Shown in pieces: positions 1-64,000 of a DNA stretch of 64,000 nt; position 1 is the first letter of the stretch; the number at the start of each line of letters is the position of its first letter. The stretch is from Diploptera punctata (Eukaryota > Arthropoda > Insecta > Blattodea > Blaberidae). Both the position numbers and the translations under genes were made by a program. The notes under the pieces are model-generated. The model was given only the letters and a program-made list of their open reading frames with translations, searched no databases and was not told the DNA's origin. The stretch covers positions 46,169-110,168 of the forward strand of contig JASPKZ010009907.1 in the NCBI GenBank assembly GCA_030220185.1, given 5' to 3'.

Positions 1-1335
1 TGAGGAAAGGAAGCTCTTCCAGATGAATGGAAAGAATCTATTATTGTACCAATTTATAAGAAATGAGATAACATTGATTGCAGCAACTACAGGGACATCT
101 CGTTACTCTCAACTTCGTACAAAATTCTTACAAATTTATTAGTCAGCAGACTTACTCCTTATATTGATGACATTCTAGGAGATCATCAATGTGAATTTAG
201 AAGAAACAGGTCTACAACAGATCAGATTTTTAGTATAAGACAGATTTTAGAAAAGAAATGGGAATATAATGGTACCGTACATCAACTATATATAGACTTC
301 AAAAAAGCATACGATTCAATTAAGAGGGAGAAGTTATATAGTATCCTGCTGGAGTTCGGAATTCCTAAAAGTTAGTTAGACTTATACGAATGTGTCTAAA
401 AGGCACAAAGAGTAGGGTGCGTGTAGGTAAACAGTTTTCGGACACTTTTGAAATCCAGAATGGGTTGAAGCAAGGAGATGCACTATTTCCTCTACTATTT
501 ATATTGTACTAGAGCATGCCATTAAATCTCTAGAGTATGATGAAGGCCTACAACTCAATGGTATTAATAAGCTGTTAGTTTATGCTGATGATGTAGTACT
601 ATTGGACGATAGTGAGGAGGTACTAAAGGACAACACGCACACACTATTGAGTAACACTAAGGAATTAGGACTGGAAGTAAATATCCATAAAACTAAATAT
701 ACGGCTACACATAGAAATACATTAGGCCTATTCAAATACCTAGAAACAATAATCACAAATAGGAATGAGATGCAGAAAGAAATTAAACATAGGCTCAATT
801 CTGAAAATGAGTGCTATTATGCATTACAGATACTTTTGATGGCCCAACTCCTTTCAAAAAACGTTAAACTGAAAATAGCCTATAGGCTATATTAATTTAT
901 ATGGATGCGAAACATTGACTCTTGCTTTAAGGGAGTAAAGGAGATTACAAGTATTTGAGAATAAAGTACTTAGGAAAAATGTTTGGACCTAAGAGAGATG
1001 AACAGACAGGTGAATGGAGAAGACTACATAACAATGAACTACAATGTCTTTATAGGAAGTCAGATATAATAAGAACAGTTAAGTCACGTAGATTGCGATG
1101 GGCAGGACATGTAGTACGTATGGGGAATGAAAGAGATGCATGGAAGCTTCTTGTAGGAAAACCAGAAGGAAAACGCCCAGTTGGTAGACCAAGAATGAGG
1201 TGGAAGAATAACATTAAATATGATTGAGGGAAGTAGATTATACAGGGAATGATTGGAAAGCATTAGATCAGGATAGGGATGTATGGAGAGCTTATGTCCG
1301 CGCGGCCATGAACCTATGGGTTCGTTAGTACCAGT
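1..1335 (+). mobile_element. LINE-A non-LTR retrotransposon, 5'-truncated by window edge, dead
   Basis: Decayed reverse transcriptase ORF. The first bases read LPDEWKESIIVPIYKK, the usual start of a LINE RT. Palm motif A reads DFKKAYDS near 291-318, and the catalytic YADD box is at 581-592 (YADDVVLL). The C-terminal part (955-1227) contains GKMFGPKRDEQTGEWRRLHN and the RRLRWAGHVVRM segment seen in many insect LINEs. Several stops (e.g. after PIYKK) and a frameshift near 1220 break the ORF; the adjacent frame continues as VWRAYVRAAMNL. The 3' end is the conserved CCGCGCGGCCATGAACCT block near 1300 followed by 'CCAGTGAG'. The clade (RTE-like or other APE-type) is not resolved by reading alone. 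Confidence 0.85.
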
Positions 1336-1660
1336 GAGTAGGCTAAGTAAGTCATTATATGTTGGCTATATCTAATTATAGGCCTAAATTATAATTCTGG
1401 ATTTATCAACTAACTTATGATGTTACAATACAAATGACGGAATCACGTGAAGTGTAGTTGGTGGCATTAGAACACACACACATAGGCCTACACGTACACA
1501 CATTCATATTGCTGTAAAGCATTAAGGTATAATGTTTATTTTTGCTTGAAAGGTGCTACTGTCCGGCAGCTCATAATTTCTGCAGGTAGCGAATTCCAAT
1601 AAGGAGCTAGGTCACATGATAATACATTTTTTTAAATTTAATTCATGATAGATCTACAGT

Positions 1661-2079
1661 CCATCTCTGTGGTCTTTGGTAGCATCGCTGTCTCGTACGC
1701 AACGGGCCCGGGTTAGATCCCGGTAGGAATAAATTTCTTTGGTGATGGGTTTTTTGGGATTTTTCCTTACCTTAACCAAAACGGTCCCCAAATATCATCT
1801 GGCCATCATAATCATCTTTATCACACTCGTCATGTTTAGGGCCTAGTATGAATGTGTGAGTGTGAATATTGTGTTTCTTCTTAATGTTGTGATGTCTCGG
1901 AGGAGGTCCTGACATTGAGCTGATCACTCATTCGGGAAGGCTCTTTATGTCCCGTGTAATAAAAACGTATGTGTGATCCACAGTTTAAAATCCCTTTCTC
2001 GATAGGTGTTGCCACTTTAAGACCCGGGTGGTGTGTGGCATATAAAAAGTACCTATAAAGTGAGAGGTTAAACTGAGAT
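1661..2079 (+). mobile_element. SINE family S3, near full length
   Basis: A tRNA-like head holds an A box around 'TTGGTAGCATCGCTG' and a B box GGTTAGATCC at 1711-1720. A conserved body follows ('GATGTCTCGGAGGAGG', 'GAGCTGATCACTCATTCGG'), ending in 'AAGTACCTATAAAGTGAGAGG'. Other copies are at 13,318 and 16,290, with head-only or minus-strand pieces at 19.1, 29.2 and 60.6 kb. This copy carries TAGGGCCTA at 1837-1845 where the 16.4 kb copy has only TA. It is empty at 2050-2051 where the 13.6 kb copy holds TAGGCCTA. Confidence 0.85.
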
Positions 2080-2384
2080 GAAGAAAGAAACACAAATTGA
2101 AGATATGACGTTTTTATATCTTTGGAGCTTGTAAGTGTTTTGAAGTGTCCCCTGAGAACGCTACTAACGTTCTGCAGGGTTAGTCCTTTGGAGGGGCTGC
2201 CTCCTTAAAACCTCTGGACTTGCTTCCTTTTGTTTTATCCCCACAAGGAGGGTTGCCTCTTCCGTCTTCTGCCGTTGAGGACTTCACTCTTGTTTCCCCG
2301 AGCTGGGTCTCTTATTTCATTCCCAGAGAATGGGTTGCCACTGCCGCCATTTTCGCCGTTCCGATATAGCCTATATATATATAC
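2080..2384. other. Unassigned stretch between S3 and a LINE-B tail
   Basis: No family recognised. It has moderate complexity, pyrimidine-rich patches and a TAGCCTA near 2367. The only open frame (2230-2418) is short, has no recognisable motif and runs into the LINE tail. Confidence 0.4.
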
Positions 2385-2580
2385 AGAACAAACTGGAATG
2401 AACATTTGGCAAGGATGACTAAGTATAGAATACCAAAAGCAGCATACATCTATTCACCACGAGGAAGAAGAAGTTTGGGAAGACCAAAGAAAAGATGGAA
2501 AGAGCAGGAATTTGGAGTCGGAACAGGCTAGTAGGCCTAATTAAGCCTAAACCGTGAAGAAGAAGAAGAAGAAGATGTTT
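2385..2580 (+). mobile_element. LINE-B 3' end with GAA-repeat tail
   Basis: Translation gives RIPKAAYIYSPRGRRSLGR followed by PKKRWKEQEFGVGTG and a stop, the typical C-terminus of an insect APE-type LINE. A short 3' UTR runs into (GAA)n at about 2559-2577. The same C-terminus and GAA tail recur on the minus strand at 31.9-32.2 kb. A TAGGCCTA lies in the UTR. Only the last ~200 bp were inserted or survive, as expected for 5' truncation during target-primed reverse transcription. Confidence 0.8.
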
Positions 2581-4554
2581 TATATGTTAGTACTTCATTA
2601 CAGAAAATCAATAGTCAATTTTTAATTTGCTAATAGATTACTCAAAGAAACTTAAGTAACTTAAACTTAAGAATAGGTATATTCATATGAATATAGATCG
2701 AAATTATTGTAACAGTAGGAGCAAGATAAGAAAATGAACACTCATGTAAATATGTAGGCCCTATATTAGTAAAAACAACAAAACATGTAGCAATACTAAT
2801 TGTAATGGAACACGCTGATTGTAAATATTTTTTTTAAAAAAAGTATTCACAAGACATATTTTGATCGATGTTTAAATAGTCAAGCGTAGTAAATTAAAGT
2901 GTTGGTCAAGATGGTGCACGGCTTGTACGACTAAGACAAAGTCATATATCAAACTGTGTGGTAATAATTCTATAAAGTATCCATCCTCACTTTCTATTAA
3001 TATAAATGAAGTTTTGATGTATGACCATAAGTTTATTTATTCAATAGATTTATAATGCATTCGTTGGTCAATTTGGTTATGAGCCCCCTGCCCTTCCTCT
3101 TTCTCGAGAGACGTTGATACGTGGCACACGTCCTGCTAAAATGACTTCCAGTTTTGATAAATGACTGTTTTCTAAATAGTAGTTACCGACTGGAAGTTTA
3201 AGCTATTCATAAAGTGCCAGCTCGTATATGTTTAATTAACTAGCTACCGGTTATTATACAATAACCAGAATGACCAGTGGTCACTTGATTTTCAACCTGA
3301 CTGAGCTGCCCCCTCCTCTTTAACAGCAGTACACTCAACCAAACTTTGTATCCAATATTCCAGGACATTAGAAACAATTATAACAGTTCCGGGTTTCAGA
3401 AAACACCTAGGAGGTGTGTTTATATAGACAACAATATAGGCTTACATAACAACCTAGTGTTCGAACATATGGAAAGGGAACAGTACAAACTATATATCCA
3501 TTAAATCAATTTTTTTCTACATTGGAAAAATATTTTTCGTATTAATTGAAGTTTAACTAAATTAATAAAAGTAAATTTCGACATAATTACTCCAACATAC
3601 AACACCAAATTTAAAATGTATTGAGAGAAATCGAGTTTTTTTGTACACGTCAACATATCTTAAACGCTAAATGGCGAATGGTGTGCAAGTAGCTGGAAAT
3701 AAATTGAAATAAAAAAGGATCAAAATAGCTGTTTAAAACTAGTAAATACACGGTGTGCTCTGCTAGGGACGTCTAAATAAATTAAATGTCTTTTTATGTT
3801 GAATAAGTAAAACGGAAAAAAATAAATAAATTTATATCGTAATTATTTTTACAAACCCCGTGCTGATTATCTGGCGTTGCCCGGGAATCTATTTATCCGG
3901 ATTTTCTTGACAGCAATGAGCTGAAAGACAACAAAGATAATTGTGAGTTATCCCTAAAAGAAAGATGCGCTATCGCGGACTTTTATGTAGATTTTTTTAA
4001 AAATGATTCAATTCTACGAACATTAATAGGCCTATGGTTTAGGCTTATTTGTTATGGTATAGTCCAAAAAGTGACTTTTAGTGCACCGATGCCTTTTTTT
4101 AGCTCCGGCCCTATAGTAGGCTACATAGGTAATAGGCTATGGTATAGGTCTATACGTTAATTGTTGCAGAAAAACTCTCTAAATGATGGTGAAAACGCCA
4201 TTCAAATCGGTCAAGTAGTTTTTGAGTCCATAAAAAACAGATGGAAGGACAGACTCACACTCATTTTTAAATAGGCCTATAAAGATAAATCTAAATATTG
4301 CTTTATTTTGCTCTGAATTATATTCCTATATATTTTTTTCAAGTTTGTCTAAATAATGTGCTTGTATTAGGGCCTAATTTATTGATTGGATGTGTGTGGG
4401 CTATAGGCCTATATATTATTGTTAAAATAGGCATATTAACATAATTTATATAATTCCTTTCTATAAATACTTTAAATGCTTTAACTCTAAATACATATTG
4501 CGTCTATTTTTGTGACTTTATTAAATTAGCCTATGCTATGATACGGTTAATATG
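2581..4554. other. Unassigned AT-rich DNA
   Basis: No ORF or RNA gene found. The stretch 4160-4275 ('CGGTCAAGTAGTTTTTGAGT' then 'AACAGATGGAAGGACAGAC') has the look of a common invertebrate dispersed repeat tail. TAGGCCTA and its variants start to accumulate from 4020. Confidence 0.5.
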
Positions 4555-4715
4555 GTAAAATGAGTCCTGGCAACGAAATTCTAACCGATAATTTGCCTTG
4601 AACACTGAGGAAAACCAGGAAAAGCATAGTGAAGATGGTTGACACATACCTTTAAACCCATGACCTCCAGAATACTAGTCTCAAACGCTACATGTTGAGC
4701 CAATTCGCTCAGAAT
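4555..4715 (-). mobile_element. tRNA-derived SINE fragment
   Basis: Read on the minus strand, an A-box-like 'TGGCTCAACATGTAGCG' is followed about 35 bases later by a degenerate B box in 'TCATGGGTTTAAAGG'. A body segment reads as 'TTTTCCTGGTTTTCCTCAG'. This is the layout of a SINE head plus body. The family was not matched to S1-S5. Confidence 0.5.
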
Positions 4716-5261
4716 TATTATTATATTATTTTAGACCTGTTATCATTATCATCATTATTAAAAACATTCTTAAATTATCTTATGTTATAGTAATATGTAT
4801 AGGATGTTAAAAGTAGGCCTATTGTGTTTAGTATAGCCTATGTATATCATAAACAGAATGTAGGCCTATAGGCTATATTTTATAAATAATTGAAGTTTCA
4901 TGTAATGGGACCTAACTTATAATATTATTAAGATAGGCCTATGTATATTTTGTATTTAGGCTAGCAGTTATACGGTTCCTTTTTGATTTAGCTACAGTAT
5001 GTAGCTCCTATTATGTTTAGTAGGCCTATATAAAGAAATTGTTTAGGCTACATTATAGGCCCTATATAACTTATATATATAATAAATTTTAAGATAGGCC
5101 TATGCATATGTTGTACTTATCAATTTTACAAACATATGTAGTGTATATGTAGGCCTATAGGTTTCATGCTTATAGGCCTATTTAAATCTAGAACTAATTT
5201 TTATTAGAACATTTTATGTCACTACAGCTCTAATAACGTAAAAATTAGATATAGGCCTAAT

Positions 5262-5483
5262 TGTTTAAAAACCCTCTGGCGGCACTATGGCCCTGGGGTC
5301 GACTCAGCCTCTAACGGAAATGAGTACCAGACGCTTGTTCTGGGGGTAAAGGCGGCCGTCACGCAGGGCTGACAACCCGGCTGACATAAAGTGCCGATTG
5401 TCTAGAAAAAAGTGGGAGCCTTAATCTCCTACTACCCCAAGGGCCTCCGGGTCTGTTGTGGGATCACTTTACTTTACTTTACT
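5262..5483 (+). mobile_element. SINE family S2, 5'-truncated
   Basis: Body only, starting at 'CCCTCTGGCGGCACTATGG'. It matches the S2 copy at 10,853-11,047 closely ('GGGTCGACTCAGCCTCTAAC', 'GGCTGACATAAAGTGCCGAT', 'GGGCCTCCGG') and ends in a short CTTTA repeat tail at about 5466-5483. The tRNA-like head is missing. Confidence 0.85.
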
Positions 5484-6339
5484 ATTATGATAGGCTTATG
5501 GTTAATGCGTGAACGTCTTGTCTTGAGGTAGTCATCATAAGATCTAAACTAATGATTTGAAATTTTTAATGGAAATGTGTAGAAAATACATATTAACTTA
5601 TTTATCTAATCAACATCCCATAGGCTTTAAAGTTCCATTTAAAAATAATGTTACTTTTTATATTAAACGGACTTATTTTATTATTGAATCAGAAATAACT
5701 ATTGTCAGCCGGGGTTTCCTTCGGGATGTTAGAAGCCGTCTTCCGCATTGAAACCGCCCCATCTGCCGAGATTTTGTAGCTCCAAATTCCCGACAACACT
5801 CGCAAGAATTTTGCATATCGATTATATAAAAAAATTAATATCAGGTGTAGCCATTCTTCGATCTAGCATCAGTTAGGCCTATACAGACTTTTCTGATAAG
5901 TTGACGATTTCAGGTATGTAAATTTATTTCTTTTGAATTAAAGTGTAGGCCTATGTATCCACCCCACCCACTCACACACATACACACATATAGGCTATAT
6001 ATATTTATGAATGTGTGTATGTGTTTAGGCCTATGTGTAGGCCTATGTGTACATGAGTGTATGTTGTATAGGCCTATTATGTCTTATGTGCATTAAAGAC
6101 ACAAAATTATATGCAAGGTCTTTCTTAAATTCTCAAAATTAAAGACAATTTAAATTTAACTCTAGCGTAGGCCTATTACTGAAATTAAGACGATTGAAAT
6201 TTAAGGCAATTTATGAACGACTCGAACTAAATTATGAAAGTTGGAATAGCCTACAATTAAAATATGTATGTCTATAACCATATATATGCGCACATAGGAA
6301 AGGGTACTCCTTTGCGGGAATTACTTAACCAGCTAATTT

Positions 6340-6585
6340 AGTGCGTTCAACTCATCCACTCACAGAAACACCTAGTAGCTACCTAAAGTATTACTTGGTT
6401 TGAAAGGCTAATTAAATTTTGTTCAGAGGCTCTAATTTTGGCTTGAGGTTCTTTCACGGCCACAGAAATCTTTAAACACGGGACACATTCCGGAGGACTT
6501 GTCTCATAGCTTTTTCCATCTTAAAAAAATCCATCAACTCCGGCCGGACCAGAAGGCAAGGAACGTATTCCCTAGATAAACTAAG
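6340..6585 (-). mobile_element. SINE family S5 fragment
   Basis: Shares 'CTAATTTTGGCTTGAGGTTC', 'GGAGGACTTGTC' and 'CCATCAACTCCGGCCGG' with the S5 copy at 28.6-29.0 kb. The tRNA-like head lies on the minus-strand side and is degraded here. Confidence 0.65.
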
Positions 6586-6656
6586 CGAATTCTCTAAAAT
6601 TTAGTAGCATTATTATTAGGTCTATTATTAAATTATTATAATTATTATTATTTGCC

Positions 6657-6657
6657 C

Positions 6658-6724
<67 letters not shown>
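6657..6724. repeat. (ATT)n microsatellite
   Basis: Uninterrupted ATT/TTA triplets. Confidence 0.98.
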
Positions 6725-6726
<2 letters not shown>

Positions 6727-6950
6727 GAGGTAGGTAGATCACGTAGTTTGAATGGGTGACAGTAGAAATGTTTTCAAAATTTTTGTTAGGAAAATTCCGT
6801 GACGTAGTTCTCGGTTTAGATGGGAGGATAACATTAGGATGATTTCAGGGAACTGTATTCAGGGGGATCGTAAATGTAACATTGAACCTGGGAGTCCGGT
6901 GGTCATAGAGATTAGGCTATATTAGTATTATTACTATTTTTGATAGCCTA

Positions 6951-6971
6951 TTATTATTATTATTATTATTA

Positions 6972-7009
<38 letters not shown>
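6951..7009. repeat. (ATT)n microsatellite
   Basis: ATT triplets with one interruption (TTG). It directly precedes an S2 SINE, as does the ATT array at 10.69 kb. Confidence 0.97.
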
Positions 7010-7010
7010 G

Positions 7011-7245
7011 AAGCAGTTCGTAGAGTAGTTGTTAAGGCAATAAGCTACAAGCCGGAAGGTCGGTAGTTCGAGTCCCGGTGGGGGTCGTAATTATTAAACT
7101 GGCCTAAACCGAATGACTGCACCATGACCGCCTCTAACGGAAATGAGTATTAAACGGCACACAGGGCTGACATATCGAGCCGATTGTCCTAAAAATTGGG
7201 AGCCTTAATCTCCTATTACTCCAAGGACCTCATGAGGCCTGTATT
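7011..7245 (+). mobile_element. SINE family S2
   Basis: The tRNA-like head has an A box in 'TAGAGTAGTTGTTAAGGC' and a B box in 'GTAGTTCGAGTCCCGG'. A shortened S2 body follows ('GCCTCTAACGGAAATGAGTA', 'GGGAGCCTTAATCTCC'). It is internally deleted relative to the copy at 10,757. Confidence 0.85.
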
Positions 7246-7856
7246 AGGATGAATTTAAATTATTGTTTAGGTCCTATTATTATTAATCATCTGCCCATTA
7301 TCTTCTTCTTTTTCTTCATTCAATCAAGTTTTAGGCCTATAGCCCTGTTATAATCTCACTGATGAATTTTGTATCCAGCGTTTCCTGGACGGGCTAGAGA
7401 TCTCTTCCCTGTTGAACAATAACGAAGCATGGCTTCGTGAACTCTATCTGGCCATCAAATTATTCATCCAGTTGTATTTATGTATGTATAAAATGACTGG
7501 TTCTAAACGCAGATCCTTAAAGACATCATCGTAGCGTTTGTGATCCCATTTGGTATAGGCCTATCCTTACTGTATATCTGTTGAATCTTATTTCACTGGA
7601 AGTTATCCTGCTCTCTTCTCCTTTCCTCAAACCCAATGCCTCACTGCCGTAGCAAAGTGCAGGCCTTGCTAAGGTTTAGTATAACCGTACTCTGGTATCT
7701 CTCTGGACTAGCTAAGGTTTCATTACTGAATTTATTATTACCATGGTTTTATTAAAATTATTCATATGTCTACTTCATCCAAATATGTTAATGTAAAATA
7801 TCTAAGGTAGGTAGGCCTAAATGAATTTACTCTTTTCCAGTATTTTTTAATGTAGG

Positions 7857-8196
7857 CTACGCCGTAGCCGAGTGGTTAAGGCAGGAAGCCTTGGCGCAGA
7901 GCTACGGGACTTGCGCTGGTTCGAGTCTCCATGGGGGAAGAAATTTTCTCATGGTATTTCGGCCAGTATGGGACCGGTGCCCACCCAGCATCGTGAGGCA
8001 TTTGGGTAGCTACAATAAGTAGCGGCTCCAGGTTGAGTAAACCAGCTATAACGGCTGGGGGACTCGACATGCTGACCACATGTCACCCCAACACTGGCTG
8101 ATGATCATCTACCTCTGTGATTGACACATGTGGATGTGAGGCCAGCAGCCGGCTGGTAGGCTAAGGGTCCTCTAGGCCTGTCGCGCCAGGAGTTTT
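7857..8196 (+). mobile_element. SINE family S1, full length, inserted in LINE-B
   Basis: The head resembles a class II tRNA (Leu/Ser type). A box TAGCCGAGTGG is at 7865-7875 and B box GGTTCGAGTCT at 7918-7928. The body contains 'TCTCATGGTATTTCGGCCAG', 'GTGCCCACCCAGCATCGTGA' and 'ACATGTGGATGTGAGGCC', ending 'TCTAGGCCTGTCGCGCCAGG' with a T-rich tail. Copies also lie at 14.6, 31.2, 54.65, 59.0(-) and 61.3 kb. I could not find clean target duplications. Confidence 0.9.
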
Positions 8197-8465
8197 TTTT
8201 ATACAAATTTTGCTACAAATTATTTGCTTGAAAAACCATTACTTTTGTTTTCTCTTTATTGATTTTCATGTTATATAATATTTGATGACTATTTTGTTAA
8301 ATTATATAGGCCTACTGATTATTGTAATTCGTCCTCTGACGGTGCCACTAATGCTACATCATCTCCTAAAATTAGCGTAGACCTATCTAATTTCATATTT
8401 CTATTCAAATAGGCCTATGTAGGCTATGTCTATGACGCTATTCTCTCCATTTTCTATCTGATTCA

Positions 8466-8492
8466 TATATATATATATATATATATATATAG
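8466..8492. repeat. (TA)n microsatellite
   Basis: Alternating TA, ending directly in TAGGCCCTA. Confidence 0.97.
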
Positions 8493-10685
8493 GCCCTATA
8501 TATATGATAAATAATAGTTGTAATAGAGGGCATCCTTTTTTACTCCTGTATGAATTTCCTGCCATTGTGATAGTTTAGTGTCATTTCGTACTGCAATTAA
8601 ATTAGATTTGTTCAAGTTATATAGGCCTATATTTAATAGGGAACTACTATTTCGTTTACTTATTGCTTCTACATCGTACGTCGGTGTCTATAATCAATGA
8701 AGAGCAAGCAGGTCACGTGGCCTATCATTTGTTGTGGCACCTGGTCTGTTGCTAATATTTTTATAGTTTGTTTCTAGGCCTATGTACTCTAACATAAACC
8801 TTTTCCAAATCTAAAAAAGCTAGGCCTATATGAGTTTCTACATTGAATTCTCTTTGTTTTTCTATTAATAATTTTAATGAAAAATACCCATCACAAAAAT
8901 ATCTTCTTTTCCGGAAATTCGCTCTTCACCAAGAAGTTTTTCATAGTATTTAGGCCTATGTAATTTGTTCTTAATTATATTAGCAAATATTTTATATCCT
9001 GTGTTTAATAAACATAGCCTATATGCCTACCTTTGTAATTTTCGCTAGATTTTATATCTCCTTTTCTTTTAAAAATTGGAATTATTATTAATTTAGTCCA
9101 GCTTTTGGGAACATCTTCTCCGCTCCAAATTGTGTTAAAAAAGAAGAAGATATCATTCTAAAACTGTCTTGCTTGCATATTTAAATAGTTCAAAATTTAA
9201 TGAATCTTCTCCTGAGACATTATTTTTTATTTTCTTCAAAGACCTGTTCCAGTTCAAAATAAGATATTGGTTCAATTTGTTCATCTTCATTTTCAATCTC
9301 TGGAAGTTGAATACGTTCTTTTGTCTCTGACCATAATTTCTGAAAATATTGTGACCAAGTGTTTAATGAGATAACATTTACCTTAGCATTTTATTTCAAT
9401 TCACTATTCAGCCGTTTTAAAATTTTATAAGTCTGTGGTTGAAGCCTTTGTAGGCCTACATCATTTTCCAAATAAGCTACAAATTCTTTCCAGTTCTCTC
9501 TATGCTTTTTTCGAACTTGTCTGTTGGCGATTGCTCTACTCTCTGCGTAGAGTATAATTTTGTGGGCGTCTCGCTTTTTTTAATATAGGCCTAACCTTCT
9601 TGATTTCATCATCCCTTTTCTTCTTTTTCACTTTTTTCTTCATACTTAGACTTTCTTCTGCCGCCTGCTTAAAAATGTTTTGAAGAGCCTCCCATTCATT
9701 CTCTATATTATCTTCAATTGGTTTGTCTTTCATAATTAAATCTAATCTTCTCTGATATAGGCTAGACCTAACCATTCCACGCTTGGTCTCTTAAAATACT
9801 TACTCGAAATATATTTTTCTTGATTCTTTTGTATAACTTATCCTTTGATTTTTATACCATCCTGGTTTAATCCTTAATGTGCTAAGAGATAACGATCTGT
9901 TTCAATGTCTGGGTCTCGAAATACCCTTGAATCCAATATCATATCTGAAATGTTGTTGTTACAATAATATATAATCCACAATTGATCTCAAATTTCTAGC
10001 CTCCCATGTGAATTTGTGGTTACCCTAATGTTCAAACACCGTAGCCCTCTTCATAATTTAAAGTTTGTTGTAACTTATACTGAAAAAATCAATTAATCTA
10101 CAACCATTTTTACTTCTCCATGTGTTCCCATAGGCCTACATTGGTCAATGTTGATATTTCCGGCTCTAGCATTGGAATCGCCCATTAATGTCTGATTTAT
10201 TAACTTTATTTATATTAATATTTGCTGCAAATATTTTTTGTTTGAGATATAACTTCTATTGAAATTCCTTTTTTTTTTTTTTTTTCTCTCTCCAATATAT
10301 CGTCTAATTGCTCCTCTTTGTGGGCTATATTATGTAGGGCCTACATTCCAGGTTGCTACTTTCAAAATGTTTTTCCTTTTTCCCAAGAGTTATTAGTTTT
10401 CTTGTCTTTTTCGTCAACAGAATCCTTCCAGTCCCATCGAGATTTTGTGAGAATTGAAAGCAACTCTAAAGAACTATCCGACGAGTTTGCTAGCCCGAAG
10501 GGGTAAAGTGATGGGGGGCTTCCATCCACGCAGCATTTGCTCTGCAAGTGATGTTATGGTTATAGGCTGCCGCCAATACTCGGTTCCTAGAGTCTCATCT
10601 TTTATAAGCAGGTTGCACCACGGGCAGGTTGAGGTTAGGTTTTGGAAATGAGAGGTTTTAGAAAGTACTTCACTATCCCATGCAA

Positions 10686-10712
10686 ATTATTAAGTTATTA
10701 TTATTATTATTA

Positions 10713-10742
<30 letters not shown>
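10686..10742. repeat. (ATT)n microsatellite
   Basis: ATT/TTA triplets; the 3' end supplied the target for the adjacent S2 SINE. Confidence 0.97.
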
Positions 10743-10752
<10 letters not shown>

Positions 10753-11068
10753 TATTGGGGGCACGCCGTAGCGTAGTGATTAAGGCACTGAGTTACAAGC
10801 CGGAGGGTCCAGGGTTCAAGTCCCGTTGGGGTCAGGATTTTTAAACTGACCCAAACCCTCTGGCGGCACTATGGCTCTGGGGTCGACTCAGCCTCTAACG
10901 GAAATGAGTACCAGACCCTTGTTCTGGGGTAAAAGCGGCCGTCACGCAGGGCTGACAACCCGGCTGACATAAAGTGCCGATTGTTTAGAAAAAGTGGGAG
11001 CCTTAACCTCGTACTACCCCAAGGGCCTCCGGACCTGTTGTGGGATCAAAAAAAATTATTAACTTATT
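10743..11068 (+). mobile_element. SINE family S2, full length with 14-bp target duplication
   Basis: The SINE runs 10,757-11,054 and is flanked by perfect 14-bp direct repeats ATTATTAACTTATT at 10,743-10,756 and 11,055-11,068. A box TAGCGTAGTGA is at 10,769-10,779 and B box GGTTCAAGTCC at 10,813-10,823. The ~200-bp body matches the copies at 5.3, 7.0 and 40.7(-) kb, and it ends in a short A tail. The intact duplication marks it as one of the younger insertions and fixes the ends of the family. Confidence 0.93.
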
Positions 11069-11329
11069 ATTATTTCGTTGCAACTGTTTCTTACTAAATC
11101 TACACCAGATAGCTATAGTAGGCCTAATAGCGCCTATTTATCCTAAAAAGCTATCCTCATTACCAATAGATGCGTTTCAACATGTAGGCTAAGTTAACTT
11201 AGCCTATAATTTATCCAGACCATGAAATAATTTTGCTAGACATTGGGGCCTGCTGTACTCAAAGCGTGTTCAAGAGATATTAACATGTCATAACTCCGTG
11301 GCTCGAGAACTGACCCTTCTTGTCCTCGA

Positions 11330-11425
11330 ATTGTTTTCGGACGAAAAATATTATGGACATTGATTAGGGATCGAACCCACAAATCGCCGATCTATCAGTT
11401 CGATCTCTAAGGTCGCAGATTTAAT
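11330..11425 (-). mobile_element. tRNA-like SINE head
   Basis: On the minus strand an A-box-like 'CTTAGAGATCGAACTGATAG' precedes a perfect B box in 'GTGGGTTCGATCCC'. It lies head to head with another tRNA-like head that starts at about 11,443. Confidence 0.6.
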
Positions 11426-11442
11426 AGACCGAAACCAGCATT

Positions 11443-11640
11443 ACGTCTTGTGGTCAGAGCGTCTGATAACATTTCATGAGGTTCTTGGTACGATTCCCGA
11501 TCAGACCGTAGGAAGTTTTCCTGGAAGGAAATTATTCTAATGGTTATTCTTGTGGTATGGAATTTAGAGGTAAGTTTAGGTTTAAGGACTCTCCTGTGTT
11601 ACAATATAATTTATCGTCCATCATACCATCAGGGTTACTT
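11443..11640 (+). mobile_element. tRNA-like SINE fragment, S3-related
   Basis: An A-box-like 'GTGGTCAGAGCGTCTGATAA' and a B-box-like 'GGTACGATTCCCG' are followed by 'GAAGTTTTCCTGGAAGG', similar to the S3 segment just after its head. The body then diverges. Confidence 0.5.
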
Positions 11641-11849
11641 TACTTTCAAGTGCCCCAATCTCAAAAGTGAGTTACAATTCCAGCAATACCTTGAGAGAAA
11701 GTCGGAAATGTGGTAAGACAACCTGGTGGCATTGGGCAGAAGAACAGTAATATATAGGGCCTATAAGGGCCTATAACTACGTCAACTGTGTCATCAATGC
11801 CGGCCACTAGGGGCCTATATGGAAACAATAGGAAACACCCTTACTATAA

Positions 11850-12025
11850 TTTACAAAGAAAGAAATCCGGCAAAGATAAGCGTTCTAGAAGAACTGGAAA
11901 TTTTAAAGAAAATGAACAAACTGATTTTAATTGAGAACACCAATCCTCTATATGAAAAAATTCCAAACGACTGTCAGTAGTGTTCATCCTTCTGCTGAAG
12001 ATGGAAGCCGATTACTGAAACGCCT
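11850..12025 (+). mobile_element. Penelope-like element 3' coding end plus hairpin motif (fragment)
   Basis: A short frame reads ISVLEELEILKKMNKLILIE, resembling the C-terminal tail of Penelope-like element ORFs, followed closely by a stop. Directly after it, 11,993-12,022 carries CTGAAGATGGAAG...ACTGAAACG. This is the same motif found in the foldback elements at 19.9, 40.5, 43.5 and 48.2 kb. The juxtaposition is what ties those foldbacks to Penelope-like elements. The family call is inference from short similarity. Confidence 0.5.
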
Positions 12026-12979
12026 ATAATTTAGAAAAAAAAACATTCACCAAGTTGAGAACGAAGGTATTTATTTGTATTCATATTTTACTTTAGGCCT
12101 ATATCATATATAGGCCTGGGCCAATTGTTTAATTACGAGAAATCAAATGCGTTTCTCTTAACTCATTATTCACACAAAGCGTTTACAACTAATAGCTTGC
12201 AACGAATTTTCAGTAACAAAATTATCATTGAGGAACTCTTTTATGACGCTGAAGCTAGAAACATCAATCAAATGTAAAGAAGGGAGTGTTTTCCAAATAG
12301 CCCTTGGTAATAACATTTTACGGTTGGAAGAAAATTGTTGTCATTTAGTGTTTGTAAGGAAGGGTGAATAGATAGTTCCGGTGCTCTCATTCTCATGACG
12401 TCATCGTAAGTGCCTACTCTTAAAACACTATTATTAGTAAAATAAAATAAATAAAATGCAATTTTGCTATGTAAATTTTCCTTTCACAGAAACCCATCTA
12501 TTGACTGCATTTCATAAACTTAAATCCCAACTGAAACTTGCTTCGTAAGAACATGTGTATTTTTAACAATTAACACTTTTTCCGTTTATTTTCGTAAAAT
12601 TGATCAATATTTTAAACAACAAATCTATCTATAGGCCTAACATTACATTTATTTACTTATTTTTATTTTTTCACACCATTTGCAGTGAAATATCTGCCCT
12701 CGGGCAGAATTACTATGGATGGATGGATTATAGGCCTATAAGGGCTGTGTACAATATCATTTATTTTGTTTGTTTTGTTTTTTATTAGTATTATTTTTAT
12801 TAAAGAGTACTAAAATTCATTAATATTTCAAGTTAGGTCATATATATGTAGGACTAACTTACATTCTATATATTTCCGACTTCGTTTGGGTTTGCCGGGT
12901 AACACAGACTAGGACGTATTAAAAAAATCACTAAACTAAAAAACTGAAAATTTCAACGCAAAATTAGACAGACCCATAG
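12026..12979. other. Unassigned AT-rich DNA with a small S3-related piece
   Basis: No ORF with a recognisable motif. The stretch 12,685-12,731 ('TCTGCCCTCGGGCAGAATTA', 'CTATGGATGGATGG') matches the outer end of the minus-strand SINEs at 29.2 and 60.6 kb. Confidence 0.45.
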
Positions 12980-13240
12980 TCAATACAAATATTTTTTTCG
13001 TAAAATTCCGTTGAGGTATAAGGACCATACAGAGAAATAGAATAGAATATGAAATAATTAATAGAAACACGTCCTCTGGTTATTCATACAGAAAACAAAA
13101 CAAATATGTAAACAACAAGTGGATAAACAGTAACGCAACACCCCCAGTAATGAAAGCTCTTCCGAAAATTCACAAAAACCAAATTTCGATGAGGCCGATA
13201 GCGGGAAAATTTACTGCAAGCATTGAGTCATATTAACTCG
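12980..13240 (+). mobile_element. Penelope-like element reverse transcriptase fragment
   Basis: The frame over 13,119-13,230 reads ATPPVMKALPKIHKNQ then ISMRPIAGKFTAS. The LPKIHK...RPI pattern is characteristic of Penelope-like RTs (usually GLPKIHK...LRPIVS). The stretch just upstream ('AAAATTCCGTTGAGGTATAA', ~12,998) recurs at the outer ends of the foldback elements at 19.75 and 43.39 kb, again linking them to this class. It is truncated on both sides. Confidence 0.6.
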
Positions 13241-13317
13241 GGCTGCCCACGCAGTATCCACGCTAGTGACCGCAAGTCGAGTGAAACTCACTATATATTA
13301 TATATAGGCCTATAGTA

Positions 13318-13632
13318 GAATGTCGTCTTGGGGTAGCGTCGCTGCCTCGCACGCAGTAAACACGGGTTCGATCCCCGATCGAGAGAAGTTTCCTGGTGAT
13401 TTTTTTTTAATTTTTCCTCACCTGTAGGACAAATATGTTTCGTTTAATGTTGTGTTGTCTAGGAGAAGGCCCTGACAATGAGCTGATCACTCATTCGGAG
13501 TGTGATCAAAAGAGTATTGTGTGATCCATAGTTAAAAATCCCTCTCCCGACAGGTCGTGCCGCTGTAAGGTCCGGGTGGCGTATGGCACGTAAAAGTAGG
13601 CCTACCTATAAGGTGAGAGGTTAAACTGCGGT
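13318..13632 (+). mobile_element. SINE family S3
   Basis: tRNA-like head with 'TTGGGGTAGCGTCGCTGCC' and perfect B box GGTTCGATCC at 13,365-13,374. The body has 'TGAGCTGATCACTCATTCGG' and 'CCCTCTCCCGACAGGTCGTG'. TAGGCCTA at 13,597-13,604 lies where two sister copies (16,628-16,629 and 2,050-2,051) have a plain TA. Confidence 0.9.
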
Positions 13633-13639
13633 AATTGAA

Positions 13640-14437
13640 TGGAATATACAGTAGAATAATTTAAATTAAATTAAAACTAGTAACTTACCGGTAATGACAG
13701 TGAATTCATTTTCCAAGTTTTTATTTTTTTTGTAATATATTCTATGAAGAGAAAATGATGTTGAATTTAAAATTGGCTTACATTAAGAAAGTATGTTGTA
13801 AGGAAGCTAAGTGGGACGTCATTAGAACAGTAAGTTTAAGATTTTTAAAAGTGAAAAGCTCTACTTGCTAATATAATTAATAAAATTTAACAACTATTCG
13901 AACTGAAAGCAACACGAAAACAGCTGATGATAAGATAGCGAACTATATATAGTAAAAAATAATGTTAATATTACAAGCTTTCGCTGTTATGTTGAATGAA
14001 AATCCACTTTAAGAAACATGCCTGTGACAGTGGCGCTAAGTGAAGGTAGTGGTGAGTGTTAGCATCAACAAGGAGAGAGGAACCATCGTGATTGGACGCC
14101 TCTTTCATTAGGAGCCAGGCTTGTAGACGGCCGTTGAATTAATCTCGACACACTTTTATGCTACAGCAAAAGTGCAGTAACCCACTTTATAAAAAGACGA
14201 CTAAAGAAAAGCACTGTAGCAACAATCTCTCTTTTCCTCCCAAATGTCTCTCTCTTTCTTTCCTCTATTATACAGCTCGTGACTTTAAACTGTTAAATGT
14301 TATGCTTGCTTCAAAACACAAAAGTGTTTACCTTCATGATATTGTATTCTTCATATCTTGCAAGAAAATTCTCATACTTCAATAACCTTCCACTATAATT
14401 ACTTTACACATAGGTCATAAGCTGCGGTATTCAAATA
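13640..14437. other. Unassigned AT-rich DNA
   Basis: No gene or known repeat recognised. The open frame 14,158-14,385 has no motif. Confidence 0.45.
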
Positions 14438-14447
14438 TCTCTCTCTC

Positions 14448-14514
<67 letters not shown>

Positions 14515-14542
14515 ATCTCTATCTCTCTATCTCTCTCTCTCT
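14438..14542. repeat. (CT)n microsatellite, imperfect
   Basis: CT repeats with CCCT and TATC interruptions. Confidence 0.97.
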
Positions 14543-14642
14543 CTTCTATCTTTCCTCTCTTCTTCTTTTCTACTTTTTTCTTTTCCTCCTTACACTTGCA
14601 GCTTGTAGCATTAATTCATCCATTCTTATGTCCTTGTGTGTC

Positions 14643-14985
14643 TCGCTTTGTAGTCGAGTGGTAAGACATGATGCTTTGGTGCAGAACTACGGGGCTTGCG
14701 CTGGTTCGAATCACCCAGAGGGAACAAATTTTCTCACGGAATTTGGGCCAGCCAGTGTAGGTCTGGTGCACACTCAGCATCGTAAGGAATTAAGTAGCTG
14801 CAAAAAGTAACGGCTCCAGGTTGAGAAAATCAGCTATAACAGCTGGGGGGACTCTGGGTATGTTGACCACATGTTACCCCTATACTGGCTAGATGATCAT
14901 CCAGTTCTGTAAATAGGCTAAGTGGATGTGAGGCCAGCAGGCGGATGATAGGTCAAGGACTTTGTATGCCTGTTGCGCTAGCCTA
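14643..14985 (+). mobile_element. SINE family S1
   Basis: The head 'GTAGTCGAGTGGTAAGAC' and the B box in 'GCTGGTTCGAATCACCC' are followed by an S1 body ('TTTTCTCACGGAATTTGGGC', 'CGGCTCCAGGTTGAG', 'GTGGATGTGAGGCCAGCAG'). It is more diverged than the 7.86 kb copy. Confidence 0.87.
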
Positions 14986-15327
14986 TATAGTTTTTAATGT
15001 CATTGTGTCCTTACATTTGTCTTTAGTAATTTTCTGCTTCTCCTATCTTTTGCTAATCATATCCTTATTCTCTTCAAATCTTGCATTTTCCATGCGGTCG
15101 AAGTGAACATTCAGTTTTGTTTTCCGATTAATTAGTATCCAACTATAGATATGTTTTATTTTACATTATTTCATAATAATATTTTTTCTTATTTTATCTG
15201 TTTATTGTTTTGTTTATAATTTTTCTCTAAACTCTCATCCAAAAGTTTCATTTATTTATTTGGTTATCTGTATTACAGCTCTGCATACACTGCCATAGGT
15301 CAGCATTGGTCTTACAATAGATTTATA

Positions 15328-15330
<3 letters not shown>

Positions 15331-15363
<33 letters not shown>
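15331..15363. repeat. (CT)n microsatellite
   Basis: Perfect CT dinucleotides. Confidence 0.97.
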
Positions 15364-15366
<3 letters not shown>

Positions 15367-15399
15367 TTAGCCTAATCTATTCCTTTGTAGATATTTATA

Positions 15400-15460
15400 A
15401 GGTGCCCTACGCCACCCAGACCTTTCGGGAGAGGATTTTAAACACTGAAACACAGAGGTC
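15400..15460 (-). mobile_element. S3 SINE 3' fragment
   Basis: 'GGTGCCCTACGCCACCCAGA' and 'CCTTTCGGGAGAGGATTTTA' are the complement of the S3 3' part. Confidence 0.7.
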
Positions 15461-15479
15461 TACATAGGCCTACTTTTTT

Positions 15480-15665
15480 ATAGAGCACGAAGTGGCTCCC
15501 GGATTAGGCCTAGTGATCATCTCAATGCCAGAGACAACGCCGACCTTCGGAATAGACCAGTTAACGCAAGAAACATAATTCACCCATATAGGCCTATCAC
15601 TAAACGGGGAATATGGTAGGCCTATAGGCCTATTTGTTATAGCCAGCTGGTGTTCGGGGACTATT
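15480..15665. repeat. Dispersed repeat shared with 22,940-23,085
   Basis: Both loci contain 'GATCA(T/G)CTCAATGCCAG' followed further on by a 'TGGTGTTCGGG(G/A)A' end. At 23 kb the segment is the body of a minus-strand SINE, so this is probably a SINE-body fragment. It carries several TAGGCCTA. Confidence 0.5.
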
Positions 15666-16289
15666 TCGGTTTATGACATTACATTTACAGGTGTTAAAAC
15701 CTCCCCTACAAAATTATGTTACACTTAGACCACTGCGCGGTTTATTATTAAATATAATTTGGGTCTTCAAACTTGCTCTTCATAATTTTTGTATGCTCCA
15801 ATATTGCACGTTTAGTTCTTCGACATCAACTCTAGGTTGGATATGGTCTCTATTTTACTTTTTACGAACCATTTTGGCAGGCTATATTACGTGGGTGATG
15901 TAAGTAGGTAGAATTTTATTTAACAAGCGAGGTTTAACAAGTAAGGTAATTATCGTCGTAATTCAAAGCTACAGTAGGTGTGAAAGGGCCAATAGGCTAA
16001 ATATTCCTCATTGATCTCTTTTAGGCGTATTATGATTCAGATTATTTTACATTCCTTAACTCCAAGGCATAGGAATCACGGCTTTCCTTCTCGTTCGAAG
16101 GATTTTTACGCCCTCAAAAATTCCATCCTCACCGGCTGATCCCGTTAAAATCGAAATTCGAGGCGAGTATGGTTACCGTTAGAACCTCGACAAAATCGTA
16201 AGATACTTTAAATGCGTATGATTTCTTGTTTTGCCGGTATATTGCCCATTCAAAACCAACGACAGAGAAATTATTCCGAATCAGTAAAA

Positions 16290-16655
16290 CATGTTTTCGG
16301 GATTTTGCCTCACCAGCAAGACAAACGTCAGGAAAATTTAAGGCCCACACGGTCCACGAACATCATTTGGCCATCATAATAATCATTATCATATTTGCCA
16401 TGTTTAGAATGAACATGTGTGTATGTGTGTGTGAATGGCGTGTTCCATCTTACGAGTAATGTGTTGTCTCGAAGGAGGCTATGATATTGAGCTGATCGCT
16501 CATTCGCTGAGGCCCTTCATGTCTTTATATTGTCTAAATGTATGTGTGTGTGATCCACAGTTTAAAAAATCCCCCTCCCGACAGGTCGTGCCATTTTAAG
16601 GCCCGAGTGGCGTGTGGCATGTAAAAGTACCTATAAGGTGAGAGGTTATAGCCTA
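16290..16655 (+). mobile_element. SINE family S3, head missing
   Basis: Starts inside the body at 'GGGATTTTGCCTCACCAGC' and continues through 'CAAACGTCAGGAAAATTTAA' and 'TGAGCTGATCGCTCATTCG' to 'GTACCTATAAGGTGAGAGG'. It supplies the empty-site reference for two insertions: TA at 16,405-16,406 and at 16,628-16,629. Confidence 0.87.
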
Positions 16656-16659
16656 CTGA

Positions 16660-18055
16660 TATAATGGGATGGAAAAATGGAACTTTCTGACTGATCTTCT
16701 GAAATAAGTTTAATACTTCCGGTAGGCCTATCCTATTTATTGTTCAGGTTTTCGCCCCATGAAGCATCAATGATAGCAATTTTTTCTCGTCGATATGATT
16801 AATCATTAAAATTAAACAGTTTTTTTTATAATAGGCCTTCCACTAATCAGTGACGTAAAAGTTGATATTATTTGTTTCATAAACTATAGTAGGCTTACTA
16901 TTGTACGGTTGACACTTGAGAGACAAAAGATAAAATCCATTGTTTAATCTGAGTTCATTATTCAGAATAAATTATGATTAGATTGAATTTTTAAAGAAAC
17001 CCAGTTTTGTTTAGAAGACACTCAATCCACTAGGAATCAAGTGCACATAAAGTAAACATAAAGTAACATCAACATCTAGAGTTAAAGTTGATTGTTTCTT
17101 ATTGTTACGATTAACTTTTAGAATACATATAAGTTGATTCATTGATATAAACATAGATCTTAACATGTTCAAAATAATTAAATGTTTAAAACCAAACAAG
17201 GTAATTAAAGTACGGATTCCATTCAAATTTAATTCCACTTTAGGTTTTAAGCTCTACTAAAGACGATCACAAACATGGAGTTTAATAATTGAGGAAATTC
17301 GAAAGCAATGAGTTGAAGATGTTAAACATTTAAGAGATTTACATACTTGCTCTTTTCTTAAATGAACGTCTTGGCTGAGAAAAATTATGTTTTCAATTCA
17401 GAGCTGGTGGAACATTGTTTTAAAGACAGGCGGATATAAGCCAAAGCCTTTCTATGCTTAAGACTACACCTCAAATAAAATAGGCTCTTCTCTTCTTTTT
17501 AGAACCTTCCTCCTCCCCCTTTTGCCACAACTACCATCACCTCCCATGTATGGAGAGTATGTTCATAAAGAATTCAAAGTCTTATGCAGGTTATATTCTC
17601 TCGTAGCCTTTTGCCTTTAAATCCTTGTTTTAACCACCACAGCTACTAGCTTCTCTTAGCCCATCTTCATCATCTTTGTGAACGTGCACTGTACTCTCGA
17701 CTCCGTCATAAAACAATAAAGGTACGTTCATAAACTGCTTGGCTTTTGAGGTAGTATGAGAAGATGTTCATAATGTTTGCCCTGAGCCAGTATGGCCCAC
17801 TAACCCGACAGAGGTGAACAAGAAAAATATACGACGCCCTTCACAAATTCAAGTGCAGCATATATAGAGACAAATTTCATACGCTTTTTATAAACCCTTC
17901 AAAGTTAACATTTCATTTTCATTGTGCAAGTCATGGAATTGTTACACTAATTGTCCGATAACCTTCCGTATTTTTCTACCAATTAAATAAAATGATAAAG
18001 GTCAATTACATTGTAATAATAAATAAATTACATTTTTTTTACAATAGGCTACGAA
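16660..18055. other. Unassigned AT-rich DNA
   Basis: No gene, tRNA or known repeat recognised on either strand. Relatively poor in TAGGCCTA (one near 16,722). Confidence 0.45.
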
Positions 18056-18059
18056 AAAA

Positions 18060-18165
18060 TTCCATGGTGCGACAGACCTAGGCCTTACATCCACATGTAG
18101 CTATTAATCCAGCAGTATCTTATAGGGAGACATGTGGCCAGCTCATGCCCCGTATCTTTGCACAA
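18060..18165 (-). mobile_element. S1 SINE 3' fragment
   Basis: 'CGACAGACCTAGGCC' and 'TTACATCCACATGTAG' are the complement of the S1 3' end; strongly eroded. Confidence 0.55.
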
Positions 18166-18169
18166 GACA

Positions 18170-19055
18170 TGATTCCTTAAATCGCTCGGATATGTCGACT
18201 ATAGACCGAAATAGGATTATGTAAGCCTATTAGAAATAGGAAAATTTTACTTAAAGTACGCTCCTTGATATCCTAGAACATTGCCCTTAAAATTCTAACC
18301 ATTAGGCCTAAATTAGCAAAGCACAAATTTCTCATGTCAGTTAGGCCTATTTGAATGTTGCGGACCGCACTGAAAACGATATCATACATAGCCTAACTAC
18401 TATTATTATTGGGAAAATTGGGTAATTCTACACATTACATTTGTAATTCTGCTCGTTCGTTTACTTCTGTTTATTAATAATATAAAATAAAACAAACTAA
18501 CTGATGTATCCAACTGAGTTTTTTGCGCCCAGAAAAAATCTACCTCGTTCTGAATTAGTTGATGCGGGCTCTACTGTAACAATTACGAGTATTTATTTTT
18601 CAATTACAACGAATTCGAATACTGGACCTATCCACAATAATTATTATATAGGCGTAATAAATAAATCATTGGCCTTTTTAATTTATTTGAAATTTTATAG
18701 AGTCCAACGTGTGATTTTAACGCATAACATAAACCTATAAAAAATCATTTAAAAGAATGCATGATACTAAAATGAGAAATATAATTAGGCTATAAACCAA
18801 ATGATAAAAGGGACCTTCGTTGGCTTTTAAGATGTGATGGTGTAGTCAACTGAAGACCTAAAATTATTATTATTATTTTTTCTTATTCGTTTTGACATTT
18901 CTGGTATTCTCTCCTGGCATTGGTGTATTGTAACCCACATCTGAGATTGGGGACCAGGAAGGCGGGGTTAGGCTTTCCCAATAATATGATGGGTGGCGAT
19001 GATGCGCCAAGAGAGGTTTTGATCCTAAACTTAATCTAATGAGATAACATGATAA
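18170..19055. other. Unassigned DNA
   Basis: No gene found. The stretch 18,890-19,030 is of higher complexity ('GATTGGGGACCAGGAAGG', 'GGGTGGCGATGATGCGCC') and may be another repeat body. It ends in a (GAT)n run near 19,056-19,077. Confidence 0.4.
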
Positions 19056-19079
19056 ATGATGATGATGATGATGATGATA

Positions 19080-19245
19080 GCCAGATAATATTCTGGAACT
19101 ATTTGGGCCTTAAAGTTTCCTGACATTTGTCTTACAGATGGGGAAAGACCCTGAAAAAACCTCACCTAGTAAACTTAACCCGACCGGGGATCGAACCCCG
19201 GCCAGCTGCGTGATAAGGCGAGACCACAGCGGTGGACGCCGTAAA
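19080..19245 (-). mobile_element. S3-type SINE head and proximal body
   Basis: On the minus strand the head reads 'CACCGCTGTGGTCTCG' with B box in 'GGGGTTCGATCCCCGGTCGG', then 'CTGTAAGACAAATGTCAGG'. It closely matches 29.2-29.5 kb. Confidence 0.85.
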
Positions 19246-19389
19246 ATTATCTTATAGTTAATACACCTTAATTGTGAAGTGCATGATGATTTTTAGACCT
19301 ATAGGAGGGAAAATGAGATACTTTGGCCATGCAGAAAGAATTTTGTTAGATCTAACTTAATGATACCCTATATAGGCCTATATATATAG

Positions 19390-19391
19390 CC

Positions 19392-19472
<81 letters not shown>
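19390..19472. repeat. Compound (TA)n(GA)n microsatellite
   Basis: TA repeats switch to GA repeats at about 19,417; the TA part abuts TAGCCTA. Confidence 0.97.
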
Positions 19473-19475
<3 letters not shown>

Positions 19476-19639
19476 TGAAATCAGAGATGTATAGAAAAAA
19501 GGAAAACATGTAGGCCTATAGAAATAGATGGAACGTAGGCCTATGTACACCTGTTTACCACATACATTAGGCCTACTATTAAATACAAGATTGCTCCCAT
19601 AACGGCAATTTCATGACAAGCTAATTTAGTTATGTAGGC

Positions 19640-20290
19640 CTAGGCTGTTTCCTTACAGATGCCAGTGAGTGACACGTGGTTAGCACATCGACTTAATGAG
19701 AAATCTAGTAGGCAACTAAGATATGGATAGGCCTAGCCTACTAATAAAATTCATATCAAATTCCGTTGAGGTGAATAGTCATCAGATATAAACTTAAAAT
19801 ATAGGTATAGGCCTACCTTTTGGAAGGTGCCGTCGTCCTCAACTGTGTTAAAATATTATATTTAAAATGTTATCTGGATATGCCTTTCGGAAGTTAACTT
19901 ACATCATCAGCAGGATGAGTAGCCCTAATGCTACTAGTTGTTGTAGTTGCTACTAAAGACACCTCTAGTCTACAACGTCTTAAACAACAACAATTAGAAG
20001 CTGTTACTCATCCTGCTGATGATGGAAGTTATCATCCGATAGACCACCAGATAACATTTTAAATAGCCTATAGACTAATATTTTAACACAGTTGAGGACG
20101 ACGGCACCTGTCAAAAGGTACATATTTATAAGTTTTTATCTTATAACTAAGGTATTATTTGGATAGAGGAAAGCGGTTATATTTTACACAGAGACAATAA
20201 TTTAGGCTTGAGGTTCTTTTAAGACCCAAATGATATTCAAACTTGGAATCCACGGCTTAAAGGCCCTCTCAGTGGACATATCCCTTGAAT
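19640..20290 (-). mobile_element. SINE family S5 split by a foldback element
   Basis: The left part ('CCAGTGAGTGACACGTGGTT', 'AGCACATCGACTTAATGAG') and right part ('TTTAGGCTTGAGGTTC', 'GGCTTAAAGGCCCTCTCAG') together match the continuous S5 copy at 28,680-28,890. The intervening ~425 bp is the foldback. Confidence 0.7.
19735..20160. mobile_element. Foldback element FB1 (Penelope-associated), long inverted repeat
   Basis: Arms of roughly 140-150 bp share 'GTGCCGTCGTCCTCAACTG', 'GTTAAAATATTA', 'AAAATGTTATCTGG' and 'CATCATCAGCAGGATGAGTA' in inverted orientation, around a ~70-bp centre. Each arm holds the CTGATGATGG...GAAAG-type motif (19,885-19,910 inverted; 20,016-20,045). The arms differ by TAGGCCTA at 19,808-19,815 (left arm; plain TA at 20,119-20,120 in the right) and by TAGCCTA at 20,064-20,070 (right arm; TA at 19,859-19,860 in the left). 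A close relative lies at 43.38-43.80 kb. Confidence 0.8.
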
Positions 20291-21119
20291 TTTTATAATG
20301 AATGATGACAGATATTGATTTAAGAAAAATGTTTAAAATTAGCCTATAATATCCAAGCTTTAGATCATGAGAGGTGGAAGGTTTTTCGAAGGAGGCAATT
20401 CATTTTAGAACATAACCTATTTCTTTAATTGTAGATATATTATTATAGAATTTATATTCAATATCAATTAAATTGCAAGTTTTTAAACAGTGTTATTAGC
20501 AGCCCTCGCTCAATTTATCAATTATCTGACAGGCAAGGGGTGTTGTGCAGAATTTCTACCGGCAGGCGGAAGCACTGTTCCCGCGGAAATGACTTCTTGT
20601 CTAGCGGCTCTGTCAGCTTGGGGTCAAATTAAAATCAAGATTGTTATATTATAAAGAATCATTTAAATAATTTGATTTACATCACACTTCAGTACTAATT
20701 ATGGTTAATTACCAATACCTGAATTGATAAAGAAAACATTCGCAATATCTTATATAGGCCTATGCGAATTTGTAGCTGTAAGTTACTTAAAAATTACTAT
20801 GACGTATTTAATGCAGTTTCCATTCGAACCAGTTTCCTGAGTTAGCAAAAAATAAACACAGGTCTGTTGATTTTGTTCATCCTATAAAACTTTATAGCTA
20901 TTTATCTAACTTGTTCAGTAAAAAATGAACTTAGCCCTTTTAATGTAATTTTTCATCTCCTGCCTACTTGTTTTCACATTAGGCCCTAAAGTGACTGAGT
21001 CCTTCCTTATAGCACGATCAACATTTCGTAGGCCTAGAAATTCTATTTCTTTCAATATGTTTGAAGCAATAACTTAAATCTATAAGATTACTATTAAATC
21101 CACTTTCATATTAGCATCT
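20291..21119. other. Unassigned AT-rich DNA
   Basis: No gene or known repeat recognised. Confidence 0.45.
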
Positions 21120-21180
21120 GATTCAATAACCCTTCTTCTTCTTCACTTCCTGGTTTAGGCAAGCCTTGTAATTAAAATGT
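21120..21180 (-). mobile_element. LINE-B 3' tail fragment
   Basis: On the minus strand 'GGCTTGCCTAAACCAGGAAG' runs into (GAA)n, as in the LINE-B 3' UTR at 2.5 kb. Confidence 0.6.
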
Positions 21181-21244
21181 ATTGTAAGAGTTTAATAGTT
21201 TTATTAATGTATTACGTTAGGTTATTAATTTCAATTTTTTAAAT

Positions 21245-21685
21245 TATTACTTTAAGGGAGGAAAGGAGATTACGACTATTTTAGAATAAAGTCCTTAGGA
21301 AAATGTTTTGACCAAAGAGAGATAAACAGACAGGTGAATGGAGAAAAGTACATAACAGTGAACAACATGTTCTTTATAGGAAGCCAGATATAAGAACAGT
21401 TAAGTCTCATAGACTACGATGGACAGGATATGTGGCACAAATGAGGAATGAAAGACGTGCATGGAAGCTTCTTGTAAGGAAACCAGAGGAAAAACGCCTA
21501 GTTGGTAGACGATGATTGAGGTAGGAGGATAAAAATAACCATGATTTGAGGGAAGTAGATTATACAGGGGATGATTGGAAAACATTAGCTCAGGATAAGG
21601 ATGTACGGAGAGCTTATGTCCGCGCGGCCATGAACATAGGCCCTATGGGTTTAAATAATGCCAGTGAGTTAGTTAGTTATTCCGT
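21245..21685 (+). mobile_element. LINE-A 3' fragment
   Basis: Matches LINE-A 925-1335 ('GAATGGAGAAAAGTACATAA', 'GAACAGTTAAGTCTCATAGA', 'GCATGGAAGCTTCTTGTAAG', 'GCTTATGTCCGCGCGGCC') and ends in GTTA repeats near 21,665-21,680. The ORF is broken by stops. TAGGCCCTA at 21,637-21,645 replaces the TA at 1,315-1,316 of the first copy. Confidence 0.9.
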
Positions 21686-22059
21686 TGGGATGATGGGAAG
21701 ATAAAAGTAGGCCTAATTATTTTTTAGAACATTGATTTACGTTTAATTAATCTAATTATTTTGATTAAAAGACTAAATTACTTTAGGGATAACAGCGTAA
21801 TTTTAGTTGAGAGTTGATTTCGTTGAATATTCCTAGTCCATTTATTAGAATAAGTGTTTATATAGTGTGTGGTGGATGATAGTGAAGAGAAGGGAGCACA
21901 TAGCTTACTTCCCTCGAAGAGTACTAAAGGAACCTCCAGTCTTGATATCTTCGATCTAACAGAGGAATCACTATCAACAGTGTCACATATTTTTCTCAAC
22001 ATATGTATTGGAGATGTTTAGAATTTAATTCAGGCATCTGGTAAACAATCTGGAGTTTA

Positions 22060-22165
22060 ACAATTGTACACCACCACCCCTCCTGTCCCACCTGGTATCA
22101 AACCTACGTTCGGTGATCAGGAAGCAGTCATGTTACCACCTGAACACGATAACAGCAGACTTGTC
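22060..22165 (-). mobile_element. tRNA-like SINE head
   Basis: On the minus strand an A-box-like 'TTCAGGTGGTAACATGAC' and B-box-like 'GGTTTGATACCAGG' lie ~45 bases apart. No family match made. Confidence 0.45.
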
Positions 22166-22169
22166 TCAG

Positions 22170-22865
22170 AATGTATACACAAACCCTCACCACATAAAGA
22201 AAAGAACATGAATATTAACATCTTCTCAACTTCATATTAGCCAAGCAAATCCTGTATGATTTATTGACATGTTGAGAAAAATTTAAGGGATGGTCATCAC
22301 ACCCTACATTACAAACATCAAACACGGGGCACCATGATATATGGACTGTTTATACTTCATGCTAAATAAGAGGGGAGTGATTCTGGTTGGTCACTGGTCA
22401 TTCGACAATTTAGAAGCAGGAAATAAGCAAATCTCTTCCATACACTTCATTATAAAAGTCAGGTGTATGTCTATTTCATATATAAAAAGGGGACTGACCC
22501 TTCTCCAAGGCGCGTGTGTCCTCCAATATACCGGTTTTCAATTGGGGTGAGAGATGAATTTACGTGTGGTCACTGTATGGGTCAGTATAAGCAGGTATAA
22601 AGGGCAGAAAGGGTTAGCCCTGTCACGGTAACAATTTTTGTTAGTAAAGTAAGACCGGTTTTTCAAGCATAATTCATTTTATATCAACCAGTGGCTATTC
22701 CTATTCTAACTGCATAAAAGTAGTCTCTGGTAAAACTTAGAGCCTAGGCCTATAATTTAAATCTGGTAAAATTCAAGAACAAAATATCATATTTTGTCTT
22801 TCTCTCTTGTTCTTAGTTTGTCCTCTGACTTTTTAGATAGGCCCCTATCCCACGAATTACAAGGA
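22170..22865. other. Unassigned DNA
   Basis: No gene supported. 'CATATATAAAAAGGGG' near 22,478 resembles a TATA box but has no supporting transcript structure. Confidence 0.35.
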
Positions 22866-22869
22866 TATC

Positions 22870-23215
22870 ATCTGTCCGGAGAGATTTTTTTAAAACTCTG
22901 TATCACATAGGCCTAATTGTATTCTTGGATTAACAAGGATTTGGATTCCTTGCCGGATTTATGATCAGCTCAATGCCAGGACCATCTTAGAGGCAATATG
23001 AACACTTGAGATACTCATAGGTATATTCACACAAAAACAGGCTAATATAATAGGGAAAAATGGTGTTCGGGAAACTTTTCTCGACGCTTGAATTAGCCTA
23101 CAGGTAAGGAAAAACCCCCAAAAAACTTTGCTCAGGAAGCTTATCCCTGTAGGGGATCGAGTTCAGACCCGCTGCATTCAAGCCAACTACTTTACCCAGA
23201 TATCACAGAGATTAA
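22870..23215 (-). mobile_element. tRNA-derived SINE, S3-related
   Basis: The head lies at the right end on the minus strand. 'CTACAGGTAAGGAAAAACCC' corresponds to the S3 'CCTCACCTGTAAGAC' region, and a degenerate B box lies in 'GGGGATCGAGTTCAGACCC'. Part of the body (22,940-23,085) recurs at 15.5 kb. Confidence 0.6.
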
Positions 23216-23344
23216 CTATTTTGAATTAAAAAGATAGGGCCTATAAAAATGATAGGCCTAATGTTCTTTCATACGTGATGTAGGCTACATTCAACTCTCA
23301 TCGAATTCGCTCCACAAAAGTATAAATAATGTTGCTATTTTATA

Positions 23345-23665
23345 ACCTGGGAGCCCCGTGGCGTAAGTGGTTAAACATTCGTCCTCCACTTCTCAATCCC
23401 GAATTCGTGTCTCTGTCACTCCATGTTGGGTATTGGTGGTCGAATCGAAATCAGGGTAGGTTTATATCGGGGTTTGTCCCATTTTCAACTGCCAAAAACA
23501 GCATTCCATAACTTCGCTATCACATTGTAGACCATTGGTTCCATTTAATTTTATCTTTCTCTGTGATGGTACGACAGGGCTGGTCAGCTGGCATCCTCAT
23601 AAGGCCTATCGCAGTCCTTGAATGATAGGGGTTTCATCTCATCTCATCCCCCTGACCGGCATTTC
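23345..23665 (+). mobile_element. SINE family S4
   Basis: The head 'CCCCGTGGCGTAAGTGGTTA' fits an A box, and the B box is weak ('GGTGGTCGAATCG'). The body contains 'GGTACGACAGGGCTGGTCAG' and it ends in a CATCT pentamer tail at about 23,636-23,650, the simple-repeat tail expected of a SINE. Single copy in this window. Confidence 0.65.
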
Positions 23666-23669
23666 TATG

Positions 23670-24960
23670 GACACTTGTTAAGGGTTTACTTCTCTTTATA
23701 ACTCATATAACATACAATTTTTTAAATTTTAAACTCTCATATGACTCCCAAATTGTCAGCCCTAAAACAGTTTGTGTTTACATAATTAATATTTATTCGC
23801 GCTCAAAAATATATTAAGAAAAATCAAATTGTATTTGTCGTAATTCCATTTCAGAACTGAATAGGTTAAGAAGTGTTGATATGAGATAACTAAATTTCTT
23901 ATATATTGTGGTTGTATGATAAATCACTTCCTTCTGTAGTAAGAAAGGTGTAGTTAGTTCCATTTTACATTAATGTTTATTTCATTGGTCTAGACCGGAC
24001 AACTGACCAATTACCTGGACTTTGAACCCTGTAGTGTCGCGCCCCCTGTGTTTGTGTTCACACCAGGCAAACCCCCACAGGGCTCTTCCTTGCGCAGGTA
24101 ACACGGTCAATTGGTCACCAACTACCGTTTGTTACCTTTCCTCTTTTCAATTTTGGGGTTTTATATACTAAACAGTTCCTATTATGATTCCTTGACTTGG
24201 AAGCCGTTATTATAATTTTTATTCTAAAATATTGAATGAAAACCAGAATTACAAATTTGTTTATTTCATTTATTAAAAATTATATACGTTACAGATATTT
24301 CAAAGAAAAAAAAAATTGTGAAGCAAGGATGTGAAAACATTAGGTCTATAAAAAAAGTATTGTAAAAGAGAAAGTGACAAACTTTCGCACAAGCCATGCA
24401 GTTGGATGATTTCACAAACGTTGACTTCTCGTGATGACGGTAAAATTGAGTAGATCTTAGGCTATTATTTAAATTACTTATTTTGAACTTTATTTTCTGC
24501 TGATTAGATTATGTTATTTGTAAATCTTTGCTTACGAATTAAAATTCAAAAGACAAATATATGTTCCTTCATAAGCATTCCATTACTAATGAGATTGCAT
24601 AATTTAGGGAAAAATCTTACGTTGATAGGTCTATAGAAATGCCTACAGACTAAATTCTTTATAAACCTCAAACAATCAAATTTGATTGATGGCGTCCAAA
24701 TTTTAATGATCCTTCTATTATTATATCATTTTTATATCAATTTCATAGTTATGGCCGGCATATAGGGCCTAGGCCTATAACCTTAATATTAAGAAATTAA
24801 TTTTTGGAACTGTTCTACCAGAATTTCTGGCAGACACAGAATAAAGAAGCCTATTGATTAAGGCCTATCTGAAAATGAACATTCGAAACGTAATATTACA
24901 TAATGTAAAAAAAACATTAAAATGAATTAACACATAAAAGGATGGCTCTATTTTTTTCTC
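23670..24960. other. Unassigned DNA
   Basis: No gene found. The stretch 23,995-24,130 has an imperfect inverted pair ('CTGACCAATTACC' and 'GGTCAATTGGTCACC') around a GC-richer core; nature unknown. Confidence 0.4.
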
Positions 24961-24965
24961 CAAGA

Positions 24966-25160
24966 ACGACAGGCCTAGAAAGCCCTTGGCCTACCAGCCG
25001 GCTGCAAAATACGTTCCCAAATTTTCTTCAATTTATTCCATTTTGCAGGAGACGAGGAATACCAAGAACATTTTTCTGTCAATTGTGCGACAGATCTAGA
25101 AGAACCTTGACCTACATACCCGCTGCTGGCCTGACATCCACATGTGTTAATTACATAAAC
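24966..25160 (-). mobile_element. Two S1 SINE 3' fragments
   Basis: 24,966-25,005 ('CGACAGGCCTAGAAAGCCC', 'TTGGCCTACCAGCCGGCTGC') and 25,087-25,160 ('CGACAGATCTAGAAG', 'GACATCCACATGTGTTAATT') are each the complement of the S1 3' end, about 80 bp apart. Confidence 0.65.
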
Positions 25161-25316
25161 ATGGATGGATGGAATTATAATCACCGTAAGGAAAATCATG
25201 GTTGGACACAATCTCTTGTGGATATATATCAGTGGTTTAATTCCTTGACGCAGAGAGAGAATGGATTAAAAGTTAGAAACTAAAAATAAAGAAAATTGAC
25301 ATAAAGTGTTACAAGC

Positions 25317-26050
25317 AATGCCACGAGTGATTTCCAAATTATCGATAAATGTAGAGAATTTATGTAGAGAATTTGTAAATCAAGGGTGGCATTTGTTAGG
25401 ACTAGGCTATTTAACGAATAAATTAAGCTGTTACTCACAAATTATAGTTATTTTAAAATATTTATTTATTTGATGTAAACGGCGATGTTTGAAAGCAAAT
25501 GAGAAGGGACGTATATAAAAACAAACGAGAAACGATTGTTACGCTTGTTCATCACTGCAACCAGATCATAATATTTATTGCGAAAGGTTCCCAATATTGT
25601 ATGAATGCACCCTAGTGGAGAAATTTATAACCAACGTTAGACCTATAGGTATTAATTAATTTCTGATGTCCTATGATGTAAATATATCAATTATATTTTT
25701 CTGCAACGTTATTTCCTGGGAAATAATTCGTTTAAGAAAGTGGAAAACTGTTTTTTTTGTGGTATAGCCTAATCAATTGCTACAAATTAGGCCTATCTCC
25801 CGCAAGAACCATCAGCTGTCTTTCGTGCACTATATATACAGTCTGGTAGCCGTATTTTTGCGGAGTTAGTCACTGCAAAATAATGCTATGACCTATTCAG
25901 AATGTTAAAAAGGAGGAGTTTTCTTTAATATGATCAACTTGTTTGATAAATTTGAGGTGAAACACGACTGTGATTGGTTGTAATTAAAAAATCATTGAAA
26001 TGTGATTAGTCATTGGATCCTATTGGGGCATGAGTTAAATAGTCATTGTA
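25317..26050 (+). repeat. Dispersed ~750-bp repeat R750, copy 1
   Basis: Homologous along its length to 51,071-51,830 ('GTAAACGGCGATGTTTGAAA', 'CATCACTGCAACCAGATCAT', 'GAAACACGACTGTGATTGGT', 'GGGGCATGAGTTAAATAGTC'). It opens with an inverted repeat (25,317-25,393) whose loop is damaged relative to copy 2. It carries TAGGCTA at 25,403-25,409 and TAGCCTA at 25,765-25,771, where copy 2 has TA. No coding sequence recognised; class unknown. Confidence 0.85.
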
Positions 26051-26054
26051 ATGG

Positions 26055-27865
26055 AAAATGTTATCAACATTTAAAATCCTGATAAATGGATAGATTATTT
26101 ATGTTGTTTTCAAAATTGTGATAGACTGTAACCTCTATATTTCTTATTAATCAACGCTTATTACTCTTTTCCTCTAACAGAATGCCTGAAGTTACAAGTC
26201 TCATGACAGCAATAAACTAACTTGTAAACTAAACAAAAAACTAAATATATGAGTTAAATATTCATATCATTGTAATAACATTGTAAAACTTTCAGAGTGG
26301 TACAGTATAACTTATTAATACAAAAACTATCTACAAGACATTAAAATTACTAAAGTACGTTTACTATCAGAAAATAGTAATAATGCAAAAAAATGGTAAC
26401 TTATAGCAAAACCATTGCTTTTATAACAATAATAAGAAAACTGAAAATATCCTAGTCTCTGGTTAAAGTTGTAACTCTAATATACAAGAAATTCTGTAGT
26501 ACACAATTTAAAAGCCATTATAACTGGCGGCATTACTTCTTCCTCAGTGGATGAAGTAGAAATAATATATGGATACAGTGTTTAAACCGGGATATTATTA
26601 TTCTCAGCTTTAAAGAGCTGCTACTTGTTAAAGTTTCCTGGTACACTAGCGGTGGTTGTTGCAAAATTTATGATGGCATTAGTTGCTTCAAGATGACTCT
26701 GGTAGAAAAAGTGGTGTTGATATCACTTCCTTGTACTTGGTTCGTGGCAAATCTCATCTCTGATACGCGTGTAGAAGGGGAAGGGATGTTTGTGGAAGGA
26801 GAAAAACTCAACAGTTTGCCCGCTCTTTTCATTTTAGCTTCATAACACAGTTTGTTCTAAGAAGAATATTAACTTTATCAACGCACTCCTTGTTAATATA
26901 GTTTTAAATAAAATATAAACATCTTAATGCTTATTAAGATGGATAATTAGACTAGGCCTATATATCTTCTAGACTGCATAAAGTTTATAAGAGATGACTG
27001 CTTTAAAATAGCCATACATTACTTTTTCAACATGATAGGCCAATAATCCTTTATATCCCGCCTCATCATACTACGAATTACTCATTCTATTTTACAGTTT
27101 TACTGCCAGAATGTGGAATTATCTACCGCTACATCAAAAATAGTCAAACAATAACATCGTCGAAAAACACAATGAAGTAGTCTATTATTTAATCAACAAA
27201 CAGGAACACCTCACTAAAAGTATGCTATTATTTCAGCAATTAGGCCTATCATAATACTTTTTTTAAAATGTTTTGTTATTATTACTCAATAGTGTAGTAT
27301 TAGGCCTAAGCATGTTCAATATTTAAGCTAATCTTTGATATATAGACCTATAACTGACCGATAGATTACTACATTTTATTTAATTATTTTTCGTTGTAGG
27401 CCTATTTTTTCACGCTTATTTGATAGATAACCCACTCACGATAGATTATTTTTTTTAGAATGCAAATCCATAGGACAAATCTTGCGGGAGGACTTTAACC
27501 TCCCTGAGTTCCGACTCTGAAGATTTTCCGATTCGTAAAAGAATCTCAATACTAAATTAGAGCCTCTGAGAAAAATTTAACTGAATAAATTTTGCGATTG
27601 AATTATTTCGGTATTTTTTATAATTCGTCTATCATATGTTGCCTTTCTCATTCAAGTAACACCTTAGTTACCTACTATAGTCTCTCTGGTTTAACTTTAC
27701 GAGAAATTTATAGAATGAGACAACTGTATTCGCCTCTCTTACTCGCAACAGTGTTGTCGGTTTTCTTAACCAGATGTATATAGGGGCTAGGGGGAAGAGG
27801 AAAACTGACAACAGGGTGGGTTCTTTCTTTTGTATTTGGACTAAAGCGGTCAACGATTACCCTTG
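26055..27865. other. Unassigned AT-rich DNA
   Basis: No gene recognised. The region 26,515-26,830 is of higher complexity but has no conserved frame I can name. Confidence 0.4.
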
Positions 27866-27867
27866 TA

Positions 27868-27969
<102 letters not shown>

Positions 27970-28054
27970 CCAAGTTAAGCCAGCTATGCGATAGATGTCT
28001 CTTTGTGGCAATTAACTAACTACTTGTATCACGCTAACGTCTTTAGGGAAATAA

Positions 28055-28300
28055 CCCTGACTAACTAACTCACTGGCACTATCGAACCCGTAGGTTCATG
28101 GCCGCGCGGATATAAGCCATCCATATATCCCTATCCTGAGCCAGTGTTTTCCAATCAACCCCTGTATAATCTACTTCCCTCAAATCAGAGTTAATGTTAT
28201 TCTCCCACCTCATTCTTGGTCTACCAACTGGCTTTCCTAAAGAAGCTTCCACGCACGTCTTTCATTCTCCATTCGTGCCACACGTAACTGAATTAACTTT
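28055..28300 (-). mobile_element. LINE-A 3' fragment
   Basis: Complement of the LINE-A 3' end: 'AGGTTCATGGCCGCGCGGAT', 'CCTATCCTGAGCCAGTGTTT', 'TTCTTGGTCTACCAACTGG'. GTTA-type tail at 28,055-28,070. The TA at 28,167-28,168 is the empty site for the TAGGCCTA at 55,476-55,483. Confidence 0.9.
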
Positions 28301-28599
28301 GTTAAATAACTATCGCAATGGATAATGCTTGCCTCACTTGGGGATGTACGGATTTAGAGAGAGCAACATAGCCTATTTGTTAGACGCTGTAGCGTCTAAA
28401 CAGCGCGCTGTTTATTGTATAATTTATTTTGTTTGTTTACACTTTATTATTAGCACGGATTTTAATTATTAATGAAAGTTATGGTCTGTAGCCTATCATT
28501 ACATAATTTAAAGTCTCTTATTTTGTCAGATTGACCAAACTCTCATAAAATATCCAATATTAGGTAGGCTATGTATAGGTTAACTTACCCCACAGGTCT

Positions 28600-28998
28600 A
28601 CTTCCCTCTTGAAAACATGGGTACTCCTCTAGCAGGAGTTACTTGACCAAGCTAATTTAGTTACTCTTATTTTCCCTCATATGTCAGCAGTGAGTGACAT
28701 GTGGTGAGCACATCGTCTCAATGATAGGCCTACATCTAGGTAAAATTACCAACTAACGTGAACTTATTACTTTGATAAAAAAGTCGTTTAGTTTTATTCA
28801 GCGGTACTAATTTTGGCTTGTGTTTTTTTTTTATGAGACCGAAAATTTTCAGACTGGGCTTAAAGGCATGAAAGTCTCTCTCGGAGGACTTGTCCCTTTG
28901 GTTTTCCAACCTAAAAATTGATCGACTCCGGCCAGGTTGAATCCCCGACTCTTGGGAATAGTGAAAAAGGAACATAACCACTAGACCATCGAGGACGA
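28600..28998 (-). mobile_element. SINE family S5, most complete copy
   Basis: On the minus strand the right end reads 'CTCGATGGTCTAGTGGTTAT' (A box TGGTCTAGTGG), then a weak B box in 'GGGGATTCAACCTGGCCGG'. The body includes 'GGACAAGTCCTCCGAGAGAG' and 'CAAAATTAGTACCGCTG'. Related pieces lie at 6.34, 19.64, 37.4 and 45.2 kb. Confidence 0.75.
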
Positions 28999-29137
28999 CA
29001 TCCATTATTAATTATTATGATCGTTGTGTTTTAAAGGAGCATAATAACGTTTGTCCTGGTTGAGTGGAAGAAAAGGCTAAACTACATTACGATAAATAAA
29101 TAAAAAGTGGAAAAATATCTTACATATAATTCATTGC

Positions 29138-29142
<5 letters not shown>

Positions 29143-29201
<59 letters not shown>
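29143..29201. repeat. Compound (CA)n(TA)n microsatellite
   Basis: CA repeats pass into TA repeats at about 29,172. Confidence 0.98.
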
Positions 29202-29202
<1 letters not shown>

Positions 29203-29203
<1 letters not shown>

Positions 29204-29482
29204 ATCCATAGTAATTCTGCCCGAAGGCAGGTCCTTCACTGCAATCATAACATTTTCATGCTATGCCTGCAGCTTTACTAGGGAATTGTGTAGGTGTGGT
29301 AGCTTCCCGTTGCTTTCTACACCGATGGCCATATGATTTCGGGGACCGTTTGGGCCTTGAAGTTTTCCTGACATTTGTCTTACAGGTGAGGAAAAACCCC
29401 GATAAAAACCTCACCCGACCGGGGATCGAACCCAGGCCCGCTGCGTGACAAGGGAGCACGCTACCTCGAGACCACAGCGGTG

Positions 29483-29485
<3 letters not shown>
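29203..29485 (-). mobile_element. S3-type SINE with distinct distal end
   Basis: On the minus strand: head 'CCACCGCTGTGGTCTCGAGG', B box in 'CTGGGTTCGATCCCCGGTCG', then 'CCTCACCTGTAAGACAAATG', 'CCAAACGGTCCCCGAAATCA', and distal 'GCAGTGAAGGACCTGCC'. It is bounded on both sides by TA microsatellites. The same distal end occurs at 60.6 and 12.7 kb. Confidence 0.87.

Positions 29486-29532
<47 letters not shown>
29486..29532. repeat. (TA)n microsatellite
   Basis: Uninterrupted TA repeat. Confidence 0.98.
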
Positions 29533-29537
<5 letters not shown>

Positions 29538-29547
29538 ATATGACAAG

Positions 29548-29790
29548 ATAAGAAAAATAAATGCCTGGACGGGATTTGAACCCGGACTTCTGAGTTGATA
29601 TCTCAGTGCGCTACCACTTACGCAACCAGGCGAATCCAGAACTAACATTTATTTTTCTTATAGGCCTACATATTCTCTATTATTACCAGATGTAGCGGGA
29701 ACTGTGTCTCCACTGCCACTTAGTAGCTACTATAACAAGTAAGCAAATTAAAGAGAATATTTTTACTTTATAACAGTGACGCTTTTTCGA
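29548..29790 (-). mobile_element. tRNA-TIR unit, copy A
   Basis: Perfect 16-bp inverted repeats ATAAGAAAAATAAATG (29,548-29,563) and its complement (29,646-29,661) enclose a tRNA-like gene on the minus strand (29,562-29,631). The anticodon arm is CTGAG-ATATCAA-CTCAG, i.e. anticodon ATC. The inverted repeat downstream of the tRNA supplies TTTTT, a polymerase III terminator. A shared flank (to ~29,790) contains 'CCAGATGTAGCGGGAACT' and a second, shorter inverted pair 'ATATTCTCT'/'AGAGAATAT'. Holds TAGGCCTA at 29,661-29,668. Confidence 0.82.
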
Positions 29791-29841
29791 TGTTATAATT
29801 AAACCTTTTTGACATGAACAATGCAAGCTTAATATGACAAG

Positions 29842-30075
29842 ATAAGAAAAATAAATGCCTAGATGGGATTTGAACCCGGACCTCTGAGTTGATATCTCAG
29901 TGCGCTACCACTTACGCTACCAGGCGAATCCAGAACAAACATTTATTTTTCTTATACATATTCTCTATTATACCAGATGTAGCGGGAACTCGGTCCCGAC
30001 TGCCACCTAGTAGGCCTAACTACTAGGGCCTATAACAAGTAATCAAAGTAAAGAGAATATTTTTATATATTTTTA
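29842..30075 (-). mobile_element. tRNA-TIR unit, copy B
   Basis: Direct repeat of copy A, 290 bp downstream. 16-bp inverted repeats lie at 29,842-29,857 and 29,940-29,955 and the tRNA-like gene at 29,856-29,925 (minus). Anticodon loop ATATCAA as in copy A. It lacks copy A's TAGGCCTA (empty TA at 29,955-29,956) but has its own TAGGCCTA at 30,011-30,018 and TAGGGCCTA at 30,024-30,032. Confidence 0.82.
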
Positions 30076-31200
30076 TTATAGGCCTATATATATAACTTAT
30101 ATAGGCCCTATATATAAATTATTTGTCATTTGAATCTCTACAACTTTAATTCTTTAGATTCTTGTCTTAATTTTGTTTTAGTCTTTAGAACTCTATAATT
30201 TGGCGCTTATAAAACATAGTCTAATCATTACAGAATTTAATATGAAAGCATTTGCACTAAGGTGACTTTGGGTTTTAAAGGAGTCATATAAAAGTAGAAA
30301 AGCATTATTTTAATAGATTTTTGTTCACTATCATCAAATAATGGAGACGTTTTAAAACAATATGGCTTTAACATTGAGTAATCCCATTTGCCTTTACAAC
30401 TGGCGCCACTTTTATTGTTCTTAAAATTAACTAGACTTGCTGGAATAAAACACATAATCTATGACGCCGTCATTCAATGTAATGCTTAACTCCTTAGAAA
30501 ATGATGAACACTTTTATAAATGCTATAAACTTCCTCTTGATAATAAAGAAAATACCTTGTAAAATTCGTAATGTTCTAGAAAAAAGGCAGTTATGTAAAA
30601 TAGTCTTAAATGTAATTTATTTATTATTTATTATTAGATTATAACAAATTCACGAAATAAATTTCAATAAAGTTATTTTAAAAGTAACTGTTACTCCCAT
30701 GATCCGTAAATTACGTTGATTTTTTATGTTTTTTTTTTACAATTTGGCTAGGCCTATAGCACGTGGTTAAAAAGATCAGAGTTGAAACAAATCAATTATA
30801 GGACTCTTTATAGGGCCTATTTAGGTTAACTCTTGTAGCATAGTCTACAGGTGCCAATGTCGCTAAAATACATATTTTTATAGCACATCATAAACAATTT
30901 TTACATAAAATAGTTTATTTTAACTCTCAAGCAATGTATCTAGTTTATACAAAAACATTGCATTTATTAAAAATATTATTTTCATCATAATTTATTTAAA
31001 AATAGGCTATACAATAACTGTGACATCTTCAGCATTAAGCACTAAATTGTACCTATATAGATCGGAGATAGTAAACTATAGTAATTATGATTATAAAATG
31101 TGATTTTACAAAATTTAATAAAACTTTTTATTATTAAACTATCACCATTATATTAGGCCCTAATTATTTTTCCTCAGAAACCTGACTAAATAATAAAATC
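30076..31200. other. Unassigned AT-rich DNA
   Basis: No gene or known repeat recognised. Confidence 0.45.
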
Positions 31201-31204
31201 CTTG

Positions 31205-31490
31205 CGTTCCACGTCGTAGCCGAGTGGTTTAATGGATGATGCCGTGGTGCAGAGTTACAGAACTTCTATTGGTTCGAGTCCATATGGAGGAAGCAATTTT
31301 CTCATGGAATTTCGGTAAGTATGAGACCGGTGCCCACCCAGGATCATGAGTGTTTTGGGTAGCTGACCACATGTGAATCTTATATTGGTAATATGATCGT
31401 CCACTTCTATATTAACAATGTGGATTTGAGGCCAGCAGTCGGAAGGTAGACTTAGGACCTTCTAGCCCTGTCACGCCGTATTTAGTAGCT
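31205..31490 (+). mobile_element. SINE family S1
   Basis: Head 'CGTCGTAGCCGAGTGGTTTA', B box in 'ATTGGTTCGAGTCCATATGG', body 'TGAGACCGGTGCCCACCCAG', 3' 'TGTGGATTTGAGGCCAGCAG'. It is internally deleted between the 'GGGTAGCT' and 'GACCACATG' segments. Confidence 0.88.
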
Positions 31491-31907
31491 TAAGACATTA
31501 ACTTATGTCTTGTTCTATTAATAATAGGGACATGAATTTAATTGAACGAATATCTTATAGAATACATTACCCGCTTAAGAGTTATTGAAATATAATGATT
31601 ACAGATGATAACAATTAGACCTAATCTTTCAATGAGAAATAAGTTATAGCTAAAATAGGCCTACTTAGTCGTAAAATAACATTTTTTTTCGAACTAGTTC
31701 ATGTTCTTTTCTTTAATTAATAACTTCATTTAAAACTACTTTTGCACTTCATTGTTCTGCAACACGCTTCTCGAAATCTAGTTCCGGTGGAATCTCCAAT
31801 TTGGTTAGCGGGCTATGTATGGTTTGACGGCCGGGAATACGTTAGCGTCTTCGCGTTGCTGCCTGATTTCAGTTAACAAAGATTCAAATTGGCGTTAGTT
31901 TGATTTT

Positions 31908-33183
31908 TATTCTATTCTTCTTCTTCTTCTTCTTCTTCTTCTTCACTTACGTGCTAGGCAAATTGCCTGTTCCGCCTCACAGTTGTTCTGTCCATCTTTT
32001 CACTGGCCTTCCTATATTCCTTGAACCTCTTGGCTTGTAGTTGAAAGCTGCTCTTGGTAATCTTGATACATTCATTCTTTCCACATGTGTAAACCATTTC
32101 TCTCTATATTCCATGATTTTCTCATCCAATGGATATATATTTAACTCTGTTCTCATATCTTCATTCCTTATCCGATCCAATCTTGTGCAGCTTTTTGTTC
32201 TTCTAAGGAAGTTCATTTCTGCGCTTTGTATTCTACTTTACAATTTTTTTGGTCATTATCCAAGTTTCGATCCCATAAAGTAATGCAGGAACTGCCAATG
32301 TTTTATGAAACTTCTATCTAGTAGGCCTATCTCTTCTTGTTTTATTCTTTAATGTTTTATGTAGGGCCTATAGTTCCGCATATCATTGAAATTTCGACAG
32401 TTTCACATGTAGGCTATGTCTCTTTCAGTTTTTGTGTTTATAATAAAATTACAACCCAATAATTAAAATTTGTTACTTGTTCCAGAGGTTTGTTGTCTAT
32501 TACGATTTTTGATCTTAGGCCTATATGATCGTTTCCCCAAAATGACATTATTTTTGTTTTTTTCTTTTGATATTCTGAAATTATATTCGTGGCATAACTG
32601 ATTTAATTGATGTAAAGAGTACTGCAAATTATTTTCATTTTCTTGAATAATAACCACATCGTCAGCATAGGCCTACATTAAAACGTTTAATAACCTATTT
32701 TAAAACGGTTTATTCTTATACCTATAGCCTATTAACAATACTTTTCCAATTTTGGATGATGTCATTAATATATAGATTAAAAAGGGTAGGTGATAAACTA
32801 CACCGTTGTCTTACACCTCTATTTATTAAAATAGCTTCGGTCTTTGATGTGCCTATATTTATTATAATTTGAGACTTTACATACAAACTTTTTATCACAT
32901 TAATTAATTTCGCGGGGTAGCCATGTAGGCATATTTCCATTATTTTCCATAACCTATCTCTATCAACACGATCAAATGTCTTCTCAAAATCAATAAAAAC
33001 ACATGCGTCTGTAGGTTATGTTCTCTTCTTTTTTCAAACATTTGCTGTAAGTTAATATGAATTAATTATCTGTTGTTGATCGCCCCGTTCTAAAGCCATT
33101 TTGTTCTTCTTCAAGTATTGCTTCTGCGATTATTTTAAGTATTTTATTTATAACCCTTGCATAGATTTTATAAATTGAATTCA
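31908..33183 (-). mobile_element. LINE-B reverse transcriptase fragment, dead
   Basis: On the minus strand in order: NGFRTG (~33,090), motif A VFIDFEKTFDRVDRDRLW (~33,000-32,950), RQRCSLSPTLFNLYINDII (within 32,940-32,722), YADDVVI (~32,670-32,650), the C-terminal RLPRAAFNYKPRGSRNIGR (32,216-31,977) and a (GAA)n tail at 31,917-31,944. Several frameshifts. It abuts LINE-C head to head at about 33,184, so both are 5'-truncated at a common point. Confidence 0.85.
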
Positions 33184-34286
33184 GTAGAACAGAAAAATCA
33201 CATGCTAAGGGCCAGGAAATTCATTTGATATTTGTTGATTTAGAAAAGGCCTATGACTCAGTGCCAATCAACCAACTTTGGGATGCAATGGTTGATGTTG
33301 GTATCGATTTACCAACGATTTCACTTGTCCGACGGTTGTACCAGCAGTGTCAGGCTTCGGTTAAAGTGGGTAAGATGATATACTCTCCATTCAGAACTAC
33401 TAAAGACCTGCGACAGGGTTGTAGTATGTCCCCTACTCTGTTCAAAATATACATCCAGCTTATATTGGAGCAGTGAAATCGATATTGTGGAGGCATGGGA
33501 GTACCAGTCCAAGGTGGCACAGTACATTCCTTATTATTTGCAGACGATCAAGTGTTGATAGCTCAGAGTCGTCAGGATGTGAAATACACGATGAGAAAAC
33601 TTCTAAATGCTTTTGAAATAGGAGGATTAAGAGTAAACATGGAAAAAACTGAATATCTCGTAGTAGGAGGAAGTGGAAGAGATATATCCCTATCCCAAGG
33701 CATTATTAGAGCTGTTAAAAAATTTAAATATTTGGGATCACTTATTGATGAATCAGGGAGTTGTAAAACTGAAGTAGATAGCAGGTTAGTACAAGCACGA
33801 AGAGCCATAAAAATGTTGAATGGAGTACTGTGGAGTAGGACCATGTCAAACCACACGAAGAAGAGGATTTTGAAGTCTGTTGTGGAAAGCATAATGACTT
33901 ATGGTGCTGAGGGATGGACTTTGGTAGAGGGACAAAAAACTAAGATCTTGGCAGTGGAGATGGATAGAATAAAACGCAGTGCCAGGGTGTCCAGGTTGGA
34001 AAGAAGAAGAAATGAAGAAGTGAGGCAGATGATGGATATGGAGGAGACAGTGGTGGGAAGGATCGAAAGACGAGCTCTTCAGTGGTATGGCCATGTCAGG
34101 AGAATGGAGGATGATAGGTGGCCCAAAACTCTTTTGGAATGGTCACCTTCTGGTAGAAGGAAACGGGGCAGGCCAAGAACAACTTGGAGAGGAGAGATCC
34201 ATAGATTGATGAACGACCGAGGTCTGGAGGAGGATGAATGGCGTGATCGGCAAGAATGGCGAATAGAAATACAGGGTAACCGCTGA
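33184..34286 (+). pseudogene. LINE-C reverse transcriptase ORF, one in-frame stop
   Basis: One continuous reading frame from 33,186 to 34,286 is broken only by TGA at 33,474-33,476. Before the stop: HLIFVDLEKAYDSVP (motif A) and RQGCSMSPTLFKIYI (motif B). After it: LLFADDQVLI (catalytic FADD) near 33,530-33,560, KKFKYLGSLID, YGAEGWTL, then the C-terminal RRALQWYGHVRRM and GRRKRGRPRTTW. Known role of such proteins: target-primed reverse transcription of the LINE RNA. The N-terminal half and endonuclease are absent, so this copy cannot work alone. Confidence 0.9.
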
Positions 34287-34325
34287 AAAGTGGAGAGGCC
34301 CTCAAAAGTAAAAGTAAAGTAAGTA
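33184..34325 (+). mobile_element. LINE-C non-LTR retrotransposon 3' part, youngest LINE here
   Basis: RT-bearing 3' part ending at 'CCGCTGAAAAGTGGAGAGGC' and an AAAGT/AAGT-rich tail (34,300-34,325). It is 5'-truncated within the RT. I see no exact TAGGCCTA in it, whereas other LINEs here carry several, consistent with a late arrival. Its 3' end reappears as the tail of a chimeric SINE at 58.98 kb. Confidence 0.88.
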
Positions 34326-35149
34326 AGTCTGTAATCTTACACAATCCGTAGGATCAATGTCACACTGGTTCCCATCCCAGTCAACTGAATTCGGTTCTTA
34401 TGAACGATATCTAGTTACATAAAGATCCATAATCCCATCAACACTTAAGTTTATCAACAAATCTTGTATGTCTAATTGAAACGAGCGAGGATATTGCAAA
34501 ATATTAAAGCATTTTGTAGAAAGGCATAGAAACTTAGATTTCAGTTGCTGCCGGAGAGATTCTCAGGTCGGATCGTGGGAGAGTAACGTGTGAGATCTTT
34601 TAGGAGCGGTGGAATTCGAAGTGAAAAGGTGCAATTTTGTTGGGAAAGTAAGGAAACTGAGGGATAGCAGAATTGGGAAGTATGTATTAATAATAATGAT
34701 AACTTCAATATGGTATTTGTTTTCCAAATTCAATTGTATTATATAATAAGATGTCATATATAAATAGCCTTCTAGTTAATTTACCGTGTGAGGGGAGGGT
34801 TGATGTGTGTGTTTGTATGGGTGTGGTTTTGTACAATTTTATGTATGAGTGTAGCTGAGTAAGTACTGTAGCCATGTATGTATTTATATACATATTCGTA
34901 TGTTACTTTTTCTCTTTATTTGTGAACAGGGTCAAACAGATCCGTCTGCAATGGAAAAGTATAAAGGTCCGTATGTACAGAAGTATTACTCAAAGTAATG
35001 TAGTATGGAGCTGGAATATTGAGTGTAAAACATAGATGAAGAAAATAAATTCTGGCAGTCGAGATGGATTTTTTAAAATGATTTGTAGAAAACAAGATTA
35101 GACAAAATACCAAATAACTTAAGTATACAAATAAGCAAATTACAGGAGG
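34326..35149. other. Unassigned DNA
   Basis: Several open frames of 60-90 codons occur on the minus strand but none has a recognisable motif or low-complexity-free similarity to a family I know. Confidence 0.4.
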
Positions 35150-35310
35150 AGATAGAGATTGAGAAAGTATAGAAGCCACATTAAAGTGGTACGGACAAAC
35201 AGGATGGACAAATTACAAAATGGCCGAAGAAGGAATTAGATACCACCAAAGAGAAAGATTAGATGACATAATACAATTGGAAGAATGAAAGGAAGGGGAT
35301 TGAAAGAAAA
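35150..35310 (+). mobile_element. Possible LINE C-terminal relic
   Basis: Patches resemble the WYGHxxRM...GRP..W segment of LINE C-termini ('GTGGTACGGACAAACAGGAT', 'AAAATGGCCGAAGAAGG'), with frameshifts. Weak. Confidence 0.3.
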
Positions 35311-35364
35311 AATACGAATAAAGAAACAACACTAGTTGTAACAATCTTTAAAATAATAATCAAA

Positions 35365-35367
<3 letters not shown>

Positions 35368-35402
<35 letters not shown>
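35368..35402. repeat. (AAT)n microsatellite
   Basis: AAT triplets. Confidence 0.97.
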
Positions 35403-35494
35403 TTTTTAAGGAATTTTTCTAAAATACAGTAGTTTTCCTACAACCTTGTAAATTTTTATTTCTCAATAAATCCCTATTTTCTGTTATTCTCTCG

Positions 35495-35670
35495 ACACCA
35501 TATTCTTATGCACACCTTGAACCCACTGTTCTTTTGGTCTCTCCTTTCTTCTGTTACCTCCATTTCAAAAAGTTAAAAGGCCTATCATTTTTGGTATCCT
35601 GTCATGTGACATCCTCTTTACGTGGCCAAACCATTTGTCTTCTTTATTCAATAACTTGTAGAACATCTTA
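35495..35670 (-). mobile_element. LINE C-terminal fragment
   Basis: On the minus strand the frame reads KWFGHVKRMSHDRIPKM and, after a break, GGNRRKERPKEQWVQGV, a degenerate LINE C-terminus of the LINE-B type. Confidence 0.65.
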
Positions 35671-35672
35671 TA

Positions 35673-35707
<35 letters not shown>

Positions 35708-35750
35708 AATAATAATCATAATAATAATAACCATAATAATAATAGGCCTA
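35671..35750. repeat. (AAT)n microsatellite, imperfect
   Basis: AAT with GAT and CAT variants; ends near a TAGGCCTA. Confidence 0.96.
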
Positions 35751-35776
35751 ATAGCAAATAAAGTAAACATGTACTA

Positions 35777-36531
35777 CAATCCAGACGCTCAGTCTCCGGC
35801 CCTGACGTTTTCACGATAATGTTGCCCATATGGATATTCAGTGGACGGGCCGCTTTATGTACCACGCTGTTATTACTCAACAACGTTAACTTCCAATGCG
35901 GAAAAACTGGGAACTAAAAGAATGTGGTAAGGGTGAGTAGGGATTGGAGGTAGTAGACCCTTGTCTCAGGTTGCAGTGACACTGTTTATTATCTGTCAGT
36001 CGTGTATAGTCAGTTGTTAGTGACAATGTCAAGTGCGAAAGTTAGACCCTATATTCACTGTATATACACATTTAAGTCTACCAGACAGTTGTTGGAAGTC
36101 AGTGCTAATTTAATTTATCTGCACATCACATTATCCAGAAACCCGTAGGCATACAAACTCCGATGATCTTTCATTAACTTCATATCTTATTTCAAGTAGG
36201 TCTACCGCTATATTTTGCTACTGATTATACTACTTGCCCAGTCATTTGCTTGTACCAACGGTGGAAGGAAACACTTTTCCCCTCTTCAACACTAGCGCCA
36301 TTGCTTCCTCTCACCGGCTAAAACGTTAATGCGGTCGAATAGTAGTAGAAATACAGCCGATAATATCGCAACAATTTCAAACCTCACTAGCAGCGCCTAG
36401 AGCAGTAATTGGTTGTGGCAGATGTCCACTCTTCATTTCAACTATTTCCTTATTGGCAGTAGAGGGCGAGTTTGCCCCTTTACCCCTCGTACAAGTTAAA
36501 CGTCTAAGCCGGAGACTCAGCGGCTGGACTG
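35777..36531. mobile_element. Non-autonomous Tc1/mariner-type DNA transposon, 755 bp
   Basis: The left end CAATCCAGACGCTCAGTCTC matches the complement of the right end, CAGTCCAGCCGCTGAGTCTC; similarity extends ~34 bp to '(G)ACGTTT'. Both ends are flanked by TA (35,775-35,776; 36,532-36,533), the target duplication of this superfamily, and the terminal CAGT is typical. No transposase frame seen. The interior (e.g. 36,240-36,500) is relatively complex. Confidence 0.8.
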
Positions 36532-36533
36532 TA

Positions 36534-38159
36534 TACGCTCATGTTGGTAATGTATTGTAATATGACTTTTTTTTTTAAATCACTATCAACTGACAACGTT
36601 TGTCTGTTCCCAATTTCCTTCAAATAGCAATAAGGGTAGGCCCTACGTCTTTAAGAATTACAGTTATGTAGAATTCAACAAAGTGCAATTTTTGTTTTTG
36701 ATATGAACTTGTAAATTAAAATGTTCTTTAGCACTATCAAACACGGTTATGTTATTTTATGAAAGACATGGATTTACCCTCCTAAACGCAACGTATTCTA
36801 CTCTAGAAAGCTTTCACCAATGATCTGAAAAAGGATCACGGATAAAACGCAGTTTAGGTCGTTGGTAGGCTATTTATTCCCTGAAACTCAGACGTTCTCC
36901 AGTTATGAATCCAACAATTGTTAAAAACTGTGATATGATTAAAAAACAATTTATATAAATACAAAAACAATAAATTACATAATTTTTGACAAGTAGATCG
37001 AAATTAAAAGAGACTAACAAACATGAAGTTGATAAAAAATTGAAAGTTACTCGAAAATTATCTCAATATTTGTATTCATGTTTATTTTAAATAATCTGAT
37101 ATTTTACATAAAAAAATATAAGTTAACTTAGATGGTTCTAAAGCAGAGGGTCTATAACCCTATAGGCCTATATATTTTCGCGCCTTATTATTTAGTTTTA
37201 TCATTTTCATTTTTATTTTTATTTTTTACTCGTATGCAATTAGGCCTACACAATTTACAGAAAATAAAAATTCGAATCTTCAGTGGCGAGATTCGAACAT
37301 GAACCGTCATGGATGGCTAATAAGCAGCCTAAGTAAAGGAGGGTAAAAATGTAGGCCTAACTAGATGCATCTTATTTAAGGCTTGAGTTTCTTTTACCTG
37401 TTGTAAACCATAGACACAGGACCCGCGACTTTAGTTATTTCCTAAGTAAGCTATGCTCATTATTTTTGCGCACTAAAAGTCCATCTCCCGGCCGGGTTTC
37501 AACATCTGAACCTCCAATCAGAGGCGATCATGCTATTATTCCACTCATTTAATAAATAGCCTACTATTATTCTGGATAAAAATATGCCTATATGAATTTT
37601 TGGAAATTATTTACTAGACCCTATAGCATATTTGAAAGAGTATACGATGGAATATAGGTCTATGTGTTTTTAAAACAAGCCTCTCGGTTTATAACTAGGT
37701 TGAGTCTGGAAGTAGATATTGCCTACACTGTATGCTAAACACCTGAATTACTGATACTTTACATGGAGATTTATTTGAAACTCGCCGCATGAAAGCTGTC
37801 ATACCTGACGACACACATCACCAATATAATATTGTGCTCCTTCAACTCTTCTCACAGAACAGAGATGTTCTGCCTGCTAAAGTGTCTTAAACGATAGTAG
37901 TTTAATATGAAACATTTTTTCTATAATGCAACATTATGAATTCTGCTCAAATAATTTTCAACAATCATTATTTTTAAGATTGAAATAAATACATCGATAT
38001 TATTTACCTATAAGATTACCTTTTAAGTGTTTAAGTTTTATTTAAGGGAGAATTAGAGCGATTTTAAAATTATAAAAATAATTAGACTGTAGATATATTC
38101 CAATTTAATTTTACCCCCCTTTAAATAAAAACTTGAATTATATTTTTGAATAATTAGTT
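36534..38159. other. Unassigned DNA with an S5-like fragment
   Basis: No gene found. The stretch 37,360-37,545 ('TTATTTAAGGCTTGAGTTTC', 'CCATCTCCCGGCCGGG') resembles a minus-strand S5 piece. A B-box-like 'CGAGATTCGAACATGAACC' (minus) lies at about 37,288. Confidence 0.4.
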
Positions 38160-38253
38160 AATATATATATATATATATATATATATTCACTTATTTATGT
38201 GATTATAGTAAATATATTCATTATTAGTAGGCCTACGTATTTAATTGTATGAC

Positions 38254-38287
<34 letters not shown>
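38160..38287. repeat. Two (TA)n microsatellites
   Basis: TA runs at 38,160-38,186 and 38,257-38,287 separated by AT-rich DNA with a TAGGCCTA. Confidence 0.95.
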
Positions 38288-38290
<3 letters not shown>

Positions 38291-38439
38291 GATAAGTCTA
38301 AAAGTCAAGATAGTTTCCAATAATTAATAGTTATTAATGAGATAAATGGATTCAGAAACAAAAAATTATAGCCTAGCTATAGTCAAGTTAGTTAGTTGAC
38401 CATGATGTTTGGGAATGAGAGCAATATCAAAATTAAAAA

Positions 38440-39175
38440 AAATATATAGGCCTATATAGGCCTAGGCTAATTTATTTTAGGTCTAACCTAGAAATAATTT
38501 GAATAAATTTTAACTGGTTTTGTGCCAATTTTTCTGAAGTAATAAACGGAAGCTACTGATGTACATAGGCCTACGCCTACAAGTTTTATGATAACATAGG
38601 CCTATGCCACCTGCAAGGGTTAAATGCCAATCTTAACCATTGGTAGGCTATCTCTTTTGTTTTTTTCAACATAATAATAATAATATTAATAATAATAATA
38701 ATAATAATAATACTTTATTTATTCTGGCAGAGTTAAGGCCATAAGGCCCTCTCTTCCACTCAACCAGCACAAATACAAATAAATAGGCCTATTCGACAAA
38801 TATAGATATACACTGTACTAATTATAAACAGTTAAAGATACAATAAATGTAGCAATGTAAATGTCATGTACAAACAACATAAATTGTCTTTAAAATTTAA
38901 TCGGGTTAAAATATAAGCTATAGGATAGGCCTACATATTTTACGTAATGTAGGCCTATCTGTTTTCTGATTTTGAATCAAAATTTCTTTTTTAAAATTAA
39001 TTATAGGCCTACACAATTTGTCCCAGTTCAAAGTTGCCAGGTCTCATATAGGCCTATAGCCTATCCTTATTTTCTCTGTAGGCCTAGGACTATTAGAGCG
39101 TTCGTATAGGCCTAATTAAAAATACAATAATTTACTTTGTGGTTATTAAATATAGTTAGGCCTACTAGACCTACA
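38440..39175. repeat. Second dense cluster of TAGGCCTA
   Basis: About a dozen exact TAGGCCTA in 0.74 kb, including closely spaced pairs near 38,447-38,464 and 39,048-39,110. One (38,784-38,791) is a proven insertion relative to the paralogous repeat at 48.39 kb. Confidence 0.85.
38669..38890 (-). mobile_element. ATT-tailed retroposon-like repeat (RA), copy 1
   Basis: Complement of 48,320-48,541. Shared: 'GGCAGAGTTAAGGCCATAAG', 'CTCTTCCACTCAACCAGCAC', 'TATAGATATACACT'. One end in both copies is an (ATT)n array (here 38,669-38,711), so the microsatellite behaves as the element's 3' tail. Shorter relatives: 55,265-55,350 and possibly 29,040-29,110. Confidence 0.82.
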
Positions 39176-40455
39176 GGGGCAAGTCGATATTACCTTTTTT
39201 ATTCTATTAATTTCATAATTTTTACGTCTATTTTGATGTTAGTGATAGTGCTATTAGACCTATATATTGTATTAAACACTTTTCAAAGCATAAAGTAAAA
39301 TATGTATAGCTTATTTTTACATTTTAACGCATATTTTAGGTCCTAAAGTTACATTTTTAGAGTCTAAAAATTTGAGGTAGGTATATTTACGGCCTATGTA
39401 GCTATTACTATTTAGTATTCTATAAATAAGAGTGATAGCCTATAGTTTAATATCTCCAATATTGTAAATCGGACTATGGTAGAACTAAAAGGTCAGCATA
39501 TTTTATAACTTAATATGTTCTTTATTTAGAAGTTATTTCTGTTTGAAATTTTATACAAACTTTGTTTAAAACTTCTAAGTTACATGAGATATAAACTTGC
39601 GAACATCGAATTGAAGTTTAGGAGGTTACTGAATGAAACCTATAACTAGGCCTACTTATTATGAACGACTCAAAAAGAAACTTTGTAAGAAAACAGAAAA
39701 ATATACAAAAGTTGGAGTTAGTCCCATCTGATTCTACAACATGCGAAAAACCTCGATATACGCGCTGTCTTGTATATATACAAGTTGTGCTCAATGCAGC
39801 ATCAACTTCTACATATTCTTCCAGCATCGTCTTGGAGTCTGACACGATCAGAAATAGTGTTTTGGGGGATGGAGATTTTCTTAGAACAATCGCCGACTTG
39901 ACAGACATTGGTGCGAGGTGGCGGGAAGAGGGCGGAGAGGGAGGTTATATGACGTGACATGACATGAAGGAGGGAGGTTTTAAGGATAGGGATGAGAGAT
40001 AGGGAGAGAGAGAAGGAGGTTTGCTGGAAGTTCTTATACATGAACTTAGAATACGTCGTCGTCAACGATGACGAAGGCAGCTAGGAGCAAGGAGAACTGG
40101 AGTGGTGGGTGTTATGTACGAGTGAGTGAAGAAACATCAAGTTCTGAGTCTACAAGTTTGGTGGTGGAATGCTTAGATCAGGGGTAGAGAAACTTCTATC
40201 CAAGTCATATATTATAATTTCAGAATGCACGGATCATGTAGAATGCTCAAGAACAAGCATTGTTCCATATTAGACATGAGAATAAAATTTCTTGTCACAT
40301 TTTGTTAAAAACACTTAGGCTATGCCAAGAACATAAGAAACTTGTTTCAGGTCTCATGTTTTCCCGTTTCTTTTATCAAGTCATTTATACATTTTCAAAC
40401 TTAGTTCAACAAAATGTAACTGTGAACTAGAATTTACAGAAAATAAAATTATAAA
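39176..40455. other. Unassigned DNA with overlapping short ORFs
   Basis: The region 39,661-40,065 has open frames on both strands (98, 96 and 87 codons) that overlap and share no known domain. A purine-rich patch (39,915-40,020) follows 'TATATGACGTGACATGACAT'. Possibly an exon or 5' region, but there is no splice or homology support. Confidence 0.25.
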
Positions 40456-40459
40456 ATTA

Positions 40460-40640
40460 CTACCTGTAAGATACTGTCTTCCTCAACTTGGCTAAGTTTT
40501 TTAACACTAGGTCTTTCGGAACTAAACTGCCATCATCAGCCTACAGTTAAAAATAAAAGTTGAGGAAGTAATGATCTTCTGCTGCTGATGGAATTAATTT
40601 CGGAAGACCTTCAGTTATAAAAACATAACTAATCTGAGGA
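40460..40640. mobile_element. Small foldback with FB1 motif
   Basis: Imperfect inverted arms ('CTGTCTTCCTCAACTTGGCT' and 'AAAAGTTGAGGAAGTAATG'; 'GGTCTTTCGGAACTAAACTG' and 'GAATTAATTTCGGAAGACC') each hold a CTGATG-GG...CGAAAG or CGGAAG-type motif, at 40,512-40,544 (inverted) and 40,581-40,608. Confidence 0.6.
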
Positions 40641-40654
40641 ACATACTCTTAAAA

Positions 40655-40950
40655 GTAAAGTGATCCCACTACAGGCCTCAGGAGGCCCTTGGGGTAGTAG
40701 GAGGTTAAGGCTCCCACTTTTTCTGGACAATCGGCACTTCATGTCAGCCGGGTTGTCAGCCCTGCGTGACGGCCGCCTTTACCCCCAGAATAAGTGCCAG
40801 GTACTCATTTTCGTTAGAGGTTGAGTCGACCCCAAGACCATAGTGTCGCCAGAAGGTTTGGGTCAGTTTAAAAACCTGACCCCACCGGGACTCGAACCCT
40901 CAACCTTCCGGCTTGTAGCGCAGTGCCTTAACCGCTACGCTACGGCGTAG
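40655..40950 (-). mobile_element. SINE family S2
   Basis: Complement of S2: 'GGCCCTTGGGGTAGTAGGAG', 'TGTCAGCCCTGCGTGACGGC', 'GGACTCGAACCCTCAACC' (B box) and 'TTAACCGCTACGCTACGGCG' (A box) at the right end. The outer edge runs straight into a TAGGCCTA. Confidence 0.9.
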
Positions 40951-41041
40951 GCCTACTTCTAACAATTTTTATCATTCTACGTCCTTTGATGATTCACGTT
41001 TTCATCAACATGTTTTACATTCTTGTTTACCTTTACTCCTA

Positions 41042-41329
41042 ACAAGGGAACCTACATTTAAATTTCTCCCATAGAAGCTTCAGTAATTGTGGAAATGAGT
41101 GAGGCGGGACGCGGGCGCGGAAGGCAGGTAGTGAGGGTTATCCAATCTACCAATTCGGGAGCTATATTACTTCCTGTAGTTTAAATGGGAGGTTCGGCGC
41201 TGGGTTTTATTGCCTTGCACTTAAAAACAGCAGAACATTTATTTGGACACGGCCTTGGTACATCACAACGCTTCTCTGGAAGAAATTTCAAGGTAGGTTT
41301 CGGCATTCAATGGCTAACAGTTCCCTTGT
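41042..41329. mobile_element. Palindromic element FB2, copy 1 (left arm shortened)
   Basis: Left end 'ACAAGGGAACCTACATTTAA' and right end 'GGCTAACAGTTCCCTTGT' are inverted termini. The right arm carries the conserved block 'ACATCACAACGCTTCTCTGG' + 'AAGAAATTTCAAGGTAGG'. The centre is GC-rich ('GAGGCGGGACGCGGGCGCGG'). The right arm keeps an open frame reading GTSQRFSGRNFKVGFGIQWL, seen in inverted form at 48.9 kb. Confidence 0.75.
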
Positions 41330-41394
41330 AAGTATTTGATTTGATGATATTATTTTATAGAACATCTTCTAAAATCAAATTCTTCTTTTTCTAT

Positions 41395-42203
41395 TTCTAC
41401 TTCATGAACTTAGGCATTTTGACCTGTTTTCACATCAAGTGGGATTTAATGAATCTTCCCAACTAGTAAATGGGCGTCCAACACTTCTATGTCCTATTGG
41501 TTTGTACTTTAGTAACAGCTGAGGGATTCTATCTGTAGGCATTATTTTAACATGTTCATACCAGTTGTTTCTCATATTGTCAGTTCTATTTGTTAAATTA
41601 AAAATACTTAAGTCTTTTCTTATATCTTCATTTCTTTTTTCTGTCCAAGATTGTCACACCTGCTACTGAACGTAAGAACTTCATTTCTGCAGTTTCTATT
41701 TCTCTTCTGTCTGAACGGTTAAGAGCCCAATTCTCACTTGCATAGGCCTATGTTGAGACAGGCACTGCCATAATTCTATAAAATTTTAATTGTGTGCTCC
41801 TCAAAGTTTTATTTTTCATTGTCCGTTTTATAGTGCTACACATTCTATTAAATTAATTTAATTTAATATTAATATCTTCCTTCTGGCAGTAGCCTACGAT
41901 ACATTTCATCCTAAATAATTGAAATTGTTCACCTGTTGTATTGTACTGTTATTAATGCTGATTTTACACCTCATAGGCCTATGGTCTTTCCCGTTGAACG
42001 CCATTACTTTCGATTTACTTTCAGAGATTTTTATATTGAATTTATTTGTTATTTCATTTAATTTATAGGCTGCTATTTGTAAATTGTCTTCTGAAGACCT
42101 AAGGATTGTTTGATCGTCTGCAAACAATATGGAATTTAGATTTGTATTGCCAACTTTAAAATCTGTGGTTAAACTTGATTGCCATTGTACAGTAACCTCG
42201 TGC

Positions 42204-42250
<47 letters not shown>

Positions 42251-42470
42251 CCTATGCCTATACACTGAAAAGTACAGGAGGTAGCGAGCATCATTGTCTG
42301 ACCCCTTGATTAATTTCTAATGTTTTATCAATCATTATTTTTATTTAAAATAGGCGTAGGCTATTTTTGCACAACTTTAAAAATATGTCCTCGAAACCCT
42401 TTTTCATACATTATTTCCAATAGTTTATTTCTTGACAATCTATCAAACGCTCAAATCAAAGTTCCGCATT
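41395..42470 (-). mobile_element. LINE-B reverse transcriptase fragment, dead
   Basis: On the minus strand: NQGVRQ.CSLPPVLF (~42,330-42,280), then a (TA)n array with TAGGCCTA inserted into the coding sequence (42,206-42,258), then SILFADDQTILRSSEDN (FADD catalytic box) and INNSTIQQVNNFNYLG (42,180-41,906), and a GHRSVGRPFTSW-like C-terminus near 41,490-41,460. Frames shift repeatedly. Confidence 0.82.
42206..42248. repeat. (TA)n microsatellite inside LINE-B
   Basis: TA repeat ending in TAGGCCTA; lies between two conserved RT motifs, so it arose or expanded after insertion of the LINE. Confidence 0.96.
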
Positions 42471-42474
42471 ACAT

Positions 42475-43082
42475 TTCCGATTATTCTCAATAGAATTTCA
42501 ATTATCGCTTTATGTTGTATTCATCTATTAATTTTTTATTCATAAATGTATGATTTGCTTATAGGCTACCTGTGCTACAACCATTTAGGCTAACACCAAT
42601 AAGTTCTATGTAAAAATTATGTAGAAAAATGTTAGACATGTAGAAATAGTAACACTGCGATAGCAGTAAGAGGAAAGTGAATATAGCCTATTGACTCATT
42701 GCTACTCCGTAGACAGGTGTCATTCAACAGATTTCAGAGGGTGTGAATCAAAAGTAAGTAGGCTACCTTAGTTCGCAACGTTTTCTGACTCTTCAGAAGT
42801 ATTGATGTTACAGTAGCTATTTGTATAAAAACATGTTACCGCCGTAAACTTAATTCGTAACATGGGTTCTTCATCAACATTTTATCTGTGAACTCCCCTC
42901 TACAATCTTCATAAGAATGTAATGGGAATTCAGAATTATCCTGTGTTGTGTTTATACCTTCATATACAAAACAGTACACTACTTGCTGTTCTAGTGTAAA
43001 ATGTTACAACAAGGATGACAACAGTCAATAAAATGTGTTATAAAGACAAGACAATGCCCTGTGCGGAAGATAGACAAGTGAC
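42475..43082. other. Unassigned AT-rich DNA
   Basis: No gene or known repeat recognised. Confidence 0.45.
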
Positions 43083-43194
43083 AAATTATTTTTAAAAAAT
43101 TGCACGATTCACAAATAAATAACTTATCATTCGAGAAACTACGAAATACCAAATGCCGTCTTGTATCTGTCTGTCTATAAAAATGTAAGTTGAA

Positions 43195-43375
43195 TGCAGG
43201 CTTTCATGGCCGGTAATCATAATAGGCTATTAAGAGATTTCGGGCTATGTGACCGTGGTCCATGCCTACTGTTTCTACCAAACATTTCTCCGCAGTTCAG
43301 GGAGAAACGTCTGGAAGAAACATCAGCCATTGAACTCGGGCACATAGCCCGAAATATCTTAATTATTCAATAGGC
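43195..43375. mobile_element. Foldback element inside the satellite
   Basis: Inverted arms 'GATTTCGGGCTATGTGACCG' and 'CGGGCACATAGCCCGAAAT', with 'AGGGAGAAACGTC' in the centre. The outer 'AGGCTTTCATGGCCGG' resembles the 'CCGGCTGTGAAAGCCTAAG' end of the 45.5-45.7 kb foldback. Confidence 0.65.
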
Positions 43376-43800
43376 CTACTAACAAAATTCATATCAAATT
43401 TCGTTGAGGTGTACAGTCATATGATAAAAGTTAAAATAAAAAGGACCTTTTGGCAGGTGCCGTCGTCCTCAACTTTGTTAAAATGGTGTATATAAAATTA
43501 ACTGGAGCGCTTTCGGAAGTTAACTTCCATCCTCGGCAGTTTGAGCTTCTGCTACTCGTTGTTGTTGTTGTTTACGATTATGTACACTCCAACTGTTAGT
43601 TGCTGCTACAAACAGTTGGAGTAGGGCCTATACATAATCGTAAACAATAACAACGAGTAGCAGAAGCTCAACCTGCCGAGGATGGAAGTTAACTTCCGAA
43701 AGCGCTCCAGTTAATTTTATATACACCATTTTAACAAAGTTTGAGGACGACGGCACCTGCCAAAAGGTACATTTTAATTTTAACTTTTATCTTACTTTTA
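43376..43800. mobile_element. Foldback element FB1, second copy
   Basis: Near-perfect inverted arms ('GGTGCCGTCGTCCTCAACTT', 'GGAGCGCTTTCGGAAGTTAA', 'CTTCTGCTACTCGTTGTTG', 'ACGATTATGTACACTCCAAC') close on a ~20-bp centre. The flank 'ATTTCGTTGAGGTGTACAGT' is shared with 19.75 kb and with the Penelope-like fragment at 13.0 kb. The right arm holds TAGGGCCTA at 43,622-43,630, absent from the left arm. Confidence 0.8.
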
Positions 43801-44176
43801 ATTATTACTAAAAATGTAAGATTCACAAACAATAGGCCTATATCATTCGAAAAAGTACGAAATGCCAAACACTGTTTGTCTAAAAATTGTTAGATTCACA
43901 AACAATACTTCATTCAAAAAACTATGAAATACCAAATAGGCCTACGAACTTGTAATTGACTAATAATTAATATTTTAATTATTAAACATAGGCCTACATC
44001 TTAATGTTACTTCTTATTGTATTTTAAAATTAAAAAAATGTAGCCTAATTGACTGTCTGTCTAAAAAAATGTAAGATTCATAAACAGTAGAATTATAGGC
44101 TACCGTTTGAAAAATTATGAAATACCAAACACCGTCTTGTAAATGTCTGTCCAAACATTGTAGGATTAACAAACAG

Positions 44177-44385
44177 TACTAACTAACTGGCTCTATCGAA
44201 CCAGCATGTTCATGGCCGCTTGGGCATAAAAGCTTACCATGCTTCCCTATCCTGAACTAGTGTTTTCCAATCATACCCTACATAATCCACTTCCCTCAAT
44301 ATTGGATAATGTTATACTCTCACCTCATTCTTGGTTTACCACATGGGCGTTTTCCCTCTGGTTTTTCACACACAGTAGCTACATC
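44177..44385 (-). mobile_element. LINE-A 3' fragment inside the satellite
   Basis: 'CATGTTCATGGCCGCTTGGG', 'CTTCCCTATCCTGAACTAGT' and 'TTCTTGGTTTACCACATGGG' are the LINE-A 3' end on the minus strand. Confidence 0.87.
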
Positions 44386-44754
44386 ATTAAAACAACTTTG
44401 AAATACCAAATACGATCTTATAACTTACTGTCTGCCTAAAAAATGTACGATTCACAAACAGTAGACATATAGGTATCATTCGAAAAATTGCGAAATATCA
44501 AACACAGTCTTGAAATTGTTAGGTTCACAAATAGTAGGGCCTACTTGTAGGCTTACATAATTCAAAAACTATGAAATATCAAATTCTATCTTGTAACTGA
44601 CTGTCTGTCTGAAAGAAATTGTAAGATTCACAAACAGAAATCTTTCGAAAAAATCACGAAATATCAAACACTGTCTAAAAATTGTTAGATTCGCCAAGCA
44701 GTAGGCTTACATCATTCAAAAAACTATGAATATCAAATAACATCGTGTATTACC

Positions 44755-44955
44755 CGTTTAAGGAGTAAGCGCAGTTATTGACGGAGGGCACTGCAGTCGT
44801 GTTTATGCAGGAATAGAACACGTGACACTGCTATCTATGAGTGCAGAGGGGAATTGGACGTGGGACGCTGACAGTGAACACTGCCTTAGATGACATCACG
44901 TGTAGCAACAAAGAGAGCTTCGCAATTCTTCCGCCTGCAGAGATATTTTGAACGA
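44755..44955. other. Unassigned insertion inside the satellite
   Basis: Higher-complexity DNA ('GGAGGGCACTGCAGTCGTGT', 'GATGACATCACGTGTAGC') between two satellite monomers. No family recognised. Confidence 0.4.
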
Positions 44956-45194
44956 CTAATAACTGACTGTCAAAAAAAAAAGTAAGATTCACTAACAGCA
45001 GACCTATAGGCCCTATCATTCGAAAAATTATGAAATACCAAACACCACCTTGTAACTGTTTGTATGTAAAAAAAAATCACAAACAGCAGGCCTATATCAA
45101 TCTAAAAACTACGAAGTGCCAAACAACAGCTCATAGGCCTAACTTCCTGTCTAGGATATCCGGATATCCCCACATGGGACAACGATGCCTCCAT

Positions 45195-45480
45195 GCGGGA
45201 GTTCCAAATTAATTTAGTTACGCTCATTTGTTATTACGTACAGTTTTCAGCCACTTACAAATAGTTAATTCATCCATAAAGAGATACCTGGTAGTCAACA
45301 ATTCGCATTATTTGAATGGGAAAGTCCGATTAAATTTTGATTCAGACTCAGAAACCACAGCTTGAAGTCCCTCCCGGGGTTTCCATTAGATTTTTCCAAC
45401 CTGTAAATTCATCAAGCCGGCCGAGTTTGTAGCTGTGGGACCTGAAGAAAGGAACTTAACCCCTGGACTGATAACTGTAC
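45195..45480 (-). mobile_element. SINE family S5, diverged
   Basis: 'GCTTGAAGTCCCTCCCGGGG', 'CATCAAGCCGGCCGAG' and 'GAACTTAACCCCTGGACTG' (A box complement) match the S5 layout. Confidence 0.65.
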
Positions 45481-45524
45481 TATAACATTTTTTAACTAGG
45501 CCTATTAACAAATTATGATGATCT

Positions 45525-45735
45525 TGAAGAATATTTCCAGGCTGTAGGCCGTTTCGCCAGAGACTGCGTCCGGTCCCTCAAGGGTTGTCTTGATCTTGAA
45601 AAATATTTCCGGGCTGTAGGCCGTGGTCTTGAGGATGCCGGACGAAAGTCTTTGGCGAAACGTCGGGGAACTTCAAGCCTCAAGACCACGGCCTACAGCC
45701 CGGAAATATTCTTCAAGATCATCGTAATAACTCCG
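45525..45735. mobile_element. Foldback element with triplicated arm block
   Basis: The block 'AATATTTCCGGGCTGTAGGC' occurs twice in direct orientation (~45,530 and ~45,603) and once inverted ('GCCTACAGCCCGGAAATATT', ~45,690). The centre 'GGATGCCGGACG' ... 'TTTGGCGAAACGTC' follows the TG-hairpin-GAAACG pattern seen after Penelope-like ORFs. Confidence 0.65.
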
Positions 45736-45924
45736 GCTGTGAAAGCCTAAGTCAATACATATTTAAAAAATATTTTGAAATATTTTATAGGCACTATAAC
45801 ATGTAAATTTGGAAATTGGCCTACTGAACGTAGACTTAGTATTATTAGAGGCCTACTCCACAGTAATGGACCATGCAGATAATAAATTATATAGGCCTAC
45901 TATATAATATATATATATGGCATG

Positions 45925-46170
45925 ATAAGAAAAATAAATGCCTAGACGGGATTCCAACCCGGAACTCTGAGTCTGTACCTCAGCGTGTTATCCATTACAC
46001 CACCAGGCGAATCCAATTCAAACACTTATTTTTCTTATATATGTAGCCTATTATATTCTCCATTACTACTAGATGTCGAGAGAACTCGGTCTTCACTGCC
46101 ATCTAGTAGCTGACTATAACAAGTAAGCAAATTAAAGAGAATATTTTTACTTTATAGCAGTGACGCTTTA
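45925..46170 (-). mobile_element. tRNA-TIR unit, copy C
   Basis: Inverted repeats at 45,925-45,940 and 46,023-46,038 (one mismatch) flank a tRNA-like gene at 45,939-46,008 (minus). Anticodon arm CTGAG-GTACAGA-CTCAG, anticodon ACA. The flank 'AGCAAATTAAAGAGAATATT' and 'GCAGTGACGCTTTATCGATG' matches copies A and B. TA at 46,115-46,116 is an empty site. The flank has a TAGCCTA not present in A or B. Confidence 0.8.
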
Positions 46171-46171
46171 T

Positions 46172-46173
46172 CG

Positions 46174-46205
<32 letters not shown>
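46172..46205. repeat. (TA)n microsatellite
   Basis: TA repeat with one break (AAGT) near 46,204. Confidence 0.95.
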
Positions 46206-46333
46206 AGTTATATATATATCATACCGGTAAATTATATATAGGCCTATATTTTATATAGGCTATATATTTAGATATTATTGGCCTAACTATATTTTTGACA
46301 TTTGACAATGAAGGCAAATATGATAGGCCTATG

Positions 46334-46800
46334 AAAAGAAAAATAAATGCCTGAGTCCGGATTTGAACCCAACTGTACGTTTAGCGCTTTAACCATCTGA
46401 GCTACTCAGGAATCATAACACAAACATATATTTTTCTTATATAGGCCTATATATATATATATATATACCTATATATTAGGCTATTCTCAATTTACACGAG
46501 AGGTAGCGGGATATCGTTCCAACTGTCATCTTGTGGCTACTATTAAAAATATATGGGAATAGCCCTAGAAAGTTATTAAATATAATGATTGAAAATAATG
46601 AAATAAAAATAAATGTTCTTCCTTTATTAATATTTTTATAGCCGATTAATGTTTTAAATTCTTTGTGAAGGGTATCTAAGATTGAATTTCATAAGATGAA
46701 ATTTCGGGAAGGAATAAGTCAAAATGTTGAGGGGATGATTATTAACAAGTAAGCATATTTAAAGAGAATATTTACTTTATAGCAGTAACGATTGTATATT
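46334..46800 (-). mobile_element. tRNA-TIR unit, copy D, interrupted
   Basis: Inverted repeats at 46,334-46,349 and 46,425-46,440 flank a tRNA-like segment (46,348-46,410, minus). It has A box 'TAGCTCAGATGG' and B box in 'GGGTTCAAATCC'; part of the anticodon/variable region is deleted. The unit's flank ('GAGGTAGCGGGATATCGTTC') is split; its end ('AACAAGTAAGCATATTTAAA', 'GAGAATATTTACTTTATAGC') resumes at 46,744 after ~180 bp of AT-rich DNA. Confidence 0.7.
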
Positions 46801-46921
46801 TGTAAGTTAGGCTATATGACATAACTATATTTTTGACATTTGACAATGAAGGCAAGCAAATATAGGCTATATATTTCATATTTGGCAATGGAGGCAAATA
46901 TATAGGCCTATATATGATATG

Positions 46922-47026
46922 AAAAGAAAAATGAATGCTTGAGTCGGGATTCGAACTCGAGTCTCTAAAGTCTGTACCTTTAGCGCTCTAACCAACTGAG
47001 CTACTCAAGAATTCCAATACAAGCAT

Positions 47027-47030
<4 letters not shown>
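46922..47030 (-). mobile_element. tRNA-TIR unit, copy E
   Basis: The left repeat AAAAGAAAAATGAATG is at 46,922-46,937. The tRNA-like gene lies at about 46,936-47,008 (minus), with A box 'TAGCTCAGTTGG', perfect B box in 'GAGTTCGAATCCCG' and anticodon arm CTAAAG-GTACAGA-CTTTAG. The right repeat is lost to a TA microsatellite. The stem differs from copies C and F but pairs perfectly. Confidence 0.72.

Positions 47031-47057
<27 letters not shown>
47030..47057. repeat. (TA)n microsatellite
   Basis: TA repeat adjoining tRNA-TIR copies E and F. Confidence 0.96.
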
Positions 47058-47060
<3 letters not shown>

Positions 47061-47076
47061 TATAATACATATACTT

Positions 47077-47190
47077 ATAAGAAAAATAAGTGTTTGAATT
47101 GGATTCGCCTGGTGGTGTAACGGATAACACGCTGAGGTACAGACTCAGAGTTCCGGGTTCGAATCCCGTCCAGGCATTCATTTTCCTTAT
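47077..47190 (+). mobile_element. tRNA-TIR unit, copy F (opposite orientation)
   Basis: Inverted repeats ATAAGAAAAATAAGTG (47,077-47,092) and CATTCATTTTCCTTAT (47,175-47,190) flank a tRNA-like gene on the plus strand at 47,107-47,176. A box TGGTGTAACGG is at 47,113-47,123 and B box GGTTCGAATCC at 47,156-47,166. Acceptor GCCTGG pairs with CCAGGC; anticodon arm CTGAG-GTACAGA-CTCAG. TTTT follows in the right repeat. Nearly identical to copy C in inverted orientation. Confidence 0.8.
47107..47176 (+). tRNA. tRNA-like sequence, anticodon ACA (Cys codon TGT), likely element-borne
   Basis: A cloverleaf can be drawn: six-pair acceptor, D arm, perfect five-pair anticodon arm with T33 and a purine at 37, and a T arm with the TTCGAAT loop. 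An ACA anticodon is abnormal; standard Cys tRNA uses GCA. The unit is also embedded in a repeated element, so I regard it as a tRNA-like mobile sequence rather than a housekeeping tRNA gene. Confidence 0.5.
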
Positions 47191-47259
47191 CATACCATAT
47201 ATATATATATTTGCTTTCATTGCCAAACGTCAAATAGCCTATATAGGCCTACCAACTGT

Positions 47260-48100
47260 TTTAATATTTTGATTTGGTAATTTGGGATTTATTGATAACG
47301 TCTAATACATTTTTATTATCACCAAGAAGATCCTATTTATTAAATTATAAATATTTATTTTCTTATTATTATGGAATAGCCTATTCGCGTCATTATTCCT
47401 AGTTGTAATTATGTAGTTTCTATGAAGTTGGATGGAGAAATAAAGCAAACTAGAGTGTAAGTTATGGCAACATCATATAAGTGGAATAAGTTATTGAAAC
47501 CTGGAAAACGTTAATTATAAAGATGAAGTTTTGAAACCCAAGTAGGTAATTGGCAGACAGTGCAGGGTTACGACTTTGTCTCCTCCTGAGCGAGAGGGCG
47601 TGGGTTGCACAGTAAGTGGAACAAGCTGCAGATATCATCACCAACAAACCTCCCGCTGGGAAATAAAGCAATTTTCCTAACACCTTTTCCGACATTTGTC
47701 GCTACATTCTGCATCTACATCTTATCAAACACATAAAATAAATTTGTCTTTTATTTGCTTGCATTCATAGAAATCTAAATTTAGAATTGCATTAATTTTC
47801 TGTATAGGCCTAGGACAGCAGTATCGGCATCGGTGATCTAGGGATGATCCCGAGGCAGATGTCCATGGATTTTTAGGATGACAAATCGTCCGGAAGGGAT
47901 GTGAGCCGCGGTTTTCGAGTTTGACGATTTTCGGGCTCGTAAAATAATTTATGTTTGGAAGGTTTAGACCTATCGTTCGTTACCACCACTTTTATTAATG
48001 TATAATATTTGTGGTTGTATGGAATTAAAGGAATTCTACAACGCAATTACTTTTAAGTTATAGGCCTAGGACAGGCTATAGGCCTACGTGTTTGAAAGCG
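47260..48100. other. Unassigned DNA
   Basis: No gene recognised. The stretches 47,550-47,660 and 47,815-47,945 are more complex and could be repeat bodies (e.g. 'GGTGATCTAGGGATGATCCC'). Confidence 0.4.
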
Positions 48101-48104
48101 TGCT

Positions 48105-48310
48105 TACTGAAAAACCTTAAAGCCTGTATGCTATAGTGAAATTACAAAATAACAGCCCGTAGCTACCGACGACGCTGGAAGGCCGTAGTAGTTCATATCC
48201 TTCTGCTGATGATGGAAGCAATTTCAGAAGAACCTATAGTTCTTAAGAGTTTTTTTAATTAACCTGGTTGAGGACAGCGGAACTTTTCAGGTATTTATTT
48301 TAATATTTTA
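48105..48310 (+). mobile_element. FB1-related single arm
   Basis: Contains 'CTGCTGATGATGGAAGC'...'TTTCAGAAGAACC' (48,203-48,230) and 'GGTTGAGGACAGCGGAAC', the outer FB1 block, in single orientation, as at the Penelope-like 3' end at 12.0 kb. Confidence 0.6.
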
Positions 48311-48319
48311 CTTTGTGTC

Positions 48320-48463
48320 GTAAATGCATTTAATGTAGGCCTATATTTAACTGTTTATAATTAGTATAGTGTATATCTATATTTGTCAAATATTTATTTG
48401 TATTTGTGCTGGTTGAGTGGAAGAGAAGGCCTTATGACCTTAACTCTGCCAGAATAAATAAAC

Positions 48464-48541
<78 letters not shown>
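48320..48541 (+). mobile_element. ATT-tailed repeat RA, copy 2, with long (ATT)n tail
   Basis: Body 'TTAACTGTTTATAATTAGTA', 'GCTGGTTGAGTGGAAGAGAA', 'AACTCTGCCAGAATAAATAA', then (ATT)n at 48,466-48,541. Carries TAGGCCTA at 48,336-48,343 where copy 1 has TA (38,839-38,840). It has TA at 48,391-48,392 where copy 1 has TAGGCCTA. Confidence 0.85.
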
Positions 48542-48542
<1 letters not shown>

Positions 48543-48975
48543 ATCTCAAGCCTAAATTGGAACCTCCAAACAAAATCTAATCTGCTTTTCCCATCCAAAA
48601 AATAATTTTGTTGCCTACCTAATTGTCTTTATGAGGCAACGAGTTAACCAGTTGTAGCTAGCTGATATCTGAAGGGATATAAGCGCAAATAAATTAGTTT
48701 GATTAAATAACTCTTGCAATGGAGCACCTTGCTCCACGTGGGTATAGGCCCTATACTCATACAGACAGAGAGGGTAGTAGTAACCCCTCTGAATCCTCTA
48801 AGAAGCATAGGGGCATTAACTCCTAATTGGAATGTATTGATGTAGCCTATACTGTTTTGGCGTGTCTTGCACTTAAAAATACACTGTTAGCCACCGAGTT
48901 GGATGAAGTCAACGTTTTTATCTGTTTGCAGTTCCATTACTCGCATCTTGCCTCAGGTGTGAAGATGCGACTGAT

Positions 48976-49416
48976 AAGGGAACTGTCAACCATTGCATAC
49001 CGAAACCTACATTGGAATTTCTCTCAGAGTAGCGTTGTGATGTACCTACCAAGGCCATGTCCAAAAAAAAAAATATATCTGCCACTTTTAATTTAAAGAC
49101 ACTAAAATCCAGCGCCAAATGTCTCATTTAAATTACAGCTAGGCTAAGTATTACAACTCTTAACATGGTGAATTGGATAACCGTAAGAACCTGCCCCCGC
49201 GCCGAGTCCCACTACACAACACTCCACTCAACTCACGCATGGACGTCAATCTGCTTCATACAATGGGTTGTTACTCCTGGATTCCAGATTCGATTTCTGT
49301 GCCTTGTAGTTAAAAGCTGTAGATATTTTTTGGATACGGTCATGGTACATCACAACGCTTCTCTGGGAGAAATTTCAAGTTCGCTTTCGGCATGCAATGG
49401 TTGACAGTTCCCTTGT
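48976..49416. mobile_element. Palindromic element FB2, copy 2
   Basis: Left arm (48,976-~49,127) and right arm (~49,255-49,416) are inverted copies: 'GGGAACTGTCAACCATTGCA' against 'TGCAATGGTTGACAGTTCCC', and 'AGAGTAGCGTTGTGATGTAC' against 'GTACATCACAACGCTTCTCT'. The left arm carries a minus-strand frame reading GTSQRYSERNSNVGFGMQWL, the same peptide as the right arm of copy 1. Confidence 0.75.
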
Positions 49417-49419
49417 GAG

Positions 49420-50550
49420 TATTTTTCCTTTCAAATAGCTATATCCATTTCAAGTATAATTTTGTCTGCTCAATTAAAGTAAATCGCGATTTTACCATAG
49501 TAATGATTAATTTTATTTATTTTTCATCTGTAATTAAATTAAGCCTGTACCTAAGTTATTAATTGGAAGCAGTCGCCCTTGTTTTCATAGAAATGACGTT
49601 ACTCATACAGAAGTTACGACGTCATCTTCAGTCCGTGTTACTTCAAATTTAAATACCTCAGTCTCTCCTTGTAAATGCGTCTGTCAGTCCCTACACTCAG
49701 TACCATAATCTAGTAACATTATAAAATTGCGTGTAGAATATTGATTCCTATACATTACAAAAACGAACAAAACGGAGATACTGTACAGCCTTAGACGCAA
49801 AATTTGACCGGCGTCAAAAGTTATATCCTCTTTGTGCTAGTTTCAGGGACTTTTAGGGCCTACATAATTATGCGAACAGATTTCACATGTAATGAAAGTC
49901 TTCCATTCTATATTTGTTTCGTTCGCCTATACTTTATAACATGTGACGCAACTTTTTTAATTCCTTCATAAACTCCTGTTAAATTTTATTCTTAGTGTTC
50001 GATTTTTCAAATTATTTCCCACATTTACAATGTTTTTTTTACATTTATTCTAATGATTATTGCAATAGCCTGTATTTTTCTATCATATTTAACTAGCCTA
50101 CATATGTAGCATGAAGACGTGGCAGTCATTTTGTTTTTAACGAATATTCTAAAAAATCCAGTACAGCCAACATAGAGTATGTACTAATTAACTGTAGCCT
50201 ACATATATACTTCAGAATTTCACAACTTACTATTTATTTTTGGACGTTGCATTCGTTCACAGGTAAGAGTGCTTAAATTGCTTTAGGTTAGCTTTTATAT
50301 TGGTCTTTCACAGGATAAAGTATTTAAATTGCTGCAGATTAGCTTATAGGTTCATTAAATATCGTGTATAACTTGGCTGTTTCCCGTGATTCCATAGTGT
50401 AAACCACTTAGCGTTTGTTCGCGCATGCGCATAGTGTATGACTGGAACTTAGACTATTTTTTGCGTCACATGTTGTAAAGGATCCCCCTTCGATCTAATA
50501 CTGTTCTCTCTGTCATACACATGATCCTCAAGTGCTCGCTTTATGGTAAC
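49420..50550. other. Unassigned DNA between two FB2 elements
   Basis: No gene recognised. The stretch 50,395-50,500 contains 'GTTCGCGCATGCGCATAGTG', a short GC-rich palindrome-like patch. Confidence 0.4.
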
Positions 50551-50552
50551 TT

Positions 50553-50960
50553 ACAAAGAACTGTCAATCATTGCAAGCCAAAATCTACCTTCAAATTTCT
50601 TTCAGAGAAGCCGTGTCAAAAAATAAATAAATAAATAATACCTGAAGGCACAGAAATCGAAGCCAGAATCCAGCAATGTTAATCCACTGTACGGAGCAAA
50701 TAGTCTCCCTGCATGAGTAAGAGCTAAGTGAAGTGAGGCGGGACGCGGCGCGGACAGCAGGTAGTGAGGATTATCCAGTCTACCAATTCAGGTGTTGTAT
50801 TACTTCCCTATAGTTTAAATGGGAGATTTGGCGCTGGATTTTAGAGCATTGCAATTAAAAAAGGCACATTATTTTTTACACGGCCTTTATACATTACAAC
50901 GCTTCTCTGGAAGAAATTTCAATGTAGGTAATGGCACGCAATGGTTGACAGTTCCCTTGT
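50553..50960. mobile_element. Palindromic element FB2, copy 3
   Basis: Left end 'ACAAAGAACTGTCAATCATT' and right end 'AATGGTTGACAGTTCCCTTG' are inverted. The GC-rich centre 'GAGGCGGGACGCGGCGCGGA' and 'GGTAGTGAGGATTATCCAGT' match copy 1. The left arm contains a short AAAT tandem run near 50,619. Confidence 0.75.
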
Positions 50961-51070
50961 TAGGCAAATAAATATATCCTCCTTGAGATCGGTACCAACT
51001 TTTGAAATAGGCTATAAACATACCTAAAAGTATTTAGTAGTAGGCCTAAATAAAGATAATTTGCATAAGT

Positions 51071-51165
51071 AATGCCACGAGTGATTTCCAAATTATCGAT
51101 AAATTCACGACTCACGAAGTGAGGACTGAATTTATCTAGAGAATTTGGAAATCAAGAGTGGCATT
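51071..51165. repeat. 95-nt near-perfect hairpin opening R750 copy 2
   Basis: 'AATGCCACGAGTGATTTCCA' pairs with 'TGGAAATCAAGAGTGGCATT'. Inside, GATAAATTCA pairs with TGAATTTATC, and CTCAC pairs with GTGAG around a GAA loop. Size and pairing are like a microRNA precursor or a foldback tip. The 25.3 kb copy keeps the outer stem but has lost the inner one. Confidence 0.8.
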
Positions 51166-51830
51166 TGTTAGGACTATTTAACGAATAAAATTAAGCTGTT
51201 TTACTCACAAATCATTATTTAACTATAGTTATTTTTAAATATTTATGTATTTAATGTAAACGGCGATGTTTGAAAACAAATGAGAAACGATTGGTATTTA
51301 CGCTTCATCTGCTTCTTTTGTTTATCACTGCAACCAGATCATACTATTTATTGCCAAAGGAACGCAATATTGTAAGAATGCTCTCTAGTGGAGAAAAAAT
51401 GAAACACATCAAACTGTATATTAATTCATTTCTGATGTCGTATGATGTAAATATGTCAATTATATTTTTCTGGATTATTACCTGGGAAAAAATACATTTA
51501 AGAAAGTGCAAACAGTGGTTTATTTTTTGGTGGTTTAATAAATTGCTACTACAAATGTTTTTATATTAACTCCTGCAAGCGCTATGTTTTGACATCTATG
51601 CACTATAAGTTTATATACAATCTGGTAGCCGTATTTCTTACGGGATCAGTCACTGCAAAATAATGGTCAGACCTGTTCAGAATATTAAAAAGAAGGAGCT
51701 TTCTTTGATATGGTAAATTTAACATTGATAAATATTTCGTGAAACACGACTGTGATTGGTTGTAAAACAGAAATCATTGAAACGTGAATGGTCATTGACT
51801 CCCATTTGGGGCATGAGTTAAATAGTCCAC
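51071..51830 (+). repeat. Dispersed ~750-bp repeat R750, copy 2
   Basis: Collinear with 25,317-26,050. It supplies empty sites TA at 51,175-51,176 and 51,536-51,537. An open frame at 51,270-51,569 has no equivalent in copy 1 and no recognised motif. Confidence 0.85.
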
Positions 51831-51989
51831 GTAATTTCTGCTGAGTACCTCTCCTATTTGTAAAATAACTAATTCCGTCTACTATGGTTTATTCATAAAT
51901 ACATGGTGACACATAGAAATAGGCTACATTATTAAATAAGAATGAGCACTTAACAACAAATGAGAGGAATTTTGAAGAAGTGTAGGATT

Positions 51990-52850
51990 CAAATATAGGC
52001 CTAAGCCTATAGAAATAAATGCAAATGGGAGGGAGTTGCAGAAAGAAAATAAATATAGACTCAACTCTGGAATCGCATGCTACTATGCACTATCTACAGG
52101 GACACTTGTCATCCCAAATCCTCTCAAAACTTATTAAATTAAAAATATATAGAACACTTATTCTTCCAGGTAGGCCTATAGGCCTGCTATAATTTATGGA
52201 TGCAAAACATCCTATAAGCTATCTCATTTTAGGAGAATAGAAAAGTTTAGGAGTATTTGAGGATAAAGTTCTTAGGAAATTGTTTTGACCAAAGAAAAAC
52301 AAACAGACTGATGAATGGAGAAAACTACACAATAGTGAACTGTATATTTATAGGAAATCAGTCATAATAAAAACAGTTAAATCTCTGCGATAGGTAAGAA
52401 ATGTGGCGCGAATGGGAAATGAACGAGTAGCATAGAAACATCTTGTAGGAAAACCAGAAGGAAAGCGCCCAGTTAGAAGACCAAAAGCGAGATGAAAGAA
52501 TAATATTATCCATGATTTAAAAGAAGAAAATGTATGACTGATCTACTTCAGTATTTATTCACTCTTAACACTTGCAATCGTCCTAATTATAAATTCTCTT
52601 CAAATCTCTTTTATTAACCAAACCTTTTTATTAACCAAACCTTTTTATTAACCAAACCTTTTTAGTTAATAATGAAAAAAAAATAGTAAAAATTTTACTA
52701 TTCTTATCCCTTCTATCCTAATTGTACAGGAATAATTGAAAAAATTGCCACAGGTTAAAGATGTATGGAGAGCGTATTTCCGCGCGGCCATGATCCTTCG
52801 GATTGGATAATGATAGTGAGTTAATTAGTTACGGCTTATTCATAGGGAGA
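51990..52850 (+). mobile_element. LINE-A 3' part, interrupted
   Basis: Collinear with LINE-A ('AAGAAAATAAATATAGACTC', 'CTTATTCTTCCAG', 'GACTGATGAATGGAGAAAAC', 'GAAAGCGCCCAGTTAGAAG', 'TTTCCGCGCGGCCATGATCC'). Tandem TAGGCCTATAGGCCT sits in the YG-ETW coding segment near 52,173. A ~235-bp insertion (52,530-52,765) splits the 3' end. Confidence 0.87.
52530..52765. repeat. Insertion in LINE-A with 17-bp tandem repeats
   Basis: At 52,608-52,662 a 17-bp unit (CTTTTTATTAACCAAAC) repeats three times and trails off. The rest is AT-rich. Source unknown. Confidence 0.7.
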
Positions 52851-52871
52851 TCAGGGTCAAACTACAACTAT

Positions 52872-52903
52872 GATGATGATGATGATGGTGGTGGTGGTTT
52901 CTT
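52872..52903. repeat. (GAT)n(GGT)n microsatellite
   Basis: ATGATG changing to GTGGTG. Confidence 0.93.
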
Positions 52904-52909
52904 TATATG

Positions 52910-53865
52910 TTGGTGAAATTTGGGTCTCATTTGTGCATGTAGTAATGCATTTTTATGTCACTGTAAACCTATAAGACCCTTGGCCGAGAATTAGAAGAGA
53001 GGATTTACCAGAAATCCTAATTTCAAATAGGCCTATAGTTTTAGCGGCTGCCATGTTCGTTTTGTCGCAACAAAATTATCATATAACATCTGTCAAAGAA
53101 AAATATTATCGAGTTCGTTAATCATCAATATCAGAACATTAAGAGCAGAGGTTTTGCTGAAACTGAAATTTTATTAGAAACATTTTTCAACCCTCTACTG
53201 GTGCAATTTTTTTTTACTGTCATTTAGTAGCCTATACACGATTTAGTTATAAAAAATAGGCTATAGGTCTATTCGTAAATTTGTAAAATCGACTTGTTGA
53301 GGCATAGGTAATTGCTGCGTGATGGACTGTTCATGTAGGCCTATTTATTTTGACTGAGTTATTAATTAACACTGGAATTTTAAGAAAAATGAGTCTGGTT
53401 TTATTTGGAAGTTTGATTCCCATAAAGAAGATTTAGAACGAAACAGAATTCTGCGTGTTTCAAATAAGTTGTCTTAGTAATCTGCTGTGAGTAGTTTTCC
53501 AGTTCATAGATGTTTTAAACATGTTCACTTCAAGTTATATTTTGTCTCCAGAAAAAAATAAAACAATTCACACGCCACGAACATCATGTGACACTAGAGC
53601 AACAAATGAAAAATACATTGTCAAGTGTCTACAGAATGTAGACTGTCTGTCACACTTAAAGCAGAGAAAAAACGCACGAGTGTGAAGAACAAAATTTAAA
53701 TAAATAACATTTCAAAAGCAACAACGAAATGGGAAACGAACAAAACAAAATATAAAAAGAATACTCCTCAACAATCCAGAAGATAAAACGAAATGGATAA
53801 AAGAAGAGGAAGAATATCATAAAATGTGGATAATTGTAACTAACACATTGGCATTATTTCACGGT
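52910..53865. other. Unassigned AT-rich DNA
   Basis: No gene or known repeat recognised. Confidence 0.4.
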
Positions 53866-53869
53866 CTCG

Positions 53870-54540
53870 CGGACATAAGCTCTCCAGCATCCATGTCCTA
53901 ATGTTTTCAAATCATTCCTTGTGTAATAAACCTCCCTCAAATGAGGAGCTTATTTTCAAAACGCCTCTTGTCCAAGTTCGTATATTTGTGTCAAATCATC
54001 TATAAATAAAAATCAGTTTGAATTCAATACTCAATTTTAACGGTAAGTTTTTATGGCGTAAAAAAATGTTCTAAAGTCATAAGCTGACATTTGTACATAG
54101 AGTAGGGAAAAATGCGGACAAACAAAAATGCATTATTTAGTACAATGCGAAGAAGACACCTTTTGAAAATGAGCTTCTCAATCTTGTTGTTTGTTATTCT
54201 TCCACCTCATTATTTATCGATCAACTGGCGGTATCTCTCTGGTTTTCCCATAGCCTATGATATTTCCATCCCCTTCTTTCAATCTCTATTCGTGCTATAT
54301 ATCCTGCCCATAGCAGTTTAACGGTTGTTATTTATACCTGGTTTCCCATAAATTCAATGTAGTTAACTGGGTTAAAATTATTCTCCCACTTCATTGTTCG
54401 TCCAACTGTTTTTCCTACAATAAGTTTTAATGCCTTTCCCCATTCGTGCTACATAGGTATCCAGTCCACAGCAGTTTACGAGACTTAATGGTTATTATAG
54501 ATCTGACTTCCCATAAATTTCAAATAATGATGATATAGTT
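53870..54540 (-). mobile_element. LINE-A 3' fragments, two partly overlapping copies
   Basis: 53,870-53,960 matches the 3' UTR ('GCGGACATAAGCTCTCC'). 54,195-54,350 and 54,370-54,535 each match the same C-terminal segment ('CTGGTTTTCCCATAG...', 'TATTCGTGCTA' and 'CATTCGTGCTACATAG', 'TTTCCCATAAATT'), giving a direct duplication. Confidence 0.75.
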
Positions 54541-54649
54541 TTCTCTCTTCGTCTGTATGTGATGGATTTGTTTGTCTTGGTAGGTTCGAATCAGTATATG
54601 CTATTGGTAAATTGGTTTATTTCTTGATGGTTAACTTACAATCGTCCCG

Positions 54650-54795
54650 CGCCGTAGCCGAGTGGTTAAGGCAAAAGAAGCCTTGGCGCAGAACTACGGG
54701 ACTCATAGAATTTCGGTCAGTATGAGAACGGTGCCCACCCAGCATCGTGATGTATTTGGGTAACTTACAATCAGTACTTGGAGAGAGGCCGACAT
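54650..54795 (+). mobile_element. SINE family S1, truncated
   Basis: Head 'GCGCCGTAGCCGAGTGGTTA' is intact. The B-box segment is deleted ('CTACGGGACTCATAGAATTT'), and the body stops after 'GCCCACCCAGCATCGTGATG'. Confidence 0.85.
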
Positions 54796-55264
54796 TCATT
54801 TTGGAAATAGATTAGCGTAATGATATAATTGTAGCGAGCCATTATTACGGAATTTTCGGGCTAATTCATAATTTGCTCAGGAACCAGGGAAATCTCATAA
54901 AATCCTGGAATGCGACGACCGACTGATATCACGTAGAACTATTTGGAGTTGGACAGAAATTCTCTGAGGTCAACGCCTGGAAGTTTTAAAAATTTACATT
55001 CAAGCTGTTGAAGGCTACATTTGTAGGCTATTATATCAGGTAAAGAAGTTCATAAATATATTCTCCTCTTAATTATCATAACAATATTTTTTTACAGTTT
55101 ATCAGCTTCTTCGGCTGAGATTATTTTTTCAGGAATACACTTTAACTTATATTCTAAGTTTCAAACGTGACATATGTCTGAGAAAGGCGAGATCAATGGC
55201 CCTTAAATTCTCCTGTATTTTTAATTTGATTTTAAGGCTGTGATTTTAAGAAATATAGTAGGTA

Positions 55265-55350
55265 TTAGGTTTTGCATTCAATGATTATTAAGTGGAAGAG
55301 AAGACCTTATTACCTTAAATCTGCCAGAATAAATAGATTATTATTATTAT
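55265..55350 (+). mobile_element. ATT-tailed repeat RA fragment
   Basis: 'AAGTGGAAGAGAAGACCTTA' and 'AATCTGCCAGAATAAATAG' lead into an ATT array, as in RA copies 1 and 2. Confidence 0.75.
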
Positions 55351-55374
55351 TTTTATTGTTATTATTATTAACAA

Positions 55375-55675
55375 ATTTACTGGTACTATCGAACAAGGGA
55401 ATTCATGGCAGCACGGATATAAGCTCTCCACACATCACATCCCTATTGTTGACTGTTTTCAAATCATTCCCTGTATAGGCCTAATTCACGTTCTACAAAT
55501 CATTGTTATTGTTATTCTCCTACCTCTTCCTTGGCCTATCTATTGGGCGCTTTTCCTCTGGTTTTCCTACAAGATTTTTAAGGTCCTATTTCATTTCCCA
55601 TTCGTGCCGCCATGTTCCCCATCGCGGTCTACGAGACTTAACTGTTCTTACCTGGTTTGGCATAAAGATCATGGG
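55375..55675 (-). mobile_element. LINE-A 3' fragment
   Basis: 'CTGGTACTATCGAACAAGGG', 'ATTGGGCGCTTTTCCTCTGG' and 'TTCCCATTCGTGCCGCCATG' are minus-strand LINE-A. TAGGCCTA at 55,476-55,483 occupies the TA seen at 28,167-28,168. Confidence 0.88.
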
Positions 55676-55678
55676 AAG

Positions 55679-55679
<1 letters not shown>

Positions 55680-55742
<63 letters not shown>
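55680..55742. repeat. (ATT)n microsatellite
   Basis: Perfect ATT triplets. Confidence 0.98.
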
Positions 55743-55743
<1 letters not shown>

Positions 55744-55849
55744 AGTTTTATTCAGTTTACTAGCAAACATGTTTGATTAATTCAAGCAGTTTTGAGCTAC
55801 GTAACAGTTTTGAACTAGGCCTATGTAATGTAAAAACCGGATTCTTAGA

Positions 55850-56500
55850 AATTACCAAAAAACTTCTCAAGCAAATTTCTAACTCACAACCAGAAGTTAC
55901 CACTTTACTTTGATCAGACTATACCTTCACCTGGAAGCTTGTTCCTCCATCCTCCTGGCTGTCCGTGTCTGCAGAAATGCTGAGGTCGCAGAGATATAGG
56001 TAAACGAGGACAGGGCGTTGGAATAGGAGGAGAGAGACACGGGGAAAACATTTCATTTGGTCTCCATTAACGTCACACGACGAGAAACTTGCCCTTATTG
56101 CCCTCCATCCACCCTCTTCAAACCCCCCTTTACAACATTCTCCAACCCTATTTCCGACTCTTTGCACTCTCTGCATGCCGTTATATACCATCTCATGGTA
56201 CCGTCCCAACTTCTAGAAACCTTGCAAGACTTCATCATCCGTGTTGACTTAAGTCTGAAAACCTTCCCAATAAATAGCAAATATCTTAAAGACGATTGAC
56301 ACGTTAAATTCAAGACCAAAAAAGAGGAAATGTTCTTTCGCTGCTTAATCAAAATTCTATCTTGTGAAGTAGCTTCCTCTGCCTTTCCCACTAACTGTCT
56401 CGCCTTTTCTACGCCAGTAAAAGAGCATCAGAAAGGTGTAAATGGCTTCCGAAGAGTAATCACTTAGAATCTCATTACCACACTAGTGCCTTTTGCACTC
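55850..56500. other. Unassigned complex DNA, lacking TAGGCCTA
   Basis: Higher GC and complexity than its surroundings, with open frames on both strands (56,057-56,299 plus; 56,209-55,919 and 56,391-56,095 minus). No domain recognised. It could be a host exon or an unfamiliar repeat. Confidence 0.3.
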
Positions 56501-56504
56501 ATTT

Positions 56505-56842
56505 TTTATTTATTTTACAGTTTGAAACTGTCTATGTCAGGTAACATTAGAGATGTATGAAAATGATAAAGCAAATAGAGAAAAGCTAACTGAATTCACT
56601 CACATTTTTACAAGAAATTGATATTACATTTAAAAATGAGATATTCCTAGGTAAGAAACACCATTGAACTATTTTTTTTAATATTTACGTCAATTATAAT
56701 TATATATTTTCCTATATTAGCGAATTCCGGAAATAAGCAGTATTGAGGTTGTAAGCCTTATATCTATGAAAAGTAGCCTATTTTTTAAATTTTAACAAAC
56801 CTTCATGGATCCGAAAAATGACCTCGAAAATATTTACAGAGG

Positions 56843-56899
<57 letters not shown>

Positions 56900-57490
56900 C
56901 ATAAGTTACAGCCACCACATTTTTTTAAACAAAATTCGGCATCCTATAGCAATCAATTAAGAAAAGTAAGGCCAAGTTCGTTTAGCAGCAAAATCGGACA
57001 TTAGGAGCGGAGACTAACCTGAAGCAAGTATGCCTATTAAAAAATTGGTGCCCTATACGGTATTTTTCGTACCGAAACTCGATATGTTTTAGCCACTGAA
57101 ATAAATCCGGGGAAGGTATTAAAAAATTACCACAAACGTAGAGTTTACCTGAAACTGAACTTTAAAAAATGCTCTAGCGGCCGCAATTTTTTCGCAATGA
57201 AACGACGTGTAGTGTAATATTTGAATAAGAAAATAAAGATTGGGTTCATTTTAATCAGCAAAATCCGACCTGATGAGGAATTCAAAGTGGTTACGTAATT
57301 CCTACGTTATGGGCTATTTTTATTTATTTTTTAATTTGAAATCGTTTATGAAAGGTAGCAATATAGATGCACGAAAGCAATAGGCTAAGGCTAATGGAGA
57401 AAAATGAACCGACTTCACTCAAAATATTCAAGAAATTTGTTATTAAATTTAAAAATGAAGTATGATCAGGTAACAAACATCATTAAACTG
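56505..57490 (+). repeat. Direct duplication of ~170 bp (56,505-56,660 and 57,310-57,490)
   Basis: Shared order: 'TTTTTATTTATTTT', 'GAGATGTATGAAAATGATAA' or 'ATAGATGCACGAAAGCAATA', 'CAAGAAATT', 'TTTAAAAATGA', 'AGGTAA(G/C)AAACA(C/T)CATT'. The second copy has an extra GGCTAAGGCTA after a TA. The ~650 bp between holds a (TG)n array and unassigned DNA. Confidence 0.6.
56845..56898. repeat. (TG)n microsatellite
   Basis: Perfect TG dinucleotides. Confidence 0.98.
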
Positions 57491-57689
57491 GCTGCCAAAA
57501 GGATCACCCTTGCCGGAAAATCAAAGGCGATAATTCTGACGAAAAAAAGTACCTTGGTCAAAAGTGTGTCGATCGTTCATCGTAAAAACACAAATGTCAA
57601 CAAACGAGTATCTGGGTTCCACTGGGGTAAAATATACCTGAGATAAAATAGTCCCAATTCGCATCTCCGTGCAGGGATACATTACAAAT

Positions 57690-57885
57690 GGAAATGTACA
57701 GCTAGAGGCAAATGAGGAAAATTTCAAAATGGCTGAATTCAATACCTAGAAAAATATTTAGGTTTAGAAACAGGAATACGGTGCAGAAAGAAATTTAACA
57801 TAAGCTCAACTCTAGAAACACGTGTTAGAATTTTGTACGATCGTGCCAGAGATTCATGGTAGCGAGGACATAAGGTCTCCATATA
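57690..57885. mobile_element. LINE-A fragments in both orientations
   Basis: 57,700-57,825 plus ('GAATTCAATACCTAGAAAAA', 'AAGCTCAACTCTAG') matches LINE-A at 730-810. 57,857-57,885 minus ('GAGGACATAAGGTCTCCATA') is the 3' UTR, and it continues at 59,326 after the Tigger-like and SINE insertions. Confidence 0.65.
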
Positions 57886-58969
57886 CAGTAAAACGTGTTC
57901 AGAGTGAAATCCCATGGGACCTTTTTTTTTTTTTTCCACATTCGACAAAATTCCGCATTATAAAAAAACAAAAAATGATTAACGAATCTTAGATTATAGA
58001 GTACCGAATATGACTTTTTATGTACCGTGGATTAATTGTAGTTCCGTTACCGTTGAAAAGTGAAGTATAGTAGCCTATGTACGAGCGACTTCGAGACGAT
58101 AACACGCAAAAAAAAAAAAAAAGGTCCCGTTTCGTCAGCGTTAAAAATGTCTCTTAGGCGCGTAACCTGGAATTAAAGTATGCAGTTTCGGTTTCCACTC
58201 ACTATCTATACTTTCGTCCACATCCTTTGATTCCCCGCAAATTTCATTCCACACTACATTGTATCGTCATTTAAAACTGTCCACAACCAACCTGAAGATG
58301 CCTTGAAATCGTTCCCTAGGGATATAGCAACAGCTAGAGCTTGACTTGGGAGCATCGGTCCGGACATTTGGAGATTTTTTTTATCCTGCACTTGTAAAAC
58401 ATTCCCACACTACTACGTTGATTTCTTTATTCCTTTTTTTTCTTCTTCTTCTTCTGATCATTTCCTTGCATTTCACTTCTTTGCTTTAATGACCATGATA
58501 TATATGATTTTTATTCCGGAAATTCAGAACGCTACATGTGAAAGATCTTCAACTAATTTAAGATTTTTTAGTGCATTGGTTATTTATAAGACAGATGTCA
58601 CGTGCCAAATATTTGTAAAACGAACCTGTATGTAACGAAACGGGTGTGCAGTGAGGATGAAAGAAAATATAAGATATAGGTAGAAACTCTACTTTCCCCG
58701 GCAACAGATATCATCCCTTATTGTTATTTCACCCAATGGGAATTCAATGAAGTGGAAACTAATTTATTACTCTCTCAGTCTTTTCGCCTTATAAACATTT
58801 GTTTTCATAAATTGTAAAGAAATATCTTTCCGTTTCCGAGTTGGACAGATTCCGTTTTATACAAAATAAATACACATAACATTACTATTATTTAGCCGGG
58901 ACCAATAAATTTGTTCACATTGGACACATTTCCGCATTATTCACGTTCCGGATTAAACAAGTTTTACTG
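57886..58969 (-). mobile_element. Tigger/pogo-like DNA transposon remnant, 1.08 kb
   Basis: Left end CAGTAAAACGTGTT and right end (complement CAGTAAAACTTGTT) are inverted termini of the pogo/Tigger type. The left flank is TA (57,884-57,885); the right flank reads AA, probably a mutated TA. On the minus strand, ~58,365-58,280 reads SGPMLPSQALAVA then DFKASSGWL, matching the CENP-B-type helix-turn-helix of Tigger transposases (DFKASNGWL). The catalytic domain is missing. A poly-A run lies near 58,110. It contains no exact TAGGCCTA. Confidence 0.75.
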
Positions 58970-59337
58970 AACTCTATTCCGATTGAGGGTCTTTCCACTT
59001 TTCAGCGGTTGCCCTTTTACCAGCCGGCTGCTGACCCTTCACATCCACATGTGTCAATCACAGAGGTAGATGATCAACAGCCAGTGTAGGGGTGACATGT
59101 GGTTAGCATGTCGAGTCCCCAGCCGTTATAGCTGGTTCCTCAACCTGGAGCCGCTACTTATTGTAGCTACCCAATTGCCTCACGATGCTGGGTGGGCACC
59201 GGTCCCATACTGGCCGAAATACCATGAGAAAATTTCTTCCCCATGGAGACTCGAACCAGCGCAATTCCCGTAGCTCTGCGCCAAGGCTTCCTACCTTAAC
59301 CGCTCGGCTACGGCGCGGGACTTACTGAACTCTATCC
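58964..59337 (-). mobile_element. Chimeric retroposon: S1 SINE head with LINE-C 3' tail, flanked by target duplication
   Basis: Direct repeats TTACTGAACTCTATTCC (58,964-58,980) and TTACTGAACTCTATCC (59,322-59,337) flank the element. On the minus strand it starts with S1 ('GCCGTAGCCGAGCGGTTAAG') and runs to 'CAGCCGGCTGGTAAAAGGGC'. There the usual S1 3' end is replaced by 'AACCGCTGAAAAGTGGAAAG', the LINE-C 3' end. The target lies across the Tigger terminus and LINE-A, so this insertion came last. Confidence 0.8.
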
Positions 59338-59660
59338 AGAGCTAATATTTTCCTATCATCCCTTGAAAAATTCACATCTTTGAAATAACTGTTAACATTA
59401 TTGTCCCACCACAACATGGCTTAGCCTACCTGCTGTGAGATTTCCTTCTAATTTTCCTATGAGAATCCGTTTGATTTTCTCACAAGAAGTTTAGAAGTCC
59501 CTCTTTGAATTCCCATTTATGCCACAATTTCTGCACACAATCTACAAGACTTAACTGTTTTTATTACATCTGGTTTCCCATAATGATCTCTGTCTTATTA
59601 AATTGCTCTATTCACCTACTGTTTGTCTCTCTTTGGTCCAAGAGAATTCCTTAGAACCAC
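59326..59660 (-). mobile_element. LINE-A 3' part, distal half of a split copy
   Basis: 'CTCTATCCAGAGCTAATATT', 'TTGTCCCACCACAACATGG', 'TACAAGACTTAACTGTTTTT' and 'TTGTCTCTCTTTGGTCC' are minus-strand LINE-A, continuing from 57,857-57,885. Confidence 0.82.
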
Positions 59661-60452
59661 GACTTTTTATTGAGTGTTTATTTGAAGACTACAGAGAAAA
59701 ACAAGGAATATCACAAATATCAAGAAATGAGAATGAACTTTATATTAATGTTTAAATAATCCTCTGTTTTTATCAGATTAGCAAAACTTGAAATTGTTTT
59801 GACTGAGATAACGTTTATTTTTTTGTAATTATAATATTAATTACTCTCAGTGAATAATAATTAAAAAAACTTGAAATGTTGTTTTCACTGGGACATATAT
59901 TTTATTCCCAATGCTTACTTACTACCAATTGGAAGATTTAAAAAAAGTTGAGTCATATGGCAGGGCAATTTTTATTTCTTAATCTTGTGACTTCTGTGTT
60001 TTTCCCCTGTGGTCTTCATTTAGTTTGGTGCATGTACTTTGTGAGAACACGTTGAGTGTACTGTATGTATGTATGTATACCTAACAGAAGCTGGAATCAA
60101 ACTGCTGTGTTGGATGAAATTAATTTTGACAGCGGGCGGGTAGTGTAGTGTAGAGAGCAACGAAACAATAAAGGCTTCTTGTTCTTCAAGGCCTAACATG
60201 TTCTTCTCCCTTAGTTTTGGTTGCGACGGCAACGAAATAGGAACCCATCCAACCTCCTTCTCACTCAACTGTTCTTCTTTGGATCATGAAGGAAAAGGGG
60301 AAACTTGGCAATGGAGCTTCCAATTCTATGTGAACTGCCTAATAAGTTATCATAATATTTGAGATACGTTTCAACGTTAGTGATTTTTGTTTTAAATGTT
60401 TACAAAAGGAAATAGAGATGCAATTATTTTTAAAACTAAATTGCGCTTACAT

Positions 60453-60456
<4 letters not shown>
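59661..60456. other. Unassigned DNA
   Basis: No gene recognised. A short GTAT tandem repeat lies near 60,062-60,077. Confidence 0.45.
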
Positions 60457-60518
<62 letters not shown>

Positions 60519-60523
60519 TAGGC

Positions 60524-60557
<34 letters not shown>

Positions 60558-60572
60558 TAATAATAATAATAA
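60457..60572. repeat. (AAT)n microsatellite
   Basis: AAT triplets with a single ATAGGCGT interruption at ~60,519. Confidence 0.97.
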
Positions 60573-60581
60573 TAGTCCATC

Positions 60582-60775
60582 CACAGTAATTCTGCCCAAG
60601 GGCAGGTCTTTCACTGCAATCATAGCATGAAAATGCTATGCTTTGCAGCTTTATTAGGAAATTATAGGTGTGGTAGCTCCCGTTGCTTTCCACATTGCTG
60701 ATGAATGATGATAATGATAAGCATGATGATGATGGCCGGACGATTTCCGGGGCCCGTTGGGCCCTAAGAGCCTGA
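60582..60775 (-). mobile_element. S3-type SINE, distal part
   Basis: 'CCACAGTAATTCTGCCCAAG', 'GCAGGTCTTTCACTGCAATC' and 'GGTGTGGTAGCTCCCGTTGC' match 29,205-29,330; the head is lost and a (GAT)n run sits within. Confidence 0.8.
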
Positions 60776-61063
60776 GGGCTCAGAAAAGTCAAGATAACTA
60801 GCCTAATTCATTTATTTTACAAGGAAGTAGGCCTAGATAGGCAAGCTTTTATAGAATGACTGTTCAAATACTGTAAAGATAAATCATTAGCATTAATTCT
60901 TGTTAAGTTAGTCTTCAGGGCTGAATGGCCGAGTACAGTTTGTTTAAACTCGACGTGAAAGCCTAGGCTACAATTCTGCATAAGGATTAACTTTATGAAT
61001 AGCATATTCCACATGAAAATTCACTACTTAAATTCTGATACAAATTCAATGTTGCATGAGGTG

Positions 61064-61065
<2 letters not shown>

Positions 61066-61099
<34 letters not shown>
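61066..61099. repeat. (TA)n microsatellite
   Basis: TA repeat with one break. Confidence 0.96.
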
Positions 61100-61254
61100 A
61101 TATATATATAACCTATGTCCTATATGCAATGTAAATAAAGGTACATAATTTGAGTTTCTATCATTTGGTATATAATCTTACAATTATTACAGTGTTATGT
61201 TGCATAAGGGTAATTTTTCGTGTGTATTGCAATGCAGGATCATATCCCTGTTCA

Positions 61255-61560
61255 GTAGCCGAGCAGTCTAGGCGACATACATTGGCGCAGAGCTAAGACA
61301 CGCACGGTAGTTTGAGTCTCCAAAGAGAAAGAAATCTTCTCATGAAATTTTGCCCAGCATTGTGATGAATTTGTCTAACTATAATAAGAATCAATTTCAG
61401 ATTTACCAAAATGCGTGAAGGATTAAATATTCTAAACAGGTTGCACCTATTCTTGCTAGTAATCGTCAACCTCAGTGATTGCCATTGTATAGGGCCTAGG
61501 TCTATGATATGTGAGGCTTCAGTCGGTTGGTAAGACAAGCCTCTTCTAGGAGTTTCACGT
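61255..61560 (+). mobile_element. SINE family S1, heavily diverged
   Basis: 'AGTAGCCGAGCAGTCTAGGC', 'TTGGCGCAGAGCTAAG', 'GAGTCTCCAAAGAGAAAG', 'GTGAGGCTTCAGTCGGTTGG'; collinear with S1 but with many changes. Confidence 0.75.
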
Positions 61561-61699
61561 CATGACATTTTAATAATGTATTCAATATATCTATTCTTCA
61601 ATTGATATAGATACGAGGATCTCAGTGATTGAAGATTCCAGGAGGAAAACATTAATGAAAACTTAAAAAAAAACTGAGGACGTAATGAGAAGCAAAATT

Positions 61700-62202
61700 C
61701 GCCCAACATGCAACTTAGATATGTCTAGATTATTATTGGATCGAAAACGTACATAAGTTTGTACAAAAATTAATCTTATCAGATAAGATCGATTTTTGTT
61801 ATAAAACAAGGAGGTGCATTATCCTCTCTATTATTCAATTTTATACTGGAGTATGCTATCAAATCTTTAGAGGATAAAGAATGCCACATAACTCAATAAT
61901 ATTAATAGGTTGTTGGTATATTCAGGTGATATAGTATTATTATGCGATAGTGATGAGATACAATATTTAATAAACTAAGAAATTGGGGCTAGAATTAAAA
62001 TTAATGTAACTAAACATATTTTTACATAGGCGTATAGAAATATTTTATATGACGAAAATGGACAGTTTATGACAAATGAGGAAGAGCTGAATTCAAATAC
62101 CTAGAAACAATAATTACAAACGAGAATGACTCGAAGAAAGAAATTGAAAATAGGATCAATTCTGGATATGCAGTTTTTTCTTATTACACGATCTTTTGTC
62201 AT

Positions 62203-62264
<62 letters not shown>

Positions 62265-62740
62265 AAAAAAAAGTTAATCTCAATACATATGAAACGTCTA
62301 TTCTTCCTGTTACATTATTATTATATGGGAGGAGAAAGGATTACGAGTAGGCCTATTTGAAAATAAAGTTCTTAGGAAAATTTTTGGAACAAAGAGAGAC
62401 GAGCAGAGAAACGAATGTAGAAACTACCTAACAGTGATCTACCTGATCTTTATGGGAAACCAGATGTTATAAGAACTGTTAAGACTCGTTGACTTCGATG
62501 GGAGGACATGTGGCATAAATGGTGAATGAAAGAGTGACATGAAATTCCTTACAGGTAAACCAGAGGGAGGTCTAGAATGAGGTGGAAGAAAAACATTAAC
62601 CATAGTTTAAGGGAGTTAAATTATGTATAATATTATTGGAAAGCTTGCTCAGGATAGGGATGCGTGTAGAGTTTACACCTATGTCCGCGCGTCCATGAAC
62701 CTCCGGGTTCGGTATTGCCAGTAAGTTATATAGGCCTAAG
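61700..62740 (+). mobile_element. LINE-A, dead, with (CT)n expansion
   Basis: Landmarks: KQGGALSSLLFNFILEYAIK (~61,805-61,865), a YSGDIVLL box where YADD is expected (~61,920-61,945), 'ATTCAAATACCTAGAAACAA' (62,092), C-terminus 'GAACAAAGAGAGACGAGCAG' (62,388), and 3' 'TATGTCCGCGCGTCCATGAA' (62,682). A (CT)n array at 62,203-62,262 has replaced part of the RT. The catalytic AD is altered to SG and frames are broken. Confidence 0.85.
62203..62262. repeat. (CT)n microsatellite inside LINE-A
   Basis: Perfect CT array, followed by an A run. Confidence 0.98.
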
Positions 62741-63061
62741 GTACCTATATATATCTATGTAGCTATCCAAAGTCGGAGAATAATTTTAGTTAGTAATTTA
62801 TGTAACGCCGCTCTTTAATATGGCAGGTCATCATCAACGCAATTGATACCTGAGCGCAAAAGGGCAATTTTTCCCTCAGACTTGTTTTTCACACTTGAAG
62901 TTGTTTTAGATAGATAGAGTTTCTACGGCTGTGGCTGCTGTCCCATTTCTAATCTTCTGTTATTTCTATCCAAATTAATCTCTCTAAATCTCATACGTCT
63001 CAGCACTTTTCCTTCTACTTAGATCTTAGATCTTTCTCTGTTTGTTCTGCCAGGATGTTGC

Positions 63062-63320
63062 TAATTGAAGATCTTCTTCGGTTATCTATTATCCCTCATT
63101 TTCATCACATGTCCCAGCCATCTTAATGGCCTTCGTTCAATACGATCGGTGATTGTTTCCTCTGCACCCATCCTATTTCTTATTTCCTTGCATGGGATTT
63201 TGTTCATTTTCTGCATGTATAATCTGGAACTTCTTCTCAAACAGTCCATTTTCAGGACCAAGATATTCAACTCCATTGATATCTTATTGCACCATGTTTC
63301 ATATAGCAAGTAGAGCCTAA
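63062..63320 (-). mobile_element. LINE-C C-terminal fragment
   Basis: On the minus strand CLRRSSRLYMQKMNKIPCKE, RNRMGAEETITDRIERRPLR and WLGHVMKM parallel LINE-C at 33.96-34.10 kb. Confidence 0.75.
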
Positions 63321-63414
63321 CTCATTCTATTATACTTCTACCAATCCTATTTTTTAATAGAATTTTTATTTCACAAAACCGAATTTAGACAACCAATTAT
63401 CTTACTTCTAGGAA

Positions 63415-63705
63415 ACCATATATGGTAAGAACAGTTAAGTCTCATAGAGTGCAATGCGCAGGACATGTGGCACGAATGGGGATGGAAGAGGGGCGTGGAA
63501 GATTTTTGTAAGAAAACCGGAGGAAAACGCCCAATTGGTAGACGAAGAATGAGGCGGGAAAATAACATTAATCATGATTTGAGGAAGTAGATTATAGGCT
63601 AGAGGATGATTAAAAAATTAGCTCAGGATAGGGATGAATGGACAGCTTATGTTCGTGCGGCCATGAACCTGTGGTTTCGAGTTAGTTTGTTAGTAAGTTA
63701 ATTAT
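63415..63705 (+). mobile_element. LINE-A 3' fragment
   Basis: 'GGTAAGAACAGTTAAGTCTC', 'CAGGACATGTGGCACGAATG', 'TCGTGCGGCCATGAACCTGT', GTTA-type tail near 63,683-63,702. TAGGCTA at 63,595-63,601 replaces the TA of 21,563-21,564. Confidence 0.88.
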
Positions 63706-63904
63706 CTTACTTTTTTGTTAGATTTTAAAAATAATCTCATTAGGCCTACTTAAAAACACTCCAAAATATTACACCTGATCTTATGGAATTAGTTTAATGC
63801 TTCAGTTAGCATAGGCTATGATTTGTTCCGTAAATCTGCAACAAGGAACCTAAGGCTTTACTTTGTTTCCAAATAAATCCGTAACTAGGATTTTATTTCT
63901 TAAA

Positions 63905-64000
63905 AAATGAAAATTTATAAGAGCATAATACAGAATATTTTGTCATATGTAAGTGAAACTTGGTCTTTGACGGAATTACAAAAGAATAAAATTAGAACAG
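63905..64000 (+). mobile_element. LINE fragment running off the window
   Basis: The frame MKIYKSIIQNILSYVSETW then SLTELQKNKIRT matches the K-IYKS-I-P-L-YG-E-W-LT segment that lies between the RT core and C-terminus in LINE-B/C. Confidence 0.7.

Follow-up and report, generated by a model that had tools for sequence, protein, structure and literature searches.

Islands of short G/C insertions at TA sites in the genome of Diploptera punctata: probable excision footprints of a putative Tc1/mariner-type transposon

The window (the whole 64,000-nucleotide stretch analysed, positions 1..64000, no strand assigned) is a portion of an island of short insertions, here called footprints, in which two TA dinucleotides flank a filler of G and C bases. 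It contains 124 exact copies of TAGGCCTA (filler GGCC), 32 of them within the first 10,000 bases, together with 47 copies of TAGGCTA and 40 of TAGCCTA (3-nt fillers) and 13 of TAGGGCCTA and 10 of TAGGCCCTA (5-nt fillers). The over-representation of TAGGCCTA reported in the original prediction is real, and its 33 copies in the first ~10 kb become 32 on recount. Chance or base composition is ruled out as the source: 200 dinucleotide-preserving shuffles of the window yield a mean of 0.95 copies and a maximum of 5, against the 124 observed, and each single-substitution variant of TAGGCCTA is present in at most 9 copies.

Individual sites, none assigned to a strand, illustrate the pattern. A 4-nt footprint in a SINE-like repeat (13597..13604) is missing from the copies at 16,628 and 2,050, which have an empty TA instead; others lie at 29661..29668 (the paralogue at 29,955 has an empty TA), at 38784..38791 (the inverted paralogue at 48,391 is likewise empty at its TA) and in a satellite-like array at 43937..43944 (empty TA at 44,411). 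Two further 4-nt footprints in LINE copies (55476..55483 and 62348..62355) each have exactly the empty length in two window alignments. The 3-nt class is represented by TAGGCTA at 25403..25409, where the paralogue within 51,067-51,835 has an exactly empty TA, and by TAGCCTA at 54251..54257, with exactly the empty length in four window alignments. A 5-nt footprint, TAGGGCCTA (43622..43630), occupies one arm of a foldback element and is absent from the other arm. Nested footprints occur at 24763..24777 (TAGGGCCTAGGCCTA), 19728..19740 (TAGGCCTAGCCTA) and 38457..38469 (TAGGCCTAGGCTA), where a TA left by one event may have served as the target of a later one. A LINE open reverse-transcriptase frame (33477..34283, + strand) belongs to a host repeat, one whose affinities point to Blattodea, and lies outside the proposed mechanism. 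Seven sites had been named in the original prediction as paired TA and TAGGCCTA copies. Six of the nine comparisons involved are clean by eye (both for 13,597, and those for 29,661, 55,476, 43,937 and 38,784), the one for 48,336 is acceptable, and each of the two foldback comparisons for 19,808 is clean on a single flank.

The direction of change was assessed with 66 motif copies on the window's contig that lie within repeats aligning outside the dense regions, and with 568 control words of the form TAN3-5TA, from which simple repeats and decayed footprint forms were excluded. Outside the islands, 41 of the 66 footprints have an empty copy of exactly matching length, compared with 31 of the 568 controls (Fisher p 1e-27), and the empty copy has TA at the junction for 31 footprints and 21 controls (p 8e-21). 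No footprint is common to an aligned outside copy (0/66), whereas 171/568 control words are (Fisher p 5e-10). The length-exact empty copies are distributed over all classes (4-nt 25/39, 3-nt 14/24, 5-nt 2/3); the 25 footprints lacking one were counted against the footprint reading. Every class is a derived state, an insertion at TA with a TA left on either side of the filler, as had been proposed for GGCC, and repeats of unrelated origin are all affected. The opposite polarity, in which ancestral repeats carried TAGGCCTA and the TA copies are deletions, is rejected because none of the 66 copies is shared. The same result places the motif outside any repeat consensus; empty paralogues and the alignments outside islands rule out that it is a piece of a single one. 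A short inserted MITE is likewise ruled out, as only 3-5 G/C bases and no element body lie between the two TAs. Other short words behave differently: TAGCTA is shared in 5 of 10 assessable copies and empty in 1, and TAGGTA/TACCTA are empty in 2 and shared in 2 of 17.

The filler is not always GGCC, as the original prediction had implied; the other classes are inserted as well. Relative to non-island DNA of the same genome, the island sample has an excess of GGCC (+256), GCC (+81), GGC (+66), GGGCC (+24) and GGCCC (+20), and zero excess of GG, CC, GGGC, GCCC, GGGCCC and GGCGCC. The window's contig (C9373, 110,168 bp) by itself gives an unchanged spectrum. The island sample includes the small pieces L151, L153, L154 and L184-L190, assigned to it by motif density or location, and L152 (5 TAGGCCTA in 3 kb) was excluded from both the island and non-island sets. 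Substitution-decayed fillers are also in excess (GGTC +18, GACC +12). Among 340 candidate overhangs of 1-4 nt, GGC explains the spectrum best, 272 log units above GG; the fillers are those predicted when two GGC 3' overhangs of 3 nt are joined again with an overlap of 2, 3 or 1 nt. Joining of two equal transposon-end overhangs can therefore account for the fillers, with GGGC unenriched and the GC filler left unexplained: TAGCTA has an excess of 19 (18.7) in the island sample that the overhang model does not predict. The model also leaves unexplained an excess of TA-ACT-TA (38) and TA-AGT-TA (28) in C9373, versus 14 and 15. The 4-bp palindromic footprint of Tc1 of Caenorhabditis elegans, TACATGTA, differs in sequence from those found here and shows no excess in the island sample (1 versus 3.8 expected). 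Telomeric TTAGG junctions were rejected as a source, with T at -1 in only 14%, and the corresponding fillers GGTTAGGCC and GGCCTAACC do not occur in the sampled DNA.

The flanking sequence shows a common preference. A pyrimidine occupies +1 in 73% (4-nt), 77% (3-nt) and 74% (5-nt) of flanks, compared with 49% in the background, and YRT half-sites make up 20.9% for the 4-nt class versus 7.4% in the background. TAGCTA has Y at +1 in 68%, which the model did not predict. The target is a TA with a Y-R-T tendency on either side, resembling the AYATATRT of Tc1, whose target consensus is given as CAYATATRTG or AYATATRT (PMC9635669). A palindromic target of this kind is expected of a Tc1/mariner footprint.

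Across the 3.12 Gb genome there are 317,365 copies of TAGGCCTA, with ~27,000-28,000 expected from order-1 and order-2 Markov models of non-island DNA; the backward word, which contains CpG, has 12,303 copies. TAGGGCCTA is enriched about 4-fold (23,599 on one strand and 23,914 on the other, 5,300-5,900 expected per strand), and TAGGCTA numbers 190,876 and 191,113 on the two strands versus ~117,000-139,000 expected. The GGGC word TAGGGCTA shows no enrichment in the 3.12 Gb (22,342 and 21,890 versus 23,400-28,900 expected). By our own estimate the genome holds at least 400,000 scars.

These scars are not evenly pervasive, contrary to the original prediction; they cluster in islands of ~50-150 kb, and the window lies inside one. 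C9373 is footprint-dense along its whole length except for the last few kb, at about 1 footprint per 280 bp (3.5 per kb). Two 10-kb stretches of this contig contain 42 TAGGCCTA, compared with 14 in 170 kb from other contigs (17 pieces of 10 kb each, taken at round positions). On contig C22, 2.5-kb samples show footprint density rising and then falling across ~150 kb. For an island on contig C2, a block profile (nll 229.95) and two hump profiles (230.74 and 231.80) fit alike. Older host DNA has a higher footprint density, and host DNA at 96-98% identity already contains 4 footprints in 2.5 kb.

We consider it probable that TAGGCCTA and its kin are the excision footprints of a cut-and-paste Tc1/mariner-type transposon, a putative donor with ends of the form TA-GGC...GCC-TA. 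Cleavage by the transposase, 3 nt inside either end, would leave the empty site with two 3' overhangs of sequence GGC. Pairing of 2 nt (GC with GC) followed by fill-in would give GGCC, pairing over 3 nt around a G:G mismatch in the middle would give GGC or GCC, and pairing of 1 nt with a C:C mismatch would give GGCCC or GGGCC; the 4-nt product would dominate because GC self-pairs in the presumed GGC ends. The mismatch-type products of Sleeping Beauty, CAG and CTG, parallel GGC and GCC here. In the most speculative step, a low-copy element hopping locally over a long time would leave a cloud of scars, seen as an island.

The original prediction had matched the insertions to no described system; the products and the target preference do fit one, the excision footprints of TA-targeting cut-and-paste transposons, although no donor was recognised. 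Sleeping Beauty and mariner cut 3 nt inside their ends, with resulting 3' overhangs of 3 nt, and local hopping is also documented (PMC7827188); their target is palindromic and AT-rich, and Tc1/mariner footprints are 2-4 bp long (PMC7913693). As in these systems, TA is duplicated and a few end bases, here from the presumed overhang, remain between the TAs, and the target consensus is like that of Tc1 (PMC9635669). The proposed GGC ends and the dominant 4-nt product differ from Sleeping Beauty and mariner, the 5-nt product exceeds the superfamily's 2-4 bp, and the scars, at the number estimated above, accumulate in islands of one genome from a donor that is putative. In rice, a genome-wide comparison that scored DNA-transposon excision events found 94 putative excisions, eight of them perfect and most with deletions or fillers (mean 13 bp) (PMC4423477), whereas the filler here is a uniform 3-5 nt in tests that are blind to excisions with flanking loss. 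Among the literature matches listed for TAGGCCTA, titles and the first lines of abstracts hold nothing on such insertions or islands, a statement confined to those matches. Scans of viral contigs and prokaryote genomes returned at least 120 viral stretches for doublets, and 11 viral and 27 prokaryote stretches for triplets; the densest of 150 such loci reaches 1.8 footprints per kb, compared with 3.5 in C9373. The two of these loci that were inspected closely are tandem repeats (L029, by spacing; L125, by sequence). The LINE protein of the window found no relative among the viral contigs.

Genes of the appropriate superfamily are present in the genome. A first look gave 8,171 Transposase_1 and 17,112 DDE_3 candidates, and among the 150 of each that were scored are matches over the cut-off, many with open frames, none tied to GGC ends. 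The ends of a mariner copy (L195) and of a Tc1-like pair (L196/L197) are not GGC-like by eye. Scans of the 110-kb contig for TA-flanked inverted ends, the most thorough for TAGGC...GCCTA up to 10 kb, yielded no recognisable element, some of the hits being inspected singly. Transposase families compared with 142 of the 164 filtered open reading frames of the window (22 were left unscanned) gave no match at E 0.01, and no donor interrupting a known repeat was recognised among 77 candidate interruptions. Recurrent TAGGC termini were rejected as transposon ends in the four clusters inspected, with ten others listed: the largest, GGCTCAATTCTGGAAA with its 10 members, sits inside a LINE, and the three viewed together with their flanks look internal because their upstream flanks align as well.

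Other origins of the fillers have to be weighed against this reading. A transposon-free process, in which a TA nuclease such as a domesticated transposase cuts certain chromatin domains with a 2-nt stagger, fill-in duplicates the TA and a terminal transferase-like polymerase adds G to both 3' ends ahead of joining, would yield GGCC, GGC and GCC, and under independent addition the GC excess of 18.7 agrees with the 20.7 expected; the lack of a recognised donor in the 110-kb contig and an island pattern that could reflect a chromatin rule also favour it. However, independent addition predicts ~12 GGGC and GCCC in the island sample, where 3 are seen with a background of 2.3, and TAGGGCTA is unenriched in 3.12 Gb although TAGGGCCTA is; independent G addition is disfavoured on these counts. 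Neither GG nor CC by itself is in excess, TAGCTA sites are shared more often than empty, and the fixed two-base addition suggests a template, leaving this process quite unlikely. A related scheme, rather unlikely in our judgement, makes the 50-150-kb domains hypermutated, with TA converted to TA-GG(C)C-TA at a per-site rate of about the order of point substitution; a TA-specific transposase that has been domesticated, or else a donor in trans, would write a templated GGC mark in defined chromatin domains, and no resident transposon would be required. The strong over-representation of a short palindrome recalls HIP1 of cyanobacteria (PMC4390886) and could indicate a binding or methylation site kept by selection or host function, but the sites here are insertions with TA duplication for which empty copies exist, non-palindromic products occupy the same kind of target and decayed forms are in excess. 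The 3- and 5-nt variants, the islands and the insect host also set them apart from HIP1, and maintenance by host function is very improbable. We give hardly any credence to a sequencing, polishing or assembly artefact: all counts rest on one assembly, but the motif is regional and denser in older host DNA, and it has decayed forms and a flanking target preference.

If the insertions are excision footprints, the islands themselves may be explained in more than one way. An insertion preference for a chromatin domain, either open or silenced (for example, a small-RNA cluster), is a variant within the footprint reading that replaces local hopping, and we rate it a serious contender at somewhat under an even chance. 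Block and hump profiles describe the C2 island equally well, and for this reason local hopping stays a guess, with chromatin preference about as likely. Islands are also enriched in GA/TC arrays (GAGAGAGA, 191 in 110.5 kb versus 28 in 197.5 kb), and the 110-kb contig yielded no recognisable resident element. Against chromatin preference, top-20 k-mer lists mark the islands by little beyond footprints and GA/TC repeats, and the density on C22 rises and falls over its ~150 kb, albeit in 2.5-kb samples.

Should the excision-footprint reading hold, excision of one transposon type would have been a leading cause of small insertions in some regions of a 3-Gb genome, and the scars it left would form a fossil map of element movement that outlasts the copies themselves. 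Local hopping, the birth and death of islands and the repair of transposon breaks would become testable through counts of 7-9-letter words. Word-based analyses of such genomes, including restriction sites, motif scans and repeat divergence, would then be distorted.

The word TAGGCCTA occurs in 124 exact copies in the window, against a mean of 0.95 and a maximum of 5 in 200 dinucleotide-preserving shuffles, and its one-letter variants each reach at most 9 copies; the over-representation reported in the original prediction is thus borne out. Words with a shorter or longer G/C filler between the two TAs are also common, namely TAGGCTA (47), TAGCCTA (40), TAGGGCCTA (13; filler GGGCC) and TAGGCCCTA (10; filler GGCCC), and we refer to these 3-, 4- and 5-nt classes together as footprints. 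An unbiased scan of TA-N(1–8)-TA words returns as enriched the footprint fillers, simple repeats, overlapping neighbouring motifs, decayed fillers one letter off (GGTC, GACC, GGCA, GGCG) and a few others, such as ACT.

Comparisons among repeat copies indicate how these words arose. The contig containing the window (110,168 bp) carries 391 motif copies, 66 of which are assessable, lying in repeats with a well-aligned copy outside footprint-dense DNA. At least one copy of the exact length of the site without the insertion (an empty copy) exists for 41 of the 66 (4-nt, 25/39; 3-nt, 14/24; 5-nt, 2/3), and a copy sharing the motif for none; the pairwise cells comprise 187 empty, 0 shared, 112 other and 19 same length. 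Control words behave differently, with empty copies at 22/206 (TAN4TA), 8/206 (TAN3TA) and 1/156 (TAN5TA), and shared copies at 66/206, 66/206 and 39/156, respectively. Length alone leaves open whether TA persists, and a stricter count demanding TA at the junction gives 31/66 footprints versus 21/568 controls. The 25 footprints lacking an exact empty copy fall in the "other" or "same length" cells, with alignment slips or further changes intervening. A test confined to the window agrees (17/55 footprints empty, 0 shared; controls 18/430 empty). The footprints are derived insertions, and the proposed insertion at TA holds; of the seven sites originally named for it, five are clean by eye, one is acceptable and one is clean on a single flank only.

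The expectation that the inserted word is always GGCC is not borne out. Relative to non-island DNA, 136.7 kb of DNA from islands (footprint-dense regions of ~50–150 kb) has excesses of GGCC (+256), GCC (+81), GGC (+66), GGGCC (+24), GGCCC (+20) and GC (+19), and none of G, C, GG, CC, GGGC, GCCC, GGGCCC or GGCGCC. On the window's contig alone, observed and expected counts are 224 vs 9.4 for GGCC, 63 vs 7.5 for GGC, 68 vs 9.4 for GCC, 19 vs 0 for GGGCC, 17 vs 1.9 for GGCCC, 43 vs 26 for GC and 36 vs 32.5 for GG. Two facing GGC 3' overhangs can anneal in three registers. A 2-nt overlap (GC with GC) followed by fill-in would give GGCC, a 3-nt overlap would leave a central G:G mismatch to be corrected to GGC or GCC, and a 1-nt overlap, a C:C mismatch, would give GGCCC or GGGCC; together these account for all five product classes. 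GGC has the highest likelihood among 340 overhangs of 1–4 nt, 272 log units over GG, when excess counts of 17 G/C-only fillers are used as input and equal mismatch resolution is assumed. Whole-genome counts agree with this model, with TAGGGCCTA ~4-fold and TAGGCTA 1.4–1.6-fold enriched and TAGGGCTA not enriched. TAGCTA is a misfit: Y likewise predominates at +1 in its flanks (68%), but shared copies exist for 5 of the 10 sites that can be assessed and an empty copy for 1, so most TAGCTA words are not insertions of the footprint kind. TA-ACT-TA and TA-AGT-TA are ~2-fold over non-island DNA on this contig (38 and 28 vs 14 and 15), possibly reflecting another footprint type or a repeat.

After removal of simple repeats, the flanks of 247 (4-nt), 157 (3-nt) and 42 (5-nt) sites have Y at +1 in 73%, 77% and 74% of cases, versus 49% at 11,273 other TA sites. 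YRT half-sites make up 20.9% of the 4-nt class versus 7.4% of background, and a T preference at +3 is significant in the 4- and 3-nt classes only. This profile is absent from the control sets CA/TG (Y 40% at +1, though 62% at +3) and ACT/AGT (Y 60% at +1). A target of the same AYATATRT type is reported for Tc1 (PMC9635669), and ZB and SB have a similar palindromic AT target (PMC7913693). Three nested footprints suggest that scar TAs are reused as targets.

The assembly (3,123,318,691 bases, 10,165 contigs; the window is bases 46,169–110,168 of its contig) contains 317,365 copies of TAGGCCTA. The backward-read word has 12,303, and because it contains CpG, a Markov expectation of 27,000–28,000 is the fairer comparison. 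Summed excesses over Markov expectation (~290,000 for GGCC, ~100,000–145,000 for GGC plus GCC and ~36,000 for both 5-nt classes together) give an estimate of at least 400,000 scars. Their distribution is uneven: 17 10-kb stretches at round positions in other contigs (170 kb) hold 14 copies of TAGGCCTA, and two 10-kb stretches of the window's contig hold 20 and 22. Among 18 samples of 2.5 kb across contig C22, those up to 480 kb contain 0–2 of the five motifs each, and those from 510 to 680 kb contain 5, 3, 5, 8, 10, 9, 3 and 0 footprints; a longer sample of 10 kb, taken at 200 kb, yields 2. Among the first 100 matches listed, TAGGGCCTA is concentrated in contig C2 near 0.73, 0.87 and 1.06 Mb, compared with 25 in 3 Mb of contig C1; for the island near 1.06 Mb, block and hump shapes fit equally well. 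C1 is also over-dispersed for TAGGCCTA (variance/mean 2.3, p 0.0004; first 100 matches listed). In top-20 lists, island-enriched k-mers are almost only footprints and GA/TC repeats. GA/TC microsatellites (in the window at 14,438–14,560, 19,417–19,472, 27,874–27,967 and 62,207–62,263) reach ~12 times their non-island density in the island samples (GAGAGAGA, 191 vs 28); they may mark island chromatin, or a few long arrays may account for the difference.

With repeat identity to a non-island copy as age proxy, measured only against 197.5 kb of non-island DNA, repeats on the window's contig with an identity of 88% or more carry 1.8 footprints per kb (27 motifs), those at 72–88% carry ~3 per kb, and DNA for which no non-island copy is found carries 4.0 per kb; non-island DNA has 0 to 0.4 per kb across all age bins. 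DNA at 96–98% identity has 4 footprints in 2.5 kb, and the 0.7 kb at 98% or above has none. As old DNA carries only ~2 times the density of young DNA, this island has probably been active recently. At 100 TAs per kb, roughly 2% of TA sites would have been scarred during a few per cent substitution, a per-TA rate of the order of the per-site substitution rate. In Periplaneta americana, Tc1-Mariner and hAT elements are reported to be more abundant at 5% Kimura divergence (PMC12774602); this fits recent activity here, but concerns another species. A LINE frame at window position 33,477 has 60–65% identity to a P. americana match and, over 55% of the frame, 94% to a Diploptera punctata match; this makes the host a cockroach or termite, probably D. 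punctata itself.

Other repeats were also observed. Five tRNA-like genes (Asp, Cys type) lie inside repeats at 29,561–29,926 and 45,938–47,177 of the window, some in an inverted pair whose 133-nt arms (45,907–46,039 / 47,076–47,208) are 95% complementary; they are probably tRNA-derived SINE units in inverted-repeat arrangement. Foldback elements with long arms occur at 43,420–43,794 and 19,776–20,149 and, outside the window, at contig positions 31,676–32,405; some, nearly perfect, are perhaps young. Among 150 viral and prokaryote loci retrieved, the densest in footprint words is a virus-like IMG/VR contig (7,152 bases, 56% G+C) in which TAGGCCTA occurs 8 times and the 3-nt words occur 5 times.

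Sleeping Beauty is described as cutting 3 nt inside each end to leave 3-nt 3' overhangs, with end-joining footprints and local hopping, and mariner cutting is described likewise (PMC7827188). No donor with TA-flanked inverted ends was recognised in scans of the 110-kb contig, and this missing donor is the weak point of the mechanism. A short hairpin repeat with CTGTAGGCCGTGGTCTTGAGG (window 45,512–45,728), found with variants in other contigs too, contains TAGGC, but inside a repeat. Family matching of 142/164 filtered window ORFs found no transposase: seven ORFs matched reverse transcriptases, and six further families were each represented once. Transposases are abundant genome-wide (8,171 and 17,112 candidates, 150 scored from each set); none of the 300 scored lies inside any known island. 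Tc1-like and mariner elements form large families in the genome, in which open frames of 353 and 383 codons are common, and a Tc1-like pair starts near CAAAACAATTAGAGGAAC; the inspected ends of two transposon families lack GGC likeness. Judging from the rough rate, one locally hopping element per island, at an ordinary transposition rate, would be enough to produce an island's scars. TAGGCCTA and its kin are quite probably excision footprints of a GGC-ended TA transposon, our best reading, in unusual density and regional concentration. This class of event is already known; its scale, the islands and the resolved set of products are new to us.
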